Shown here one piece after another: positions 1 to 64,000 of a stretch of 64,000 nt of DNA (position 1 is the first letter of the stretch; the number at the start of each line of letters is the position of its first letter). The notes beneath the pieces were generated by a model. The model ran no database searches, had not been told where the DNA came from, and saw only the letters and a program-made list of their open reading frames with translations. Origin of the DNA: an uncultured Burkholderiales bacterium (GTDB lineage Bacteria > Pseudomonadota > Gammaproteobacteria > Burkholderiales > Burkholderiaceae_C). The translations under genes were made by a program, and so were the position numbers. The DNA is taken from the NCBI GenBank assembly GCA_903935585.1, contig CAIZSE010000160.1:1-64000 (forward strand), read 5' to 3'.

Positions 1-159
1 GCTGACCCAGCCAAGTACCTGCCCGCTTTGAAGGCCATCAACTACAAGGGCGTGACCGGCAACATCGCTTTTGACGAAAAAGGCGACATCAAAAACGGCG
101 CTTTGACCTTGTACACCTACAAAGGTGGCGAGCGTTCACAGTTGGCTGTGGTCCGCTGA
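1..159 (+). CDS. C-terminal fragment of a branched-chain amino-acid ABC transporter substrate-binding protein (5' truncated by window)
   Basis: Frame 1 reads ADPAKYLPALKAINYKGVTGNIAFDEKGDIKNGALTLYTYKGGERSQLAVVR-stop; resembles LivJ/LivK C-termini. Confidence 0.8.
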   Translation, partial: ADPAKYLPALKAINYKGVTGNIAFDEKGDIKNGALTLYTYKGGERSQLAVVR

Positions 160-227
160 TTTTTAGCCCCCGACTTTCGGGGGCTCACTTCACCTCGCTT
201 TCGAGCGGCTGGTGAAGTGGACAGACG

Positions 228-258
228 AAAAAAAGCCTGCACATGTGCAGGCTTTTTT
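228..258 (+). terminator. Rho-independent terminator
   Basis: AAAAAAAGCCTGC-ACATGT-GCAGGCTTTTTT, perfect stem with T-run downstream of the livJ-like gene. Confidence 0.85.
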
Positions 259-262
259 GTTT

Positions 263-353
263 TGGCGGAGCAGGCGGGATTCGAACCCGCGGTGGGCTAT
301 TAACCCACACACGCTTTCCAGGCGTGCGACTTAAACCACTCATCCACCGCTCC
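263..353 (-). tRNA. tRNA-Ser (anticodon GGA), CCA encoded
   Basis: Reverse complement GGAGCGGTGGATGAGTGGTTTAAGTCGCACGCCTGGAAAGCGTGTGTGGGTTAATAGCCCACCGCGGGTTCGAATCCCGCCTGCTCCGCCA; class II tRNA with long variable arm and GGTTCGAATCC T-loop. Confidence 0.95.
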
Positions 354-551
354 TAAGCCTGCTATTGTAGCAGTGGAAAATGGCATGCCGAGCCCATCGA
401 GTGCAAATCCTAAGCGTGTTTATTGCTGGCTTAAGAGGGGTGATTTTTGATGAATTCGAACCTGTATCGTCCAATCAGCCCTTTTTATCCTTAAACTTCG
501 CCTCTGTTTGAATTCCTTTGTCCCTTATTCGGCGCACTGCTCGACAAGCCC

Positions 552-2825
552 ATGAAATTTCGCTTCCCCATTGTCATCATTGACGAAGACTACCGTTCCG
601 AAAACACATCGGGATTGGGCATACGCGCTTTGGCCGATGCCATCATTTCTGAAGGCTTTGAGGTTTTGGGGGTCACGAGTTACGGCGATTTGTCGCAATT
701 TGCGCAGCAACAAAGCCGAGCCAGCGCATTTATTTTGTCGATTGACGATGAAGAGTTTTCGCCAGGGCCTGATCTGGACCCTGCCGTCATCAATTTGCGC
801 GCCTTCATTGACGAGGTGCGTCGCAAAAACGCCGATGTACCCATTTACATTTATGGCGAAACCAAAACCTCGCGCCATTTGCCCAACGACATCCTGCGCG
901 AGTTGCATGGCTTTATCCACATGTTCGAGGACACGCCGGAGTTCGTGGCGCGTCACATCATCCGCGAGGCCAAAAGCTATCTGGAAGGGGTGCAGCCACC
1001 TTTCTTCAAGGCCTTGCTCGATTACGCAGAAGACGGTTCTTACTCCTGGCACTGCCCGGGACACTCTGGCGGCGTGGCTTTCCTGAAAAGTCCCGTGGGT
1101 CAGATGTACCACCAGTTTTATGGCGAGAACATGCTGCGCGCCGATGTGTGTAACGCCGTGGAAGAGTTGGGGCAATTGCTGGACCACAACGGGGCCATTG
1201 GCGCAAGCGAGCGCAACGCCGCCCGCATTTTCAATGCGGACCATTGCTTTTTTGTGACCAACGGCACCAGCACTTCCAACAAAATCGTCTGGCACCACAC
1301 GGTGGCACCCGGAGACGTGGTGGTGGTGGACCGCAACTGCCACAAGTCCATCCTGCACGCCATCATCATGACCGGCGCGATTCCTGTTTTCATGAAGCCC
1401 ACTCGGAATCACTACGGCATCATTGGCCCGATTCCCAAAAGTGAGTTCGAGCCTGCGGCCATCATGGCCAAGATCAAGGCCAACCCCTTGCTCAAGGGCG
1501 TGGATCCGAAAAAGGTCAAGCCCCGTGTGATGACCCTCACGCAGTCAACCTACGATGGCGTTCTGTACAACACCGAAACCATCAAGAGCATGCTGGATGG
1601 CTATGTAGAGAACCTTCACTTTGACGAGGCCTGGTTGCCCCACGCGGCTTTCCACCCGTTTTACGGTCCCTACCATTCAATGGGTAAAAAACGTGCCCGT
1701 CCCAAAGAGTCGATGGTGTACGCCACGCAGTCCATCCACAAGTTGCTCGCCGGGATCAGCCAGGCCAGCCATGTGCTGGTGCAAGACGCTCAAAACACCA
1801 AGCTCGACAGGCCGTTGTTCAACGAGGCCTATCTGATGCACACCTCGACATCACCCCAGTACAGCATCATTGCCAGCTGCGACGTGGCTGCTGCCATGAT
1901 GGAGCCGCCGGGTGGCACTGCATTGGTGGAGGAAAGCATTGCCGAAGCGCTGGATTTTCGCCGTGCCATGCGCAAGGTGGATGCCGAGTACGGCAAAGAC
2001 TGGTGGTTCAAGGTCTGGGGCCCGGAAAAATTTGCCGAAGAAGGCATTGGCCGCGCCGATGACTGGATATTGCGCAACGATCCCCGCAAGAAGACCAGCA
2101 AGTGGCATGGCTTTGGTCAGCAGTTGGCCGATGGCTTCAACATGCTGGACCCGATCAAGTCGACCATCGTGACACCGGGCCTCGACTTGGACGGCAAGTT
2201 TGACAAGACAGGCATCCCCGCCTCGATCGTCAGCAAGTTTCTGACCGAGCACGGCGTGGTGGTAGAAAAAACCGGTCTTTACAGCTTCTTCATCATGTTC
2301 ACCATTGGCATCACCAAAGGCCGCTGGAACACGCTGTTGACGGCTTTGCAGCAGTTCAAGGATGAATATGCCAAGAACCAGCCCATGTGGAAAATCATGC
2401 CGGAGTTTTGCCAAAAGTACCCACGGTACGAGCGAATGGGCCTGCGTGATTTGTGCCAGCATGTGCACGAGATGTACGCCAAGTACGACATTGCCCGTTT
2501 GACCACCGACATGTATTTGTCGGATCTGGCCCCGGCCATGCGCCCCTCTGACGCCTACGCCCACATTGCCCACCGCAAGACCGAGCGGGTGGAAATCGAC
2601 CACTTGGAAGGCCGCATCACGGTGGGTCTGGTCACGCCTTATCCGCCCGGTATTCCATTGCTGATCCCTGGCGAAGTCTTCAACAAGAAGATCGTTGATT
2701 ACCTCAAGTTCGCCCGCGAATTCAACGAAAAGTGCCCAGGTTTTGAAACCGACATCCACGGTTTGGTCGAGATCAAGGACGAAGAGGGCAAGACGCGTTA
2801 CTTTGCGGATTGCGTGAAAGCTTGA
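552..2825 (+). CDS. Arginine/lysine/ornithine decarboxylase (PLP fold-I, biodegradative type)
   Basis: 757 aa; wing-domain N-terminus MKFRFPIVIIDEDYRSENTSGLGIRALADAI; SWHCPGHSGGVAFLKSPVG and ATQSIHKLLAGISQASH motifs. Confidence 0.93.
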   Translation: MKFRFPIVIIDEDYRSENTSGLGIRALADAIISEGFEVLGVTSYGDLSQFAQQQSRASAFILSIDDEEFSPGPDLDPAVINLRAFIDEVRRKNADVPIYIYGETKTSRHLPNDILRELHGFIHMFEDTPEFVARHIIREAKSYLEGVQPPFFKALLDYAEDGSYSWHCPGHSGGVAFLKSPVGQMYHQFYGENMLRADVCNAVEELGQLLDHNGAIGASERNAARIFNADHCFFVTNGTSTSNKIVWHHTVAPGDVVVVDRNCHKSILHAIIMTGAIPVFMKPTRNHYGIIGPIPKSEFEPAAIMAKIKANPLLKGVDPKKVKPRVMTLTQSTYDGVLYNTETIKSMLDGYVENLHFDEAWLPHAAFHPFYGPYHSMGKKRARPKESMVYATQSIHKLLAGISQASHVLVQDAQNTKLDRPLFNEAYLMHTSTSPQYSIIASCDVAAAMMEPPGGTALVEESIAEALDFRRAMRKVDAEYGKDWWFKVWGPEKFAEEGIGRADDWILRNDPRKKTSKWHGFGQQLADGFNMLDPIKSTIVTPGLDLDGKFDKTGIPASIVSKFLTEHGVVVEKTGLYSFFIMFTIGITKGRWNTLLTALQQFKDEYAKNQPMWKIMPEFCQKYPRYERMGLRDLCQHVHEMYAKYDIARLTTDMYLSDLAPAMRPSDAYAHIAHRKTERVEIDHLEGRITVGLVTPYPPGIPLLIPGEVFNKKIVDYLKFAREFNEKCPGFETDIHGLVEIKDEEGKTRYFADCVKA

Positions 2826-2878
2826 GTCTTGTGCTGGACCGTTGGGTGCAGCACAGGCTGCGTTAAAAACTCAACGGA

Positions 2879-3694
2879 TCACGCCGCAGCCGCTGGCTCG
2901 GCAATACCGCCGACCACTTGGCTGAAGCCGCCGTCCACATAGGTGATCTCGGCGCTCACGCCCGCTGCCAGATCGCTCAGCAAGAACGCGGCCACGTTGC
3001 CGACATCCTCAATGGTCACGTTGCGCCGGATGGGAGAAGCCTCGGCCACCACCGACAAAATCTTGCCAAAGCCCTTGATGCCGCTGGCCGCCAGGGTTTT
3101 GATGGGGCCCGCTGAAATGCCGTTGGCTCGCAGGCCCCGGTTTTGGCTGCCCAGCGACTCGGCCAGGTAACGCACGGACGCTTCGAGGCTGGCTTTGGCC
3201 AGGCCCATGGTGTTGTAGTTGGGCACCGTACGGATAGCGCCCAGATACGTCAGCGTCAGCAGGGCCGAGTTGTCGTTCAGGTAGGGCAGAGCCGCTTTGG
3301 CCATGGCGGGAAAACTGTAAGCGCTGATGTCATGGGCGATTTTGAAGCCTTCGCGCGACAAACCTTCCAGGAAGTCACCTGCGATGGCCTCGCGCGGGGC
3401 ATAGCCGATGGCGTGCACAAAACCGTCGATCTTGGGCCAGGTGGCCGACAGGTCGGTGAACAGCTTGTCAATCTGTTCGTCGCTGCCCACATCGCAATCA
3501 AAAATCAGTTGGGAGTCAAAGTCGGCCGCAAACTCGGTGATGCGGTCCTTGAAGCGCTCGCCCACATAGCTGAAAGCCAGTTCGGCGCCTTGGGCGTGGC
3601 AGGCCTTGGCAATGCCGTAAGCGATCGAGCGGCTGGACAGCACGCCGGTGATCAAGAGCTTTTTGCCCGAAAGAAATCCTGTTTTTGTGGTCAT
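2879..3694 (-). CDS. fabI: Enoyl-[acyl-carrier-protein] reductase (NADH)
   Basis: [43 protein letters not shown]...; internal start chosen over the 3799 ORF start. Confidence 0.95.
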
Positions 3695-3731
3695 GTCTTC
3701 AACTTCTGGAAAATGTGGGCAGAATTGTCGC

Positions 3732-5636
3732 ATGCGAAGACCCATGGCTCGATTTTTGACAAAGTGTTGGCTGGCCCTCGGGCTTTGGATGACGGGCAAC
3801 GCATGGGCGGCCCATGCGTATGCCCAGTTTGGCGACGTTCGCTACCCTGCGGGTTTTTCCCATTTTTCGTATGTCAATCCTGCTGCGCCCAAAGGTGGCG
3901 AGATCGTTTTGGTGCCGCCCACGCGGCAGTCCAATTTCGACAAATACAACCCCTTCACCCTCAAAGGCAGTGCGCCGCCGTCCATGCTGGGCATGATGTT
4001 CGACACCTTGCTGGTGAGCAACATGGAAGAGCCAACCACCGCTTATGGCTTGTTGGCCTCGGACATTCAGGTCGCACCCGACCGCCTGTCTGTGACTTTT
4101 CAGATTCACCCGCAGGCGCGCTTTCACAATGGTGAACCGGTACTCGCCTCAGATGTCCGTCATTCCTTTGAACGACTGACCAGCAAGCAGGCTGCACCCC
4201 AGTACCGCACTTATTTTGGAGAAGTGAAAACGGCCACGGTGTTGGGCGAGCGCAGCATCCGCTTTGATTTTGTGCGCCCCAACAGCGAACTGCCCTTGAT
4301 CGTGGGCGGCCTGCCCGTTTTCAGCCACAAATGGGGTTTGCAAGGCGACACACTCAAACCGCTGGACCAAATGGTCATGGACGTGCCCATCTCCTCAGGG
4401 CCTTACCGCATCGGGCCTGTGCAATTTGGCAAGGACATCACCTACGTGCGCGACCCGGCCTATTGGGCCAAAGACCTGAATGTGCGCAAAGGACTTTTCA
4501 ATTTTGACCGGATCACCTACAAAATTTACAAAGACAGCACAGCGCAGCTGGAAGCCTTCAAGGCGGGTGAGTTCGATTACATGCAGTCTTTTGTGGCGCG
4601 TGAATGGGCGCGTGCCTACACCGGCCGTGCATTTGAGCGTGGCGAACTGATCAAGGCCGAGTTGCCCCATGGCAATGCGGGGGATTTTCAGGGCTTTTTG
4701 TTCAACTTGCGCCGTGACAAATTCAAGGACGTCAGGGTACGCCAAGCCATCGCATTGGCGATGGATTTTGAATGGCTGAACCGGCAGCTGTTCTACAACG
4801 CGTACAGCCGGGTGCGCGGCTATTTTGTGGCCAGTGACTTTGAAGCCAAGGGGCGCCCTGGCCCCGAAGAGTTGGTTTTGCTGGCGCCCTCACGGGGAAA
4901 GTTGTCGTCTGCCGTGTTCGAGCAAGAGGTGCCTCAGCCGCCTAAAACCGAGCTCGCCACCGATTCGGGCCACACCCTGCGCGACCATCTGCGCCAAGCC
5001 CGAGACTTGCTCAAAGACGCCGGTTGGACTTACCGCGATGGCGCTTTGCGCAATGCCCAAGGCCTGCCCTTGACCCTGGAATTTTTGGACAGCTCGGGTT
5101 CAATGGGGCGGGTGGTCACGCCCTTTGCCAAGAACCTCGAAAAGCTGGGGATTCAGGTGCAGTACAAAGTGATCGACTTTGCGCTGCTCCAAAAGCGCAT
5201 GGATGTGTTCGATTTCGACATCATCAGCAACCGCACAGTGGGCAGCGAAGCACCCGGCACCGAATTGCTGGAGAGGTTTGGTTCCAAGTCGGCCGACGTG
5301 GAAGGCTCGGGCAATGTGCTGGGCCTGAAAGACCCAGTGGTGGACGCCTTGCTGGACAAAGTGGTGAGCGCAAGCACCCGGCCTGAACTGGTGGCCAGCC
5401 TGCGGGCATTGGACCGGGTGTTGCGACATGGTCATTACGTGGTGCCACATTGGTATGGCGCGGTTCACCGGGTTTCCTGGCGGGCGGCTGCCTTCGATCG
5501 CCCGGCCAGTTTGCCGCGCTATTACCAGCCTGAGGCTTTGGTCACCACGGTCTGGTGGTCCAGGTCGGCAAACGCCACGCCCGTCCAGTCGGGCAGTGCA
5601 TCTCCCACCCATGCTGTCGTCAAGAAAGGCCCTTGA
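3732..5636 (+). CDS. yejA: Extracellular solute-binding protein family 5 (YejA-like peptide ABC transporter)
   Basis: Signal peptide-like [36 protein letters not shown]...[11 protein letters not shown]...; heads a yejABEF-type operon. Start could be 3732 or 3744. Confidence 0.88.
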
Positions 5637-5639
5637 ACG

Positions 5640-6677
5640 ATGTTGTCCTATATTTTCAAACGCTTGCTGCTGATGATCCCGACGTTGTTCGGGGTGCTGT
5701 TGATGACCTTTGTGGTGATTCAGTTTGTACCGGGGGGACCCGTTGAGCAAATGGTCGCCCAGTTGCAAGGGCGAGATACCGGCGGTGAGGGGGCGGCTGC
5801 CGCGGGAAGCGGTTACCGGGGGCGCCAGGGCGTGGATGCCGCGCGCATTGCCGAGATCAAAACCCTCTACGGGTTTGACAAGCCCCCCGTCGAGCGTTTC
5901 TGGATGATGCTCAAACAGTTTGTCCAATTCGACCTGGGTAAAAGCTTCTTCTACCCCAAAGACGTCTGGAGTCTCATCAAGGAAAAACTGCCCGTCTCGA
6001 TCAGCCTGGGACTGTGGACGTTTTTTCTCAGCTACCTGGTGTCGGTGCCCTTGGGCATTGCCAAGGCGGTGCGGGCAGGCAGCCGCTTTGACACGCTGAC
6101 CAGTCTGCTGGTGTTGCTGGGTTATGCGATTCCAGGCTTTGTGCTGGGTGTGGCATTGCTGGTGATTTTTGGTGGGCAGCTGCAGTGGTTTCCGCTCCGC
6201 GGACTGACCTCATCGAACTGGGATCAGCTGAGCTGGGGTGCCAAAGTGCTTGATTATTTGTGGCACATCGCCTTGCCGGTTATGGCCAGCGTGCTGGGCT
6301 CCTTTGCGGTCATCACCATGCTGACCAAGAACGCGTTCCTTGAAGAAATCCGCAAGCAATATGTCCTGACGGCTCGCGCCAAAGGACTGAGCGAAAACAG
6401 GGTGCTTTACCGCCACGTCATGCGCAATGCGCTGATTCCACTGGTGACCGGATTTCCTGCGGCTTTCATCGGGGCTTTTTTCACGGGCTCATTGCTGATA
6501 GAAACCCTGTTCTCGCTCGACGGTCTGGGTTTACTCAGTTACGAGTCGGTGATCCGGCGCGATTACCCCGTGGTCCTGGGCACCCTGTATTTGTTCACGT
6601 TGATGGGCTTGTTCACCAAACTTGTCAGCGATCTTTGTTATGTGTGGGTCGACCCCCGTGTGAAGTTCGACAAATGA
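5640..6677 (+). CDS. yejB: Peptide ABC transporter permease (YejB-like)
   Basis: MLSYIFKRLLLMIPTLFGVLLMTFVVIQFVPGGPVEQMVAQLQG; DppB-family signature. Confidence 0.93.
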   Translation: MLSYIFKRLLLMIPTLFGVLLMTFVVIQFVPGGPVEQMVAQLQGRDTGGEGAAAAGSGYRGRQGVDAARIAEIKTLYGFDKPPVERFWMMLKQFVQFDLGKSFFYPKDVWSLIKEKLPVSISLGLWTFFLSYLVSVPLGIAKAVRAGSRFDTLTSLLVLLGYAIPGFVLGVALLVIFGGQLQWFPLRGLTSSNWDQLSWGAKVLDYLWHIALPVMASVLGSFAVITMLTKNAFLEEIRKQYVLTARAKGLSENRVLYRHVMRNALIPLVTGFPAAFIGAFFTGSLLIETLFSLDGLGLLSYESVIRRDYPVVLGTLYLFTLMGLFTKLVSDLCYVWVDPRVKFDK

Positions 6678-7729
6678 CACCCTTGCCCTCTGCTGTTTTG
6701 CTGCCTCAGGTCTCGCCATCGACCCGAGCCTGGCTTCGTTTTAAACGCAACCGACTCGGTTTTGTAAGCCTCGTCGTTTTTGTGATCTTGTTCGTGCTGA
6801 GCCTGGGCGCCGAGTTTTTGTCCAACGACAAACCCCTGATCGTGCGCTTTCAGGGGCAATGGTATGCGCCGGTGGTTCAGACACTGCCTGAAAAAGTGTT
6901 CGGTGGTGATTTCGAAACCCCTGCCGACTACCTGGACCCCTTCATCCAGCAGCAATTGAACAAGGAAGGCAACTGGGCATTGCAAGCCCCTAACCCCTAC
7001 CACCACGGCACGCTCGATTACTTTGCCCCCTTGCCCAACCCGGCGCCACCCACTTCGCGCAATTTGTTGGGGACCGATGACCGGGGCCGGGATGTGCTGG
7101 CCCGATTGATTTACGGTTTCAGGGTGTCGGTGCTGTTTGCGTTGGCGCTGACGCTTTTTGGCGTGCTGCTCGGCGTTTTGACTGGCGCGGTGCAGGGGTT
7201 TTTTGCGGGCAAAACTGATTTGGTTTTTCAGCGTTTTATTGAAATCTGGGGTGCCATGCCCGAGTTGTACCTGCTGATCATCTTCTCTGCGGTGTTTGAG
7301 CCCAGTGTGGGATTGTTGCTGGTGCTGCTGAGTCTGTTTGGCTGGATGGGCTTGTCAGACTATGTGCGGGCAGAGTTCTTGCGCAACCGCCAGCTCGATT
7401 ACGTCAAGTCAGCCCGTGCCTTGGGTTTGGGTCATTGGCAAATCATGTGGCGCCACGTTCTGCCCAACAGCATGACCCCGGTGGTGACTTTTTTGCCATT
7501 CCGAATGAGTGGCGCCATATTGGCTTTGACCTCGCTCGACTTTCTGGGGCTTGGCGTCCCCCCCGGCACGCCATCTTTGGGTGAACTGCTGGCCCAGGGC
7601 AAAAACAACATCGACGCCTGGTGGATTTCCATCTCCACCTTTGGCGTGTTGGTGCTGACACTGTTGCTGCTGACATTCATGGGCGATGCGCTGCGCGATG
7701 CGCTGGATCCCAGGAAGGTTGACTTATGA
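6674..7729 (+). CDS. yejE: Peptide ABC transporter permease (YejE-like)
   Basis: ATGA overlap with yejB; MTPLPSAVLLPQVSPSTRAWLRFKRNRLGF..., GTDDRGRDVLARLIYGFRVSVLFA. Track start 6635 is upstream of the likely start. Confidence 0.9.
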   Translation: MTPLPSAVLLPQVSPSTRAWLRFKRNRLGFVSLVVFVILFVLSLGAEFLSNDKPLIVRFQGQWYAPVVQTLPEKVFGGDFETPADYLDPFIQQQLNKEGNWALQAPNPYHHGTLDYFAPLPNPAPPTSRNLLGTDDRGRDVLARLIYGFRVSVLFALALTLFGVLLGVLTGAVQGFFAGKTDLVFQRFIEIWGAMPELYLLIIFSAVFEPSVGLLLVLLSLFGWMGLSDYVRAEFLRNRQLDYVKSARALGLGHWQIMWRHVLPNSMTPVVTFLPFRMSGAILALTSLDFLGLGVPPGTPSLGELLAQGKNNIDAWWISISTFGVLVLTLLLLTFMGDALRDALDPRKVDL

Positions 7730-9342
7730 ACAAGGTCACGCTTGATGCCCCCTTGCTGGAATTGAAAGACCTGCGCGTTGCTTTCGCCGGGCAATCGGTG
7801 GTGCATGGCGTCAACCTGTGCATTCAGGCGGGCGAGCGTGTGGCCCTGGTCGGCGAGTCGGGTTCGGGCAAGTCGGTGACAGCCCTGTCGGTCCTGCGCT
7901 TGCTGGAATCGGCTCAGCTCAGTGGCCAGGTGCTTTGGCAGGGGCGCGACCTCCTGCAGCAACCACAGGCCGAGATGCAGCGTATTCGTGGCGATGAGAT
8001 CGCCATGATTTTCCAGGAGCCGATGACCGCGCTGAACCCCTTGATGACGGTGGGTCAGCAGATATCAGAAGTTCTTCAGCTCAAAAAAGGGCAGGCCAGG
8101 CGCGATGCCGATGAGCGATCGGTGCACTTGCTGTCCGAAACCGGCATCGACGACCCACAGCGCAGGTTTGGGGCTTACCCCCATCAACTGTCAGGGGGGC
8201 AACGCCAGCGCGCCATGATGGCCATGGCCCTGGCCTCAGAGCCCAAACTTTTGTTGGCCGACGAGCCCACCACGGCGCTGGATGCCACTTTGCGCCTGCA
8301 AATGCTGAGCTTGCTGTCAGATTTGCAAGAGAAAACAGGCATGGCAGTGCTGTTGATCACCCACGACCTGGCCTTGGTTCGTCACTTTGCTGACCGGGTG
8401 GCCGTCATGGAAAAAGGGCATCTTGTGGAGCAGGGCGCCTTGAGCGCGGTGTTCATGCAGCCACAGCACGCCTACACCAGAAAGTTGCTCGACAGTCGAC
8501 CCAGCCGGGATGGATTGGTGCAAGCCGATGACACCTTAAAACCCCGCCCCTTGCTGGAAGTCAAAGGCCTTCAGGTTCGTTATCCCATGGCGGCGCCTGG
8601 CTTTAGGGGCTGGTTTCGTCAACACCATTTCACGGCCCTGCACGGTGCAGATTTCAGCATCGCGGCGGGGACCACCTTGGGGGTCATGGGCGAGTCGGGT
8701 TCTGGCAAGTCCAGTTTGGCGCAAGCCGTTTTGGGCCTGATCCCCTTTGAAGGGGCGTTGTCTTTCGAGGGTCAAACCTGGCAAAACTCGCCTGCGCGTG
8801 ACAAAGCCCTGCGTCAACGTGTTCAGGTGGTTTTTCAGGACCCTTATGGCAGCCTTTCGCCACGCATGACCGTGGGCGAAATCGTTTCAGAGGGGCTTCG
8901 CTTGCACCAGCCAGAGGCGACCGAGCCAGTCATCGAGGCGCGCATTCTGGACACTTTGGCCGAAGTGGGTTTGAACAGCGCCGATTTCCCGGATTTACTC
9001 AACCGATACCCCCATGCCTTTTCGGGTGGACAGCGCCAACGCATCGCTTTGGCGCGCGCACTGGTGGTCAACCCGGATTTGCTGGTTTTGGACGAGCCCA
9101 CCAGTGCGTTGGATGTGACCGTACAAAAACAAATTTTGAAATTACTTCAGGATTTACAAACGAAGCATGGCATGGCTTATTTGGTCATCACGCACGATAT
9201 CGATGTTTTGCGGGCCATGGCCCACCGAGTGATGGTGTTGCAAACGGGTCAGGTTGTTGAGGCAGGATCAGCCGACCAGGTGCTTTACCAACCACGCCAT
9301 GCTTACACCCGCAGTTTGCTTTCGGCCTTCCCGGATGAGTGA
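7726..9342 (+). CDS. yejF: ABC transporter ATP-binding protein with two NBDs (YejF-like)
   Basis: Two Walker A (GESGSGKS) and two LSGGQRQR/FSGGQRQR signatures; ATGA overlap with yejE. Confidence 0.93.
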   Translation: MNKVTLDAPLLELKDLRVAFAGQSVVHGVNLCIQAGERVALVGESGSGKSVTALSVLRLLESAQLSGQVLWQGRDLLQQPQAEMQRIRGDEIAMIFQEPMTALNPLMTVGQQISEVLQLKKGQARRDADERSVHLLSETGIDDPQRRFGAYPHQLSGGQRQRAMMAMALASEPKLLLADEPTTALDATLRLQMLSLLSDLQEKTGMAVLLITHDLALVRHFADRVAVMEKGHLVEQGALSAVFMQPQHAYTRKLLDSRPSRDGLVQADDTLKPRPLLEVKGLQVRYPMAAPGFRGWFRQHHFTALHGADFSIAAGTTLGVMGESGSGKSSLAQAVLGLIPFEGALSFEGQTWQNSPARDKALRQRVQVVFQDPYGSLSPRMTVGEIVSEGLRLHQPEATEPVIEARILDTLAEVGLNSADFPDLLNRYPHAFSGGQRQRIALARALVVNPDLLVLDEPTSALDVTVQKQILKLLQDLQTKHGMAYLVITHDIDVLRAMAHRVMVLQTGQVVEAGSADQVLYQPRHAYTRSLLSAFPDE

Positions 9343-9427
9343 GCAGGTTCACAGGAAACCGGGCTTGGTTTTCCTTGAAAATCACACACTTAGGACGTTT
9401 TTCGGCTAGAATACCGGCTTCACGACC

Positions 9428-9459
9428 AAACGGGCGGGTTTTCACCGCCCGTTTTTTTT
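9428..9459 (+). terminator. Intrinsic-terminator-like hairpin in the rimP-nusA leader (candidate attenuator)
   Basis: AAACGGGCGGG-TTTTCA-CCGCCCGTTTTTTTT between a TAGAAT -10-like box (9407-9412) and rimP. Confidence 0.6.
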
Positions 9460-9496
9460 GGGTCTCACTTTTTTAACGTTGATATTTCGAAGCTCT

Positions 9497-10060
9497 GTGG
9501 CATTGCAGCAAATTGTTCAAGAAACCGTGACTGGACTGGGTTATGACCTGGTCGAGATTGACCGCACAGCGGGCGGTTTGTTGCGCATCACCATTGACTG
9601 GCCCTGGCAACCGGGCTCCGAGCTCTTTATCAACGTGGAAGACTGCGAAAAAGTCAACCGGCAGTTGCAGTTTGCCCTGGAAGTCGACGGGGTCGAATAC
9701 AACCGACTCGAGGTTTCATCCCCGGGCATTGACCGCCCTTTGCGGCATGAAAAAGATTTTGAACGTTTTGTGGGTGAGTTGATTGACGTCACCCTCAAGG
9801 CGCCGATGGGTGAAAGTGCAGGCGGTTTGGTGAGTGCCAGCCGCAAGAAATTTCGCGGCACCCTGGAGAGAACTGCCAATGAAGAAGGCTGGCAAATCGT
9901 CTGGAGCGATGCACCTGCTGACAAGCCGGGTCAAAGGATCAGTAAAAAAAGAGTCCCTGCGCCCTTGCATGCGCTGGGTTTCACATTAGATGAGTTGCGC
10001 GAGGCCCGTTTGGCGCCCGTGGTGGATTTCAAAGGGCGCAAGCCAAAGGTTGAAGCCTGA
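9497..10060 (+). CDS. rimP: Ribosome maturation factor
   Basis: V(M)ALQQIVQETVTGLGYDLVEIDRTAGGLLRITIDWPW...; GTG start at 9497; followed by nusA-infB. Confidence 0.92.
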   Translation: MALQQIVQETVTGLGYDLVEIDRTAGGLLRITIDWPWQPGSELFINVEDCEKVNRQLQFALEVDGVEYNRLEVSSPGIDRPLRHEKDFERFVGELIDVTLKAPMGESAGGLVSASRKKFRGTLERTANEEGWQIVWSDAPADKPGQRISKKRVPAPLHALGFTLDELREARLAPVVDFKGRKPKVEA

Positions 10061-10131
10061 CCTGGGTGTCTGGCTTTGAGCATTTTTTTCGGGTCTGAAC
10101 CGCAGGCCCAGTGATACAGGAGAGTCAAGTC

Positions 10132-11616
10132 ATGAATCGCGAAATGTTGATGTTGGTCGAAGCCATTTCACGTGAAAAGAACGTTGAGCGCGACGTGGTG
10201 TTTGGTGCCGTCGAGGCCGCTTTGGCCCAAGCCACCAAAAAGCTGTATTCCGGCGAAGTAGACATCCGGGTTGCCGTGGACCGTGACAGCGGCAGTTACG
10301 AAACTTTCCGCCGCTGGCACGTGGTTCCCGATGAAGCCGGCCTTCAGTTGCCTGAGCAGGAAATCCTGTTGTTTGAAGCCAAAGAGCAGATTCCCGACGT
10401 CGAAGTCGATGAGTACATCGAAGAGCCGATCGAGTCCTTGCCCATCGGCCGCATCGGGGCCATGGCCGCCAAGCAGGTCATCCTTCAAAAAATTCGCGAT
10501 GCTGAACGCGAAATGTTGCTCAACGACTTCATGTCGCGTGGCGAGAAGATTTTTGTCGGCACTGTCAAACGCATGGACAAGGGCGACATCATTTGCGAAG
10601 CCGGACGCATTGAAGGCCGTCTGCGTCGCAGCGAAATGATTCCGAAGGAAAACTTGCGCAGTGGCGACCGTGTGCGCGCCATGATCATGGAAGTGGACCT
10701 GACTTTGCGCGGCGCCCCCATCCTGTTGTCTCGTTCGGCACCCGAGTTCATGATCGAACTCTTCCGCCAGGAAGTGCCCGAGATCGAACAAGGCTTGCTG
10801 GAAATCAAAACCTGCGCCCGTGACCCCGGTTCGCGCGCCAAGATCGCTGTTTTGTCGCATGACAAACGCGTCGACCCGATCGGCACCTGTGTCGGTGTGC
10901 GCGGAACCCGTGTCAATGCCGTGACCAACGAACTGGCCGGTGAGCGAGTCGACATCGTTTTGTGGAGCGAAGACCCAGCCCAGTTTGTGATCGGTGCCCT
11001 GGCCCCGGCCAACGTGCAGTCCATTGTGGTGGACGAAGAAAAGCACGCCATGGATGTGGTGGTAGACGAAGAGAACCTGGCGATTGCGATTGGCCGTGGC
11101 GGTCAAAATGTGCGCTTGGCTTCTGACCTGACCGGCTGGAAAATCAACATCATGGATGCCGCCGAGTCTGCCCAGAAGCAGGCTGAAGAATCCACAGGCA
11201 TTCGTCAGTTGTTCATGGAAAAGCTGGATGTTGACCAGGAAATTGCCGATATTTTGATCGGCGAAGGCTTCACCAGCCTGGAAGAAGTGGCCTACGTGCC
11301 GATCCAGGAAATGCTGGAGATCGAAAGCTTCGATGAAGACACCGTCAACGAATTGCGCACGCGCGCCAAAGACGCGTTGTTGACCCTTGAAATCGCACGT
11401 GAAGAGAGCGTTGAAGACGTTTCTCAAGACCTGCGTGACCTGCCAGGCTTGACGCCTGAGCTGATTTCCAAGCTGGTCGAAGCGGGTATTCAAACCCGTG
11501 ACGATTTGGCTGACCTGGCCACCGATGAACTGACTGACATCACTGCTCAATCAGCCGAAGAGGCGACCGTCTTGATCATGAAAGCCCGCGAACATTGGTT
11601 CGCTGGCCAGGCCTGA
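10132..11616 (+). CDS. nusA: Transcription termination/antitermination factor NusA
   Basis: [32 protein letters not shown]...; S1, KH and C-terminal acidic repeats. Confidence 0.97.
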
Positions 11617-11642
11617 AGTCTGATGGAGACTTGAACAAAATT

Positions 11643-14609
11643 ATGTCCAGTACCACTGTTGCAGAGTTCGCCAATGAACTCAAAAAATCTGCCGATGTCT
11701 TGCTCGATCAATTGCGATCGGCCGGTGTCGCGAAAACCTCGGACAGCGATACGCTGAACGATGCTGACAAGCAAAAATTGCTCAGCTATCTGCAAGCCAG
11801 CCATGGCACTGTCACAGCAGATCGCAAAAAAATTACCCTGGTGAAAAAATCCACCAGTGAGATCAAGCAAGCCGATGCGTCTGGCAAAGCCCGCACAATT
11901 CAGGTTGAGGTGCGTAAAAAGCGCACGCTGATCAAGCGTGACGATGAGCCTGTTGCCCAGGTCGAAGAGCCTGTGACCGATCACGCCGATCTGGCGCGAC
12001 GGGAAGAAGAAGCCCGCCGCCAAGCCGAGTTGATCAGTCGCCAGGAAGAGGAATTGGCTGAAAAACGACGCTTGCGCGAAGCACAAGAAGCTCAGGAGCG
12101 CTCGGAGTTGGCCGCCCAGGAGTCCAAGGCCCGCGCTGAAGTCCAGGCACTGGCCGAAGCAGCCGCTTTGGCTGCCGGACAGGCTGCGCCTGCCAAGCCC
12201 CAGTTGAGCCGCGAGGACCGTGAGCAACTTGGTCGAGCTGAGGCAGCCAGCATCAATGCAGCATCGCAGACTAAAACTGCTGCAGTTGTGCCCGCTGAGA
12301 ACCTTGTTGCCAATCAGATTGCACAGGCTGCAGAAGCAGCTGCAGCCAAAGCCATAGAGGACCAAGCCGTCCGTGAGGCAGCGGCACAAAAAGCGGCAGC
12401 CGCTTCAAAGGCCAAGGCTGACGAGGAAACCGCCCGAGCCCAGGATCTGGATTCGCGCCGCCGCAAGGCTTTGGCCGAAGCCGAAGCCATCCGCACCATG
12501 ATGAACGCCCCCAAGAAGGTGTTGGTCGCCAAGAAAGAAGAGCCCAAGCTTGAAGCAAAAGCCGCTGTCAAAGGCACTTTGCACAAGCCTGCAGGAACAC
12601 CTGCACCCGGCACACGTGCAGCTGCGGCGCAAGCCGCTGCTCCATCGGCCCCAGGTGGTAACAAAGAAGTCAAATCTGCCAAGCTGTCTTCCAGCTGGGC
12701 GGGTGATCCGGCCAAAAAGAAAGCCATTCCTACCCGTGGCGACACCAGTGGTGGCGTGGGTCGCAACAACTGGCGCACCGGACCGCGTGGTCGCCGTGGC
12801 AATGAACGCGACCGCGATGACTCGCACGCTCAGCAAGCCCCAGCTGAAGTGCGTGTACTTGAGGTGCATGTCCCTGAAACCATCACAGTCGCTGAGTTGG
12901 CGCACAAGATGGCGATCAAGGCTTCCGAGGTCATCAAGCACTTGATGAAAATCGGCCTCATGGCCACCATGAACCAACCATTGGACCAGGACACCGCCAT
13001 GATCGTGGTGGAGGAAATGGGCCACAAGGCGGTGATTGCAGCATTGGATGATCCCGAAGCTTTCACCGACGACGAAGTGTCGGATCAACAGGCTGAATCG
13101 CTTCCGCGTGCGCCTGTGGTCACCGTCATGGGTCACGTTGACCATGGCAAGACATCGTTGCTCGACTACATCCGACGCGCCAAAGTCGCCTCTGGCGAAG
13201 CAGGTGGCATCACGCAGCACATTGGCGCTTATCACGTCGAAACACCTCGTGGCATGATTTCCTTTTTGGACACCCCCGGACACGAGGCCTTCACGGCCAT
13301 GCGTGCCCGTGGTGCACAAGCCACCGACATCGTCATCCTTGTGGTGGCGGGTGACGACGGTGTGATGCCCCAGACCAAAGAAGCCATCAAGCATGCCAAG
13401 GCAGCGGGTGTGCCCATCGTGGTTGCCATCAACAAGATGGACAAGCCCGATGCCAACATTGAACGCGTGCGCAGCGAGCTGATTGCTGAAGAAGTCGTGC
13501 CAGAAGAATTTGGCGGCGAAGCACCCTTCGTATCTGTTTCGGCCAAAACCGGCATGGGCATCGACACTTTGCTTGAACAAGTGCTTCTGCAAGCCGAAGT
13601 GCTGGAGCTCAAAGCGCCGGTGAAAGCCGCTGCCAAGGGGCTGGTCATCGAAGCACGACTGGACAAGGGCCGTGGACCTGTGGCCACCATCCTGGTGCAG
13701 TCGGGTACTTTGAACACTGGGGATGTGGTGCTGGCGGGTCAGACTTTTGGCCGTGTGCGTGCCATGCTGGACGAAAATGGACAGGCGATCAAATCGGCTG
13801 GGCCTTCGATACCGGTCGAGATCCAGGGTTTGACCGAGGTGCCACAAGCTGGTGACGAGTTCATGGTCATGAACGACGAGCGTCGTGCCCGTGAGATCGC
13901 CACTTACCGTGCAGGAAAGTTCCGCAACACCAAGCTGGCCAAGCAACAAGCGGCCAAGCTCGAAAACATGTTCACCGACATGTCGGCGGGCGAAATCAAG
14001 ATGTTGCCCATCATCGTCAAGGCCGATGTGCAGGGCTCGCAAGAAGCCCTGGGTGCTTCCTTGCTCAAGCTGTCAACCGAAGAAGTCAAGGTTCAACTGG
14101 TTTACTCCGGTGTCGGTGGCATCAGCGAGTCGGACATCAACCTGGCGATCGCTTCCAAAGCGATCGTGATCGGATTCAACGTGCGTGCCGATGCCGGTGC
14201 GCGCAAATTGGCCGAAGGCAATGGCGTTGACATTCATTACTACAACATCATTTATGACGCTGTGGATGAACTCAAGGCCGCGATGTCGGGCATGTTGGCG
14301 CCAGAGCAACGCGAAGAAATCATGGGTATGGCCGAAATCCGTACCGTGTTCGTGGCATCGAAAATCGGCACTGTGGCGGGTTGTATGGTCACTTCGGGTC
14401 AAGTCACTCGAAGCGCCAAATTCCGCCTGCTGCGCGACAACGTGGTCATCTACACGGGCGAACTCGATTCGCTCAAGCGCGGTAAGGACGATGTGCGCGA
14501 AGTCAAGGAAGGCTTCGAGTGCGGTATCAAGCTCAAGAACTACAACGACATCAAAGAAGGCGATCAACTCGAATTCTTCGACGTCAAGGAAATCGCGAGA
14601 ACACTGTAA
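11643..14609 (+). CDS. infB: Translation initiation factor IF-2
   Basis: [29 protein letters not shown]...; [40 protein letters not shown]. Confidence 0.97.
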
Positions 14610-14984
14610 ATGGCGCGCAAGAAGCCATCGTCCGTTCCCAATCGCGGGTTTCGCGTGGCCGACCAGATCCAGCGTGATCTGGCCGAGTTGATTGCTCGCG
14701 AGTTGAAAGACCCGCGTGTAGGCATGGTCACGATCAATGCGATTGAGGTCACGCCCGATTACGCCCACGCCAAGGTCTATTTCAGTGTCTTGACGGGCAA
14801 TCCCGAAGAGGCCACTGAGGGCTTGAATGCGGCAGCGGGCTTTTTGCGCAATGGTTTGTTCAAGCGTTTGCATATTCATACCGTGCCGACATTGCATTTT
14901 TTGTTCGACCGCACCACTGAGCGTGCCTCTGACATGAATGCATTGATCGCCAAGGCCGTGTCTTCTCGCGCCCAGGAGGACTGA
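14610..14984 (+). CDS. rbfA: 30S ribosome-binding factor A
   Basis: [42 protein letters not shown]. Confidence 0.96.
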
Positions 14985-14986
14985 TC

Positions 14987-15967
14987 ATGAACGCGCCTCG
15001 CACAAGGGTGCAGCGGCGCCCTGTGCACGGGGTGCTTCTGCTTGACAAACCGCTGGGTCTTTCCAGCAATCAGGCTTTGCAAAAAGCCAAGTGGTTGCTG
15101 CGTGCCGAGAAAGCAGGGCATACGGGCACATTGGATCCGTTGGCCACAGGTGTGTTGCCATTGTGTTTTGGCGCGGCCACCAAGTTCAGTCAACAGCATC
15201 TGGATGCCGACAAAACTTATGAGACCACGGTTCGTTTGGGATTGAAAACGAGCACTGCGGATGCTGAAGGCGATGTCATTTCCAAACGTGAAGTGTCATG
15301 TACGCCTGGTAGGGTGGTCGAAGTGCTGGACCGGTTCATGGGGCCGATCAGCCAAGTGCCACCGATGTACAGCGCTTTGAAAAAAGACGGCAAGCCCTTG
15401 TACGAATACGCCCGTGAGGGCGAAACAGTTGAGCGTGAAGCGCGCAATTTGGTGATTCATGACCTGGAGTTGCTGGAGATGCAATTGCAGGGCGATACGC
15501 CTTTTTTGCGTTTGCGCGTGCGATGCAGCAAAGGCACTTACATCCGGACACTGGGCGAGGACATCGCCGAGGCCCTAGGTTGTGGTGGCCACTTGAGCGC
15601 TTTGCGCCGTGTGGTCACCGGTCCTTTTGATGCCTCTCAGTGCGTGTCGCTGGAGCAACTGGAGGCCATGAGTGAAGACAGGCGTCTGGACGCTTTGTTG
15701 CCAGTGGAAGTTTTGTTGCCGGGCTGCACCGAGGTGTGTCTGGACAGTGACAGCGCTGGCCGTTTTTTGAGTGGGGTGCGCAGACCTGGCCCCTGGGTTG
15801 ATTGTGATCAAGTCGTTGTGTATGGAGAACATCCTCGTGCCTTGCTGGGAACAGCACATGTGCATGGCGGCGAATTGATTCCGGGTCGATTGTTGAGCCC
15901 GATTGAAATTCAACAGATTTTGAAAAAATCACCTGCACCCGAGCCATTACTGGCCGAGCAGGTTTAA
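14987..15967 (+). CDS. truB: tRNA pseudouridine(55) synthase
   Basis: [51 protein letters not shown]. Confidence 0.96.
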
Positions 15968-15980
15968 AGGAAGAGAAAGC

Positions 15981-17798
<1,818 letters not shown>

Positions 17799-17811
17799 TC
17801 GGCTGAAAATC

Positions 17812-18696
17812 ATGCGTTTGACCCACGGCATGGCCGTTTGGACCATGCTGGGTGTCACGGCACTCTGGTCCATGGCCGGTGTCGTGACAAGGCATTTGGA
17901 GCAAGCGCGCAGCTTCGAAGTCACTTTCTGGCGCAGTTTCTTCACCGTGCTGTCCTTGCTGGTGATCCTGCCTTTGTGGCAGGGCCGCAGTGTCTGGTCG
18001 AGGTTGCCTTGGCGCAGCCCCTATTTTTGGCTTTCTGGCGTGTGCTGGAGCGTCATGTTCACGGCGTTCATGGTGGCGCTCACATTGACCGCAGTGGCCA
18101 ATGTGCTGATCACCATGGCCGTAGGGCCATTGCTCACCGCCTTGATCACCCGGGTGTTTTTGGGCCATCGCTTGCCTGCACGAACCTGGCTGGCCATTGT
18201 TCTGGCCGGCATCGGCATCGGCTGGATGTATGGCTCCCAACTCAGCTTGGGGGACCCTAACTTTCTCATCGGCTCCTTGGTGGCACTGTGCGTACCCGTC
18301 GCGGGTGCCGTGCAATGGACACTGACTCAAAAAAGCCAAAGCGAAGGCTTGAGCCTGGACCTGGTGCCCTCGGTCTTGCTTGGCGCCATCATGTCCTCGG
18401 CTTTTACGTTGCCAATGGCCATGCCTTTTCAGGCATCGGCCCATGATGTTGGCTTGCTGGCCGTGCTGGGCTTGTTTCAGTTGGCCATTCCCTGTGCTTT
18501 GTCGGTGGTGTGCGCTCGGGTGCTCAAAGCGCCCGAGGTGGCCCTTCTTGCCTTGCTGGAAATTGTTTTCGGCATTGCCCTGGCTTGGTGGGGTGCGAAC
18601 GAGGCCCCACAAATAAGCGTACTCTTGGGCGGTGCCCTGGTTTTGGGCGCCTTGCTTCTCAACGAATGTTTAGGCTGGAGGCAAAAAAATGTCTGA
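17812..18696 (+). CDS. DMT/EamA family transporter
   Basis: Ten-TM-like hydrophobic protein; MTHGMAVWTMLGVTALWSMAGVVTRHLEQARSFEVTFWRSFF-type EamA pattern. Confidence 0.85.
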   Translation: MRLTHGMAVWTMLGVTALWSMAGVVTRHLEQARSFEVTFWRSFFTVLSLLVILPLWQGRSVWSRLPWRSPYFWLSGVCWSVMFTAFMVALTLTAVANVLITMAVGPLLTALITRVFLGHRLPARTWLAIVLAGIGIGWMYGSQLSLGDPNFLIGSLVALCVPVAGAVQWTLTQKSQSEGLSLDLVPSVLLGAIMSSAFTLPMAMPFQASAHDVGLLAVLGLFQLAIPCALSVVCARVLKAPEVALLALLEIVFGIALAWWGANEAPQISVLLGGALVLGALLLNECLGWRQKNV

Positions 18697-19771
18697 TGTC
18701 ATCGCACAAATCGAAGGCCGAATCGGCTGCTTGACCCTGAACCGACCGAAGGCGTTGAACGCTTTGTCGCTGGACATGGTTCGCAGCATCACCGCCGCTT
18801 TGTTGGCTTGGCAAAACGACCCGCAAGTGCTGGCTGTTGCGGTTCGCGGTAGCAACAAAGAAGGCCCTTTTGGGGCTTTTTGCGCGGGGGGAGACATCCG
18901 GTTTTTCCACCAGGCTGCCACGGCAGGGGACCCTCGACTGGAAGACTTTTTCACCGAAGAGTACCAATTGAACCACCTGATTCACACCTATCCCAAGCCC
19001 TACGTGGCCTTGATGGATGGCATTGTCATGGGCGGTGGCATGGGCATCAGTCAGGGTGCCAGCGTGCGCGTGGTCACTGAGCGCAGCAAGATGGCCATGC
19101 CGGAAACCAATATCGGACTTTTCCCTGATGTGGGCGGGGGCTATTTTCTAAGCCGCTGCCCCGGTCATCTGGGGGAGTACTTGGGTCTCACAGGCCATAT
19201 GCTGAATGGCGAGGAGGCTGTTCACGCGGGTCTGGCCGATGGCTACATGACATCCGGCAAATTGGCGCACCTTTGGCAAACCCTGATCGACACCCCATTT
19301 GAAAACGGCGAAGCGGTTGAGCGTTGGGTCATCACCCAGTTCGATCGGCTGCAGAAAACAGGCCTTGAGAACCGTGCCCAGATGGACGCCGCATTTGCCC
19401 AAGGCAGTGTGGTGGAGATCCTTCATCAGCTGGAGTCTGCTGCAGACGACTGGTCAAAACTCACGGCCCAAACATTGCGTACCCGTTCCCCCTTGATGCT
19501 GCATGTGGTGTTGGCGCAAATTCGACGTGCACGGAAGTTGAGCCTGGCTGACGACTTGCGCATGGAGCGCGATCTGGTTCGCCATTGTTTTGCCCTGCGC
19601 CCTGTGGCCCAAAGCGAAACGGTAGAAGGCATTCGGGCATTGGCCATAGACAAAGACCACAAGCCGCGTTGGCACCCGGCGCGGGCTGAAGATGTCCAGG
19701 TGGAAGAAGTTGCCGCCTTCTTTGACAGCCCATGGCCTGCGCATGCACATCCGCTGCGAGAGTTGAGCTGA
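18689..19771 (+). CDS. Enoyl-CoA hydratase/isomerase family protein (3-hydroxyisobutyryl-CoA hydrolase-like)
   Basis: LTLNRPKALNALSLDMV...GAFCAGGDIRFFHQ...MDGIVMGGGMGISQGASVRVVTE...FPDVGGGYFLSR. Confidence 0.9.
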   Translation: MSDVIAQIEGRIGCLTLNRPKALNALSLDMVRSITAALLAWQNDPQVLAVAVRGSNKEGPFGAFCAGGDIRFFHQAATAGDPRLEDFFTEEYQLNHLIHTYPKPYVALMDGIVMGGGMGISQGASVRVVTERSKMAMPETNIGLFPDVGGGYFLSRCPGHLGEYLGLTGHMLNGEEAVHAGLADGYMTSGKLAHLWQTLIDTPFENGEAVERWVITQFDRLQKTGLENRAQMDAAFAQGSVVEILHQLESAADDWSKLTAQTLRTRSPLMLHVVLAQIRRARKLSLADDLRMERDLVRHCFALRPVAQSETVEGIRALAIDKDHKPRWHPARAEDVQVEEVAAFFDSPWPAHAHPLRELS

Positions 19772-19826
19772 CCGTTAGGTGGACTCGCTGTTGTCGGTGT
19801 GAAAACAGCTGACCTCCCTGGCCGGA

Positions 19827-20321
19827 TCAGCGGTCGCGGTGTCGGCTTTTCATGGCTCGCTCAACCTCGCGCTTGCCTTCGCGGTCCTTGATGGTGTCAC
19901 GCTTATCGTGCTCGGCCTTGCCTTTGGCCAGCGCAATGTCGCATTTCACTTTGCCTGATTTCCAATGCAGATTGATCGGCACCAAGGTGTAACCCTTTTG
20001 CTCGATTTTGCCGATCAGGCGCTTGATTTCTTCTTTGTTCAGCAACAGCTTGCGTGTGCGTGCGGCTTCCGGGCTGATGTGGGTTGAGGCGGTATTGAGG
20101 GGGTTGATCAGGCAGCCGATGATGAATAACTCACCATTCCGGATCACCACATACCCGTCTGTCAGTTGCACTTTGCCTTGTCGGATGGCCTTGACTTCCC
20201 AGCCTTCCAGCACCATGCCCGCCTCGAAGCGCTCTTCAAAAAAGTAGTCGAAGGCGGCCTTTTTGTTCTCGGCAATTTTGGCAAAAACTGGGGCAGCAGG
20301 AGACTTTTTGGTGGTGGCCAT
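19827..20321 (-). CDS. smpB: SsrA-binding protein
   Basis: [45 protein letters not shown]-term KSRHRDR (extended N-terminus). Confidence 0.96.
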
Positions 20322-20415
20322 GGTAAGCAGATAAGGACGGCACGGCCGTTAGCAAGAGATCGCAGCCCGACGCAGCGCAGAGTGCCGAGTCAAAAAACTA
20401 CAATCGGTGCATTGT

Positions 20416-20856
20416 ATGAAGAATATCCACAAGTCCGTCCTCATCTGGTATGCCCCAGAGGAAATGTTTCGCCTCGTGACCGACGTGGCCCGTTACCCCG
20501 AATTTTTGCCTTGGTGCGATCACGCCAGGGTGTTGGAAACCGATGCCCAAGGCATGGTGGCCGAAGTGGGGATCAGCCTCGGGGGAATCAAGCAAACCTT
20601 CACCACCCGCAATGAGCACGAAGAAGGCCGATCGGTCGACATGAGTCTCATCAAAGGGCCGTTTTCCAACTTGAGCGGTGTTTGGCGCTTTATACCTGTG
20701 GGCGATGGCACCCAAAGGGCCTGCAAGGTCGAGCTGGATTTGCAATACGGTTTTTCCAGCAAGACCTTGGCTGCACTCGTGGGGCCGGTTTTTGACAAAA
20801 TCGCCGCCAGCCTGGTTGATGCGTTTGTCAAGCGCGCTGAAGCGGTCTATGGCTGA
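20416..20856 (+). CDS. ratA: RatA family (START/COQ10-like) protein
   Basis: MKNIHKSVLIWYAPEEMFRLVTDVARYPEFLPWCDHARV; divergent to smpB. Confidence 0.92.
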   Translation: MKNIHKSVLIWYAPEEMFRLVTDVARYPEFLPWCDHARVLETDAQGMVAEVGISLGGIKQTFTTRNEHEEGRSVDMSLIKGPFSNLSGVWRFIPVGDGTQRACKVELDLQYGFSSKTLAALVGPVFDKIAASLVDAFVKRAEAVYG

Positions 20857-21217
20857 GTCCACCCTTCAAATCACCATTTGCTGGAGCCTGGCTCCCCGGC
20901 ATGTGCAAGAACTCAGCCTGCTGGTGCCAGAGGGCAGCACGGTGGATGCCGCATTGGATTTGGCCATGCTGCATTTGTTGCAAAACGGCGCGCAAGTTGA
21001 TGCTTCAGTTGCAGCCAAGCTTAAATTCCAGCAACCTGGCATCTGGGGTCGCAAAGTGCCCTGGACGCAAGCAGTGCAGGCGGGTGATCGCATTGAGCTT
21101 TACCGCCCGCTGCAGGTCGACCCCAAAGTGGCACGCCGCCAACGCTTCAAGCGCCAGGGCAAAGGCCGAGCAGGTCTTTTTGCCAATCGTAAGAGTGGTT
21201 CGGCAGCAGGCTATTGA
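20849..21217 (+). CDS. RnfH family protein
   Basis: MAESTLQITICWSLAPRHVQELSLLVPEGSTVDAALDLA...; overlaps ratA end by 8 bp. Confidence 0.88.
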   Translation: MAESTLQITICWSLAPRHVQELSLLVPEGSTVDAALDLAMLHLLQNGAQVDASVAAKLKFQQPGIWGRKVPWTQAVQAGDRIELYRPLQVDPKVARRQRFKRQGKGRAGLFANRKSGSAAGY

Positions 21218-21257
21218 GTCGATCAATCTTGGCGCAGGCAGGAAAAAGCGCCGCCAC

Positions 21258-22226
21258 ATGACCCCGTCGGGCTTGTCCCAAAGATCTGAAAATTTCCACT
21301 CCCAGTACCAGCCGAACATGCAAGCCCTTTTGAATGCCATCGCCCAGATGCACAACACCACCGATGCGCACAGGGTGTTCCACGGCCGAGGTGGCATGCA
21401 CCCCGGTGAAGAACACTGGACGCTGGACTGGTTCGCGCCCGTTTGGGTCTTGACCAGTTTCAAGCCCGTGACCGAAGTTGAACTGGCCCAGTGCCAAAGC
21501 GCACTGCAAGCGCGCTGGCAAACACTGGCACCAGGCCAAACTCTGAACTGGGTTTTTCAATGCCGCAGTGCGGGTCAAACCGAAACCCGCCTCCTGTCTG
21601 GCAGCGTGCCAGAGCCACATGTGGTCACCGAGCAGGGCGCACGCTATCTGGTGCATGTGATGCGAGGGCAGAACCACGGCCTGTTTCTGGACATGGCCAA
21701 CGGTCGCGAGTGGCTCAAACGTCATGCCCTGCACGAGAACGTGTTGAACCTGTTTGCCTACACCTGTGCATTTTCGGTGGTGGCCTTGCAAGGGGGTGCC
21801 GCCCAGGTGGTCAACCTCGACATGAGCCAGGCCGCCCTGGCGGTGGGACAACAAAACCATCGCCTGAACGAATTGCCGCTCAAGGCGCGGTTTTTGGGGC
21901 ACGACATCTTCAAAACCTGGGGCAAGATCAGCAAGATGGGGCCTTATGGCGTGATCGTGATCGATCCACCGAGCTACCAAAAAGGCAGTTTCATTGCGAC
22001 CAAGGACTACATCAAGTTGATCCGGCGCCTGCCTGACCTGCTGGAGCCGCAAGGCCATGTGCTGCTGTGCCTGAATGCGCCGGAACTGGACACAGCGTTT
22101 TTGCATGCCCAGGTGGCCGAGGCCGCACCCGGTCTGCGCTTCGTCGAGCGCCTGGCCAACCCTGCGGCTTTTACCGACACAGACCCTGAAAAGTCACTCA
22201 AAGTGATGCATTTTCAGTCGGCGTGA
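21258..22226 (+). CDS. Class I SAM-dependent methyltransferase
   Basis: NVLNLFAYTCAFSVVALQGGAAQVVNLDMSQAALAVGQQNHRLN...VIVIDPPSYQKGSF; the upstream part of the track ORF overlaps rnfH and is likely noncoding. Confidence 0.85.
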   Translation: MTPSGLSQRSENFHSQYQPNMQALLNAIAQMHNTTDAHRVFHGRGGMHPGEEHWTLDWFAPVWVLTSFKPVTEVELAQCQSALQARWQTLAPGQTLNWVFQCRSAGQTETRLLSGSVPEPHVVTEQGARYLVHVMRGQNHGLFLDMANGREWLKRHALHENVLNLFAYTCAFSVVALQGGAAQVVNLDMSQAALAVGQQNHRLNELPLKARFLGHDIFKTWGKISKMGPYGVIVIDPPSYQKGSFIATKDYIKLIRRLPDLLEPQGHVLLCLNAPELDTAFLHAQVAEAAPGLRFVERLANPAAFTDTDPEKSLKVMHFQSA

Positions 22227-22325
22227 TGGCGTGTTTGACGCGCATCTGATTTCCCGTCACATTTCATTTTGTGAGCGCGTTGCCAATGCTGATTTTTGAT
22301 TGCCACTTTTATAAATTGCAAGACC

Positions 22326-23924
22326 ATGAAAAACTTTCCTCGAATTGACTGGACGCTGATCCTTGCCCTTTTGTTGTGCTTCAGTTCACCGGTTTTTAGT
22401 CAAAATTCAGTTCCCAAAGATCCTGAAATCCTGAGGCTTGCAGAGCTTGAGAAAGCATCGGTTCTGGAAACTTTGAAGCAATTGACCAGTTATGACACGG
22501 GGACAGGTCAAGCCGAAGGGATGCTCAAGCTGGTGGAGTGGATCGAACAATTCGGAAAGCAACTGGGCGCCACCACTGAACGAATGACGCCGAACGCAAA
22601 CGTCGTGGGCCCAAACTTGGCTTTGGTTTTCAAGGGGCAAGGCCAACGAAACATCTTGTTGATCGCGCATATGGACACCGTTTACCCTCCTGGTTCAGCC
22701 TCGGCAAAAGGTTTCAGGATTGTTGATCAGCGTGCTTTTGCGCCAGGTATTGCGGACGACAAAGGCGGTATTGCCGTTTTTTTGCACGTCATGAAGTTAC
22801 TTAAGTTGCGTGAATTCAAGGACTTTGGACAAATCACGCTGCTGTTGACCAGTGATGAGGAAAGGGGCTCTTTGGGGTCACGCGATTTAATCCGCAAAAG
22901 AGCCGAGCAGCATGATGTCGTGCTCAGTGGGGAGCCGACAGGCATCGAGGAAGCCATTGTTTTGGGAACCTCAGGGGTTGCAGGAATATCAGCACGTATT
23001 TCATCTGCAGGAATTTCGGAGGGTCAAGATTCAAGGCCTATCGAAGAACTGGCTGACATGGTGCTTCGAACCCGCGATGTCACGAGCAGTGTTGCTGATA
23101 CACGATTGAACTGGACGATTGCAAAAGCACAAGATAACCGACGTCTGAACCGCATGCCATCGCCATCTATGACGGCAACTTTTCAGATTCAGGGAAGAGC
23201 TTCGCATGCTGGTGTCAATCCCCATTTGGGTGTGAACGCTTTGACTGAATCTGCTGATCTGATTCGTCGTGTCGGTGATGCTGTTCATGCTGTGCCTGGA
23301 GTTGCGACCCATTGGCGGTATTTGCAAGCAGGAATTGTCACCAACATTATTCCGAATGAAGCCACTGTGGTGATGGAACTGTCCAAGGACGGACAAGTTG
23401 ACTTGAATGACGTCAAAAAATTACTTGAAACGGCAGCGCAAAAAAGCCTGCTGTCCGGTTCGAAAGTTCAGACGGAATTCAAGGATGGACCGTTTCAAAG
23501 TTCCAATGAAGCATCAGGCGTATTTGCCTCAGCTGATATGCGTGTACCCGATGCCAAAGCATATGAGGTCTTGTCGCAACGCGCCAAAGGCTTGTTGATG
23601 GCAAAGAAATTTCCGACATCAACGATCAGCATTCAGTCGGGACTTGGATTTCCAGCCTACAACGCTACGCCTGAAGGCCTGAAACTGGCCGAACTGGCAA
23701 AAAATATTTACGCCGATTTGGGCGGGCGGTTGATTTTGCACCCACGAACCTACGGTGGCACTGATGCCGCCTGGGCATCCCAGTCAGGAAGGCCTGTCGT
23801 TGAAAGTCTGGGCTTGCCAGGGGGGAACTACCACTCATCCGACGACGAGTTCATCTTGATTGACCGAATCGCCAAACGTTTGACCCTGGTTGCAGAGTTG
23901 ATACGCGCCATTTCTCTGCGCTGA
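22326..23924 (+). CDS. M20 family metallopeptidase (carboxypeptidase G2-like), secreted
   Basis: Signal peptide MKNFPRIDWTLILALLLCFSSPVFS; IAHMDTVYPPGS, APGIADDKGGIAVFLH, LTSDEERGSLGSR, SGEPTG motifs. Confidence 0.88.
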   Translation: MKNFPRIDWTLILALLLCFSSPVFSQNSVPKDPEILRLAELEKASVLETLKQLTSYDTGTGQAEGMLKLVEWIEQFGKQLGATTERMTPNANVVGPNLALVFKGQGQRNILLIAHMDTVYPPGSASAKGFRIVDQRAFAPGIADDKGGIAVFLHVMKLLKLREFKDFGQITLLLTSDEERGSLGSRDLIRKRAEQHDVVLSGEPTGIEEAIVLGTSGVAGISARISSAGISEGQDSRPIEELADMVLRTRDVTSSVADTRLNWTIAKAQDNRRLNRMPSPSMTATFQIQGRASHAGVNPHLGVNALTESADLIRRVGDAVHAVPGVATHWRYLQAGIVTNIIPNEATVVMELSKDGQVDLNDVKKLLETAAQKSLLSGSKVQTEFKDGPFQSSNEASGVFASADMRVPDAKAYEVLSQRAKGLLMAKKFPTSTISIQSGLGFPAYNATPEGLKLAELAKNIYADLGGRLILHPRTYGGTDAAWASQSGRPVVESLGLPGGNYHSSDDEFILIDRIAKRLTLVAELIRAISLR

Positions 23925-23999
23925 TCCTCGCACAATGTTGCCAAGCCCTCGGTATACCCAAGTCCCCCGGGTAAAATGCTTCTTTTGGAGCCTTCCCTT

Positions 24000-25469
24000 A
24001 TGCGCCTAATCGGTAAAGCCCTTACCTTTGACGATGTTCTGCTCGTCCCTGCTTACTCCCAAGTCCTGCCCAAGGACGCGTCGCTTGTCACGCAATTTAC
24101 CCGCAACATCCGCCTGAATCTGCCCTTGGTGTCAGCCGCCATGGACACCGTCACCGAATCACGCCTGGCCATCGCGATCGCACAAGAAGGCGGCATCGGC
24201 ATCGTGCACAAAAACCTCACGGCGCAAGAGCAGGCTGCTCAAGTGGCCAAAGTCAAACGCTATGAATCCGGCGTTTTGCGCGACCCGGTCGTCATCACCC
24301 CAGACACCACCGTTCGCCAGGTCATGGCCTTGTCGGAAGAATTGGGCGTGTCCGGATTTCCGGTGTGTGATGGCCGCAAAGTGGTCGGTATCGTGACGGG
24401 CCGAGACCTGCGTTTCGAGACCCGCTACGACCAAAAGGTCAGTGAAATCATGACGCCGCGTGATCGCCTGATCACTGTCCCCGAGGGCACCACCCCCGAA
24501 CAAGCCAAGCACCTGCTCAACAAGCACAAACTCGAGCGGCTGTTGGTGGTCAACGACGCCTTTGAACTCAAGGGCCTGATCACCGTCAAGGACATCACCA
24601 AACAACTCAATTTTCCCAATGCCGCCCGCGATGCTGCTGGCAAATTGCGCGTGGGTGCCGCCGTGGGTGTGGGTGAGGGCACCGAAGAGCGTGTCGAGGC
24701 GCTCTCGCGCGCAGGTGTGGACGCCATTGTGGTGGACACCGCGCACGGCCACAGCAAAGGTGTGATCGATCGCGTGCGCTGGGTCAAGCAGAACTATCCA
24801 CACATCGAAGTCATTGGCGGCAACATCGCCACCGGTGCAGCCGCTTTGGCCCTGGTTGAAGCGGGTGCGGACGGCGTGAAGGTCGGCATCGGCCCTGGCT
24901 CGATTTGTACTACCCGCATCGTGGCGGGCGTAGGCGTGCCGCAAATCATGGCCATCGACAGCGTGGCCACGGCACTCAAAGGCACCGGCGTTCCCCTGAT
25001 CGCTGATGGCGGTATCCGTTACAGCGGTGACATCGCCAAGGCGATTGCTGCAGGCGCGGGCACCGTCATGATGGGCGGGATGTTCGCCGGGACCGAAGAA
25101 TCACCGGGCGAAATTGTGTTGTTCCAAGGGCGCAGCTACAAAAGTTACCGTGGCATGGGCTCGATTGGTGCCATGCAGCAGGGCAGTGCTGACCGCTACT
25201 TTCAGGAATCGAGTACCGGCAACCCCAACGCTGACAAGCTCGTACCCGAAGGCATCGAAGGCCGCGTTCCTTACAAAGGCTCGGTGGTCGCCATCATTTA
25301 CCAAATGGCCGGCGGCTTGCGAGCCAGTATGGGTTACTGCGGCTGCGCCACCATCGAAGCCATGCACAATGAATCCCAGTTTGTAGAGATCACGACTGCC
25401 GGTATCCGCGAGAGCCACGTGCACGATGTGCAGATCACCAAAGAAGCGCCGAACTACCGCGCCGATTAA
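24000..25469 (+). CDS. guaB: IMP dehydrogenase
   Basis: [26 protein letters not shown]...[20 protein letters not shown]. Confidence 0.97.
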
Positions 25470-25487
25470 AATCGGCCAATGACCTTC

Positions 25488-25514
25488 AAGGCGTCTGTAC
25501 CCCAGACGCCTTTT
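25488..25514 (+). terminator. Hairpin with T-run between guaB and guaA
   Basis: AAGGCGTCTG-TACCC-CAGACGCCTTTTC. Confidence 0.6.
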
Positions 25515-25530
25515 CATTTCTTAAAGAACG

Positions 25531-27153
25531 ATGCCTGCCATGCAGCACTCCAAAATCCTGATCCTTGATTTCGGCTCGCAAGTCACCCAGCTGATCGCAC
25601 GCCGAGTGCGCGAAGCGCATGTGTTTTGCGAAGTACACCCCTGTGATGTGACCAGTGACTGGGTGCGTGACTATGCCAAGGATGGCAACCTCAAGGGCGT
25701 GATCCTGTCGGGTTCGCACGCCAGTGTTTACGAAGTCGATGACCGTGCACCGGATGCCGTGTTCGAGCTGGGTATACCGGTTTTGGGCATTTGCTACGGC
25801 ATGCAGACCATGGCCGAGCAGTTGGGTGGCAAGGTCGAAGCAGGGCACACGCGCGAGTTTGGCTATGCCGAAGTTCGCGCCCACGGACACACCGAACTGC
25901 TCAAGGGCATTGAAGACTTTGCCACGCCCGAAGGGCACGGCATGCTCAAAGTCTGGATGAGCCACGGCGACAAGGTGACCCAGTTGCCTGAAGGCTTCAA
26001 GGTCATGGCCTCTACCCCGGCTTGCCCGATTGCCGGCATGGCCGATGAAGCCCGTCGCTTTTATGCGGTGCAGTTCCACCCCGAAGTCACGCACACCGTG
26101 CAGGGTCAGGCGCTGCTTAACCGCTTCGTGCTTGACATTTGCAAAGCCCGCCAAGACTGGATCATGGGCGATTACATCGAAGAAGCGGTGGCCAAAATTC
26201 GCGAACAAGTCGGTGACGAAGAAGTCATTCTCGGCTTGTCGGGCGGCGTTGATTCGTCGGTGGCTGCGGCCCTGATTCACCGTGCCATTGGCGACAAACT
26301 CACCTGCGTGTTTGTCGACCACGGCCTGCTACGCCTGAACGAGGGCGACATGGTCATGGACATGTTCGTCGGTAAGTTGCATGCACACGTCATTCGGGTG
26401 GATGCCAGTGATTTGTTCCTGGGCAAATTGGCTGGAGTAAGTGAGCCCGAAGCCAAACGCAAGATCATTGGTGGTTTGTTTGTCGACGTGTTCAAAGAAC
26501 AAGCCGCGAAACTCAAAGCCGGAAACGGCGGGCACAAGGGCGCGACGTTCTTGGCCCAAGGTACGATTTACCCCGACGTGATCGAGTCTGGCGGCGCCAA
26601 GAGCAAGAAAGCCGTGACCATCAAGAGCCACCACAACGTGGGGGGCTTGCCCGAGCAATTGGGTCTGAAACTTCTGGAGCCGTTGCGAGAACTGTTCAAG
26701 GACGAAGTGCGCGAACTCGGTGTGGCCCTTGGCTTGCCGCGCGAGATGGTCTACCGACACCCATTCCCTGGTCCCGGCCTGGGTGTTCGGATTCTGGGCG
26801 AAGTGAAAAAAGAATACGCCGACTTGCTGCGCCGAGCTGATGCGATCTTTATTGAAGAGCTGCGCAACTTCACCGATGACACCGGCAAGAGCTGGTATGA
26901 CCTGACCAGCCAGGCCTTCGCCGTGTTCCTGCCCGTGAAAAGCGTGGGTGTGATGGGCGATGGCCGCACCTACGACTTTGTGGTGGCTTTGCGCGCCGTG
27001 CAAACCAGCGACTTCATGACCGCCGACTGGGCCGAACTGCCTTATGCACTGCTCAAGAAAGTGTCGGGCCGCATCATCAACGAAGTGCGGGGCATCAACC
27101 GAGTTACCTACGACGTGAGCTCAAAACCACCCGCGACAATTGAGTGGGAGTGA
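25531..27153 (+). CDS. guaA: GMP synthase (glutamine-hydrolysing)
   Basis: [33 protein letters not shown]...[19 protein letters not shown]. Start 25531 or 25540. Confidence 0.97.
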
Positions 27154-27156
27154 CCA

Positions 27157-27185
27157 AAAAGGCGCCCTCGGGTGCCTTTTTTTGT
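27157..27185 (+). terminator. Rho-independent terminator downstream of guaA
   Basis: AAAAAGGCGCC-CTC-GGGTGCCTTTTTTT. Confidence 0.8.
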
Positions 27186-27200
27186 TACATTCAACTCGAT

Positions 27201-29218
<2,018 letters not shown>

Positions 29219-29233
29219 AACAGAACACCCGCC

Positions 29234-30145
29234 ATGGCCCACATCTACATTTTTTCTCCCTCCAGCGCGGTGCGCGACAAGGTGGCTTTTCGCCTTGGCC
29301 TCAAACGTCTGAGGTCTCAGGGTCATGAGGTTGAAGTGGACGAAGCCGCATTGACCAGTCACATGCGCTTTGCGGGTGATGACGCCGCGCGCATTGCAGC
29401 CATTGGCCGTGCGTCGGCCAGTGGCGCCGATGTGGCGCTGATCTCTCGCGGTGGCTATGGGCTCACCCGCATCCTGACGGCCTTGCCCTACAAAGCCATT
29501 GGCAAAGCCATCGATGGCGGCTTGCAGTTTGTCGGCCTGAGTGATTTCACTGCCTTTAACCAGGCGGTGTTCGCCAAGACGGGCCGCATCACTTGGCAAG
29601 GCCCGGCTTTGGGCGAGGATTTCGGTTCAGTGCCGGAACCTGACGACATCATGCAAGCCTGTTTTGACGACCTGTTGCTTGAGCAAGGGGAGGGCACCGG
29701 CTGGCAGTTGCCCAAGGCTGAAACCGAACGCCGCGTGCTGGTCAAGGATGCCCCGCTTTGGGGGGGCAACCTGTCGGTGCTGGTCTCTTTGCTGGGTACG
29801 CCGTATTTTCCTCAGATCAAGGGCGGTGTGCTGTTCCTTGAAGACGTGGGCGAGCACCCCTACCGCGTGGAACGCATGTTGACGCAACTGCTGCATGCCG
29901 GCGTGCTGGCTCGGCAAAAAGCAGTGTTGATGGGGCAATTCACCCATTACAAACTGGTAACTGCCCACGACAAGGGCTTCAAACTGGCCACGGTGGTGGA
30001 TTGGCTGCGCAGCCAGATCAAGGCGCCTGTCTTGACGGGTCTGCCTTTTGGCCATGTCGAGACCAAGGTGCTGCTGCCTGTCGGCGCCAAGGTGGATCTT
30101 GTCACCGAGGGGCGTGACGCCTTGATGGTTTGGGGTCATATTTAA
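29234..30145 (+). CDS. ldcA: LD-carboxypeptidase (S66 family)
   Basis: IYIFSPSSAVRDKVAFRLGLKRLRSQGHEV...SRGGYGLTRILTALPY...GLSDFTAFN. Confidence 0.9.
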   Translation: MAHIYIFSPSSAVRDKVAFRLGLKRLRSQGHEVEVDEAALTSHMRFAGDDAARIAAIGRASASGADVALISRGGYGLTRILTALPYKAIGKAIDGGLQFVGLSDFTAFNQAVFAKTGRITWQGPALGEDFGSVPEPDDIMQACFDDLLLEQGEGTGWQLPKAETERRVLVKDAPLWGGNLSVLVSLLGTPYFPQIKGGVLFLEDVGEHPYRVERMLTQLLHAGVLARQKAVLMGQFTHYKLVTAHDKGFKLATVVDWLRSQIKAPVLTGLPFGHVETKVLLPVGAKVDLVTEGRDALMVWGHI

Positions 30146-30234
30146 AAACTGAGACGTGCTGCGGGGTTTAGGGCACAAGGGGCCTGAAGGCGGCTTTTGC
30201 TGTTGAAACAAAAAAATAAACAAGGGAGACGAAC

Positions 30235-32715
30235 ATGAAGTGGATCGCACGAGTTCTGCTGGCAGGCCTGGCTGTTTTATTGCTTGCAGGTGGTGTGGTC
30301 AGCGTGCACCTTTTGCGCGGACTGCCCAAGCTGGATGGCGAGGTGCAACTCAAGGGTTTGTCGGCCTCGGTGCAAATCACCCGCGATGGATCCGATGTGA
30401 CCCACATCAACGCCAGCACGGCCCTGGATGCCTGGCGAGCCTTGGGTTTCGTGCACGCCCAGGAACGGGGCTGGCAGATGGAATTCAACCGGCGGGTGAT
30501 GCGCGGCGAACTGTCCGAAATTCTGGGCGCCGCCACGCTGGACACGGACAAACTGATGCGCACCTTGGGCATCATCGGCATGGCACAGCAACAATTCAAA
30601 GGCTTGTCACCTGCAGCCCAAGCCGCCTTGCAAGCCTACAGTGAGGGCATTCAGACCGCTTGGCAAAGTGGCGTGGTGCGGCCATCGCCAGAGTTCAAGT
30701 TGCTCTCGACCCAAGCCGGTGGCTTGACCGGCCAAGCCTGGACACCAGAAGACAGCGTGGGCTGGGCTTTGATGATGGCCTTGGACTTGGGGGGCAACTG
30801 GGGTCAGGAATTTGCACGTTTGTCAGCGTCCCAGGTGCTGAGCAGCGAACAACTGTGGCAACTGCTGCCGGCTTACCCGGGTGAAAAACCCGCCACATCG
30901 GTTGATTTGCCAGCCCTCTACGCCAGCCTGGGTGTCTATTCGGCCCCGGCGGCAAAGTCTTCGGCATTGCCCACAAACACATCCCCTTTGGCCCAATGGT
31001 CGGCAGATACAGTGCGTGACATGGGCGTTCTGGATGGCAAGGGCAGCAACAACTGGGTGGTGCCCGGTAGCCACACGGTATCGGGCAAGCCCTTGTTGGC
31101 CAATGACCCCCATCTGGCGCTGAGTTCCCCCGCGATTTGGTACTTTGCCCACTTGAAAGCCCCTGCAGGCGAATTGCCCGGTGGTCAAAAGCACCCGGCA
31201 ATGGATGTGATCGGTGCCACCTTGCCCGGCTTGCCTTTTGTGGTGTTGGGTCGCACATCGGGCGTGGCCTGGGGCTTCACCAACACGGGCCCCGATGTGC
31301 AGGATTTGTACCTGGAACAACTCGATACGGCCCAGCCCGGTCAATACCGCACGCCCGATGGCTGGCGTGCTTTCACAGAACGCAGCGAAACGATTCGCGT
31401 GAAGGGCCAAGCGGATGTCGCCCTCAAGGTGCGCAGCACCCGCCACGGTCCGGTCATCAGTGATGTGCAGCCGCAGTACAAGGGGCTGATTGACACGAAC
31501 CGCTACGCCGTCAGCCTGCGCTGGTCGGCGCTCACGCCGGACAACAAAACCATTGAGGCAGGCATGCAAGCCAACTGGGCCCAAACCGTGCCGCAATTGC
31601 AGCAGGCCTTTGCCGACCACCATGCACCCATGCAAAGCGTGGTGATGGCCGACACTTTGGGTGAAGTGGCGTATCGCGCAGTGGGCAAGGTGCCCACACG
31701 CGCGCCCCAAAACGACATTCGCGGTGTGGCCCCGTCACCGGGTTGGTTGGCCCAATACGATTGGACAGGCTGGTTGCCCTACGCGCAAAACCCCGCAGTC
31801 GACGCTGCCCAGATCGAGAAAAAGGGCTGGCACGCGACCGCCAACCAGAACATCTTGCCGCCAGGCTATCCGCATTTTGTGGGAGGTGACTGGACCACGC
31901 CCGAGCGTTTTCAGCGCATTGAGCAGTTGCTGGCAGCTGCGCCCAAGCACAGCCTCGAAAGCATGCAAGCCATCCAAAATGATGTGATGTCTTTGGGCGC
32001 CAAAGCCTTGCAGTCCAGGCTGGGCAAGGTGCAGTCACTGCACCCCCTGGCCCCGGTCGCATTGAAGTTGGTGGCTGATTTTGACGGCCAGATGCGAACC
32101 GACAGCGCAGCGGCATTGGTCATCAATGTCTGGGCCGATGAGCTGACGCGGGGCTTGTTGGTGCCACATCTGGGGGCTGCGCGCTTTCAAGGGCTGTATG
32201 GCAAGCGCCATTTCAGGGCCGCCGTGGAGGGCATTCTTGACCGGTCCGATGCATTTTGGTGTGGCCCGGGCGCGTGCCCTGCGCAGGTCTCAGCGGCACT
32301 TGACAGGGCGCTTGCTCGCATCGTGGCCAGTCTGGGCAGCGATGCGAAGAAGTGGCGTTGGGGCGCCTGGCATCCGGCCATCAGCAGCCACAAACCCTTT
32401 GGCAAAGTGCCTTACCTGAATGCGCTGTTCGATGTGCGCGTTGAAAGTGCCGGTGACTTGTTCACTGTCAACGTGGGCCAGTACTGGGCCAACGAAAAGA
32501 AGACGCCTTTTGCCAATCGCCATGCGGCATCGATGCGCGCTGTCTACGACTTGGGGCAACCGGATCAGTCGTTGTTCATTTACCAGACGGGCCAGTCGGG
32601 CCATGTGTTGGATCCCCGAAGCCGCAACATGGCCAGCCACTGGGCTGAAGGCGGCTATCTGGACTTGCAACAAGCGCCCAAAACAGTGCTGCACCGCATG
32701 AGTCTGCTGCCTTGA
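30235..32715 (+). CDS. Penicillin acylase family protein
   Basis: GSNNWVVPGSHTVSGKPLLANDPHLALSSPAIWYFAHL; N-terminal membrane/signal segment. Confidence 0.93.
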   Translation: MKWIARVLLAGLAVLLLAGGVVSVHLLRGLPKLDGEVQLKGLSASVQITRDGSDVTHINASTALDAWRALGFVHAQERGWQMEFNRRVMRGELSEILGAATLDTDKLMRTLGIIGMAQQQFKGLSPAAQAALQAYSEGIQTAWQSGVVRPSPEFKLLSTQAGGLTGQAWTPEDSVGWALMMALDLGGNWGQEFARLSASQVLSSEQLWQLLPAYPGEKPATSVDLPALYASLGVYSAPAAKSSALPTNTSPLAQWSADTVRDMGVLDGKGSNNWVVPGSHTVSGKPLLANDPHLALSSPAIWYFAHLKAPAGELPGGQKHPAMDVIGATLPGLPFVVLGRTSGVAWGFTNTGPDVQDLYLEQLDTAQPGQYRTPDGWRAFTERSETIRVKGQADVALKVRSTRHGPVISDVQPQYKGLIDTNRYAVSLRWSALTPDNKTIEAGMQANWAQTVPQLQQAFADHHAPMQSVVMADTLGEVAYRAVGKVPTRAPQNDIRGVAPSPGWLAQYDWTGWLPYAQNPAVDAAQIEKKGWHATANQNILPPGYPHFVGGDWTTPERFQRIEQLLAAAPKHSLESMQAIQNDVMSLGAKALQSRLGKVQSLHPLAPVALKLVADFDGQMRTDSAAALVINVWADELTRGLLVPHLGAARFQGLYGKRHFRAAVEGILDRSDAFWCGPGACPAQVSAALDRALARIVASLGSDAKKWRWGAWHPAISSHKPFGKVPYLNALFDVRVESAGDLFTVNVGQYWANEKKTPFANRHAASMRAVYDLGQPDQSLFIYQTGQSGHVLDPRSRNMASHWAEGGYLDLQQAPKTVLHRMSLLP

Positions 32716-33887
32716 GCCTCGTGTCCAACGCCTTAAAGCCCTGGCAAGTGATCGTGGGGGGCATCTGCGGTCTGGTGCTGACCATCGGGTTGGCGCGTTT
32801 CGCCTTCACGCCCTTGTTGCCCCAGCTGCAGTTGCAAACCGGCCTGACCGATGCCGCAGCCGGAGGCTTGGCCGCGATCAATTACGCGGGTTATATCTCT
32901 GGCGCATTGGCCGCAGCCTGGATTGACGATGTGCGATGGCGTCACCGGCTCTACAGCATGGGCCTGTGGATGGCGCTTTTGTCTGTGGCCGGCATGGCCC
33001 TGTCGACCTGGATGCCGAACTGGGCGCTGTGGCGGTTTTTGGGCGGTTTGTGCGGAGCCACCGGCATGCTGCTTGGGGCGGGACTCGTGTTGGGCTGGCT
33101 CATGCGGCAAGGTCGAAGGCCCGAGCTGGGCGTGCATTTCATCGGCCTGGGCCTGGGCATTGTGGTGTCTGCCCTCGGCGCCTGGGGCGTGTCGCAGCTG
33201 TGGACGTTGTGGTCGTCACAGTGGTTGGCCATGGCCGCCATGGGGCTGCTGTTTTTCATACCGGCATGGTTTTGGCGGCCTCCGGTGCCGCCCGCGCCAC
33301 CCGTTGCTGTGACACAGGACGAGCACAAAGTGTCTCGGCGCTGGATGCTCACCATGGCGGGCAGCTACTTTGCGGCAGGCTGGGGCTTTGTGATCAGTGC
33401 CACCTTCACCGTGGCCATTGTCGAACGCGAACCGGCTTTGGCCGGGCAGGGTGCACTGGCCTGGGCCCTGGTCGGTTTGGCGGCCATGCCCGCCGTGTTT
33501 TTGTGGGACAAGGTGGCCCGGCGATGGGGTGACACGCGGGCTTTGCTGCTGGCCTTTGGCTTGCAAACGGTGTCGGTGATCTTGCCCGCTTTGTCCGGTT
33601 CTTTGGCGGCTGCACTGGGCGGTGCCGTGGGCTATGGGGCCACGTTCATTGGCATTGTGAGCTTGACGCTGGCCCTGGTTGGGCGGCGTGCTCCGCACAA
33701 CCCGGGCAAGGCCATGGCCCGCCTGACTTTGAGTTATGGCGCAGCGCAGGTCATCGCCCCCGTGGTGGCCGGGGCCATGGCGCAGGCCACGGGCACTTTC
33801 AAGGGGGCGCTTTGGCTGACTGCCGCTGTCATGTTGCTGGGCATGGCTTTGCTGGCCACATTGCCGGACGAGACCGAGCCTGCCTAG
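32712..33887 (+). CDS. YbfB/YjiJ-type MFS transporter
   Basis: VIVGGICGLVLTIGLARFAFTPLLPQLQLQTGLTDAAAGGLAAINYAGYISGAL; TTG 32712 or GTG 32721 start, overlapping the acylase stop. Confidence 0.87.
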   Translation: MSLVSNALKPWQVIVGGICGLVLTIGLARFAFTPLLPQLQLQTGLTDAAAGGLAAINYAGYISGALAAAWIDDVRWRHRLYSMGLWMALLSVAGMALSTWMPNWALWRFLGGLCGATGMLLGAGLVLGWLMRQGRRPELGVHFIGLGLGIVVSALGAWGVSQLWTLWSSQWLAMAAMGLLFFIPAWFWRPPVPPAPPVAVTQDEHKVSRRWMLTMAGSYFAAGWGFVISATFTVAIVEREPALAGQGALAWALVGLAAMPAVFLWDKVARRWGDTRALLLAFGLQTVSVILPALSGSLAAALGGAVGYGATFIGIVSLTLALVGRRAPHNPGKAMARLTLSYGAAQVIAPVVAGAMAQATGTFKGALWLTAAVMLLGMALLATLPDETEPA

Positions 33888-33976
33888 TTGGTGCCCTTGG
33901 CGCCTGGGGTTGGCTGCATGCTTTGGCCTCAAAATAGCCGCTCAGTACAAACGCCATGAAAGGCGTCAGGGAGAAC

Positions 33977-36091
33977 ATGAACACAACCACCGACCCACAG
34001 CCGGATCGCCATCAGCGCGACTTTGCCGCACAGCACATGCACACCGTGCTGGCGCGCCTGGCGGGGCCAGATGCCAAGCCAAGGGCTGACCAACTGGACG
34101 CCGTGCATGCCGTGTTGCAGCCGGCTTCGCGCGTGCTGGTGGTGCAGGCCACGGGCTGGGGCAAATCGGCGGTGTATTGGGCGGCAACTCACGCGATGCG
34201 CAGTGCCGGTTCTGGCCCCACGCTGGTGGTGTCGCCGCTGTTGGCACTGATGCGCGATCAGGTGGCGGCAGCCGAGCGCGCTGGGCTGAAGGCGGCCACG
34301 GTCAATTCGACCAACATCGACGATTGGGACGATGTGTTCCAACGGCTGGACGATGACGCTGTGGATGTGCTGCTGGTGTCGCCCGAACGGCTGGGCAATC
34401 CGCGTTTTGCGGCACGGCTGGTTCAATTGCTGTCCCGTGTGGGCCTGATCGTGATCGACGAGGCCCATTGCATCAGCGACTGGGGTTTTGATTTTCGCCC
34501 CGATTACCAGCGGTTGGCGCGGGCCCTGCTGTCTACGCCCACAGCCAGCGTGCTGGCCACAACGGCGACTGCCAACGAGCGGGTGACGCATGACATCGGC
34601 CAGCAGTTGGGCGCGGGCACGGTCACGTTTCGTGGCACACTGGCCCGCACCTCGCTCACCTTGTCGGTGGTGCCGGGTTTGTCACCGCTTGCGCGCTATG
34701 CCTGGATTGCCGATGCGCTGACGCAGTTGCCGGGTTCGGGCATTGTGTATGTGCTGACCGTGGCAGAGGCCGATCGCCTGACAGCCTTTTTGCGCAGTTG
34801 TGGCCATGCGGTCGATGCCTACACCGGTCAGATCGACGCCGATGCTCGGCTGCAAGTGGAAGACCGTTTGCGCCACAACCAGGTCAAGGCGGTGGTGGCC
34901 ACATCGGCACTGGGCATGGGCTATGACAAACCCGATCTGGGATTTTGTGTGCATGTGGGCTCGCCATCCACCCCGGTGGCCTATTACCAGCAAGTGGGCC
35001 GGGCAGGGCGTGCTGTGGCCCATGCCGAGGGCGTTTTGTTGCCATCGGACGCCGACGAGCGCATATGGGATTACTTTGCGACTGCTTCTATTCCAGACCC
35101 GCAAACGGCCGACAAGGTGCTGGCCTGTCTGGCCGGGGCAGGGCGGGGGCTGCTGGAAATCGAAGCCCAGACCGGTGTGCGCCGAGGCCGGCTGGAGGCT
35201 TTGCTGAAGATATTGGCAGTGGAGGGCGTGGTCATCAAAGACGGTGCGGCTTGGAAAGCCACTGGCCAGACTTATGTGCACGACACCGCCAAATGGGCGG
35301 CTTTGGCCCGGGTGCGTCAACAAGAGGCGGACATCATGCGCCAGTACGCCAACGGCCAGGGCTGCTTGATGGCGTATTTGCAAACCGCGCTGGACGACCC
35401 GTCGCCCATGCCCTGCGGACGCTGCTCGGTTTGTACCGGGCATGTGCCTTATCCGGGACTCACGCCATCCCAAGACAATCTGATTGCCGCCCGCGACTTT
35501 TTGCGCGGTATGGATGTGCCCATCGAGCCCCGAAAACGCTGGCCTGCAGGCGTCAGCCGCAAGGGCAATATTCAGGGTTTTGAGGCCGGACGAGCCGTGG
35601 CCTTTGCCGATGACCCGGCCTGGGCGAAAGAGTTGCAGGCTTTGCGCGTGTCAGGCGCCCTTGTTTCGCCTGGCGGGGATGTGTCCGAGCCATGCTTGCC
35701 CGAAGCGTTGCTGGCAGGTGCTTTGGCGACTTTGGGGCGATGGGCCAAGGTATGGGGCCATCGCCCGGTTTGTGTGGTGCCTTTGCCCGCCCTGCGCATG
35801 TCTGCAAACCAGCAGTTGGCGTTGCACATCTCCCAAAAAGGTCGCTTGCCGCTGCACGACGTGTTGAGCTGGACAGGCCCCGCTGCGCCCGATGACGCGG
35901 CATCGACCCCTGTGGTGGCGCATCTTGAGTCGGTCATTCGGCTGTTGCCAGGTGCATCGTTGCCGGACGGGCCGGTATTGCTGGTGGCCACCGAAGTCCG
36001 AACCCGCTGGGCAGCCACCGTGGCGGCAACGCTTCTGCGCGAAAATGGGGCCAGCCAAGTGCTTTTGCTGGCCTTGCATTTGCAGCCCTGA
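33977..36091 (+). CDS. RecQ-family ATP-dependent DNA helicase with C-terminal phosphoribosyltransferase-like domain
   Basis: QATGWGKSAVYW (Walker A-like), VIDEAHCISDWGFDFRPDY, QQVGRAGRA, Cys cluster CLMAYLQ...PCGRCSVCTG; tail RPVCVVPLPALRM...GPVLLVATEVRTRWAATVAATLLRENGASQVLLLALH. Confidence 0.88.
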   Translation: MNTTTDPQPDRHQRDFAAQHMHTVLARLAGPDAKPRADQLDAVHAVLQPASRVLVVQATGWGKSAVYWAATHAMRSAGSGPTLVVSPLLALMRDQVAAAERAGLKAATVNSTNIDDWDDVFQRLDDDAVDVLLVSPERLGNPRFAARLVQLLSRVGLIVIDEAHCISDWGFDFRPDYQRLARALLSTPTASVLATTATANERVTHDIGQQLGAGTVTFRGTLARTSLTLSVVPGLSPLARYAWIADALTQLPGSGIVYVLTVAEADRLTAFLRSCGHAVDAYTGQIDADARLQVEDRLRHNQVKAVVATSALGMGYDKPDLGFCVHVGSPSTPVAYYQQVGRAGRAVAHAEGVLLPSDADERIWDYFATASIPDPQTADKVLACLAGAGRGLLEIEAQTGVRRGRLEALLKILAVEGVVIKDGAAWKATGQTYVHDTAKWAALARVRQQEADIMRQYANGQGCLMAYLQTALDDPSPMPCGRCSVCTGHVPYPGLTPSQDNLIAARDFLRGMDVPIEPRKRWPAGVSRKGNIQGFEAGRAVAFADDPAWAKELQALRVSGALVSPGGDVSEPCLPEALLAGALATLGRWAKVWGHRPVCVVPLPALRMSANQQLALHISQKGRLPLHDVLSWTGPAAPDDAASTPVVAHLESVIRLLPGASLPDGPVLLVATEVRTRWAATVAATLLRENGASQVLLLALHLQP

Positions 36092-36137
36092 CACCCTTTT
36101 TATACATTCGTGCAAACCATTTGCACGCAGCTTGCCC

Positions 36138-36632
36138 ATGACCGATGACACACAAGACACGCCCCTGATTCAAGAGCCCCGCCTGTGGCAAGGTGACGAT
36201 TGGACCGCCAAGGTCATCAAAAATGACGACGACGATGGCTGGGCTGTGGCGATGTTCAAGGAGGGTGAAACCGAGGCGGCATTGATTGGCCCGTGGACCA
36301 TGGGGCGCGACAAAAAGAACCCCAAACCGCTCGATGGCAACGCATTCATCACCTTGGTGAAAACCGCCAGTGAGTTTGTGCGCCGCCATGAACAGCAACT
36401 GCACGCTTCGCTGCACCAGTCGGTGATCGTCAATGGCCTGACTGGCCGCATCACGGTGCTTTTGGACATCGTGCCCGACGATGACAACCCTTTTGCGGTG
36501 CTGACCGCGCAAGATGAGGGGGGTGACACCCTGGCCGAGGTCAAGCTTGAGGCGGGCTTCAAGCTCAATCGCCAGACGGCCCAAGCCTGGGTGGATGCCG
36601 GCTTTGCGAAGCCTGGTAGTGGACGGCGTTGA
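36138..36632 (+). CDS. Conserved hypothetical protein (acidic, ~164 aa)
   Basis: MTDDTQDTPLIQEPRLWQGDDWTAKVIKNDDDDGWAVAMFKEGE...; internal ATG of the track ORF; no family recognised. Confidence 0.65.
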   Translation: MTDDTQDTPLIQEPRLWQGDDWTAKVIKNDDDDGWAVAMFKEGETEAALIGPWTMGRDKKNPKPLDGNAFITLVKTASEFVRRHEQQLHASLHQSVIVNGLTGRITVLLDIVPDDDNPFAVLTAQDEGGDTLAEVKLEAGFKLNRQTAQAWVDAGFAKPGSGRR

Positions 36633-36668
36633 ACCTTTTCGGTCCAGGCTACAAAGGGCCTGACTGAA

Positions 36669-37376
36669 TCAAACGGCCAGGCTTTGCAACTGAACCAAGC
36701 CCTTGGGGGTTTGGAGCGTTGCCACCAGGTTCGCCGGGCCTGTGTCGATGCGGATGCCATCCAGGCCAATGGATTCATAAGCGGCTTGGAGTTTGTCACT
36801 GCTCGGGTGGCAGACGGCCAGGCTTTGCAGCGTCACGCCGGATCGCGGCAAACTGTTGCGGGGGTGAAGGCGCAAAGGGTCTGTGGCATCGGGCTTGCCC
36901 CATTGGATCAGGGTGGGCAAGGTGCCATCGAACAGGCGCGCACCGTCTTCGCGCACCGTGATTTGCCAGTTGAGCGTGCCCTTGCCGGACTTGCGACTGG
37001 CGTGCACCACCTGGCCGCGTTCGATGCCCTGGGTGCGCAAAACATGCCGGGCCGCCTTGACATCGTCGGTGCTGGCCACGAAGTGGATCAGCCGTGGGCC
37101 TTGTGCCACGGCTTTTTGCAAGCTCACATCGTCCATGTCAAACCAACGCGGTATTTGCGAACGTTTCGGGATCACTGCTGCGGGATTGATCGCGATGATT
37201 TCAAAATAAGCCATCGGGAATTTGGGGGATGCGATTTTGAACAGCCGGTTGTGGGTCCCGTATTTTTCATGTTCGCCGCCAGGGGCTGGCGTGATGCCCA
37301 AGGTTTCTTCGCACCACTGCACACCTGCTTCGAGCGATGCGGCCATCACCACGAGGTGATCAATTTGAGTTTTCAT
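36669..37376 (-). CDS. VOC / glyoxalase-like domain protein
   Basis: MKTQIDHLVVMAASLEAGVQWCEETLGITPAPGGEHEKYGTHNRLF. Confidence 0.88.
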   Translation of the reverse strand: MKTQIDHLVVMAASLEAGVQWCEETLGITPAPGGEHEKYGTHNRLFKIASPKFPMAYFEIIAINPAAVIPKRSQIPRWFDMDDVSLQKAVAQGPRLIHFVASTDDVKAARHVLRTQGIERGQVVHASRKSGKGTLNWQITVREDGARLFDGTLPTLIQWGKPDATDPLRLHPRNSLPRSGVTLQSLAVCHPSSDKLQAAYESIGLDGIRIDTGPANLVATLQTPKGLVQLQSLAV

Positions 37377-37513
37377 GTTCTTTGAAGTTGGGTTTTGTTC
37401 AAGCATAACGGATGGCCATCAAGACAAACGTGTGGTCTTGTTTGTGTGTTGGCAAGCTGGTCAGCGCTGTGTGCGCTCCTGCGACAATGGCGGTCATTAC
37501 AAATGGAACGCTT

Positions 37514-38119
37514 ATGTTGATCGATGCAGATGAAAGCCAACTGGTGTTGGTGGATTTCCAGGCCCGCTTGAAACCCGTGATGCTGGACGCCGATGCCGTT
37601 TGGGCCAATGCGACCAGACTGGCCACCTTGGCACAGGCGCTGAATGTGCCGACCTGGGGCACCGAGCAAAACCCTTCTCGCCTGGGTGAGATGCCAGCTG
37701 AAATCCGCAGCCATTGCCGCAAGGTGCTGGCCAAGATGCAGTTCAGCGCGGTGGAAGAGGGTTTGGGTGAATGGTTGCAACCAGAGCCTGAACAAGCCCC
37801 ACGCGGCAATGCCCGCAGCTTGCCGCGCCATCTGCAAAAGCCGCAGCCGGGTGCCCAAGAGCGCAAGACCATCGTGCTGGCGGGTTGTGAGGCCCACATT
37901 TGCCTGATGCAAACGGCACTTGATTTGCTCGAAGACGAGTTCGAGGTGTGGGTCGTGACCGACGCCTGCAGCTCACGCACCGAGCGCAACCGCGACGCCG
38001 CTTATGACCGTTTGGCCGGCGCAGGGGCCGAACTGGTGACGGCTGAAATGGTGGCTTTCGAGTGGATCCGCAGCGCCGAGCACCCCGACTTCAAATTGTT
38101 GCAAAGCCTTTTTAAATAG
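37514..38119 (+). CDS. Isochorismatase-like cysteine hydrolase
   Basis: MLIDADESQLVLVDFQARL...VLAGCEAHICLMQTALDLL...VVTDACSSR. Confidence 0.9.
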   Translation: MLIDADESQLVLVDFQARLKPVMLDADAVWANATRLATLAQALNVPTWGTEQNPSRLGEMPAEIRSHCRKVLAKMQFSAVEEGLGEWLQPEPEQAPRGNARSLPRHLQKPQPGAQERKTIVLAGCEAHICLMQTALDLLEDEFEVWVVTDACSSRTERNRDAAYDRLAGAGAELVTAEMVAFEWIRSAEHPDFKLLQSLFK

Positions 38120-38167
38120 GGTGTGTCTGGTTGAGCCGCGTTAAGCACCAGCGTTTATTATTTCCGA

Positions 38168-40039
38168 ATGACTTTGCTGATTTCACTCCTGCTTGCTTTT
38201 TTTGGAGCGACGTACTGCGGTGGTGTGCAGGCGGCTGACCTGATCACCGCCCGTGCGGTGCTTGAAGATGCCTCTGGCACGCTCAAGATTGACGAGGTCG
38301 CCCGGGCCGAACTTACCCCGATCGGCCCCATGCTGACCAAGGGCTATACCGGAGCGGTGTATTGGCTTCGCATCACCGTGGTGCCACCGGCACAGCCAGG
38401 CCCTGTGGTGCTGCGCACTCGGCCGACTTTTCTGGACGACTTGCGTTTGTATGAGCCCGACCCCGCCTCACCCGGTGCCTGGATCACCCGAGCGACCGGA
38501 GACCGCCACAGCTACAACTCGCGCGACAGCGTGGCCATCACTACCGGCTTTGTAGTGCACCCGCAAAAGGCGTCCACCTACTACCTGCGCTTGCAAACCA
38601 CCAGCAGTTCCATGCTGAACGTGCAAGCCCTGTCGCTGCGCGAGGCGCAATTCAAAGATCTCCAGCTGGATATTTTTGCGGTGTTTTACCTGGCCTTCAT
38701 GACTGCGATGCTGTTTTGGGCGATTAGCGACTACGCCGTCCACCGTCAGACCGTGACCTTGTTTTTTGTGCTTCAGCAGTTGGTGTATGAGATTTATACC
38801 CTGGCTTACATGGGTTATCTGGCCCCCTTTGTGCCAGCAAACGCGCCGTTGCTAGCCGATAAGCTGACCAGCTTGTTGACGGTGGCCATCGTTGTCATGG
38901 CCATCGTGTTTCACCGCAGTGTGCTTCAGTTGTACAAGCCCTCGCGCTGGCTGTTGCACTTTTTGGATGGGCTTGTCGCAGTCTCACTGTTGAACCTGGC
39001 AGCTGTTGTCCTGGGCTATGCCCGCTTGCCCCTTTCAATCAACGCCACGTTGGCCTTGCTCTTGGCCCCCTTGTTATTGACAACGGCGATCAATGCGCGA
39101 CAGGAAGGGTCTCCCAGCCTGCAAGTGGTACGGGGCATCTACGCGATCTTCATGCTCTCGTTGGTGGCGACCTTATTGCCTTTGCTGGGCCTGGTGCAAG
39201 CCACCGAATGGAACCTCTTCGCCCTGTTGATTCACGGTCTGATTGGCAGCGTTTTGATGTTTGCCATACTGTACTTGCGCTCGCACCAAAAGCAAAAATT
39301 GGGTCAAGCCACCCAGACGAACCTGCAATTGGCTCAGCAACAATTGCGGCTGGAGCGCGCCCAAAAAGACGAACAAGGCCGCTTTATTCTCATGCTCACG
39401 CATGAATTGAAAACCCCCATGGCGGTGGTGCGCATGGCACTGGATGCATTGAGAGTGCAAGGCCCGCTCAAAACCCGCGCCGACCAAGCACTGCATGACA
39501 TGAACCAGATCGTGGAGCGCTGCCAGCAAGTTGAGCAATTGGAGCAGCACGGCTTCAGTCTGAGCACCGAACCCTGCCAGTTGGACGAAATGCTGCTCAC
39601 TTTACAAGACAGCAGCGAAGCCCCTGAGCGTATTCGGCTGCACATTGAGCCCATGCCGCCATTCCTCACCGACCCGCCGCTGCTGCGGATCGTGATGGAC
39701 AACCTTTTAAACAATGCGGTCAAATACGCCGCGCCGGCCACGCCCATCACGGTCCGCGCCGCGCCGGCCCTGCAAAAGGGCCGGGCCGGCGTGCGCGTGA
39801 GCGTGTACAACCAGCCAGGGGTAGCCGGCGTACCCGATGCCGCACGGGTGTTCGATAAGTACTACCGCAGTGCGGGCGCCCACCAAAAAACCGGGTCGGG
39901 GCTTGGTCTTTACTTGGTTCGCAGCATTGCCACCCTGCTGGGCGGTGAGGTCCACATGTCGTTGCTGCCCATGACCTGCGATGACGCAGAGGGCCAAGCG
40001 GCCGATTCGCTTTGCTTCACTGTATGGATTCCGTACTGA
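38168..40039 (+). CDS. Sensor histidine kinase with 7TMR-DISM sensory module
   Basis: Periplasmic DISMED2-like N-domain (YWLRITV...TRPTFLDDLRLYEP), 7 TM segments, H-box MLTHELKTPMAVVRMALD, N-box IVMDNLLNNAVKYA, G-box GSGLGLYLV. Confidence 0.93.
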   Translation: MTLLISLLLAFFGATYCGGVQAADLITARAVLEDASGTLKIDEVARAELTPIGPMLTKGYTGAVYWLRITVVPPAQPGPVVLRTRPTFLDDLRLYEPDPASPGAWITRATGDRHSYNSRDSVAITTGFVVHPQKASTYYLRLQTTSSSMLNVQALSLREAQFKDLQLDIFAVFYLAFMTAMLFWAISDYAVHRQTVTLFFVLQQLVYEIYTLAYMGYLAPFVPANAPLLADKLTSLLTVAIVVMAIVFHRSVLQLYKPSRWLLHFLDGLVAVSLLNLAAVVLGYARLPLSINATLALLLAPLLLTTAINARQEGSPSLQVVRGIYAIFMLSLVATLLPLLGLVQATEWNLFALLIHGLIGSVLMFAILYLRSHQKQKLGQATQTNLQLAQQQLRLERAQKDEQGRFILMLTHELKTPMAVVRMALDALRVQGPLKTRADQALHDMNQIVERCQQVEQLEQHGFSLSTEPCQLDEMLLTLQDSSEAPERIRLHIEPMPPFLTDPPLLRIVMDNLLNNAVKYAAPATPITVRAAPALQKGRAGVRVSVYNQPGVAGVPDAARVFDKYYRSAGAHQKTGSGLGLYLVRSIATLLGGEVHMSLLPMTCDDAEGQAADSLCFTVWIPY

Positions 40040-40040
40040 C

Positions 40041-40754
40041 ATGCCCACACTGCTGAACATCATCGTGGTGGAAGACCACGAGGCCATGCGTGAAGTCACG
40101 GTTGCTGCATTGCAAGGTGAAGGCCACCAGGTCACAGGCGTTGCAAGCGCTATGGCACTCAGCGTGTTGCAGGCAGACCCGGCCGTGCCCCCTGCCGACC
40201 TGTTGGTGCTAGACCTTAACCTGCCTGGCGAAGACGGCATCAGCATTGCCCGGCGCATCCGCCTGTTGCAGCCAGACGTTGGCATCGTGATGTTCACGGC
40301 ACGGGGGCTGCTGGCCCAAAAGATGGAAGGCTATGAAAGCGGCGCCGACATCTACATCACCAAACCCGCCTCGCTGGACGAGCTGCGTTCGGCGATAGCG
40401 GCCCTGACCCGCCGCCTCAAGCGGCCCAGCCCCGGCATCGGCACAGTTCCATCCCCTGTACTCAGCCTCAACCGGCGTCAATTGGTCTTGTCAGGCCCTG
40501 CTGGGCAAGTCAAGGTTGGTGCTGCAGAAGCAGACCTTCTGGCCGCCTTGGCTCAGGCACCGCAGCAGCGGCTGGAAAACTGGCAACTGGTCGAGCTACT
40601 GGGCAAGACGGAGTCCAGATACCGCAAAAGCAGCTTACAAGTAGTGATCTTCAGGCTGCGCAAAAAAATGGTCCTCGCCGGAGCCGGCGACCATGCCATC
40701 AAGGTCATTTGGCAAGTCGGGTACCAGCTGGGCGTGGTCATTGATGTGAATTAA
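40041..40754 (+). CDS. OmpR/PhoB-family response regulator
   Basis: MPTLLNIIVVEDHEAMREVTVAAL; LLVLDLNLPGEDGISIARRIR; winged-helix end QVVIFRLRKKMVLAGAGDHAIKVIWQVGYQLGVVI. Confidence 0.92.
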   Translation: MPTLLNIIVVEDHEAMREVTVAALQGEGHQVTGVASAMALSVLQADPAVPPADLLVLDLNLPGEDGISIARRIRLLQPDVGIVMFTARGLLAQKMEGYESGADIYITKPASLDELRSAIAALTRRLKRPSPGIGTVPSPVLSLNRRQLVLSGPAGQVKVGAAEADLLAALAQAPQQRLENWQLVELLGKTESRYRKSSLQVVIFRLRKKMVLAGAGDHAIKVIWQVGYQLGVVIDVN

Positions 40755-40799
40755 GGCAACCCCTGCGTCAATTGATCCACTGGTATTTTTGACAGCTTT

Positions 40800-40839
40800 G
40801 GTGAGTCTCGGTAAGTTTTGGTAATTTTTGAGTAAGATG
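40800..40839 (+). promoter_or_regulatory. Four 10-bp-phased direct repeats, candidate OmpR-type response-regulator binding site
   Basis: GGTGAGTCTC|GGTAAGTTTT|GGTAATTTTT|GAGTAAGATG located between the RR gene and the giant gene; consensus GGTrAgT with exact 10-bp spacing. Confidence 0.5.
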
Positions 40840-40884
40840 CATCGCTAGGATGACCTGGGTTGAAACCGAGCCAAGGAAACCGAC

Positions 40885-41043
40885 ATGTACCGCTCTTCGT
40901 TCAGCCACACTTTCAGCCATGTCTGTAGCGGCGTGGAGAACCTCTTTGTGGCGCTAGCCGAAAACGCCAAGAGGTGCGGTCAGAAAAGTCGATGTGGCCA
41001 GCGCCAAGCGCTGAACCAAGTTTTGGGCAGCATGGGCTTTTGA
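40885..41043 (+). CDS. Possible small leader ORF (52 aa) between the two-component system and the giant gene
   Basis: AAGGAAA Shine-Dalgarno-like sequence 4 nt upstream of ATG 40885; MYRSSFSHTFSHVCSGVENLFVALAENAKRCGQKSRCGQRQALNQVLGSMGF-stop. Confidence 0.35.
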   Translation: MYRSSFSHTFSHVCSGVENLFVALAENAKRCGQKSRCGQRQALNQVLGSMGF

Positions 41044-41092
41044 TGAAATCGGGCCCATTTTTGTCGGTTTTGAATGATTGCGGCGGTTCTGC

Positions 41093-44000
41093 ATGAGCCG
41101 AGCGCGTAGCTTGCCGTCAGCGGTGCGACTGGAAGTCCTTGAACAGCGGATCTTGCTGTCAGCCGACTTGCCTGTATCGGGCACCACCGACTTGCTGTCC
41201 AGCCAGTCGGTGCAAACAGCCCCGGCCCAACTGCTGTCCGACCTTGGCACCGAGACGACACCCCCCGAGTGGGTCCCACCAAGTTCTGAGCCATTACAAC
41301 TGCGTTGGCCCTCAGGCTCACTCATGGATTTGGAACCCGCCCAGCAGGCCGGCCAAATGCTGCAACTCGACAGTGGTTTGACTCTGACCGGCACAGGCCA
41401 GTGGAACGGCCCTCTGCTCAATGCCGGCGTGGTGGCCCCGGGCGAGTCACCCGGCGTACTGCAGGTGCAGTCATTCGAGCAAGGCGCTGCGGGCGTGCTG
41501 CAGTTGGAGATCGGTGGCAGTCGCCCCGGTTCAGGCCAGAGCGAAGTGCTCGACGGTCATGACCAGGTGGTGGTGTCCGGGCAGGCCCGCCTCCAGGGCC
41601 TGCTTTCTTTGGACTTCATCAACGATTTCCGCCCTACCGCCGGTCAGGTCTTTGATGTCATGACCTGGTCTTCCCGGCAGGGGACTTTCTCGGCATACAG
41701 CGGCCTGTATGCCGGAAACGGCCTGTACATGAAGCCGATCTATGAATCGGATCGCCTCAGGCTTGTGGCCACAGCGCTGCCCGGCCTCGCGCAGCTTTCA
41801 TTGGCCGATGTGCCGCAGGCACAAACGGCGCTTGATCAGTGGCTTACCCAGTTGGCCAATCAGGTGACGCAGACGACGGTCTCGCTTGACGCCTCGCTGG
41901 AGGTGGCCGGCATGCGCTTGTCCGGTCAGTGGCAGGTCTCGGTGGGCCTGCTGGCTGGCAACCAGGTGGAGACCACGCTGACGGCCACCGAAGTCAGTGC
42001 CCAGTGGTCGGTGCCGGGTCTGACCGGTGCGTTGGACCATCTCAGCGGCAGTCTGGTCATGGGTGCCGGGGACTTGCGCCTTAACCTTCAGGGCAGTGGC
42101 GCCCTGGCTGTAGGCGATGGGCCCTCCATGGCGGGTGATTTCACGCTGGCCTATGAGCAGCTCAGCGGCCGCATGGTGGTGAGCGCCCAGGGCCTGAACC
42201 TGCAACTGGGTGACCCTTCACGCGGTCCGGCGCTGTCGCTGTCTGGTGGTGCGCTGAATTTGAGCTCTGGTGCCGGCCAGTACAGCTTGACACTCACCGG
42301 TGATGGCGCGCTCCATGCCATTGAAGGCGCTTCCTTTCAGGGCAGGCTGAGTTACCGCGCTGGCAGTCAGATTCCGGTGGCCCGATTCGAAGCGCAGGAT
42401 GCCTCCGTGCAACTGGGCAGCCTGGGCTCGGTGCGCGGCAACGTTGGCTTTGCCAGCCAGACGGTGGTGGCCGATGGCCTGACCACGCAGGAGCTGCGCA
42501 TGGGCGTGCAGCTGGCCAGTGCCAGCCTGAACATGGGCTTGATCTCCCTGAGCGCCAGCAGCGGTGCCCTGGGTGTGGTCTGGCGAACCAGCACCTCGAC
42601 CACGGGTCTGGGCCAGGCCATTCGCCACACCGCGATGCAGGGTGTGCTGGATGTCTCGCTGGCGCTGGATGCAGCGGTACAGATCAGTGGCCAGCGTGTG
42701 CGGCTGAGCTACAACCCGGGCGAACAGGCCTTGCTGCGCAGCGTGACCATGGCCGACGGCACTGATTTGCTGGTCGACCTGGCTGCTGGTGCCATGCAAC
42801 TGAGTGGCCGCTTTGCGGCCCAGGTGCAGGGGTTGGCGCAATTCGAGGGTGACCTGTCGCTGGATGTGCAAAAGAAAGTGCGCCTGCTCTCCAATGGCCA
42901 GGCGGTGGAGCTGACAGAATATGCGCTGTCGGGCTCCAGGGCCGCCATGTCGTTCATGCCGGGCGTGGGCAGCGGCGGCGCATTGACGGCGCTCGACGCC
43001 GAGCTGGCCCTGGTCTACGCCAAGGACCAGGCTGGCAACAGCTGGCTGAGCAGCCGTGGCACAGCTGGTGCCATGGTGGTGGGCGGTTTCGCCATCGATC
43101 AAATCGACTCGGCCCAGTGGTCCATCAACCGCGCCATCACGCTCAGTGCTGCGCTCAGTGGCGTGACCGTTGACTGGTCGGATGCGCGGCGCTTTTTACT
43201 GGGCACGGGCCGGCAATTCGTTCTGGACCAAGTTGGCGAGGTGCTGACGCTGCCCGTGCAGGGGCGCATTGCCCTGGGCGACAACAGCCTGTCCGGCCAA
43301 CTTCTCTTGACTCACGACCGCGCTGACAACAGCTGGAACCTCAGCGTGGCCAACGCACAGTGGCTGCTGGCGGCTGGGCCAGCCTTTGTGCGGCTCAACC
43401 AGGTCAGTGGCCAGCTGCGCATTGACGCCGACCGTCGGCGCAGCGGTGAGTTGCTGGGGCAGGTGTCCATTGGCGGCATCGCCGGTCTGAGCCTGACCGC
43501 CACAGCCGCGCGCGTGGCTTTCAATGGTGTGGCTGGCACTTACGCTCTCACGCTGACCAACGCCACCTTGGGCATTGAGGGCTTCGGTCAGATCAGCGGC
43601 AACCTGAGCATCAGCCGCCAGACTACGCCAACTGGCGAGCGCCTGCTTATTGCTGGCACCTCCTTGTCGGCCACGGTGGGGGCAGCAGGCGCGCAGCTGC
43701 AGGTCAGCAACGCCCGCATGGGCTTGATTTTGAGCACCGATGCTTTGGGGCAGGGCGGCTACGCCCTGGTGGCTGAAGGCGGTGTTTCCCTCAGCACCAC
43801 AGGCGATCTGGTCAGTCTCAGCGCCCTGCAGGCCAGGGTGGAAATCAACCGCCTAGGCAGCAGCCTCAACGAGGTCTTGACCCTGGGCGACGGCTCGAGC
43901 GTTGCGCTCGTGTTTGACGACGAGCGGCCCAGAAGCGCGGTGTCCATCATGGGTGCCAACTTGCAGGTGGGCAGCTGGGGCAGCGTCAGTGGTGACCTGC

Positions 44001-47000
44001 GCATCGTCAGCCAAATGGTCACCATCGGTGCCATCACGCGTCAGCAGCTGGAAATCGGCGTCGAAAACCTCAGCGCCGCACTGGCCATGGGTGGGCCCAG
44101 CGTCGGCCTCAGCGGTGGCCGTGCCGCCTTGCTGCTGTTCAACGAAACCGTCAACAACCAAAACCTGTTGCGCTATGCGCTGCAGGCCGAGGGCCAGGCG
44201 ACGCTGGCCGGTGTCAGCGGCCTGAGCCTCAGCGCCCAGCGCATGCAAGTTGCCATCAACCGCAGCGGCGCAGCCATCGAGCGCAGCATCGCCACCCCCG
44301 CTGGCTGGCTGCAGATGGCGCAGACCGAGGGTGAGACGCGCTTGCGCGGTTATGCCTCGGTGGGCGTGGGCAGCTGGTTCAGCGCCGAAGGCGAGGTCTT
44401 CCTGGAGTCACGGCAGAACCAGAGCGTGACGCTCAGCGATGGCAGCACGGCCAGCGTGAACATGTTGCTGTTGGGCGGCAGCGGTCTGTCGGCAACGGTC
44501 AGCGCCGGGGCCAGTCTGGCCCTGGGCGATGTCACCCTGGCCATGGCGATGAGCAGCGAGACAGGCAGCGCCACCCGGCGCTGGATCACCTCCAGCGCGA
44601 CCGTGGGTTCGGCCTCCATCGATGCGCTGGCCCAAGTGCAGATCGAGCTGGGCATGCTCGACATCAACCGGCAGCTCAACAGCGATGGCTCGCTGTATTT
44701 GTTCAACGACGAGAAGGTCATCAACTGGCGGCCCACCGACACCAGTGCCGGTTTGCCGCTGGTGATCAACGCCACCAACGCGCTGGTCATCGACTCGCAG
44801 GTCTCGCGCTTGGCTGCCGCTGTCAAGGGCCGGCTTGACATCGGTGGGGCCAGCATCGAAGGCACCTTCCACATCACCGAGGCTTCTACAACGGTCAATG
44901 GTCAGGTTTTACCCGCCTGGGCCCTGCTGGCCAGCCAGGCCAGCGTGGCACTGCAGGCCAATGGGGCCAGCGCACGCATCGAAAACGTCACTGGCCACCT
45001 GTTGATCGCGGCCAACGGCGTCAGTGGCACGCTGTCAGGGGACGGCTCGGTCACAGGCATCGATGGCGTCAGCGCCAGCGGCAGCCTGGTGGCCAGTTTT
45101 TCTGACAATCGCCTGCAACTGGCAGGCAGCCTGGAGATGGCGGTCACCGGTGTCGGGCAGCTGTCTGGAAATTTCTCGGTCATCAAGGAACCAAGCGTTT
45201 TCTCGGTGCCGGAATTTGAGCGCAAGACCGCCACCGTGAGTGTTGGCGGCACCAGTGAAGAAACCACCGCGGGTGGGCAGATCACCACGGCGCGCCTGCG
45301 CCTGTCGCTCTCAGACGCCAGCGGCAAGTTCACCCGTGAAGGGCTTTACAGCTTGGGCTGGGGTGGCCAAAACCAGAGCTTTGAAACCCTCAGCGGTGTG
45401 GGTGCGGCGGCCCGTCCGGTCACTGACGAAGAGCTCGCCAGTCGCATACAGGCTGCACTGGAGCGCTTGGCCGTGGTCGGTCAGGGCAATGTGCGCGTTA
45501 GTGGCACCCGCAGTACCGGCTTCGAGCTGGAATTCATCGGCGTCCTGGCTGGACAGCATGTCGCCCTGGCCACAGCCGCCGGTGGCGATGGTTTGTGGCT
45601 GGCGCAGCCACCCGATCCGGCCGACCGCGACGACTGGGGTGTGATCGAGGAAACCGGGGCCATGCAGGTCTCGCGCAGTGAGGTGCAGCAACTCACGCTC
45701 AACCGGAGCAGCGGCAGCGGGCAGACTTTCACCCTGGCCCTGGGCGGCGTGGTGACTGCGCCAATCGCATTCAATGCCGCCGGCACGGCCGTGAACGAGC
45801 GCCAGTTGCTCACGCTGACTGCGGCCAACCGCGCCGCTGGACAGTTTTGGCTGGTGCTGGATGGGCAGGCCAGCAGCAAGGTGCGTTATTCCGCCGACCC
45901 GACCTACCACACGGCTCAGCTGCAATCGGCGCTTGAGGGGCTGGTGGGTGCTGGCAATGTGACGGTCAGCTACAAGCAGGGTTACACCGGCAACAACAGC
46001 ATCGACTACCTGATTGAGTTTCGCGGCGCGCGCGCTGGCATGGACTTGTCCAGCCTGCAGGCCGTCAGCTCGGCGGGCGACATCGTGCTGCAAGTGGGCA
46101 CGCTGCGCCAGGGCTCTCCAGGGTATTCGGTGGTGCAGCAGGCACGCGCGATAGAGGCGGCCCTGCAGGCCAGCCTGGGCACTGGCAGCGTGAGCGTGGC
46201 CTACGACCCAGCCTCCAGTCTGGGCAGTTCTCGCTTTCAGATCAGCTTTACTGGCGGCTTGGCCGGCCGCGACCAGAGCACTTTGCTGACCGCGGTGTCT
46301 GGTGCCGGCTTGAGCGCCAGCGTCAGTACCATGCGCAACGGGCAGGCCGCCGTTGGCGCGGTGCAGACGGTGCGTTTGTACGACGAGGCCGTGGTCGGCA
46401 CCTTTGAGTTGGGCCTTTGGTTCCAGGGCCGCACCTACACCACCGGCGCGCTGCCCTTCAATGCATCGGCCTCCCAAGTGCAGGCGGCTTTGTTGTCTGC
46501 ACAAAGCAGCACCGGGCAGTCGCTGGCGCAGCTGGGCGTGCAGACCACCGTGCAACTGCTCACCGAGACCCAGGGCAGCAAGGTTTGGCAGGTGGCCTTT
46601 GGCGGCAACGCTGAAAGCGTGGACCTGGACCTGCTGCAAGGGCGCATCACCAGCACCGTGCCGGCACCTGATGCCAGCCTGTCCATTCAGCGGCAGGCCA
46701 GCACCAGCAGCGAGACGCAGCGCCTGAGCCTGGGCAGCCCTGGTGGGCGCGTGCGGCTGTCCCTCGAAGGGGTCAGTGGCAGCACCGATGTGCTCGACTT
46801 GGCCACACTCACCCCCGAGTTGCTGCGCAGCGCACTGGCAAGCCTGAGCGGTATTGGCTCGGTTGACAAGCTGCAAGTCACTGCGGTGGCGGGCAGCAGC
46901 GGCGCCTACGACATTCGCTTTGCGGGCAGCCTGGCCGGGCGTGACATGGCCCGGCTGCTGGTCAGCCCGGTGCAGACGCTTTCGCTGGCCATGGCCGGCG

Positions 47001-50000
47001 GCCTGCGCCCCAGCCACTTGCAACTGAACCTGGCAGGCTCGGCAGAGAGTACCCCCGAATTCAATATGGCGGGGCTGAGCGACGCGCAGTTGGCGCAGTC
47101 GTTGCAACTGCTCATTGGCATGCTGCCCGACCTCAATGCAGGCCAGGTGCGGGTGCAGGCCCGTGCCGATGCGCCGCTCAGCTTTGACATCAGCTTTGTC
47201 AACGCCCTGGCGGGTGCCAGCCTGCCGGCCGTGCAGGCGGTGGTATCGCGCAAGGTAGAGGTCAGCACCGAGCGCTTACTGATCGGTGCCAGCAGCGTGA
47301 ACGCGCAAGTCGGTGGTGCGGGCGCAGGTGTGACCGTGCAAAACGGTGAGCTGGCCTTGCTGGTGCAAAAAAGGCCCGATGCCAGCACTGGTTATGCCCT
47401 GCAGATGACGGGGCAGGCGGCACTGAGCGGTTTTGGCGGCAGCGTCAGCCTTTCGGCTGGCGCGCAGTTACGCGTCAATGCCATGGGCGAGGCGGTGTCG
47501 GTCACTGTGCCCACTGGCGTAAACAGCAGTGCAGTCCTCACTTTTGCAGACGGCATGGCCCGGCAGGAACTGCTGATCACCAACGGTCGCATCGACGTGT
47601 CAGGCCTTGGCTATGTGCAGGGCGACCTCAAACTCATCACCACGCGCCTGTTGATCAATGGCGTGATCACCACCGATCTGAGCATCGGCTTTGAAAATGC
47701 TGGCGGCACTTTAACGCTGGGTGGCGCGCAAGCGGCCCTGACCGGTGGCCAAGGCGCGCTGATGCTGCGCCACGAGGTTGACGCGGGTGGTGTGGTCACG
47801 CGGCGCATCGCGCTGCAGGCCGACGGCACCGTGGCCTTGCAGGCCAACGGGGTGAGCCTGAACTCGGCCATGCGCCTGAGCTACAACCGCTGGGGCGATG
47901 CGCTGCAGGCCACCGTGGCCACGCCCACAGGGGATTACCAGCTCGGTCTGCTTGTGGGCGAAACCCGCCTGGTCGGCCAGACCGAGCTCACGCTGGCCAG
48001 CACCTTGGTGGTCAGCGGCAATCTTTCCATCGAAAGCCGCCTTGCCCAGACGGTCACGCTGAGCAACGGCGTCCAGGTTCAGGTCAACCAGCTCATCATC
48101 GGAGGCACCCAGGTCTCAGCGGGCGTGCGCTCAGGTTCGGACACAATCGCTGCCCTTGGCGGCATCGACATTGCCGCAGTGGTCAGCACCGAGGTGGTGG
48201 CCAGTGGCGCGCCGCGAGGCTGGATCACCTCAAGCGCCACGCTGGGCTCGGTCAGTGTGGCCGGGTACAGCCTGCAAGATCTGCAGACGGCACAGCTGAA
48301 CATCAACCGTGCCTACGATGCGGTCTCCGGTCGCCTGGTCGATGCGGCCAACCACGCCACCCAGGCAGCGCAGGCGGTGATCGACTGGTCCACCAGCGCG
48401 CAGACCTTGACGCTGTCGGCCAGCCAATCCGTGGTGCTGGCGCAGGCCCTGCCGCGTTTTGAGATTCCGGTCAGTGGCACCATCGATATCGGCGGTGCCA
48501 AGGTCTCGGGCAATTTCAAAATCACGCTTGATCAAAATGGTGGCGATCGCATCTGGACCATCGATGCGCAAGGCGCCAGCGTGGGCTACCGCAGCGGCGG
48601 TGCTTATGTCGGCATCGAAAATGCTAGCGGCACCCTGGTGTTTGGGCCGGGCAGCACCCGCAGCGGGAGCTTGAGCGGCACCGCCGTGATCGAGGGCCTG
48701 GGGGGCGTGTCGGTGGCGGGCAGTTTCAGCACCAGCTTCTCGGGCACAGGCCTGAACTTCAGCGGCACGGCGATGACGCTGACGGTCGCCGGTTTCGGTC
48801 AGATCAGCGGCAACCTGAGCGTCAGTCGCACCAGCGGCGGGCAGATCCTGTTGGCCGCTACTGGGGTGTCGGCCAGCATAGGGGCTGGCGGCACCGGCAT
48901 CAGCGTGAGCAACGCCAGCCTGGGGCTTTACATCGCCGGGCTGGCCGAAAATTCGGCTGGTTACGCGCTGGTGGCCAACGGCAGCGCCAGTCTCGACGGC
49001 TTTGCCGGCGTGTCAATGGCGGCCAATGCCCAGGTGCGCATCAACACCCTGGGCCAGACCCTGAACACCAACATCGGCGGCGTGGACCTGGTCTTTGCCG
49101 AGCGCAGCCGCGTGCAAGAGGTGGCCATTTCCAGTGGCAGCCTCACCGTGGTCGGGTTGGGCACCCTCAGCGGTGCCCTGGCCATCACCTCGACCACCTG
49201 GGTCAACGGCAGCAACCAGACGGTGCAGGATGTGCGCATCGGCCTGAGCGGGGTGTCGGGCACTTTGACGCTGGGCGCACTATCTGCCACCCTGTCCAGC
49301 GGTGCAGGTGCGCTGCTGCTCAAGAAGGTGGGCTCAGCCAACAGCACCCATGCCGTGCAGATCGAGGGTGATGTGGTGCTGGCTGGTGCCGGCGTCAACC
49401 TCAGCGCCAACCGCATGCGCGTGGCCTACAACCGCCTGGGCAGTGCTGTCGATGGCTTGGAGGTGAGCACCGGCAGTGGCCATTACACCGTCAATTTGCT
49501 CAACAACGAAACCCGGGTCAGCGGCCAGGCCAGTGCCACGGTGGCCGGACTGAGTCTCTCAGGTGAGGTGTTCCTGGAAGTGCAGACCGGCATCACCCAG
49601 ACCCTGGCAGATGGCGTCACCGTGACCCTTGATCAGACCCTTCTCGGCGGCACCGGCTTGTCGCTCAGTTATGCCAGCGGGGGCAGCACGCTGGCGCAGT
49701 TTGGCGGCGTAGACCTGGCCCTGGTCTTCTCCCAAAACACCGCCGATGCCAGCCAGCGCTGGCTGACCGCCCTGGGCAACCTGGGTTCGATCGAGGTCAT
49801 GGGTCAGTCGCTGGCCGACCTGAGCAGCGCGCAGCTGCGCCTGAATCAGGCCATCGACGCTGCGGGAAACCTGATCGAGGACAACTCGCGCGCTGTGCTC
49901 AACTGGGCCGGCAGTCAAGCCCGCACGATCGCGCTGTCGGCCGTCGACAGTGGCAAGCAAGCGCTGATTAACATGGCCGATCGGCGCTGGGAAATTCCAG

Positions 50001-53000
50001 TCGACGGCGCACTCGACTTTGGTGCAGCGCGCCTGGCTGGCCAGTTCAACATCGTGCTCGACAAGGATTTGATAACGGGCAATCGCATCTGGGACATCCA
50101 GGCCACTGGTGTGGCGGTGACTGTCAGTGCTGCAGACGTCAGCGTGGCCCTGACCCAGGGCGCGGGCAGTCTCTACCTCAATGGCAACCAGCGCAGTGGC
50201 TCGATCAGTGGCCTGGCCAGCATCAGTGGGCTGGCCGGCCTGAGTCTGGAGGGGGCGCTCAGCGCCAACTTCGACGCCAATGGACTGTTCCTGTCGGGCA
50301 ACAACGTGGCGGTGACGGTTGAGGGCTTTGGCCGCATGGCGGGCGATTTTGCCGTCAGTAAGAACGGCAGTGGTGCAACCAGCACTTTGACGGTGGGCCT
50401 GAACAACATCAGTGCTGACTTTGGGGGCGTCTCAATCAACGATGGCCAACTCGGTCTGTATGCAGGCCGCAACGCTTTGGGCGAAGCCGGGTACGCCCTG
50501 GTCGCCCAGGGCATTGCCAGCGTGAGTGGCCTGAGTGGCCTGAGCCTGAATGCCAACGCCGCGGTGCGCATCAACACACTGGGCGAGGCGCTGTCCCGCA
50601 CCATCACGGTGGGCTCGGGCAGCGTGGCCGTGGAATTTGCCAACGGTTTGGCGGTGCAGGAACTGCTGATCCGCGAAGGCACCCTCACCATCGACGGCTT
50701 GGGCTCACTCTCCGGCGATCTGGGCATTCGGGCGCAGACCGAGCGCAGCGGCACCACCACCACCAGCACGCTGCGCATCGGCTTGTCGGGTTTGAGCGGC
50801 AGCCTGACCCCTGGCGGCGTGGGTGCCACGCTCACGGGCGGCAACGGCGCGCTGCTGATCGAAAAAGTCAGCACCTCGACTGTCACCACCTCACGCTATG
50901 CGGTGCAGGTCGGCGGCAGCCTGGCGCTCAGCGGTATTGACGGGGTCACGCTGCAGGCGCAGGCGCTCAGCGTGGCTTACAACCGGCTGGGTCGGGCGGT
51001 GGACAACGAGGTGATCGCCACCGGGTCGGGCGACTACCTGATGAATTTGCTGGACAACGAGACGCGCATCCGCGGCCAAATGGACGTGTCGGTGGCCGGC
51101 GTACTGAGCATCTCGGGTGACATGTTCATCGAAAGCCGCACCGCCGCCAACGCCGCCAATGTGGGCCTGAGCGACGGCAGCAGCGTGTCGGTTGACCAGC
51201 TCATCTTTGGTGGCGCCGGCATTCAGGCGGCGCTGGGCAACAGCAGTGTCGGTGCCAGCCTGCGTGACGTGGACGTTGCCGTGGTGCTGAGCACCGAGCG
51301 CGGCAGCGGCTCGCCCCGGCGCTGGCTCAGTGCGCAGGCGCTGGTGGGCGGTGCCACCGTGCAAGGCTATGCGCTGGCGGATCTGCGCTCGGTGCAGTTG
51401 CTGGTCAACAGTGAACTGCTCGCGGGTGCGTTGGTGCTCGACGGCACGCGGGCCGTGATCGACTGGAACGGGCCGGCCAACAGCAGCCAGACCCTGGTGG
51501 CGATCTCGTCCAACCAGAATCTGGCCTTCGCGCAGGGGCAGCGGGTCTTTGCCATGGATGTCGATGCTCGCATGGCCCTGGGGCCTGCCAGCCTGTCGGG
51601 CCGCTTCAATATCGCCCTGGACAGTTCAGCCTTGGGCGACAAGGCCTGGCGCATCGATGCCAGCGGGGTGGACGTGGCCCTTCAGGCCAATGGCGCCAGC
51701 GTTGGCCTGCGCAATGGCACTGGGCAACTGTGGCTGGGCAAGGACGCTGACAGCGGACTGTACGGTGCCAGCCAACGCAGTGGCAGCATCAGCGGCACAG
51801 CTTCGGTCACTGGCGTCAGCGACCTGAGCCTGACCGGCACCTTTGCAGCGCGCTTTGACAGTCAGGGCAACCTGGGGCTGGCCGGTGCCGTCGAGATGGA
51901 CATGGCCGGCTTCGCCAAGGCCAGTGGGCAGTTTGCGGTCAGCCAGAACGCCTTGCTAACGGCCACACCTCAAACCCAAAATGCGAGCCAGAGCGCCGGG
52001 GCCAGCCTGAGCGTGAGCGAGACCCAGCGGGGTGGCCAACAAAGTGCCAGCACATTCAGCCTGAAGGTGGCTGAGGGCAGCGACAGCAGCTTGCGTGTGC
52101 GTGAAGGCCTTTATGGCTTTGGCTGGAATGGGGCCAGCGTCCAGGTGCGGCTGCTGGCCAGCGATGCAGACGCCGTCTGGGCCAGCAAGCTCCAGTCGGC
52201 CATGGTTGCGCTGTTTGGCAGCGGCAACGCCACGGTCTCTGGCAGTGTGTCCAGCGGCTTTGCCATCACCCTGGCCGGTACCCGCCTGGGTGAGGCAGTC
52301 ACCGGCCTGAGCCTGGTGCCGCCGGCAGACCCCGGTCTGCGTGATGACTGGGGCAGCAATTACCTGGTCGCACAGGCCACGGCCACCACCGGTGCGGTGC
52401 ACGCGCTCGACTTGATGCCAGCGGGTACGGCAGGCGCCATTCGTTTGGGCTTTGACTTCCAGGCGGTGAGCAACACAGTCATGCGCCTGACCGGTTACGA
52501 CAGTGCCAGCGGGCGTTTCCGCGAAGGCCACTACCAACTCAGTTTTGGCGAGCGCACCGCCAGCGTGAGCAGCCTGAGCGCCAGCGGCACCGCGTTGAGC
52601 GATATCGAATTCGTCAGCCGCTTGCGTGTCGGACTCGATAGCCTTTTTGGCACCGGTGCGGTGCAGGTCAGCGGCACCCGCATTGCGGGCTTTGCCATTG
52701 AATTCATCGGTCCGTGGTCCGGCCAAGCCATTGCGGTGGACAGCGTCGCCGGAGGCAGCGGTCTGTTCATGCGGGCACCGCTTGATCTGGCCGCTGGCCT
52801 GTCTGCGCTGGACCAGAGCCAGGTCATCAGCCAGGCGGTTTCTGCCAGCGTGCCCACCGCTTACACCTTCAATGTGCAAGTGCCTGCGGGGGGGGCCACG
52901 GTCAACGCCGACAGCTTCGCGCTGCAGTTCGAGGGCAACCCGCGCAGCGCCAACATTAAATTTGTCAATCTACAGGACTCGCAGGGCCGGCACATCATTG

Positions 53001-56000
53001 ACGCGCTGATGGTGCTCACCGGCAGCCGCGCCGCTTACACCACCAAGTTGCTGGTGGCTTCGGCCGATGGCCAGCCGCAGAAGGTCTACCAGTCGGCCGA
53101 CCTCACCGTGCGCCAGCTGAGCTCACCCGGCAACAGCCAGCTCTACGAGATCAGCTTTACGGGTGCGCTGACGGGCAAGGTGCTGGGCTGGGGTGCCCTG
53201 TCGGCGAGCAACACCGGTGCGACTGCGGGCGTGCAGTATCTGCTGGCCGGCAAGTCCGGCAGCACCGCCACGGCCGCAGGCGCGGTACACGCGCTCGATC
53301 GCTTCGATCCGGCGCTGCGCGGCAGCTTCACGCTTGGCCTGACGGTGGCTGGCGTCAGCTACACCACCAGCCAGATCGACTTGCAGGCCAGCGCAGCGGC
53401 TCTGGAGGCAGCGCTGCTGATGGCCCGCTCTTCGGGCAATGTCAGCTTGGCCAGCACGGGCGTGAACGTCACCGGCACCCTCAACAGCCAGGGCCAGTGG
53501 CAAATCAGCTTTGGTGGCGCGGCAGTGGGCCAGCGTATTGCGCCGCTGACGCGCACTGTCTTGGCGCAGGCGGCACCATCAGCCACGCTTGCGGTGCAAA
53601 GCAGTGGCCTGAGCACGGCAGCAGGTCACTACAGCACCGCCGCCATCGACTTTGCGCAGTTCAACAACACCAGCACCGGCGGCACAGTCTTGCGCGATGC
53701 CCTGCTGGCAGCGCGTACGGCAGACGGCCGGGTGTTTTCCAATGCGGGTGTGACTGTCAGCACCTCGTATGACAGCGCCGCCCGCCAGTGGCGAGTCAGT
53801 TTGGGCGGGGCCGCTGTGGCGCAGCGCTTCGAGCCACTGCAAGGGGAGGTTGTCCCCTTGGTGGCGGCGCAGGCTTCTTTGGCTCAAGGCGTCACCGGCA
53901 GCACCAGCAACGAGGTGCAGCACTTGAGCCTCAACCAGGCCGGTGCCTTCCAGCTCGGTTTCAACGGTCGCTACACCGCTGTGCTGCAGACTGCGGGCCT
54001 GAGTGCAGCCGCCCTGCAGGCTGCCCTGGAATCACTGTCGGGCGTGGGGGCGGGCCAAGTGCGTGTGAGCGCCGCAGGCGAGGGCCAATGGGACATCGCT
54101 TTCCAGGGGGCACTGGCCGGGCGCAATGTGGCTGCGCTTCAGGTGCAGGCCGTGCGCACCCTCGATCTGGGGTTGGGCGATAGTCAGTGGGCAGATGCGT
54201 TGCGGCTGCGCCTGGTCGGTCAAACCGACTGGGCGCGCAGCATCGAGCGCGTCAGCGGCACCACCGATGCAGCCTGGCGCAGCCTGTTGCTCAGCGAGCT
54301 GCAGACGGCCTTGCAGAGCCTACCCGGCGTGGGCCGTGGCAATTTGCTGTTGCAGGCGGTTGATGGTTCGTCGGGCCGGTTTTATTTGGTGGCCAGCGCT
54401 GGACTGCAAGGCAAGAGCCTGCCCGCCATCGAGGTGCAACTGTTCCGCCCCGTCAGCGAGCCTGACAACTACCTGCATGTGGGTGTTTCGGGTGCCACCG
54501 TGTCGGTGGGCACCGCCAGCGCGGGCCTGCAGATCCAGCAGGCCGAGCTGGGGCTGGTGATTTCCCGTAGCACGCCTGCGCAGATCGGCGTGACGGCACC
54601 TGCGCCGGGTTACGCCCTGTATGCCGCTGGCCAGGCCAGCCTCAATGGTTTTGCTGGCCAGGTCAGCCTGCAGGCCGATGCAGTGATTCAGATCAACACG
54701 CTGGGGCGCGCGGTCGACCAGAGCGTCAAGACCGGTCTGACCAGCCTCAACCGCAACGTCACTTTCAGTGATGGCCTTGTGCGCAAGGAAATCACCATCT
54801 TGCAAGGCACGGTCGCGGTGGCCGGTGTGGCCCAGGTTTCAGGTCAGCTCAAGCTGGTCTCGACCACCCAGACCGTCAGTGGACAAGTGGTTACCGATAT
54901 CCGCATCGGTGTGGACCAGGCCAGTGGCTCGCTCAGCGCCGGTTCGGCCAGCTTGACACTGAGCGATGGCACTGGCGCGGTGGTGCTGCGCCACACCAGC
55001 AGTGGTGGCACTGTCAGCACACAATACGCGCTGGTGGCCGAAGGTGCGGTGGCCGTGACCGGTGTGCCGGGCCTTCAGGTGCAGGCTGACAGTTTGCGCA
55101 TTGCGGTCAACCGCTGGGGCGCTGACCTCAGTCAGGATGTGGCCACAGCCCGCGGCAGCTACCGCATGGAGCTCAAGGACAACGAGACCCGTGCACGCGG
55201 ACAGATGACCATCGATGTGGCCGGGGCGCTCAAGGCCAGTGGAGAGTTGTTCATCGAGTCGCGCACCAACCAGAGCGTGCGGCTGAGTGACGCCTCGAAC
55301 GTCACCGTCAACCAGCTGATCCTCGGCGGTGCGGGCCTGTCGGCACAACTGGGCAACGACACCATCGGTGCCCGCATGCAAGACGCCGCGCTGGCGGTGG
55401 TCATTTCGACCGAAGTGGTGAGCGGCGCTCAAACTGCGCGCCGCTGGCTCACCAGCAAGGCCCAACTGGCCTCGGCCGAACTGGCCGCAGGCGTCACCGC
55501 CACCATCACCCAGGGCTCGCTGGACATCAACCGCCAGTTCGCCAGCAGTGGCGGCCTGCTCGCCCCGGGTGGCGTGGTGATCGACTGGAACGGTGCCGAC
55601 GACCAGCAGAGCATGGCACTGACCCTGGCACCTGGCCGCAGCGTGCAGCTGGCCGACGGCCAGCAAGTCTTCCAGTTGGCGCTCACCGGCGAGCTGCTGT
55701 TCGGCCCAGCCAGGCTTGGGGGCAGCTTCACGCTTGGCCTGCAGGAAGGCAGTGCCGGCGCGCAAAGCTGGACGGTCGATGCGCGCAATGCCTATGCCTC
55801 CATGACGGCCAGCGGTGCCACGGTGGCTTTGAGTAACGGCAGCGGCCGCATCCTGATCGGCCCCAACGGCGAAAAGTCGGGCAGCGTCTTGGGCGTGGCC
55901 TCGGTGACGGGGGTCGATGGCTTGGGCCTGAAGGGGACGCTCGCCACCCGCTTTGACGCGGCCGGCAACTTCCAGTTGGCCGGTGCGCTTGAGCTGGACA

Positions 56001-59000
56001 TTTCGGGCTTTGCCAGCCTCAGTGGCGAGTTCGCGGTCACCAAGCAATCCCCGGCCCGCATCGAAGTTGAGCCAGCCATCAGCCGGGGTCAGACCGAGGC
56101 GGCCGGTAGCGTCAGCGAGCTGGCCATCGGCGGGGTCATGTCGGCCACCCAGTTCCGGCTGAGCGCGGCGGGTACGGGCATCGACGGCCGCCCCATCTTC
56201 CGCGAAGGCCTTTATGTGTTTACTTTTGGCGGTGCCAGCCAAACCGTCAACTCGCTCGATGGCTCGGGTCAGGCGCTCGAAGATGCGGCCTTTGCCAGTG
56301 TGCTTGGCAGCGGGCTCAACCAGTTGCTGGGTGCCAATGCCGTGACGGTCAGTGGCAGCCGATCCACTGGGTTCGTGGTCGCGCTGACGGGGAATGGTTA
56401 CAACGGGCGTCTGGTGACGGGCCTGGGCATGACTGCGCCGGCAGACCCCTCTTACAAAGATGACTGGGGCAGTGTCAGCGTGACCGCCTCGGCCACGGCC
56501 GCCAGCGCCTCGCGCCACCACCTGCTGCTGGTGCCGCAAGGCAGCAACATCAGCGGTGCCAAATTCGCCCTGACCCTGAACCAGCCTGGCGGCAGTCGCA
56601 GCACAGCCGATATCCGGTACATCGCCGACAAGAACCGCCAGGCGGTGGCCATTCAGGAAGCGCTGGAGGCGCTGGTCGGTCGCGGCAAGGTGTCGGTGCA
56701 GTTTGACAGCAACAGTGCGGGCGTCAGCTCGCAGGCCTATTTCTTCAATTTTGCGCAAGGCATCACAGTCAACACGCTGACGGCGCAGGCCTTCACCACA
56801 GACACCTCGGGGGCGCTGATACCCAATGTGATCCGGGTGAGTGCCCAGACCACGGCCTTGGCTGCAGGCACTGCGGCCACTGGCACCGTGCAGGCCATTG
56901 ACCTGCACGACGAATCCCTGCGCGGCAGTTTCACCCTGTCATTCACTGACAACAGCATCACCTACAGCACCGCCAACATCGCCTTCAACGCCTCGGCAGC
57001 GCAGTTGCGCGCCGCCTTGTTGGCCGCTGTCGGCAATCAGGCCAGCTTTGCTTCGCGCGGCGGTGATGTGCAAGTCGCCTTTGTCGGCAGCCTGGGCAAC
57101 CAGCAGTGGCAGGTGGGCTTTACGGGCAGTGCCCTGGGTCGGCAGATTGGGGTCATGAGCGGTGAAATCACCCAAATCGAGCGGGCACCGGCAGCGCAAA
57201 TGGCGCGCATCGCCGATGGGGCCACCCGCTCGGAGACCCAGCGAATCACGGCACCTGCAGGTTCGGGCGTGTTTGCCCTGGCTTATGGTGGCCAGAGCAC
57301 GGCACCGCTGGCCGCCAGTGTCTCGGCCCTGGCATTGCAGTCGGCGCTGGAGGCCCTCGCTGGCATTGGTCAGGGCAATGTGCAGGTGACCGACCGTGCA
57401 GGCGGCTGGGATGTGGCCTTTGTGGCCGCCCTGGCTGGGCGCGACATGGCGCTTTTGCGCTTTAGCGAGCTGCAGACGCTGGACTTGCGCCTGGGCGACG
57501 GGTTGGCCGATGGGGTGGGCCTGCGCCTGAGTGGGCAAAACAGCTGGGCCCAACAACTCGATCTGCGCGGCAAGCTGCCCGGTGAAATCCGTATCCTCCT
57601 GCAGGCTGGCCTGGCCAGCATGCCGCAGATTGGGGCCAACAACATCACGGCTCATGCCAGCGCGCAGGCAGGGGTGTTCCATCTGGTGGCCTCGGGCAGC
57701 CTGGCGGGTGGGGCGCTGCCAGGCGTGGTCGCGGGCCTCACGCGCCATGTCGAGCCGGCACCGGACTACCTGCTCATTGGCGCGGCCAATGTCAACGGCA
57801 CCATCGGCGGGCCCAGTGCGGGTGCCCGCTTGAGCAATGGCCAGTTGGCCATGGCCATTTCGCGCGCGGCCGGGCAAAGCGCTGGTTATGCGCTGCAGGC
57901 CTCGGGCAGCGTCAGCTTGCAGGGTTTTGGCAACGCGGTCACGCTCAATGCCACCGGGTCGGTGGCCGTCAATACCCTCGGCCGTGCGGTCGACCTTCAG
58001 GTGCCTACCGGGCTGAGCACGCCCGCAGCCTCTTTGGTCTTTGCCGAGCCGACCCGTATCCAGCAGCTGATCGTCAACCAGGGTGACCTCACGGTGCAGG
58101 GCCTGGGCACGCTCAGTGGCGCGCTGGCTGTGACGGCCACTTACCACAAGGTCGATGGCATTGACACCACCGACGTGCGCATCGGTCTGGGCAATGTGCA
58201 GGGCCAGCTCAATGCCGGTGGTTTGCAGGCCAGTCTGAGCAACGGTGCTGGCGCTGTGCTGCTTCGCAGCCAGGTTGGCATCGGCACCAGCTACGCGGTG
58301 CAGGCCGAGGGCAACCTGAGCTTTAACGCCGGCAACGCTGTGACCATCACGGCCGAGCGCCTGCAGATCACCCTCAACCGCTGGGGCAGCGACCTGGCCG
58401 AGACGGTGCGCACCGCAGACGGCCTTTACGAGGTGTCGCTGGTCGACGGCGAGTCGCGCATACGCGGTCGCATGGGGGTGGCCGTGGCCGGCGTACTCAC
58501 AGCCCAGGGCGACCTGTTCCTAGAAACCATAAATAACCAAAGCGCTCGCCTGAGCGACGGCACGACGCTGGCGGTGGACCAGCTCATCTTGGGGGGGGCC
58601 GACCTGGGCATTGCCTTGAGCGCAGGGGGTGGCTTGGGTGCCAGCCTGAGCGAGGTCAACCTGTTGGCGGTGGTGGCCACCGAGCGGGGCGGCCAGGGAC
58701 GCCGCTGGCTGGGTGCCAGCGCCACCGCGGGCCAGGCCAGCGTGGCCGGCTATGCGCTCGGTCAGATCAGCCAGGCCAGCTTGCAGATCAACCGTGCATT
58801 GAGCAGCAGCATCCATGTGGCCGGCACCGCCGATGCTGCAGTGATCGACTGGTCCCAAGCGAATTTGGTGCGCGACATCCGACCCGACCTGGTGCTGGGC
58901 TTTGCGCACTCGGGCCGCAAGATGGACATCCAGGCCCAAGCGCAGTTGCAGCTGGGCGAAGCGCGCATGGACGGGCAGTTTGGGCTGACGCTGGAGACGC

Positions 59001-62000
59001 CTGCTGGCGGTGATCGCTGGAAGCTCAGCGCCACCGATGCCAGCCTGGGCCTGGTGGTCGGCGGAGTCGGTCTGAGGCTCACCGATGTGCAAGGCACGCT
59101 GTACCTGTTGGCTGGGGGGGGACGGCAGGGCTCGGTCAGCGGTCAGGCTGAATTGGTGGGTGTGCCGGGGCTCAGCCTGTCCGGTGACCTGGCCGCCAGT
59201 TTTGACGGCAATGGTCGCCTTCAGTTGGCAGGCGCGGCTGAACTGCAGGTGTTGGGCATGGCCAGCCTCGAAGGTAATTTCCTGATCGACCGCACGGTGG
59301 TCGATCAGCGCAGCCAGATTCGTGTGGCCATTGCCGACCTGACCACCGAATTCACGGTGCCCGGCGGCCTGGGCTCGGCCAAGCTGCAAGATGGCCGCCT
59401 GCTGGTGTTGTTGGGCACGGCGGCCGATGGCCAGTCTGGCTATGCCATGCAAGGCTCGGCCACCGCCATCATTGACACCCCGCTGGTGGACCTGACCGGC
59501 CAGGTGCAGGTGCGCGGCAATACCCTGGGCCGAGCCTTCAACCTGAGCCAGAACGTCGGCGGCACGTCGGTGCAGATGGCGTTGGCGGAGACACCCCAGC
59601 GTGCGGCTGTCGACTTTGGTCAGCTCGATGCCTTGCTGACCGACCTGCTGGGTGACGGCATGTCTTTTGTTGCCGGGGGGCTGAGCGATCTCAAGACCTC
59701 GATTTCGCCGGAGTTCGAGCGCGACGCGCAGGGCAATGCGATGGGCACCGACAACATCAACGACCATCCAATGGCCGCCGATTTGCCGCTGATAGGCACC
59801 TCGCTGACCCAACTGATGGCGGCTGACCGCATCCTGGCCATCGGTGACTACACACGCCGCTATATGGGCCAAAGCGGTTCGGACTTGAACAACCTGCCGT
59901 CTCCGGTGTACGGCTCTGTCAATCAGCCCAGCCTGCGGGGCTTGCTGAGCTACCTGCAAACCCACTGGTTGCCGACCATCGGGGCCAGTGCCGATGCCCT
60001 TCAGGTGGTCATGGGCGAGCAGGGCCTGAGCCTGCGCTTTGACCAGAAGCTGCACTTTTCCACTGGCACCGAAGTGGTCTTTGGCGCCGAGGCAGAGCAG
60101 CTTGGCTTGTCCATCGACGGGGCGATCAAGGTCAATATCGGAGTGGAGGTCGATGCGGCCTTCGACCTGGCCCTGAACTGGGGCGGTACCCGAAGTGGTG
60201 CGAGCTTTAACCTGCAGCGCTTCAACGTGCTGGCCAAAGCCAGCGTTGACGACATTGACATCACCGCCTCGCTGGGCCCCCTGGCCGCCAGCTTAGGCGA
60301 CGTCAAGCGCCAGATGGGCAGCTTGCTGCTGGAGATCGGCGGGCAGATGCAAAAAGCCACCAATGGCAGCCTGAGCTTTGTCAAGACGGTGGACAAGATC
60401 GAGGTGGTCCTGCCGGTGTACGCCCAACTGGGCAGCCTGGACCTGGCCGCGGGCAAGACGCCGACCATTCGCATCAGCGGCAGCCCCTTTGCTGGCCAGA
60501 TCACCTGGCGCACGGAGAACTTTGACGCCATCGGCGACTTCAGTCGTTTGTCTGTGGTCGACCTGGTGCTCATGTTCCCGGACTTCATCGACGCGCTGGC
60601 CACGGTGACGCAGGACGAACGCATCGCCCAGGCGCTGCCTTTCCTGGACGCCGGGCTGGACCAGTTGCTGCTGTTTGGCGAAGGCTTCAAGAGCAGCGTT
60701 TACGACAAGATCGACTTCTACAAGCCCCGCGTGGACTTGATGAGCTTGTCCTCGGTGACGGTGGCGCAGGTCACAGCCAGTGACGGCAGCGTCATCAATG
60801 CCCTGTTCAATCCGCTGGGCGGCTTCAGCGCTGACTTTTTGGACAAGAAAGAGGTCACGGTCTACCGCGTGACAGCTGGGGTCACCGAGACCCTGGGAAC
60901 GTATGCCATTGAGCGGGTGATTGATGGCAAGACCCTGGCCTTGTCTGGGGCACAGATCTCTGGCGCTGGCTTGCATGCCGTGATCCACGACGAGCGCACG
61001 CTGATCACCACCCTGCAGGAATTCATTGCGGCAGTCAACCGCTCGGGTGTTTTGCCCGTCGGCATGCAGATCGTGTTTGATCCGGTGCACCGCACCTTTG
61101 GTGTTCCGCTGTATTTCCGGGAACAGTTCGACCCCTTCGATGTGCCGCTTGATTTCAATTTGGGGGTTGAGGGGTTTGCGCTGTCGACCCGCGCCAGCGC
61201 CAGCATGAGCGTTTATGTGGAAGGCACCCTGGGCTTTTTTGCCGATCTGGATGGCCGCACCCTCATTGGCAACAAAGGCAGTGCAGCGGCGGGCAGCAAC
61301 CTGTTCTCTGACAGCACCTTCCTGTTTGACAGCACCATGCTGGGCTATGCCATGGAGCTGGGGGGGGAGAAGTACACCGTGGTGGGCATCGCCAGCGGTG
61401 GACGCAGCGTCACGCTGGACCGTCAGGTGCAAGCAGGCGCCCAGCAGTTGGGCTACATCCTGCGCGAAGACCGCTTCAGCATGGGTATCGAAAATGTCGC
61501 CCTGAATGCGGGCATTCAGGCCAGTATTTCCGATCTCGAAGTGGGCCTGCAGCTGGGCTTTCTCAAGGCCACTGCGGGCGGCCAGGGCTCGGGTTCAGGC
61601 CTGCAACTGTCGGCCACTGCAGGCGTGTCACTCGATAAAAATCCTGGCAGTGGCAATGCGCTGGACAAGCGTTTTGCCTTCAGCGAGATCAGAACATCGA
61701 ACATCCACTTTAATTTGCAGGGCACGGCCCAGGCCAAACTGCGTGGCCTGCGCGTCGACCCGGGTGTGGGGGCAGACATCCCGCTGGCCCCGAACATCGA
61801 GTTGTCGCTGACGGCACTGGATTTGTTCAACCCGGGTGCAACCCGCACAGTCTTGCAAAACCCTTCTTTTGCGGCTGATATCCCAGCCTTGGTTCGCGCC
61901 GGCACGGTGGGTGCCAGAGACTTGGTCATCATCATGCCGGACCTTGGGGCGGCGTTCGACTTCAAGAACCTGTCGTTCTCCGACATCGTGGATGCCACAC

Positions 62001-64000
62001 GCATGGGCCTGGAACTCGTGCGCGAATCCATTGCCAACCAACCTTTTTACGCGGTGGTGCTGCCGGTGGTTGGGCGTTCTCTGGCCGATGTGTTTCCGTT
62101 CGTCGACGACTTTTTGGCCCGCGTTGAAAGTGTGGCCAACAACCCCGTCGGTGCCATCGGTCAGGTAGAGGCTATTTTTGAAAGTGCGCTGGGCATCACC
62201 GATAACAACAGTCTGCGTGCCGAAGACCAGATCTTTGCGCTTAGCCTCAACGGCGACACGCTGGATGTTTACCTCAAGCTTGACAAGGTGTTCGAGCAGA
62301 AGTTCGGCTTCAGTCTTGACTTGCAGCAGCTGGCTGCGCTGGCAGGCCCCAGCGCGCTCGCCGGCCTAGACTTTGTGGATGGCTTGGCCGATGTCATCAA
62401 CCCCGGCGCAGCGGGCAACATCACTTTTGCGGCCATGGCCAAGTTGCAGGTGCAAGCGGGCATCCGTTTTGGTGGTAACAGCCCTGAGTTCTTTCTTTAT
62501 GACTACAACGCAAGCCGCTTGCAAACGGTGGCGGTGGCTGCCTTCGGGTCGGCCATTTTCGCCAATCGCAGCGCCAGTCTGAGCAACGACAACAAGGCCG
62601 CCATATTGCGCGACATGCGCCAGGTGATCACTGGTCTTGGCAGCGGTGTCGAGCGTATCAGCGCCAGCGTCAACACCTACTGGCTCAGCGGCAACGAGGC
62701 CGGCAACACCGATGCGGTGCACGGGTCTAATCAGCTGGCCGGTCGCCGCCAGGCGGCGGTGATGGATCTGCAAAACTGGTTGAGCAGCCAGCTGGGCATC
62801 AAGATTGAGTTGTTTGCTGGTGAGCAACAGCAACTCGGCAGTGCCGCAGGCCAGAAGCTTTTCAGCCAGGTCACAGCCTACAGGGTGGTCAGCGTGCCGC
62901 CCGAGCAGGCCCGAGGGACCTACGCCACCATCGGCTTGCGCGTGGCTGGACAGGACCTTTACATGGGCTTTGAGGCCGGTCCAGTCAAACTGGGTGTGGT
63001 GGGCGGCTGGGCGGCCATCGACCGTGACGGCTTGGCCAGCACCCCAGACTACGCCAGCTTCACCATCAAGATCGACCAGGTGCGTGGCACGCGGGTGGAC
63101 GACGGCCGCTTCTACCTGGGCAGCGAGCGCATCAGCGACAACTTCGCCACCGCGCTGGAGGGTGCTTTTGGCATGAACCTGCCCTTGTCGATGAGCTTTT
63201 CCGTGGGCACGTTGTCATTGGGAAATTTCACGGCCTCTACCACCCAGGCCGGGTTGGTGGGCTTTCTCAATGGCGCCTCCGGTGTGGTGTCCTCTCAAAA
63301 ACTGCTCAACATCAGCGTGCCCAATGTCCAAAATATCATGGACGACTACCTCAGCGAGTTCAGCTTGCTGGGCATGCTCAACGACCCGACGCGCATCATC
63401 GACGGCGTCGATGGTGCGCTGGGCGTGGTGCAGGACACGTTGGGTGCAGAGTTCACGCGTGACATTCCGCTGATTGGCACCAAACTTGGTGACGCAGGCA
63501 ACTTTGTGCGCGATGTGCGCACGGGCCTGTTACAGGATCTGCGGAAAAAACTCTCGGGTGAGGGTGGTGGCGCTATCGGCATTGTGCGCAGCTCGCTGTG
63601 GGACTTGTTTGGTACCGGTGGGCTGAACATCATCCTAGACGGAGACGATGCCGGCACCGACATCGGCATCAGTGATGTGCAGGTGGCCTGGTTTGACAAG
63701 AATGGTGTCAAGCTCTCCGCTTGGGTGGTCGGCCAGATGCCAGCCGGTGCCGAGGACGCGATCCAGTTCAACATGAAGCTGGGCAAGAAACTGGTGGGCG
63801 CCAGCGTCGACATTCCGCTGGACTTTAACCTTCCTGGCTTCTCGCTCGACATTGACGGCGGCTTTGCCTTTGACTTGAGCTGGGCCTTTGACTTTGGTTT
63901 TGGGCTGAGCGTGTCCAGCGGCTTTTACCTCAGCACCAACCGGGACACCAAACCCGAATTGCGCATTGAGGCGCTGGCCTACCTCAGCGGGCAGGGCGGC
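41093..64000 (+). CDS. Giant LEPR-XLL-domain modular repeat protein, 3' truncated by the window (>=7,636 codons)
   Basis: Start MSRARSLPSAVRLEVLEQRILLSADLPVSG; read in frame 2 to ...NTNRDTKPELRIEALAYLSGQGG at 64000. The supplied track shows no stop-terminated frame-2 ORF after 41093, as expected if the frame is continuously open. In-frame TGA at 41075 bounds the start (ATG 41093 or TTG 41078). Confidence 0.96.
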   Translation, partial: MSRARSLPSAVRLEVLEQRILLSADLPVSGTTDLLSSQSVQTAPAQLLSDLGTETTPPEWVPPSSEPLQLRWPSGSLMDLEPAQQAGQMLQLDSGLTLTGTGQWNGPLLNAGVVAPGESPGVLQVQSFEQGAAGVLQLEIGGSRPGSGQSEVLDGHDQVVVSGQARLQGLLSLDFINDFRPTAGQVFDVMTWSSRQGTFSAYSGLYAGNGLYMKPIYESDRLRLVATALPGLAQLSLADVPQAQTALDQWLTQLANQVTQTTVSLDASLEVAGMRLSGQWQVSVGLLAGNQVETTLTATEVSAQWSVPGLTGALDHLSGSLVMGAGDLRLNLQGSGALAVGDGPSMAGDFTLAYEQLSGRMVVSAQGLNLQLGDPSRGPALSLSGGALNLSSGAGQYSLTLTGDGALHAIEGASFQGRLSYRAGSQIPVARFEAQDASVQLGSLGSVRGNVGFASQTVVADGLTTQELRMGVQLASASLNMGLISLSASSGALGVVWRTSTSTTGLGQAIRHTAMQGVLDVSLALDAAVQISGQRVRLSYNPGEQALLRSVTMADGTDLLVDLAAGAMQLSGRFAAQVQGLAQFEGDLSLDVQKKVRLLSNGQAVELTEYALSGSRAAMSFMPGVGSGGALTALDAELALVYAKDQAGNSWLSSRGTAGAMVVGGFAIDQIDSAQWSINRAITLSAALSGVTVDWSDARRFLLGTGRQFVLDQVGEVLTLPVQGRIALGDNSLSGQLLLTHDRADNSWNLSVANAQWLLAAGPAFVRLNQVSGQLRIDADRRRSGELLGQVSIGGIAGLSLTATAARVAFNGVAGTYALTLTNATLGIEGFGQISGNLSISRQTTPTGERLLIAGTSLSATVGAAGAQLQVSNARMGLILSTDALGQGGYALVAEGGVSLSTTGDLVSLSALQARVEINRLGSSLNEVLTLGDGSSVALVFDDERPRSAVSIMGANLQVGSWGSVSGDLRIVSQMVTIGAITRQQLEIGVENLSAALAMGGPSVGLSGGRAALLLFNETVNNQNLLRYALQAEGQATLAGVSGLSLSAQRMQVAINRSGAAIERSIATPAGWLQMAQTEGETRLRGYASVGVGSWFSAEGEVFLESRQNQSVTLSDGSTASVNMLLLGGSGLSATVSAGASLALGDVTLAMAMSSETGSATRRWITSSATVGSASIDALAQVQIELGMLDINRQLNSDGSLYLFNDEKVINWRPTDTSAGLPLVINATNALVIDSQVSRLAAAVKGRLDIGGASIEGTFHITEASTTVNGQVLPAWALLASQASVALQANGASARIENVTGHLLIAANGVSGTLSGDGSVTGIDGVSASGSLVASFSDNRLQLAGSLEMAVTGVGQLSGNFSVIKEPSVFSVPEFERKTATVSVGGTSEETTAGGQITTARLRLSLSDASGKFTREGLYSLGWGGQNQSFETLSGVGAAARPVTDEELASRIQAALERLAVVGQGNVRVSGTRSTGFELEFIGVLAGQHVALATAAGGDGLWLAQPPDPADRDDWGVIEETGAMQVSRSEVQQLTLNRSSGSGQTFTLALGGVVTAPIAFNAAGTAVNERQLLTLTAANRAAGQFWLVLDGQASSKVRYSADPTYHTAQLQSALEGLVGAGNVTVSYKQGYTGNNSIDYLIEFRGARAGMDLSSLQAVSSAGDIVLQVGTLRQGSPGYSVVQQARAIEAALQASLGTGSVSVAYDPASSLGSSRFQISFTGGLAGRDQSTLLTAVSGAGLSASVSTMRNGQAAVGAVQTVRLYDEAVVGTFELGLWFQGRTYTTGALPFNASASQVQAALLSAQSSTGQSLAQLGVQTTVQLLTETQGSKVWQVAFGGNAESVDLDLLQGRITSTVPAPDASLSIQRQASTSSETQRLSLGSPGGRVRLSLEGVSGSTDVLDLATLTPELLRSALASLSGIGSVDKLQVTAVAGSSGAYDIRFAGSLAGRDMARLLVSPVQTLSLAMAGGLRPSHLQLNLAGSAESTPEFNMAGLSDAQLAQSLQLLIGMLPDLNAGQVRVQARADAPLSFDISFVNALAGASLPAVQAVVSRKVEVSTERLLIGASSVNAQVGGAGAGVTVQNGELALLVQKRPDASTGYALQMTGQAALSGFGGSVSLSAGAQLRVNAMGEAVSVTVPTGVNSSAVLTFADGMARQELLITNGRIDVSGLGYVQGDLKLITTRLLINGVITTDLSIGFENAGGTLTLGGAQAALTGGQGALMLRHEVDAGGVVTRRIALQADGTVALQANGVSLNSAMRLSYNRWGDALQATVATPTGDYQLGLLVGETRLVGQTELTLASTLVVSGNLSIESRLAQTVTLSNGVQVQVNQLIIGGTQVSAGVRSGSDTIAALGGIDIAAVVSTEVVASGAPRGWITSSATLGSVSVAGYSLQDLQTAQLNINRAYDAVSGRLVDAANHATQAAQAVIDWSTSAQTLTLSASQSVVLAQALPRFEIPVSGTIDIGGAKVSGNFKITLDQNGGDRIWTIDAQGASVGYRSGGAYVGIENASGTLVFGPGSTRSGSLSGTAVIEGLGGVSVAGSFSTSFSGTGLNFSGTAMTLTVAGFGQISGNLSVSRTSGGQILLAATGVSASIGAGGTGISVSNASLGLYIAGLAENSAGYALVANGSASLDGFAGVSMAANAQVRINTLGQTLNTNIGGVDLVFAERSRVQEVAISSGSLTVVGLGTLSGALAITSTTWVNGSNQTVQDVRIGLSGVSGTLTLGALSATLSSGAGALLLKKVGSANSTHAVQIEGDVVLAGAGVNLSANRMRVAYNRLGSAVDGLEVSTGSGHYTVNLLNNETRVSGQASATVAGLSLSGEVFLEVQTGITQTLADGVTVTLDQTLLGGTGLSLSYASGGSTLAQFGGVDLALVFSQNTADASQRWLTALGNLGSIEVMGQSLADLSSAQLRLNQAIDAAGNLIEDNSRAVLNWAGSQARTIALSAVDSGKQALINMADRRWEIPVDGALDFGAARLAGQFNIVLDKDLITGNRIWDIQATGVAVTVSAADVSVALTQGAGSLYLNGNQRSGSISGLASISGLAGLSLEGALSANFDANGLFLSGNNVAVTVEGFGRMAGDFAVSKNGSGATSTLTVGLNNISADFGGVSINDGQLGLYAGRNALGEAGYALVAQGIASVSGLSGLSLNANAAVRINTLGEALSRTITVGSGSVAVEFANGLAVQELLIREGTLTIDGLGSLSGDLGIRAQTERSGTTTTSTLRIGLSGLSGSLTPGGVGATLTGGNGALLIEKVSTSTVTTSRYAVQVGGSLALSGIDGVTLQAQALSVAYNRLGRAVDNEVIATGSGDYLMNLLDNETRIRGQMDVSVAGVLSISGDMFIESRTAANAANVGLSDGSSVSVDQLIFGGAGIQAALGNSSVGASLRDVDVAVVLSTERGSGSPRRWLSAQALVGGATVQGYALADLRSVQLLVNSELLAGALVLDGTRAVIDWNGPANSSQTLVAISSNQNLAFAQGQRVFAMDVDARMALGPASLSGRFNIALDSSALGDKAWRIDASGVDVALQANGASVGLRNGTGQLWLGKDADSGLYGASQRSGSISGTASVTGVSDLSLTGTFAARFDSQGNLGLAGAVEMDMAGFAKASGQFAVSQNALLTATPQTQNASQSAGASLSVSETQRGGQQSASTFSLKVAEGSDSSLRVREGLYGFGWNGASVQVRLLASDADAVWASKLQSAMVALFGSGNATVSGSVSSGFAITLAGTRLGEAVTGLSLVPPADPGLRDDWGSNYLVAQATATTGAVHALDLMPAGTAGAIRLGFDFQAVSNTVMRLTGYDSASGRFREGHYQLSFGERTASVSSLSASGTALSDIEFVSRLRVGLDSLFGTGAVQVSGTRIAGFAIEFIGPWSGQAIAVDSVAGGSGLFMRAPLDLAAGLSALDQSQVISQAVSASVPTAYTFNVQVPAGGATVNADSFALQFEGNPRSANIKFVNLQDSQGRHIIDALMVLTGSRAAYTTKLLVASADGQPQKVYQSADLTVRQLSSPGNSQLYEISFTGALTGKVLGWGALSASNTGATAGVQYLLAGKSGSTATAAGAVHALDRFDPALRGSFTLGLTVAGVSYTTSQIDLQASAAALEAALLMARSSGNVSLASTGVNVTGTLNSQGQWQISFGGAAVGQRIAPLTRTVLAQAAPSATLAVQSSGLSTAAGHYSTAAIDFAQFNNTSTGGTVLRDALLAARTADGRVFSNAGVTVSTSYDSAARQWRVSLGGAAVAQRFEPLQGEVVPLVAAQASLAQGVTGSTSNEVQHLSLNQAGAFQLGFNGRYTAVLQTAGLSAAALQAALESLSGVGAGQVRVSAAGEGQWDIAFQGALAGRNVAALQVQAVRTLDLGLGDSQWADALRLRLVGQTDWARSIERVSGTTDAAWRSLLLSELQTALQSLPGVGRGNLLLQAVDGSSGRFYLVASAGLQGKSLPAIEVQLFRPVSEPDNYLHVGVSGATVSVGTASAGLQIQQAELGLVISRSTPAQIGVTAPAPGYALYAAGQASLNGFAGQVSLQADAVIQINTLGRAVDQSVKTGLTSLNRNVTFSDGLVRKEITILQGTVAVAGVAQVSGQLKLVSTTQTVSGQVVTDIRIGVDQASGSLSAGSASLTLSDGTGAVVLRHTSSGGTVSTQYALVAEGAVAVTGVPGLQVQADSLRIAVNRWGADLSQDVATARGSYRMELKDNETRARGQMTIDVAGALKASGELFIESRTNQSVRLSDASNVTVNQLILGGAGLSAQLGNDTIGARMQDAALAVVISTEVVSGAQTARRWLTSKAQLASAELAAGVTATITQGSLDINRQFASSGGLLAPGGVVIDWNGADDQQSMALTLAPGRSVQLADGQQVFQLALTGELLFGPARLGGSFTLGLQEGSAGAQSWTVDARNAYASMTASGATVALSNGSGRILIGPNGEKSGSVLGVASVTGVDGLGLKGTLATRFDAAGNFQLAGALELDISGFASLSGEFAVTKQSPARIEVEPAISRGQTEAAGSVSELAIGGVMSATQFRLSAAGTGIDGRPIFREGLYVFTFGGASQTVNSLDGSGQALEDAAFASVLGSGLNQLLGANAVTVSGSRSTGFVVALTGNGYNGRLVTGLGMTAPADPSYKDDWGSVSVTASATAASASRHHLLLVPQGSNISGAKFALTLNQPGGSRSTADIRYIADKNRQAVAIQEALEALVGRGKVSVQFDSNSAGVSSQAYFFNFAQGITVNTLTAQAFTTDTSGALIPNVIRVSAQTTALAAGTAATGTVQAIDLHDESLRGSFTLSFTDNSITYSTANIAFNASAAQLRAALLAAVGNQASFASRGGDVQVAFVGSLGNQQWQVGFTGSALGRQIGVMSGEITQIERAPAAQMARIADGATRSETQRITAPAGSGVFALAYGGQSTAPLAASVSALALQSALEALAGIGQGNVQVTDRAGGWDVAFVAALAGRDMALLRFSELQTLDLRLGDGLADGVGLRLSGQNSWAQQLDLRGKLPGEIRILLQAGLASMPQIGANNITAHASAQAGVFHLVASGSLAGGALPGVVAGLTRHVEPAPDYLLIGAANVNGTIGGPSAGARLSNGQLAMAISRAAGQSAGYALQASGSVSLQGFGNAVTLNATGSVAVNTLGRAVDLQVPTGLSTPAASLVFAEPTRIQQLIVNQGDLTVQGLGTLSGALAVTATYHKVDGIDTTDVRIGLGNVQGQLNAGGLQASLSNGAGAVLLRSQVGIGTSYAVQAEGNLSFNAGNAVTITAERLQITLNRWGSDLAETVRTADGLYEVSLVDGESRIRGRMGVAVAGVLTAQGDLFLETINNQSARLSDGTTLAVDQLILGGADLGIALSAGGGLGASLSEVNLLAVVATERGGQGRRWLGASATAGQASVAGYALGQISQASLQINRALSSSIHVAGTADAAVIDWSQANLVRDIRPDLVLGFAHSGRKMDIQAQAQLQLGEARMDGQFGLTLETPAGGDRWKLSATDASLGLVVGGVGLRLTDVQGTLYLLAGGGRQGSVSGQAELVGVPGLSLSGDLAASFDGNGRLQLAGAAELQVLGMASLEGNFLIDRTVVDQRSQIRVAIADLTTEFTVPGGLGSAKLQDGRLLVLLGTAADGQSGYAMQGSATAIIDTPLVDLTGQVQVRGNTLGRAFNLSQNVGGTSVQMALAETPQRAAVDFGQLDALLTDLLGDGMSFVAGGLSDLKTSISPEFERDAQGNAMGTDNINDHPMAADLPLIGTSLTQLMAADRILAIGDYTRRYMGQSGSDLNNLPSPVYGSVNQPSLRGLLSYLQTHWLPTIGASADALQVVMGEQGLSLRFDQKLHFSTGTEVVFGAEAEQLGLSIDGAIKVNIGVEVDAAFDLALNWGGTRSGASFNLQRFNVLAKASVDDIDITASLGPLAASLGDVKRQMGSLLLEIGGQMQKATNGSLSFVKTVDKIEVVLPVYAQLGSLDLAAGKTPTIRISGSPFAGQITWRTENFDAIGDFSRLSVVDLVLMFPDFIDALATVTQDERIAQALPFLDAGLDQLLLFGEGFKSSVYDKIDFYKPRVDLMSLSSVTVAQVTASDGSVINALFNPLGGFSADFLDKKEVTVYRVTAGVTETLGTYAIERVIDGKTLALSGAQISGAGLHAVIHDERTLITTLQEFIAAVNRSGVLPVGMQIVFDPVHRTFGVPLYFREQFDPFDVPLDFNLGVEGFALSTRASASMSVYVEGTLGFFADLDGRTLIGNKGSAAAGSNLFSDSTFLFDSTMLGYAMELGGEKYTVVGIASGGRSVTLDRQVQAGAQQLGYILREDRFSMGIENVALNAGIQASISDLEVGLQLGFLKATAGGQGSGSGLQLSATAGVSLDKNPGSGNALDKRFAFSEIRTSNIHFNLQGTAQAKLRGLRVDPGVGADIPLAPNIELSLTALDLFNPGATRTVLQNPSFAADIPALVRAGTVGARDLVIIMPDLGAAFDFKNLSFSDIVDATRMGLELVRESIANQPFYAVVLPVVGRSLADVFPFVDDFLARVESVANNPVGAIGQVEAIFESALGITDNNSLRAEDQIFALSLNGDTLDVYLKLDKVFEQKFGFSLDLQQLAALAGPSALAGLDFVDGLADVINPGAAGNITFAAMAKLQVQAGIRFGGNSPEFFLYDYNASRLQTVAVAAFGSAIFANRSASLSNDNKAAILRDMRQVITGLGSGVERISASVNTYWLSGNEAGNTDAVHGSNQLAGRRQAAVMDLQNWLSSQLGIKIELFAGEQQQLGSAAGQKLFSQVTAYRVVSVPPEQARGTYATIGLRVAGQDLYMGFEAGPVKLGVVGGWAAIDRDGLASTPDYASFTIKIDQVRGTRVDDGRFYLGSERISDNFATALEGAFGMNLPLSMSFSVGTLSLGNFTASTTQAGLVGFLNGASGVVSSQKLLNISVPNVQNIMDDYLSEFSLLGMLNDPTRIIDGVDGALGVVQDTLGAEFTRDIPLIGTKLGDAGNFVRDVRTGLLQDLRKKLSGEGGGAIGIVRSSLWDLFGTGGLNIILDGDDAGTDIGISDVQVAWFDKNGVKLSAWVVGQMPAGAEDAIQFNMKLGKKLVGASVDIPLDFNLPGFSLDIDGGFAFDLSWAFDFGFGLSVSSGFYLSTNRDTKPELRIEALAYLSGQGG
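43620..45186 (+). repeat. Super-repeat A, copy 1
   Basis: VEINRLGSSLNEV...RYALQAEGQATLAGVSGLSLSAQRMQVAINRSG...EVFLESRQNQSVTLSDGS...RRWITSSATVGS...GVGQLSGNFSVIK. Approximate limits. Confidence 0.8.
45187..47262 (+). repeat. Cassette B1 inserted in the super-repeat array
   Basis: Starts after SGNFSV; FTREGLYSLGWGGQNQSF...DRDDWG...; several LQAAL...VTV...F.GALAGRD units; ends VSRKVEVSTERLLIGASSV. Confidence 0.75.
47263..48832 (+). repeat. Super-repeat A, copy 2
   Basis: LRVNAMGEAVSV...ARQELLITNGRIDVSGLGYVQGDL...NLSIESRLAQTVTLSNGVQVQVNQLIIGG...RGWITSSATLGS...GFGQISGNLSVSR. Approximate limits. Confidence 0.8.
48833..50363 (+). repeat. Super-repeat A, copy 3
   Basis: VRINTLGQTLNTN...VQEVAISSGSLTVVGLGTLSGAL...EVFLEVQTGITQTLADGVTVTLDQTLLGG...QRWLTALGNLGS...GFGRMAGDFAVSK. 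Confidence 0.8.
50364..51947 (+). repeat. Super-repeat A, copy 4
   Basis: VRINTLGEALSRTI...VQELLIREGTLTIDGLGSLSGDL...DMFIESRTAANAANVGLSDGSSVSVDQLIFGG...RRWLSAQALVGG...GFAKASGQFAVSQ. Confidence 0.8.
51948..54450 (+). repeat. Cassette B2 inserted in the super-repeat array
   Basis: RVREGLYGFGWNGASVQV...LRDDWGSNYL...REGHYQLSFGERTASVSS...multiple LQAALESLSGVGAGQVRV...FQGALAGRN units; ends VQLFRPVSEPDNYLHVG. Confidence 0.75.
54451..56043 (+). repeat. Super-repeat A, copy 5
   Basis: IQINTLGRAVDQSV...VRKEITILQGTVAVAGVAQVSGQL...ELFIESRTNQSVRLSDASNVTVNQLILGG...RRWLTSKAQLAS...GFASLSGEFAVTK. Confidence 0.8.
56044..57762 (+). repeat. Cassette B3 inserted in the super-repeat array
   Basis: IFREGLYVFTFGGASQTVNS...YKDDWGSVSV...LQSALEALAGIGQGNVQVTDRAGGWDVAFVAALAGRD; ends LTRHVEPAPDYLLIGAANV. 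Confidence 0.75.
57763..59289 (+). repeat. Super-repeat A, copy 6
   Basis: VAVNTLGRAVDLQV...IQQLIVNQGDLTVQGLGTLSGAL...DLFLETINNQSARLSDGTTLAVDQLILGG...RRWLGASATAGQ...GMASLEGNFLID. Confidence 0.8.
59600..64000 (+). other. Post-array region of the giant protein, distinct from super-repeat A
   Basis: From AAVDFGQLDALLTDLLGDGMSF onward, the A landmarks (INTLG, RRW.TS, LSDG...VDQLILGG) are absent; contains PLIGTSLTQL (~59786) and RDIPLIGTKLGDAGNFVRDVRTGLL (~63460). Confidence 0.65.

Follow-up and report, generated by a model that had tools for sequence, protein, structure and literature searches.

The window analysed here, a stretch of 64,000 nucleotides, opens contig G000:C160, which is 107,060 bp long and contains no N. 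It contains the first part of a giant reading frame on the forward strand, which starts at ATG 41093. A sequence-only reading of the window had claimed that this frame is still open at 64000, and this was borne out: no in-frame stop occurs in that span, and the frame ends further along the contig, with a stop at 96736, giving 18,547 codons. The size of the gene had been rightly described as very large and was understated, the ORF being 2.4 times longer than the part visible in the window. The protein has 18,547 aa and a mass of 1.88 MDa. Its placing among the longer reading frames of bacteria was fair; record size was considered and rejected, because an ORF of 39,678 aa has already been published (PMC10066038). 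LEPR ORFs of comparable size, up to 19,427 aa, are present in other genomes, and the one of 19,427 aa (G210:C115:112865) is longer than the present giant. The features of the giant are as follows, those beyond 64000 in contig numbering that continues the numbering of the window.

41093..64000, forward strand: giant LEPR-XLL ORF, window part (codons 1-7636), running on to the stop at 96736
41126..41173, forward strand: LEPR-XLL motif, aa 12-27, RLEVLEQRILLSADLP; NF012209 match; the Litoricola homologue has the motif in the same position
42080..59392, forward strand: N-terminal repeat region, aa ~330-6100, from self-comparison, unit alignment and AF2 model
59393..64000, forward strand: start of the non-repetitive segment, aa ~6100-8150, from self-comparison and Litoricola alignment
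~65909-66013, forward strand: RTX repeats, aa ~8273
~78300-83400, forward strand: Ig-like domains, aa ~12400-14100
~84500-95400, forward strand: DUF5649-type repeats, aa ~14500-18100

The giant is immediately preceded on its strand by a histidine kinase-like and a response regulator gene (38168-40754, recognised from their translations); this pair may regulate it.

In the giant-ORF DNA, 683 and 416 stops fall in the other two forward frames; after base shuffling there were 513, and the longest stretch free of stops was 308 codons. A chance open frame is therefore excluded. The GC content at third codon positions is 0.65-0.81, exceeding that at the first and second positions in all 1000-codon windows. 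In addition, the protein is devoid of cysteine (0 of 18,547 residues, where the composition of 22 nearby ORFs predicts 172). Since cysteine would probably have come in with a chimeric join or a stretch read out of frame, this favours one continuous frame.

The N-terminus had been assigned to the LEPR-XLL motif from the letters alone, and the profile search agrees. The LEPR-8K model (NF012209, curated cut-off 17 bits) matches aa 12-27 with 20.5 bits (E 2.6e-4), and 26.3 bits (E 3.1e-5) were obtained in the genome search. The giant thus combines a motif over the cut-off with very large size, the two features by which LEPR-XLL domain proteins (NF012209) are recognised. Such proteins occur in about a quarter of the sampled Pseudomonadota genomes, many of them with 2,000-19,000 residues. 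They are known as a motif only, which the papers found mention in passing, attaching neither function nor machinery to it; the giant described here, in contrast, has putative machinery linked to it. We propose that the LEPR-XLL stretch is an N-terminal address tag.

No Pfam family was matched by aa 1-7635. The N-terminal repeat region is built of units of ~520 aa, 33-45% identical to a reference unit where aligned. The unit is predicted to be all-beta (AF2 model, pLDDT 80.8), and a PDB fold search with it gave no meaningful match (TM <=0.18). Tandem repeats at the DNA level were absent, since the protein repeats have diverged. Conservation against the Litoricola homologue peaks at aa ~6800-8400, within the non-repetitive segment and the RTX part, where identity is about 51-62%. 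Neither a transmembrane segment (no 19-residue window above KD 1.9) nor a signal-peptide-like core in the first 60 aa was detected. With its repeat units and its RTX, Ig-like and DUF5649-type parts, the giant is built like a surface or secreted protein. As for the secreted or adhesin-like role that had been guessed for it, secretion gains support from the lack of cysteine and of transmembrane segments, from the RTX repeats and Ig-like domains and from the adjoining TolC and HlyD genes, while adhesion stands unproven. These features are best explained by a very large, cysteine-free, repeat-built protein that is secreted or presumably located at the surface.

Six genes follow directly after the giant, with gaps of at most 35 bp or overlaps, the M50/SecA and SecA/GAF-HlyD junctions being 4-bp overlaps.

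96760-97087, downstream of the giant: DUF3467
97100-98710, downstream of the giant: OEP/TolC-type channel
98658-99542, downstream of the giant: HlyD
99577-101730, downstream of the giant: RRE-M50-HlyD fusion (PqqD/RRE, M50 protease and HlyD)
101727-103814, downstream of the giant: SecA paralogue
103811-105667, downstream of the giant: GAF-HlyD

The adaptor and channel Pfam matches in this operon are PF02321, PF16576 and PF13437. When the neighbourhood was checked for TolC, HlyB and HlyD genes, as the sequence-only reading had advised, TolC-type and HlyD genes were present and the HlyB-type ABC gene was absent. No ABC domain occurs among the six operon genes, nor do they include SecY2/Asp partners or a SecY-like channel. 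DUF3467 was considered as a core part and rejected; the 80-locus scan described below gave no match, and outside the window contig it was seen only in the Litoricola locus.

In the M50 protein, H208, E209 and H212 and the residues N304-P305-L306-x-R308-x-D310 are invariant in 14 sequences, so that both ligand motifs of an M50 intramembrane protease, HExxH and NPLxR[FY]D, are in place. An RRE domain is assigned to its N-terminal part (aa ~1-130): the PqqD profile PF05402 matches 11 of the 14 family members (best E 4e-7), the window's own protein staying below the Pfam PqqD model on its own, so that its RRE assignment rests on the family. The family profile in turn finds the PqqD structure 3g2b in the PDB (E 2e-6). 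The C-terminus has a MexA/MacA-like adaptor fold in the AF2 model (pTM 0.58). Among NCBIfam models the protein scores best with the daptide maturation protease NF041824, reaching 157 of the 300 bits required.

Most members of the SecA paralogue family retain the motor motifs. A portion of the C-terminal SecA region is missing from the paralogue, whose match covers positions 29-474 and 512-614 of the 787 in the model. The paralogue scores 436 bits with TIGR00963 (canonical SecA, cut-off 800), and 384, 361, 329 and 313 bits with SecA2 models that have cut-offs of 1085, 930, 725 and 1100. In a tree, 97 SecA paralogues (the window's and 96 relatives) stand apart from 29 canonical SecAs of several phyla with support 1.0. 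Among 16 genomes checked, all 14 with a LEPR locus have a SecA paralogue besides the housekeeping SecA, whereas the other two, the genus-mate G088 and G001, both without LEPR, have a single SecA each. These results indicate that the locus is accessory. The housekeeping SecA of the window's genome was seen only as a contig-end fragment (G000:C30:7127-7447).

The closest relative of the window's M50 protein is found in a Litoricola MAG (L144). Upstream of that relative, about 55 kb of this MAG align in the same order with aa 1 to ~18,440 of the giant, at 28-62% identity. The homologue starts MSR...LEQRILLSAD, as the giant does, and is followed by DUF3467, OEP, HlyD, M50, SecA and GAF-HlyD, the same order as in the window contig. 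The Litoricola copy of the giant frame is broken in several places in the MAG, so the comparison supports the extent and order of the cassette and not an intact ORF there.

The motif and the module are linked across genomes. A strong M50 match was found in 26 of 28 LEPR genomes of the host family vs 7 of 123 others (p 1e-20; 151 genomes, LEPR ORFs counted if >=600 aa), at the level of the phylum in 66 of 78 vs 18 of 221 (p 8e-37; 299 genomes), and in Planctomycetota in 14 of 14 vs 18 of 135 (p 3e-11; 149 genomes), these Fisher p-values being too small because related genomes are treated as independent. The motif-module pattern recurs in separate phyla. An M50 gene lies within 10 kb of 34 of the 45 LEPR ORFs of >=600 aa, on the same strand in 34/34; in the host family the distance is typically 2.4-4.2 kb, upstream or downstream. 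For the remaining 11/45 no M50 gene was seen within 10 kb, some of these ORFs being on short contigs and one 610 kb away from the M50 gene. Export in trans is possible for three LEPR giants that have no M50 gene nearby but lie in genomes carrying the module elsewhere, G115:C1:2506229 (12,249 aa), G083:C53 (8,470 aa) and G083:C63 (10,763 aa).

GAF-HlyD, M50 and SecA stand side by side in 20/20 family loci, and HlyD is present in 19/20. In a set of 80 loci, chosen by M50 similarity alone and so favouring relatives of the window's module type, the SecA paralogue was adjacent in 68 of the 75 with room downstream and GAF-HlyD in 67 of the 72 with room upstream. Judged by record titles, the set covers Pseudomonadota, Verrucomicrobiota, Planctomycetota, Fibrobacterota, Desulfobacterota, Nitrospirota, Lentisphaerae/Kiritimatiellae and Omnitrophota; the module is found in at least eight phyla. 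Culturable, non-pathogenic carriers in the set include Neptuniibacter caesariensis and Marinobacterium mangrovicola. Of the genomes tested from these M50-chosen loci, 42/48 had the motif over the cut-off, vs 1/14 control genomes. In four Fibrobacter loci (L176, L177, L178, L221), which have M50 and the SecA paralogue, GAF-HlyD was not detected; L177 and L221 have a large ORF (>=3,297-3,323 aa within the sequence covered) immediately upstream.

Two module types go with two motif types. Loci that contain SecA have LEPRxLLSAD-like motifs (LYSAD in some), while loci whose M50 belongs to a more distant class and which lack SecA, here called type-B, have LEPRxMFDAA or FDGAA-like motifs. With the motif classes assigned by eye, a D[AG]A ending was found in 11/11 loci without SecA vs 0/23 with SecA (p 3.5e-9). 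If the motif is a recognised address, motif and machine are expected to vary together in this way. The type-B modules, which must use another motor or the housekeeping SecA, led us to reject SecA as a component of every module. One exception, L232 (G334), combines an M50 of the first class with the intermediate motif LEPRLLFSAT and lacks SecA.

From these results we consider it probable that the giant is exported by a tag-read HlyD/TolC exporter with a SecA paralogue, encoded by the genes downstream of it. RREs bind leader peptides in RiPP pathways. By analogy, the RRE (PqqD-like) domain of the M50-HlyD fusion would bind the LEPR-XLL tag, and the M50 intramembrane protease would probably clip it. 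The SecA paralogue may then push the unfolded chain, for which HlyD, GAF-HlyD, the HlyD part of the M50 protein and the TolC-type channel would form the continuous path to the outside, where the RTX part may fold in external calcium. The pore in the inner membrane could be SecYEG, the M50 protein or something else. Counting against this model are the lack of a SecY-like channel in the module, the existence of type-B modules without SecA, the 11 of 45 LEPR ORFs with no M50 gene within 10 kb, the failure of the window's own M50 protein to reach the Pfam PqqD model, and the AF2 pTM of 0.58 for the M50 model.

The module shares parts with several known systems. HlyD-type adaptors, a TolC-type channel and an RTX cargo are common to it and to type 1 secretion (HlyB/HlyD/TolC) and tripartite pumps. 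The energisers named in a 2021 review of tripartite systems are ABC, RND and MFS (PMC8277102); none of these is linked here, the HlyB-type ABC of type 1 systems being absent from the six operon genes, and the module has instead a SecA paralogue and an N-terminal tag. The accessory Sec system (SecA2/SecY2) of Gram-positive bacteria likewise places a dedicated SecA paralogue beside very large surface proteins; in contrast to it, the present module lacks SecY2/Asp, scores far below the SecA2 cut-offs, has HlyD/TolC and belongs to a Gram-negative envelope. With RiPP maturation proteases (daptide NF041824; PqqD/RRE) it shares an RRE-like N-terminal domain and an M50-type intramembrane protease, but here the M50 protein is fused to HlyD, encoded in an operon with SecA and TolC, linked to giants and below the NF041824 cut-off. 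A similar N-terminal motif is the planctomycete extracellular motif PF07595 (RRLxxExLExRxLLA), which Studholme et al. suspected in 2004 to be an export signal and for which their proposal, as quoted in PMC8567305, names no machinery. The PF07595 profile did not match the window protein, and two relatives gave sub-threshold matches only (E 0.04 and 0.06); identity of the two signals was rejected on this ground. The module, if it works as proposed, falls in none of the secretion classes tested here.

Export might alternatively proceed in two steps, the SecA paralogue passing the giant into the periplasm by way of the housekeeping SecYEG, with HlyD/TolC serving the outer membrane only, or other cargo. 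SecA normally works with SecYEG, the module has no SecY2-like gene and type-B modules work without a SecA of their own, all of which would fit. A Sec-type signal peptide is however missing from the giant, part of the C-terminal SecA region is missing from the paralogue, and the adaptor-bearing M50 protein has a domain of the leader-binding type; this route is thus possible, though we think it unlikely. The RTX repeats, and the frequent role of M50 proteases in regulated proteolysis, would suit an ordinary type 1 substrate that leaves by an unlinked ABC/HlyD/TolC system, with neighbours that sense envelope stress or regulate. We hold this to be improbable, as type 1 signals are C-terminal whereas the motif is N-terminal, the operon has TolC and HlyD without an ABC gene, and the M50 protein is predicted to end in an adaptor fold.

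The daptide match of the M50 protein and the occurrence of RRE domains in RiPP pathways could also mean that the M50/RRE-HlyD-SecA module matures and exports small, RiPP-like peptides and that giants are mere neighbours. Against this, motif and module go together in several phyla, the form of the motif differs between module types, and the giant belongs to the same operon-like run, which makes such a role highly improbable. That the giant ORF is a chimera of assembly or annotation, or is not expressed, is scarcely credible: the genome assembly consists of 190 contigs and the Litoricola copy is spread over several frames, yet the contig has no N, GC3 is steady and cysteine is lacking over the whole length, and a full-length collinear homologue is followed by the same downstream genes.

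The preferred reading is a tag-read exporter. Its extension to a new Gram-negative export class, with a LEPR-XLL/FDAA tag, an RRE-M50-HlyD reader, a SecA-paralogue motor and an HlyD/TolC conduit in at least eight phyla, we regard as evenly balanced, jointly with its component that two tag/machine pairs differ in specificity. No description of this module (SecA, M50, HlyD, PqqD, TolC and giant) was found in the open literature that was searched. If such a class exists, it carries some of the largest known bacterial proteins. A linked leader-reading protease and SecA motor would give the LEPR-XLL motif a function and would account for the passage of megadalton proteins across two membranes. If confirmed, the module would show by which route a large group of giant proteins is released from bacteria. 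It may, in addition, be the machinery that the planctomycete motif proposed in 2004 has so far lacked.

The tag may serve many cargoes and not only giants. In two Phycisphaerae genomes (G471 and G472), 15 and 9 LEPR-motif proteins, respectively, are encoded on many contigs and are mostly of moderate size (about 500-4,900 aa), and up to 15 tagged proteins may share a few machines in some members of this group.
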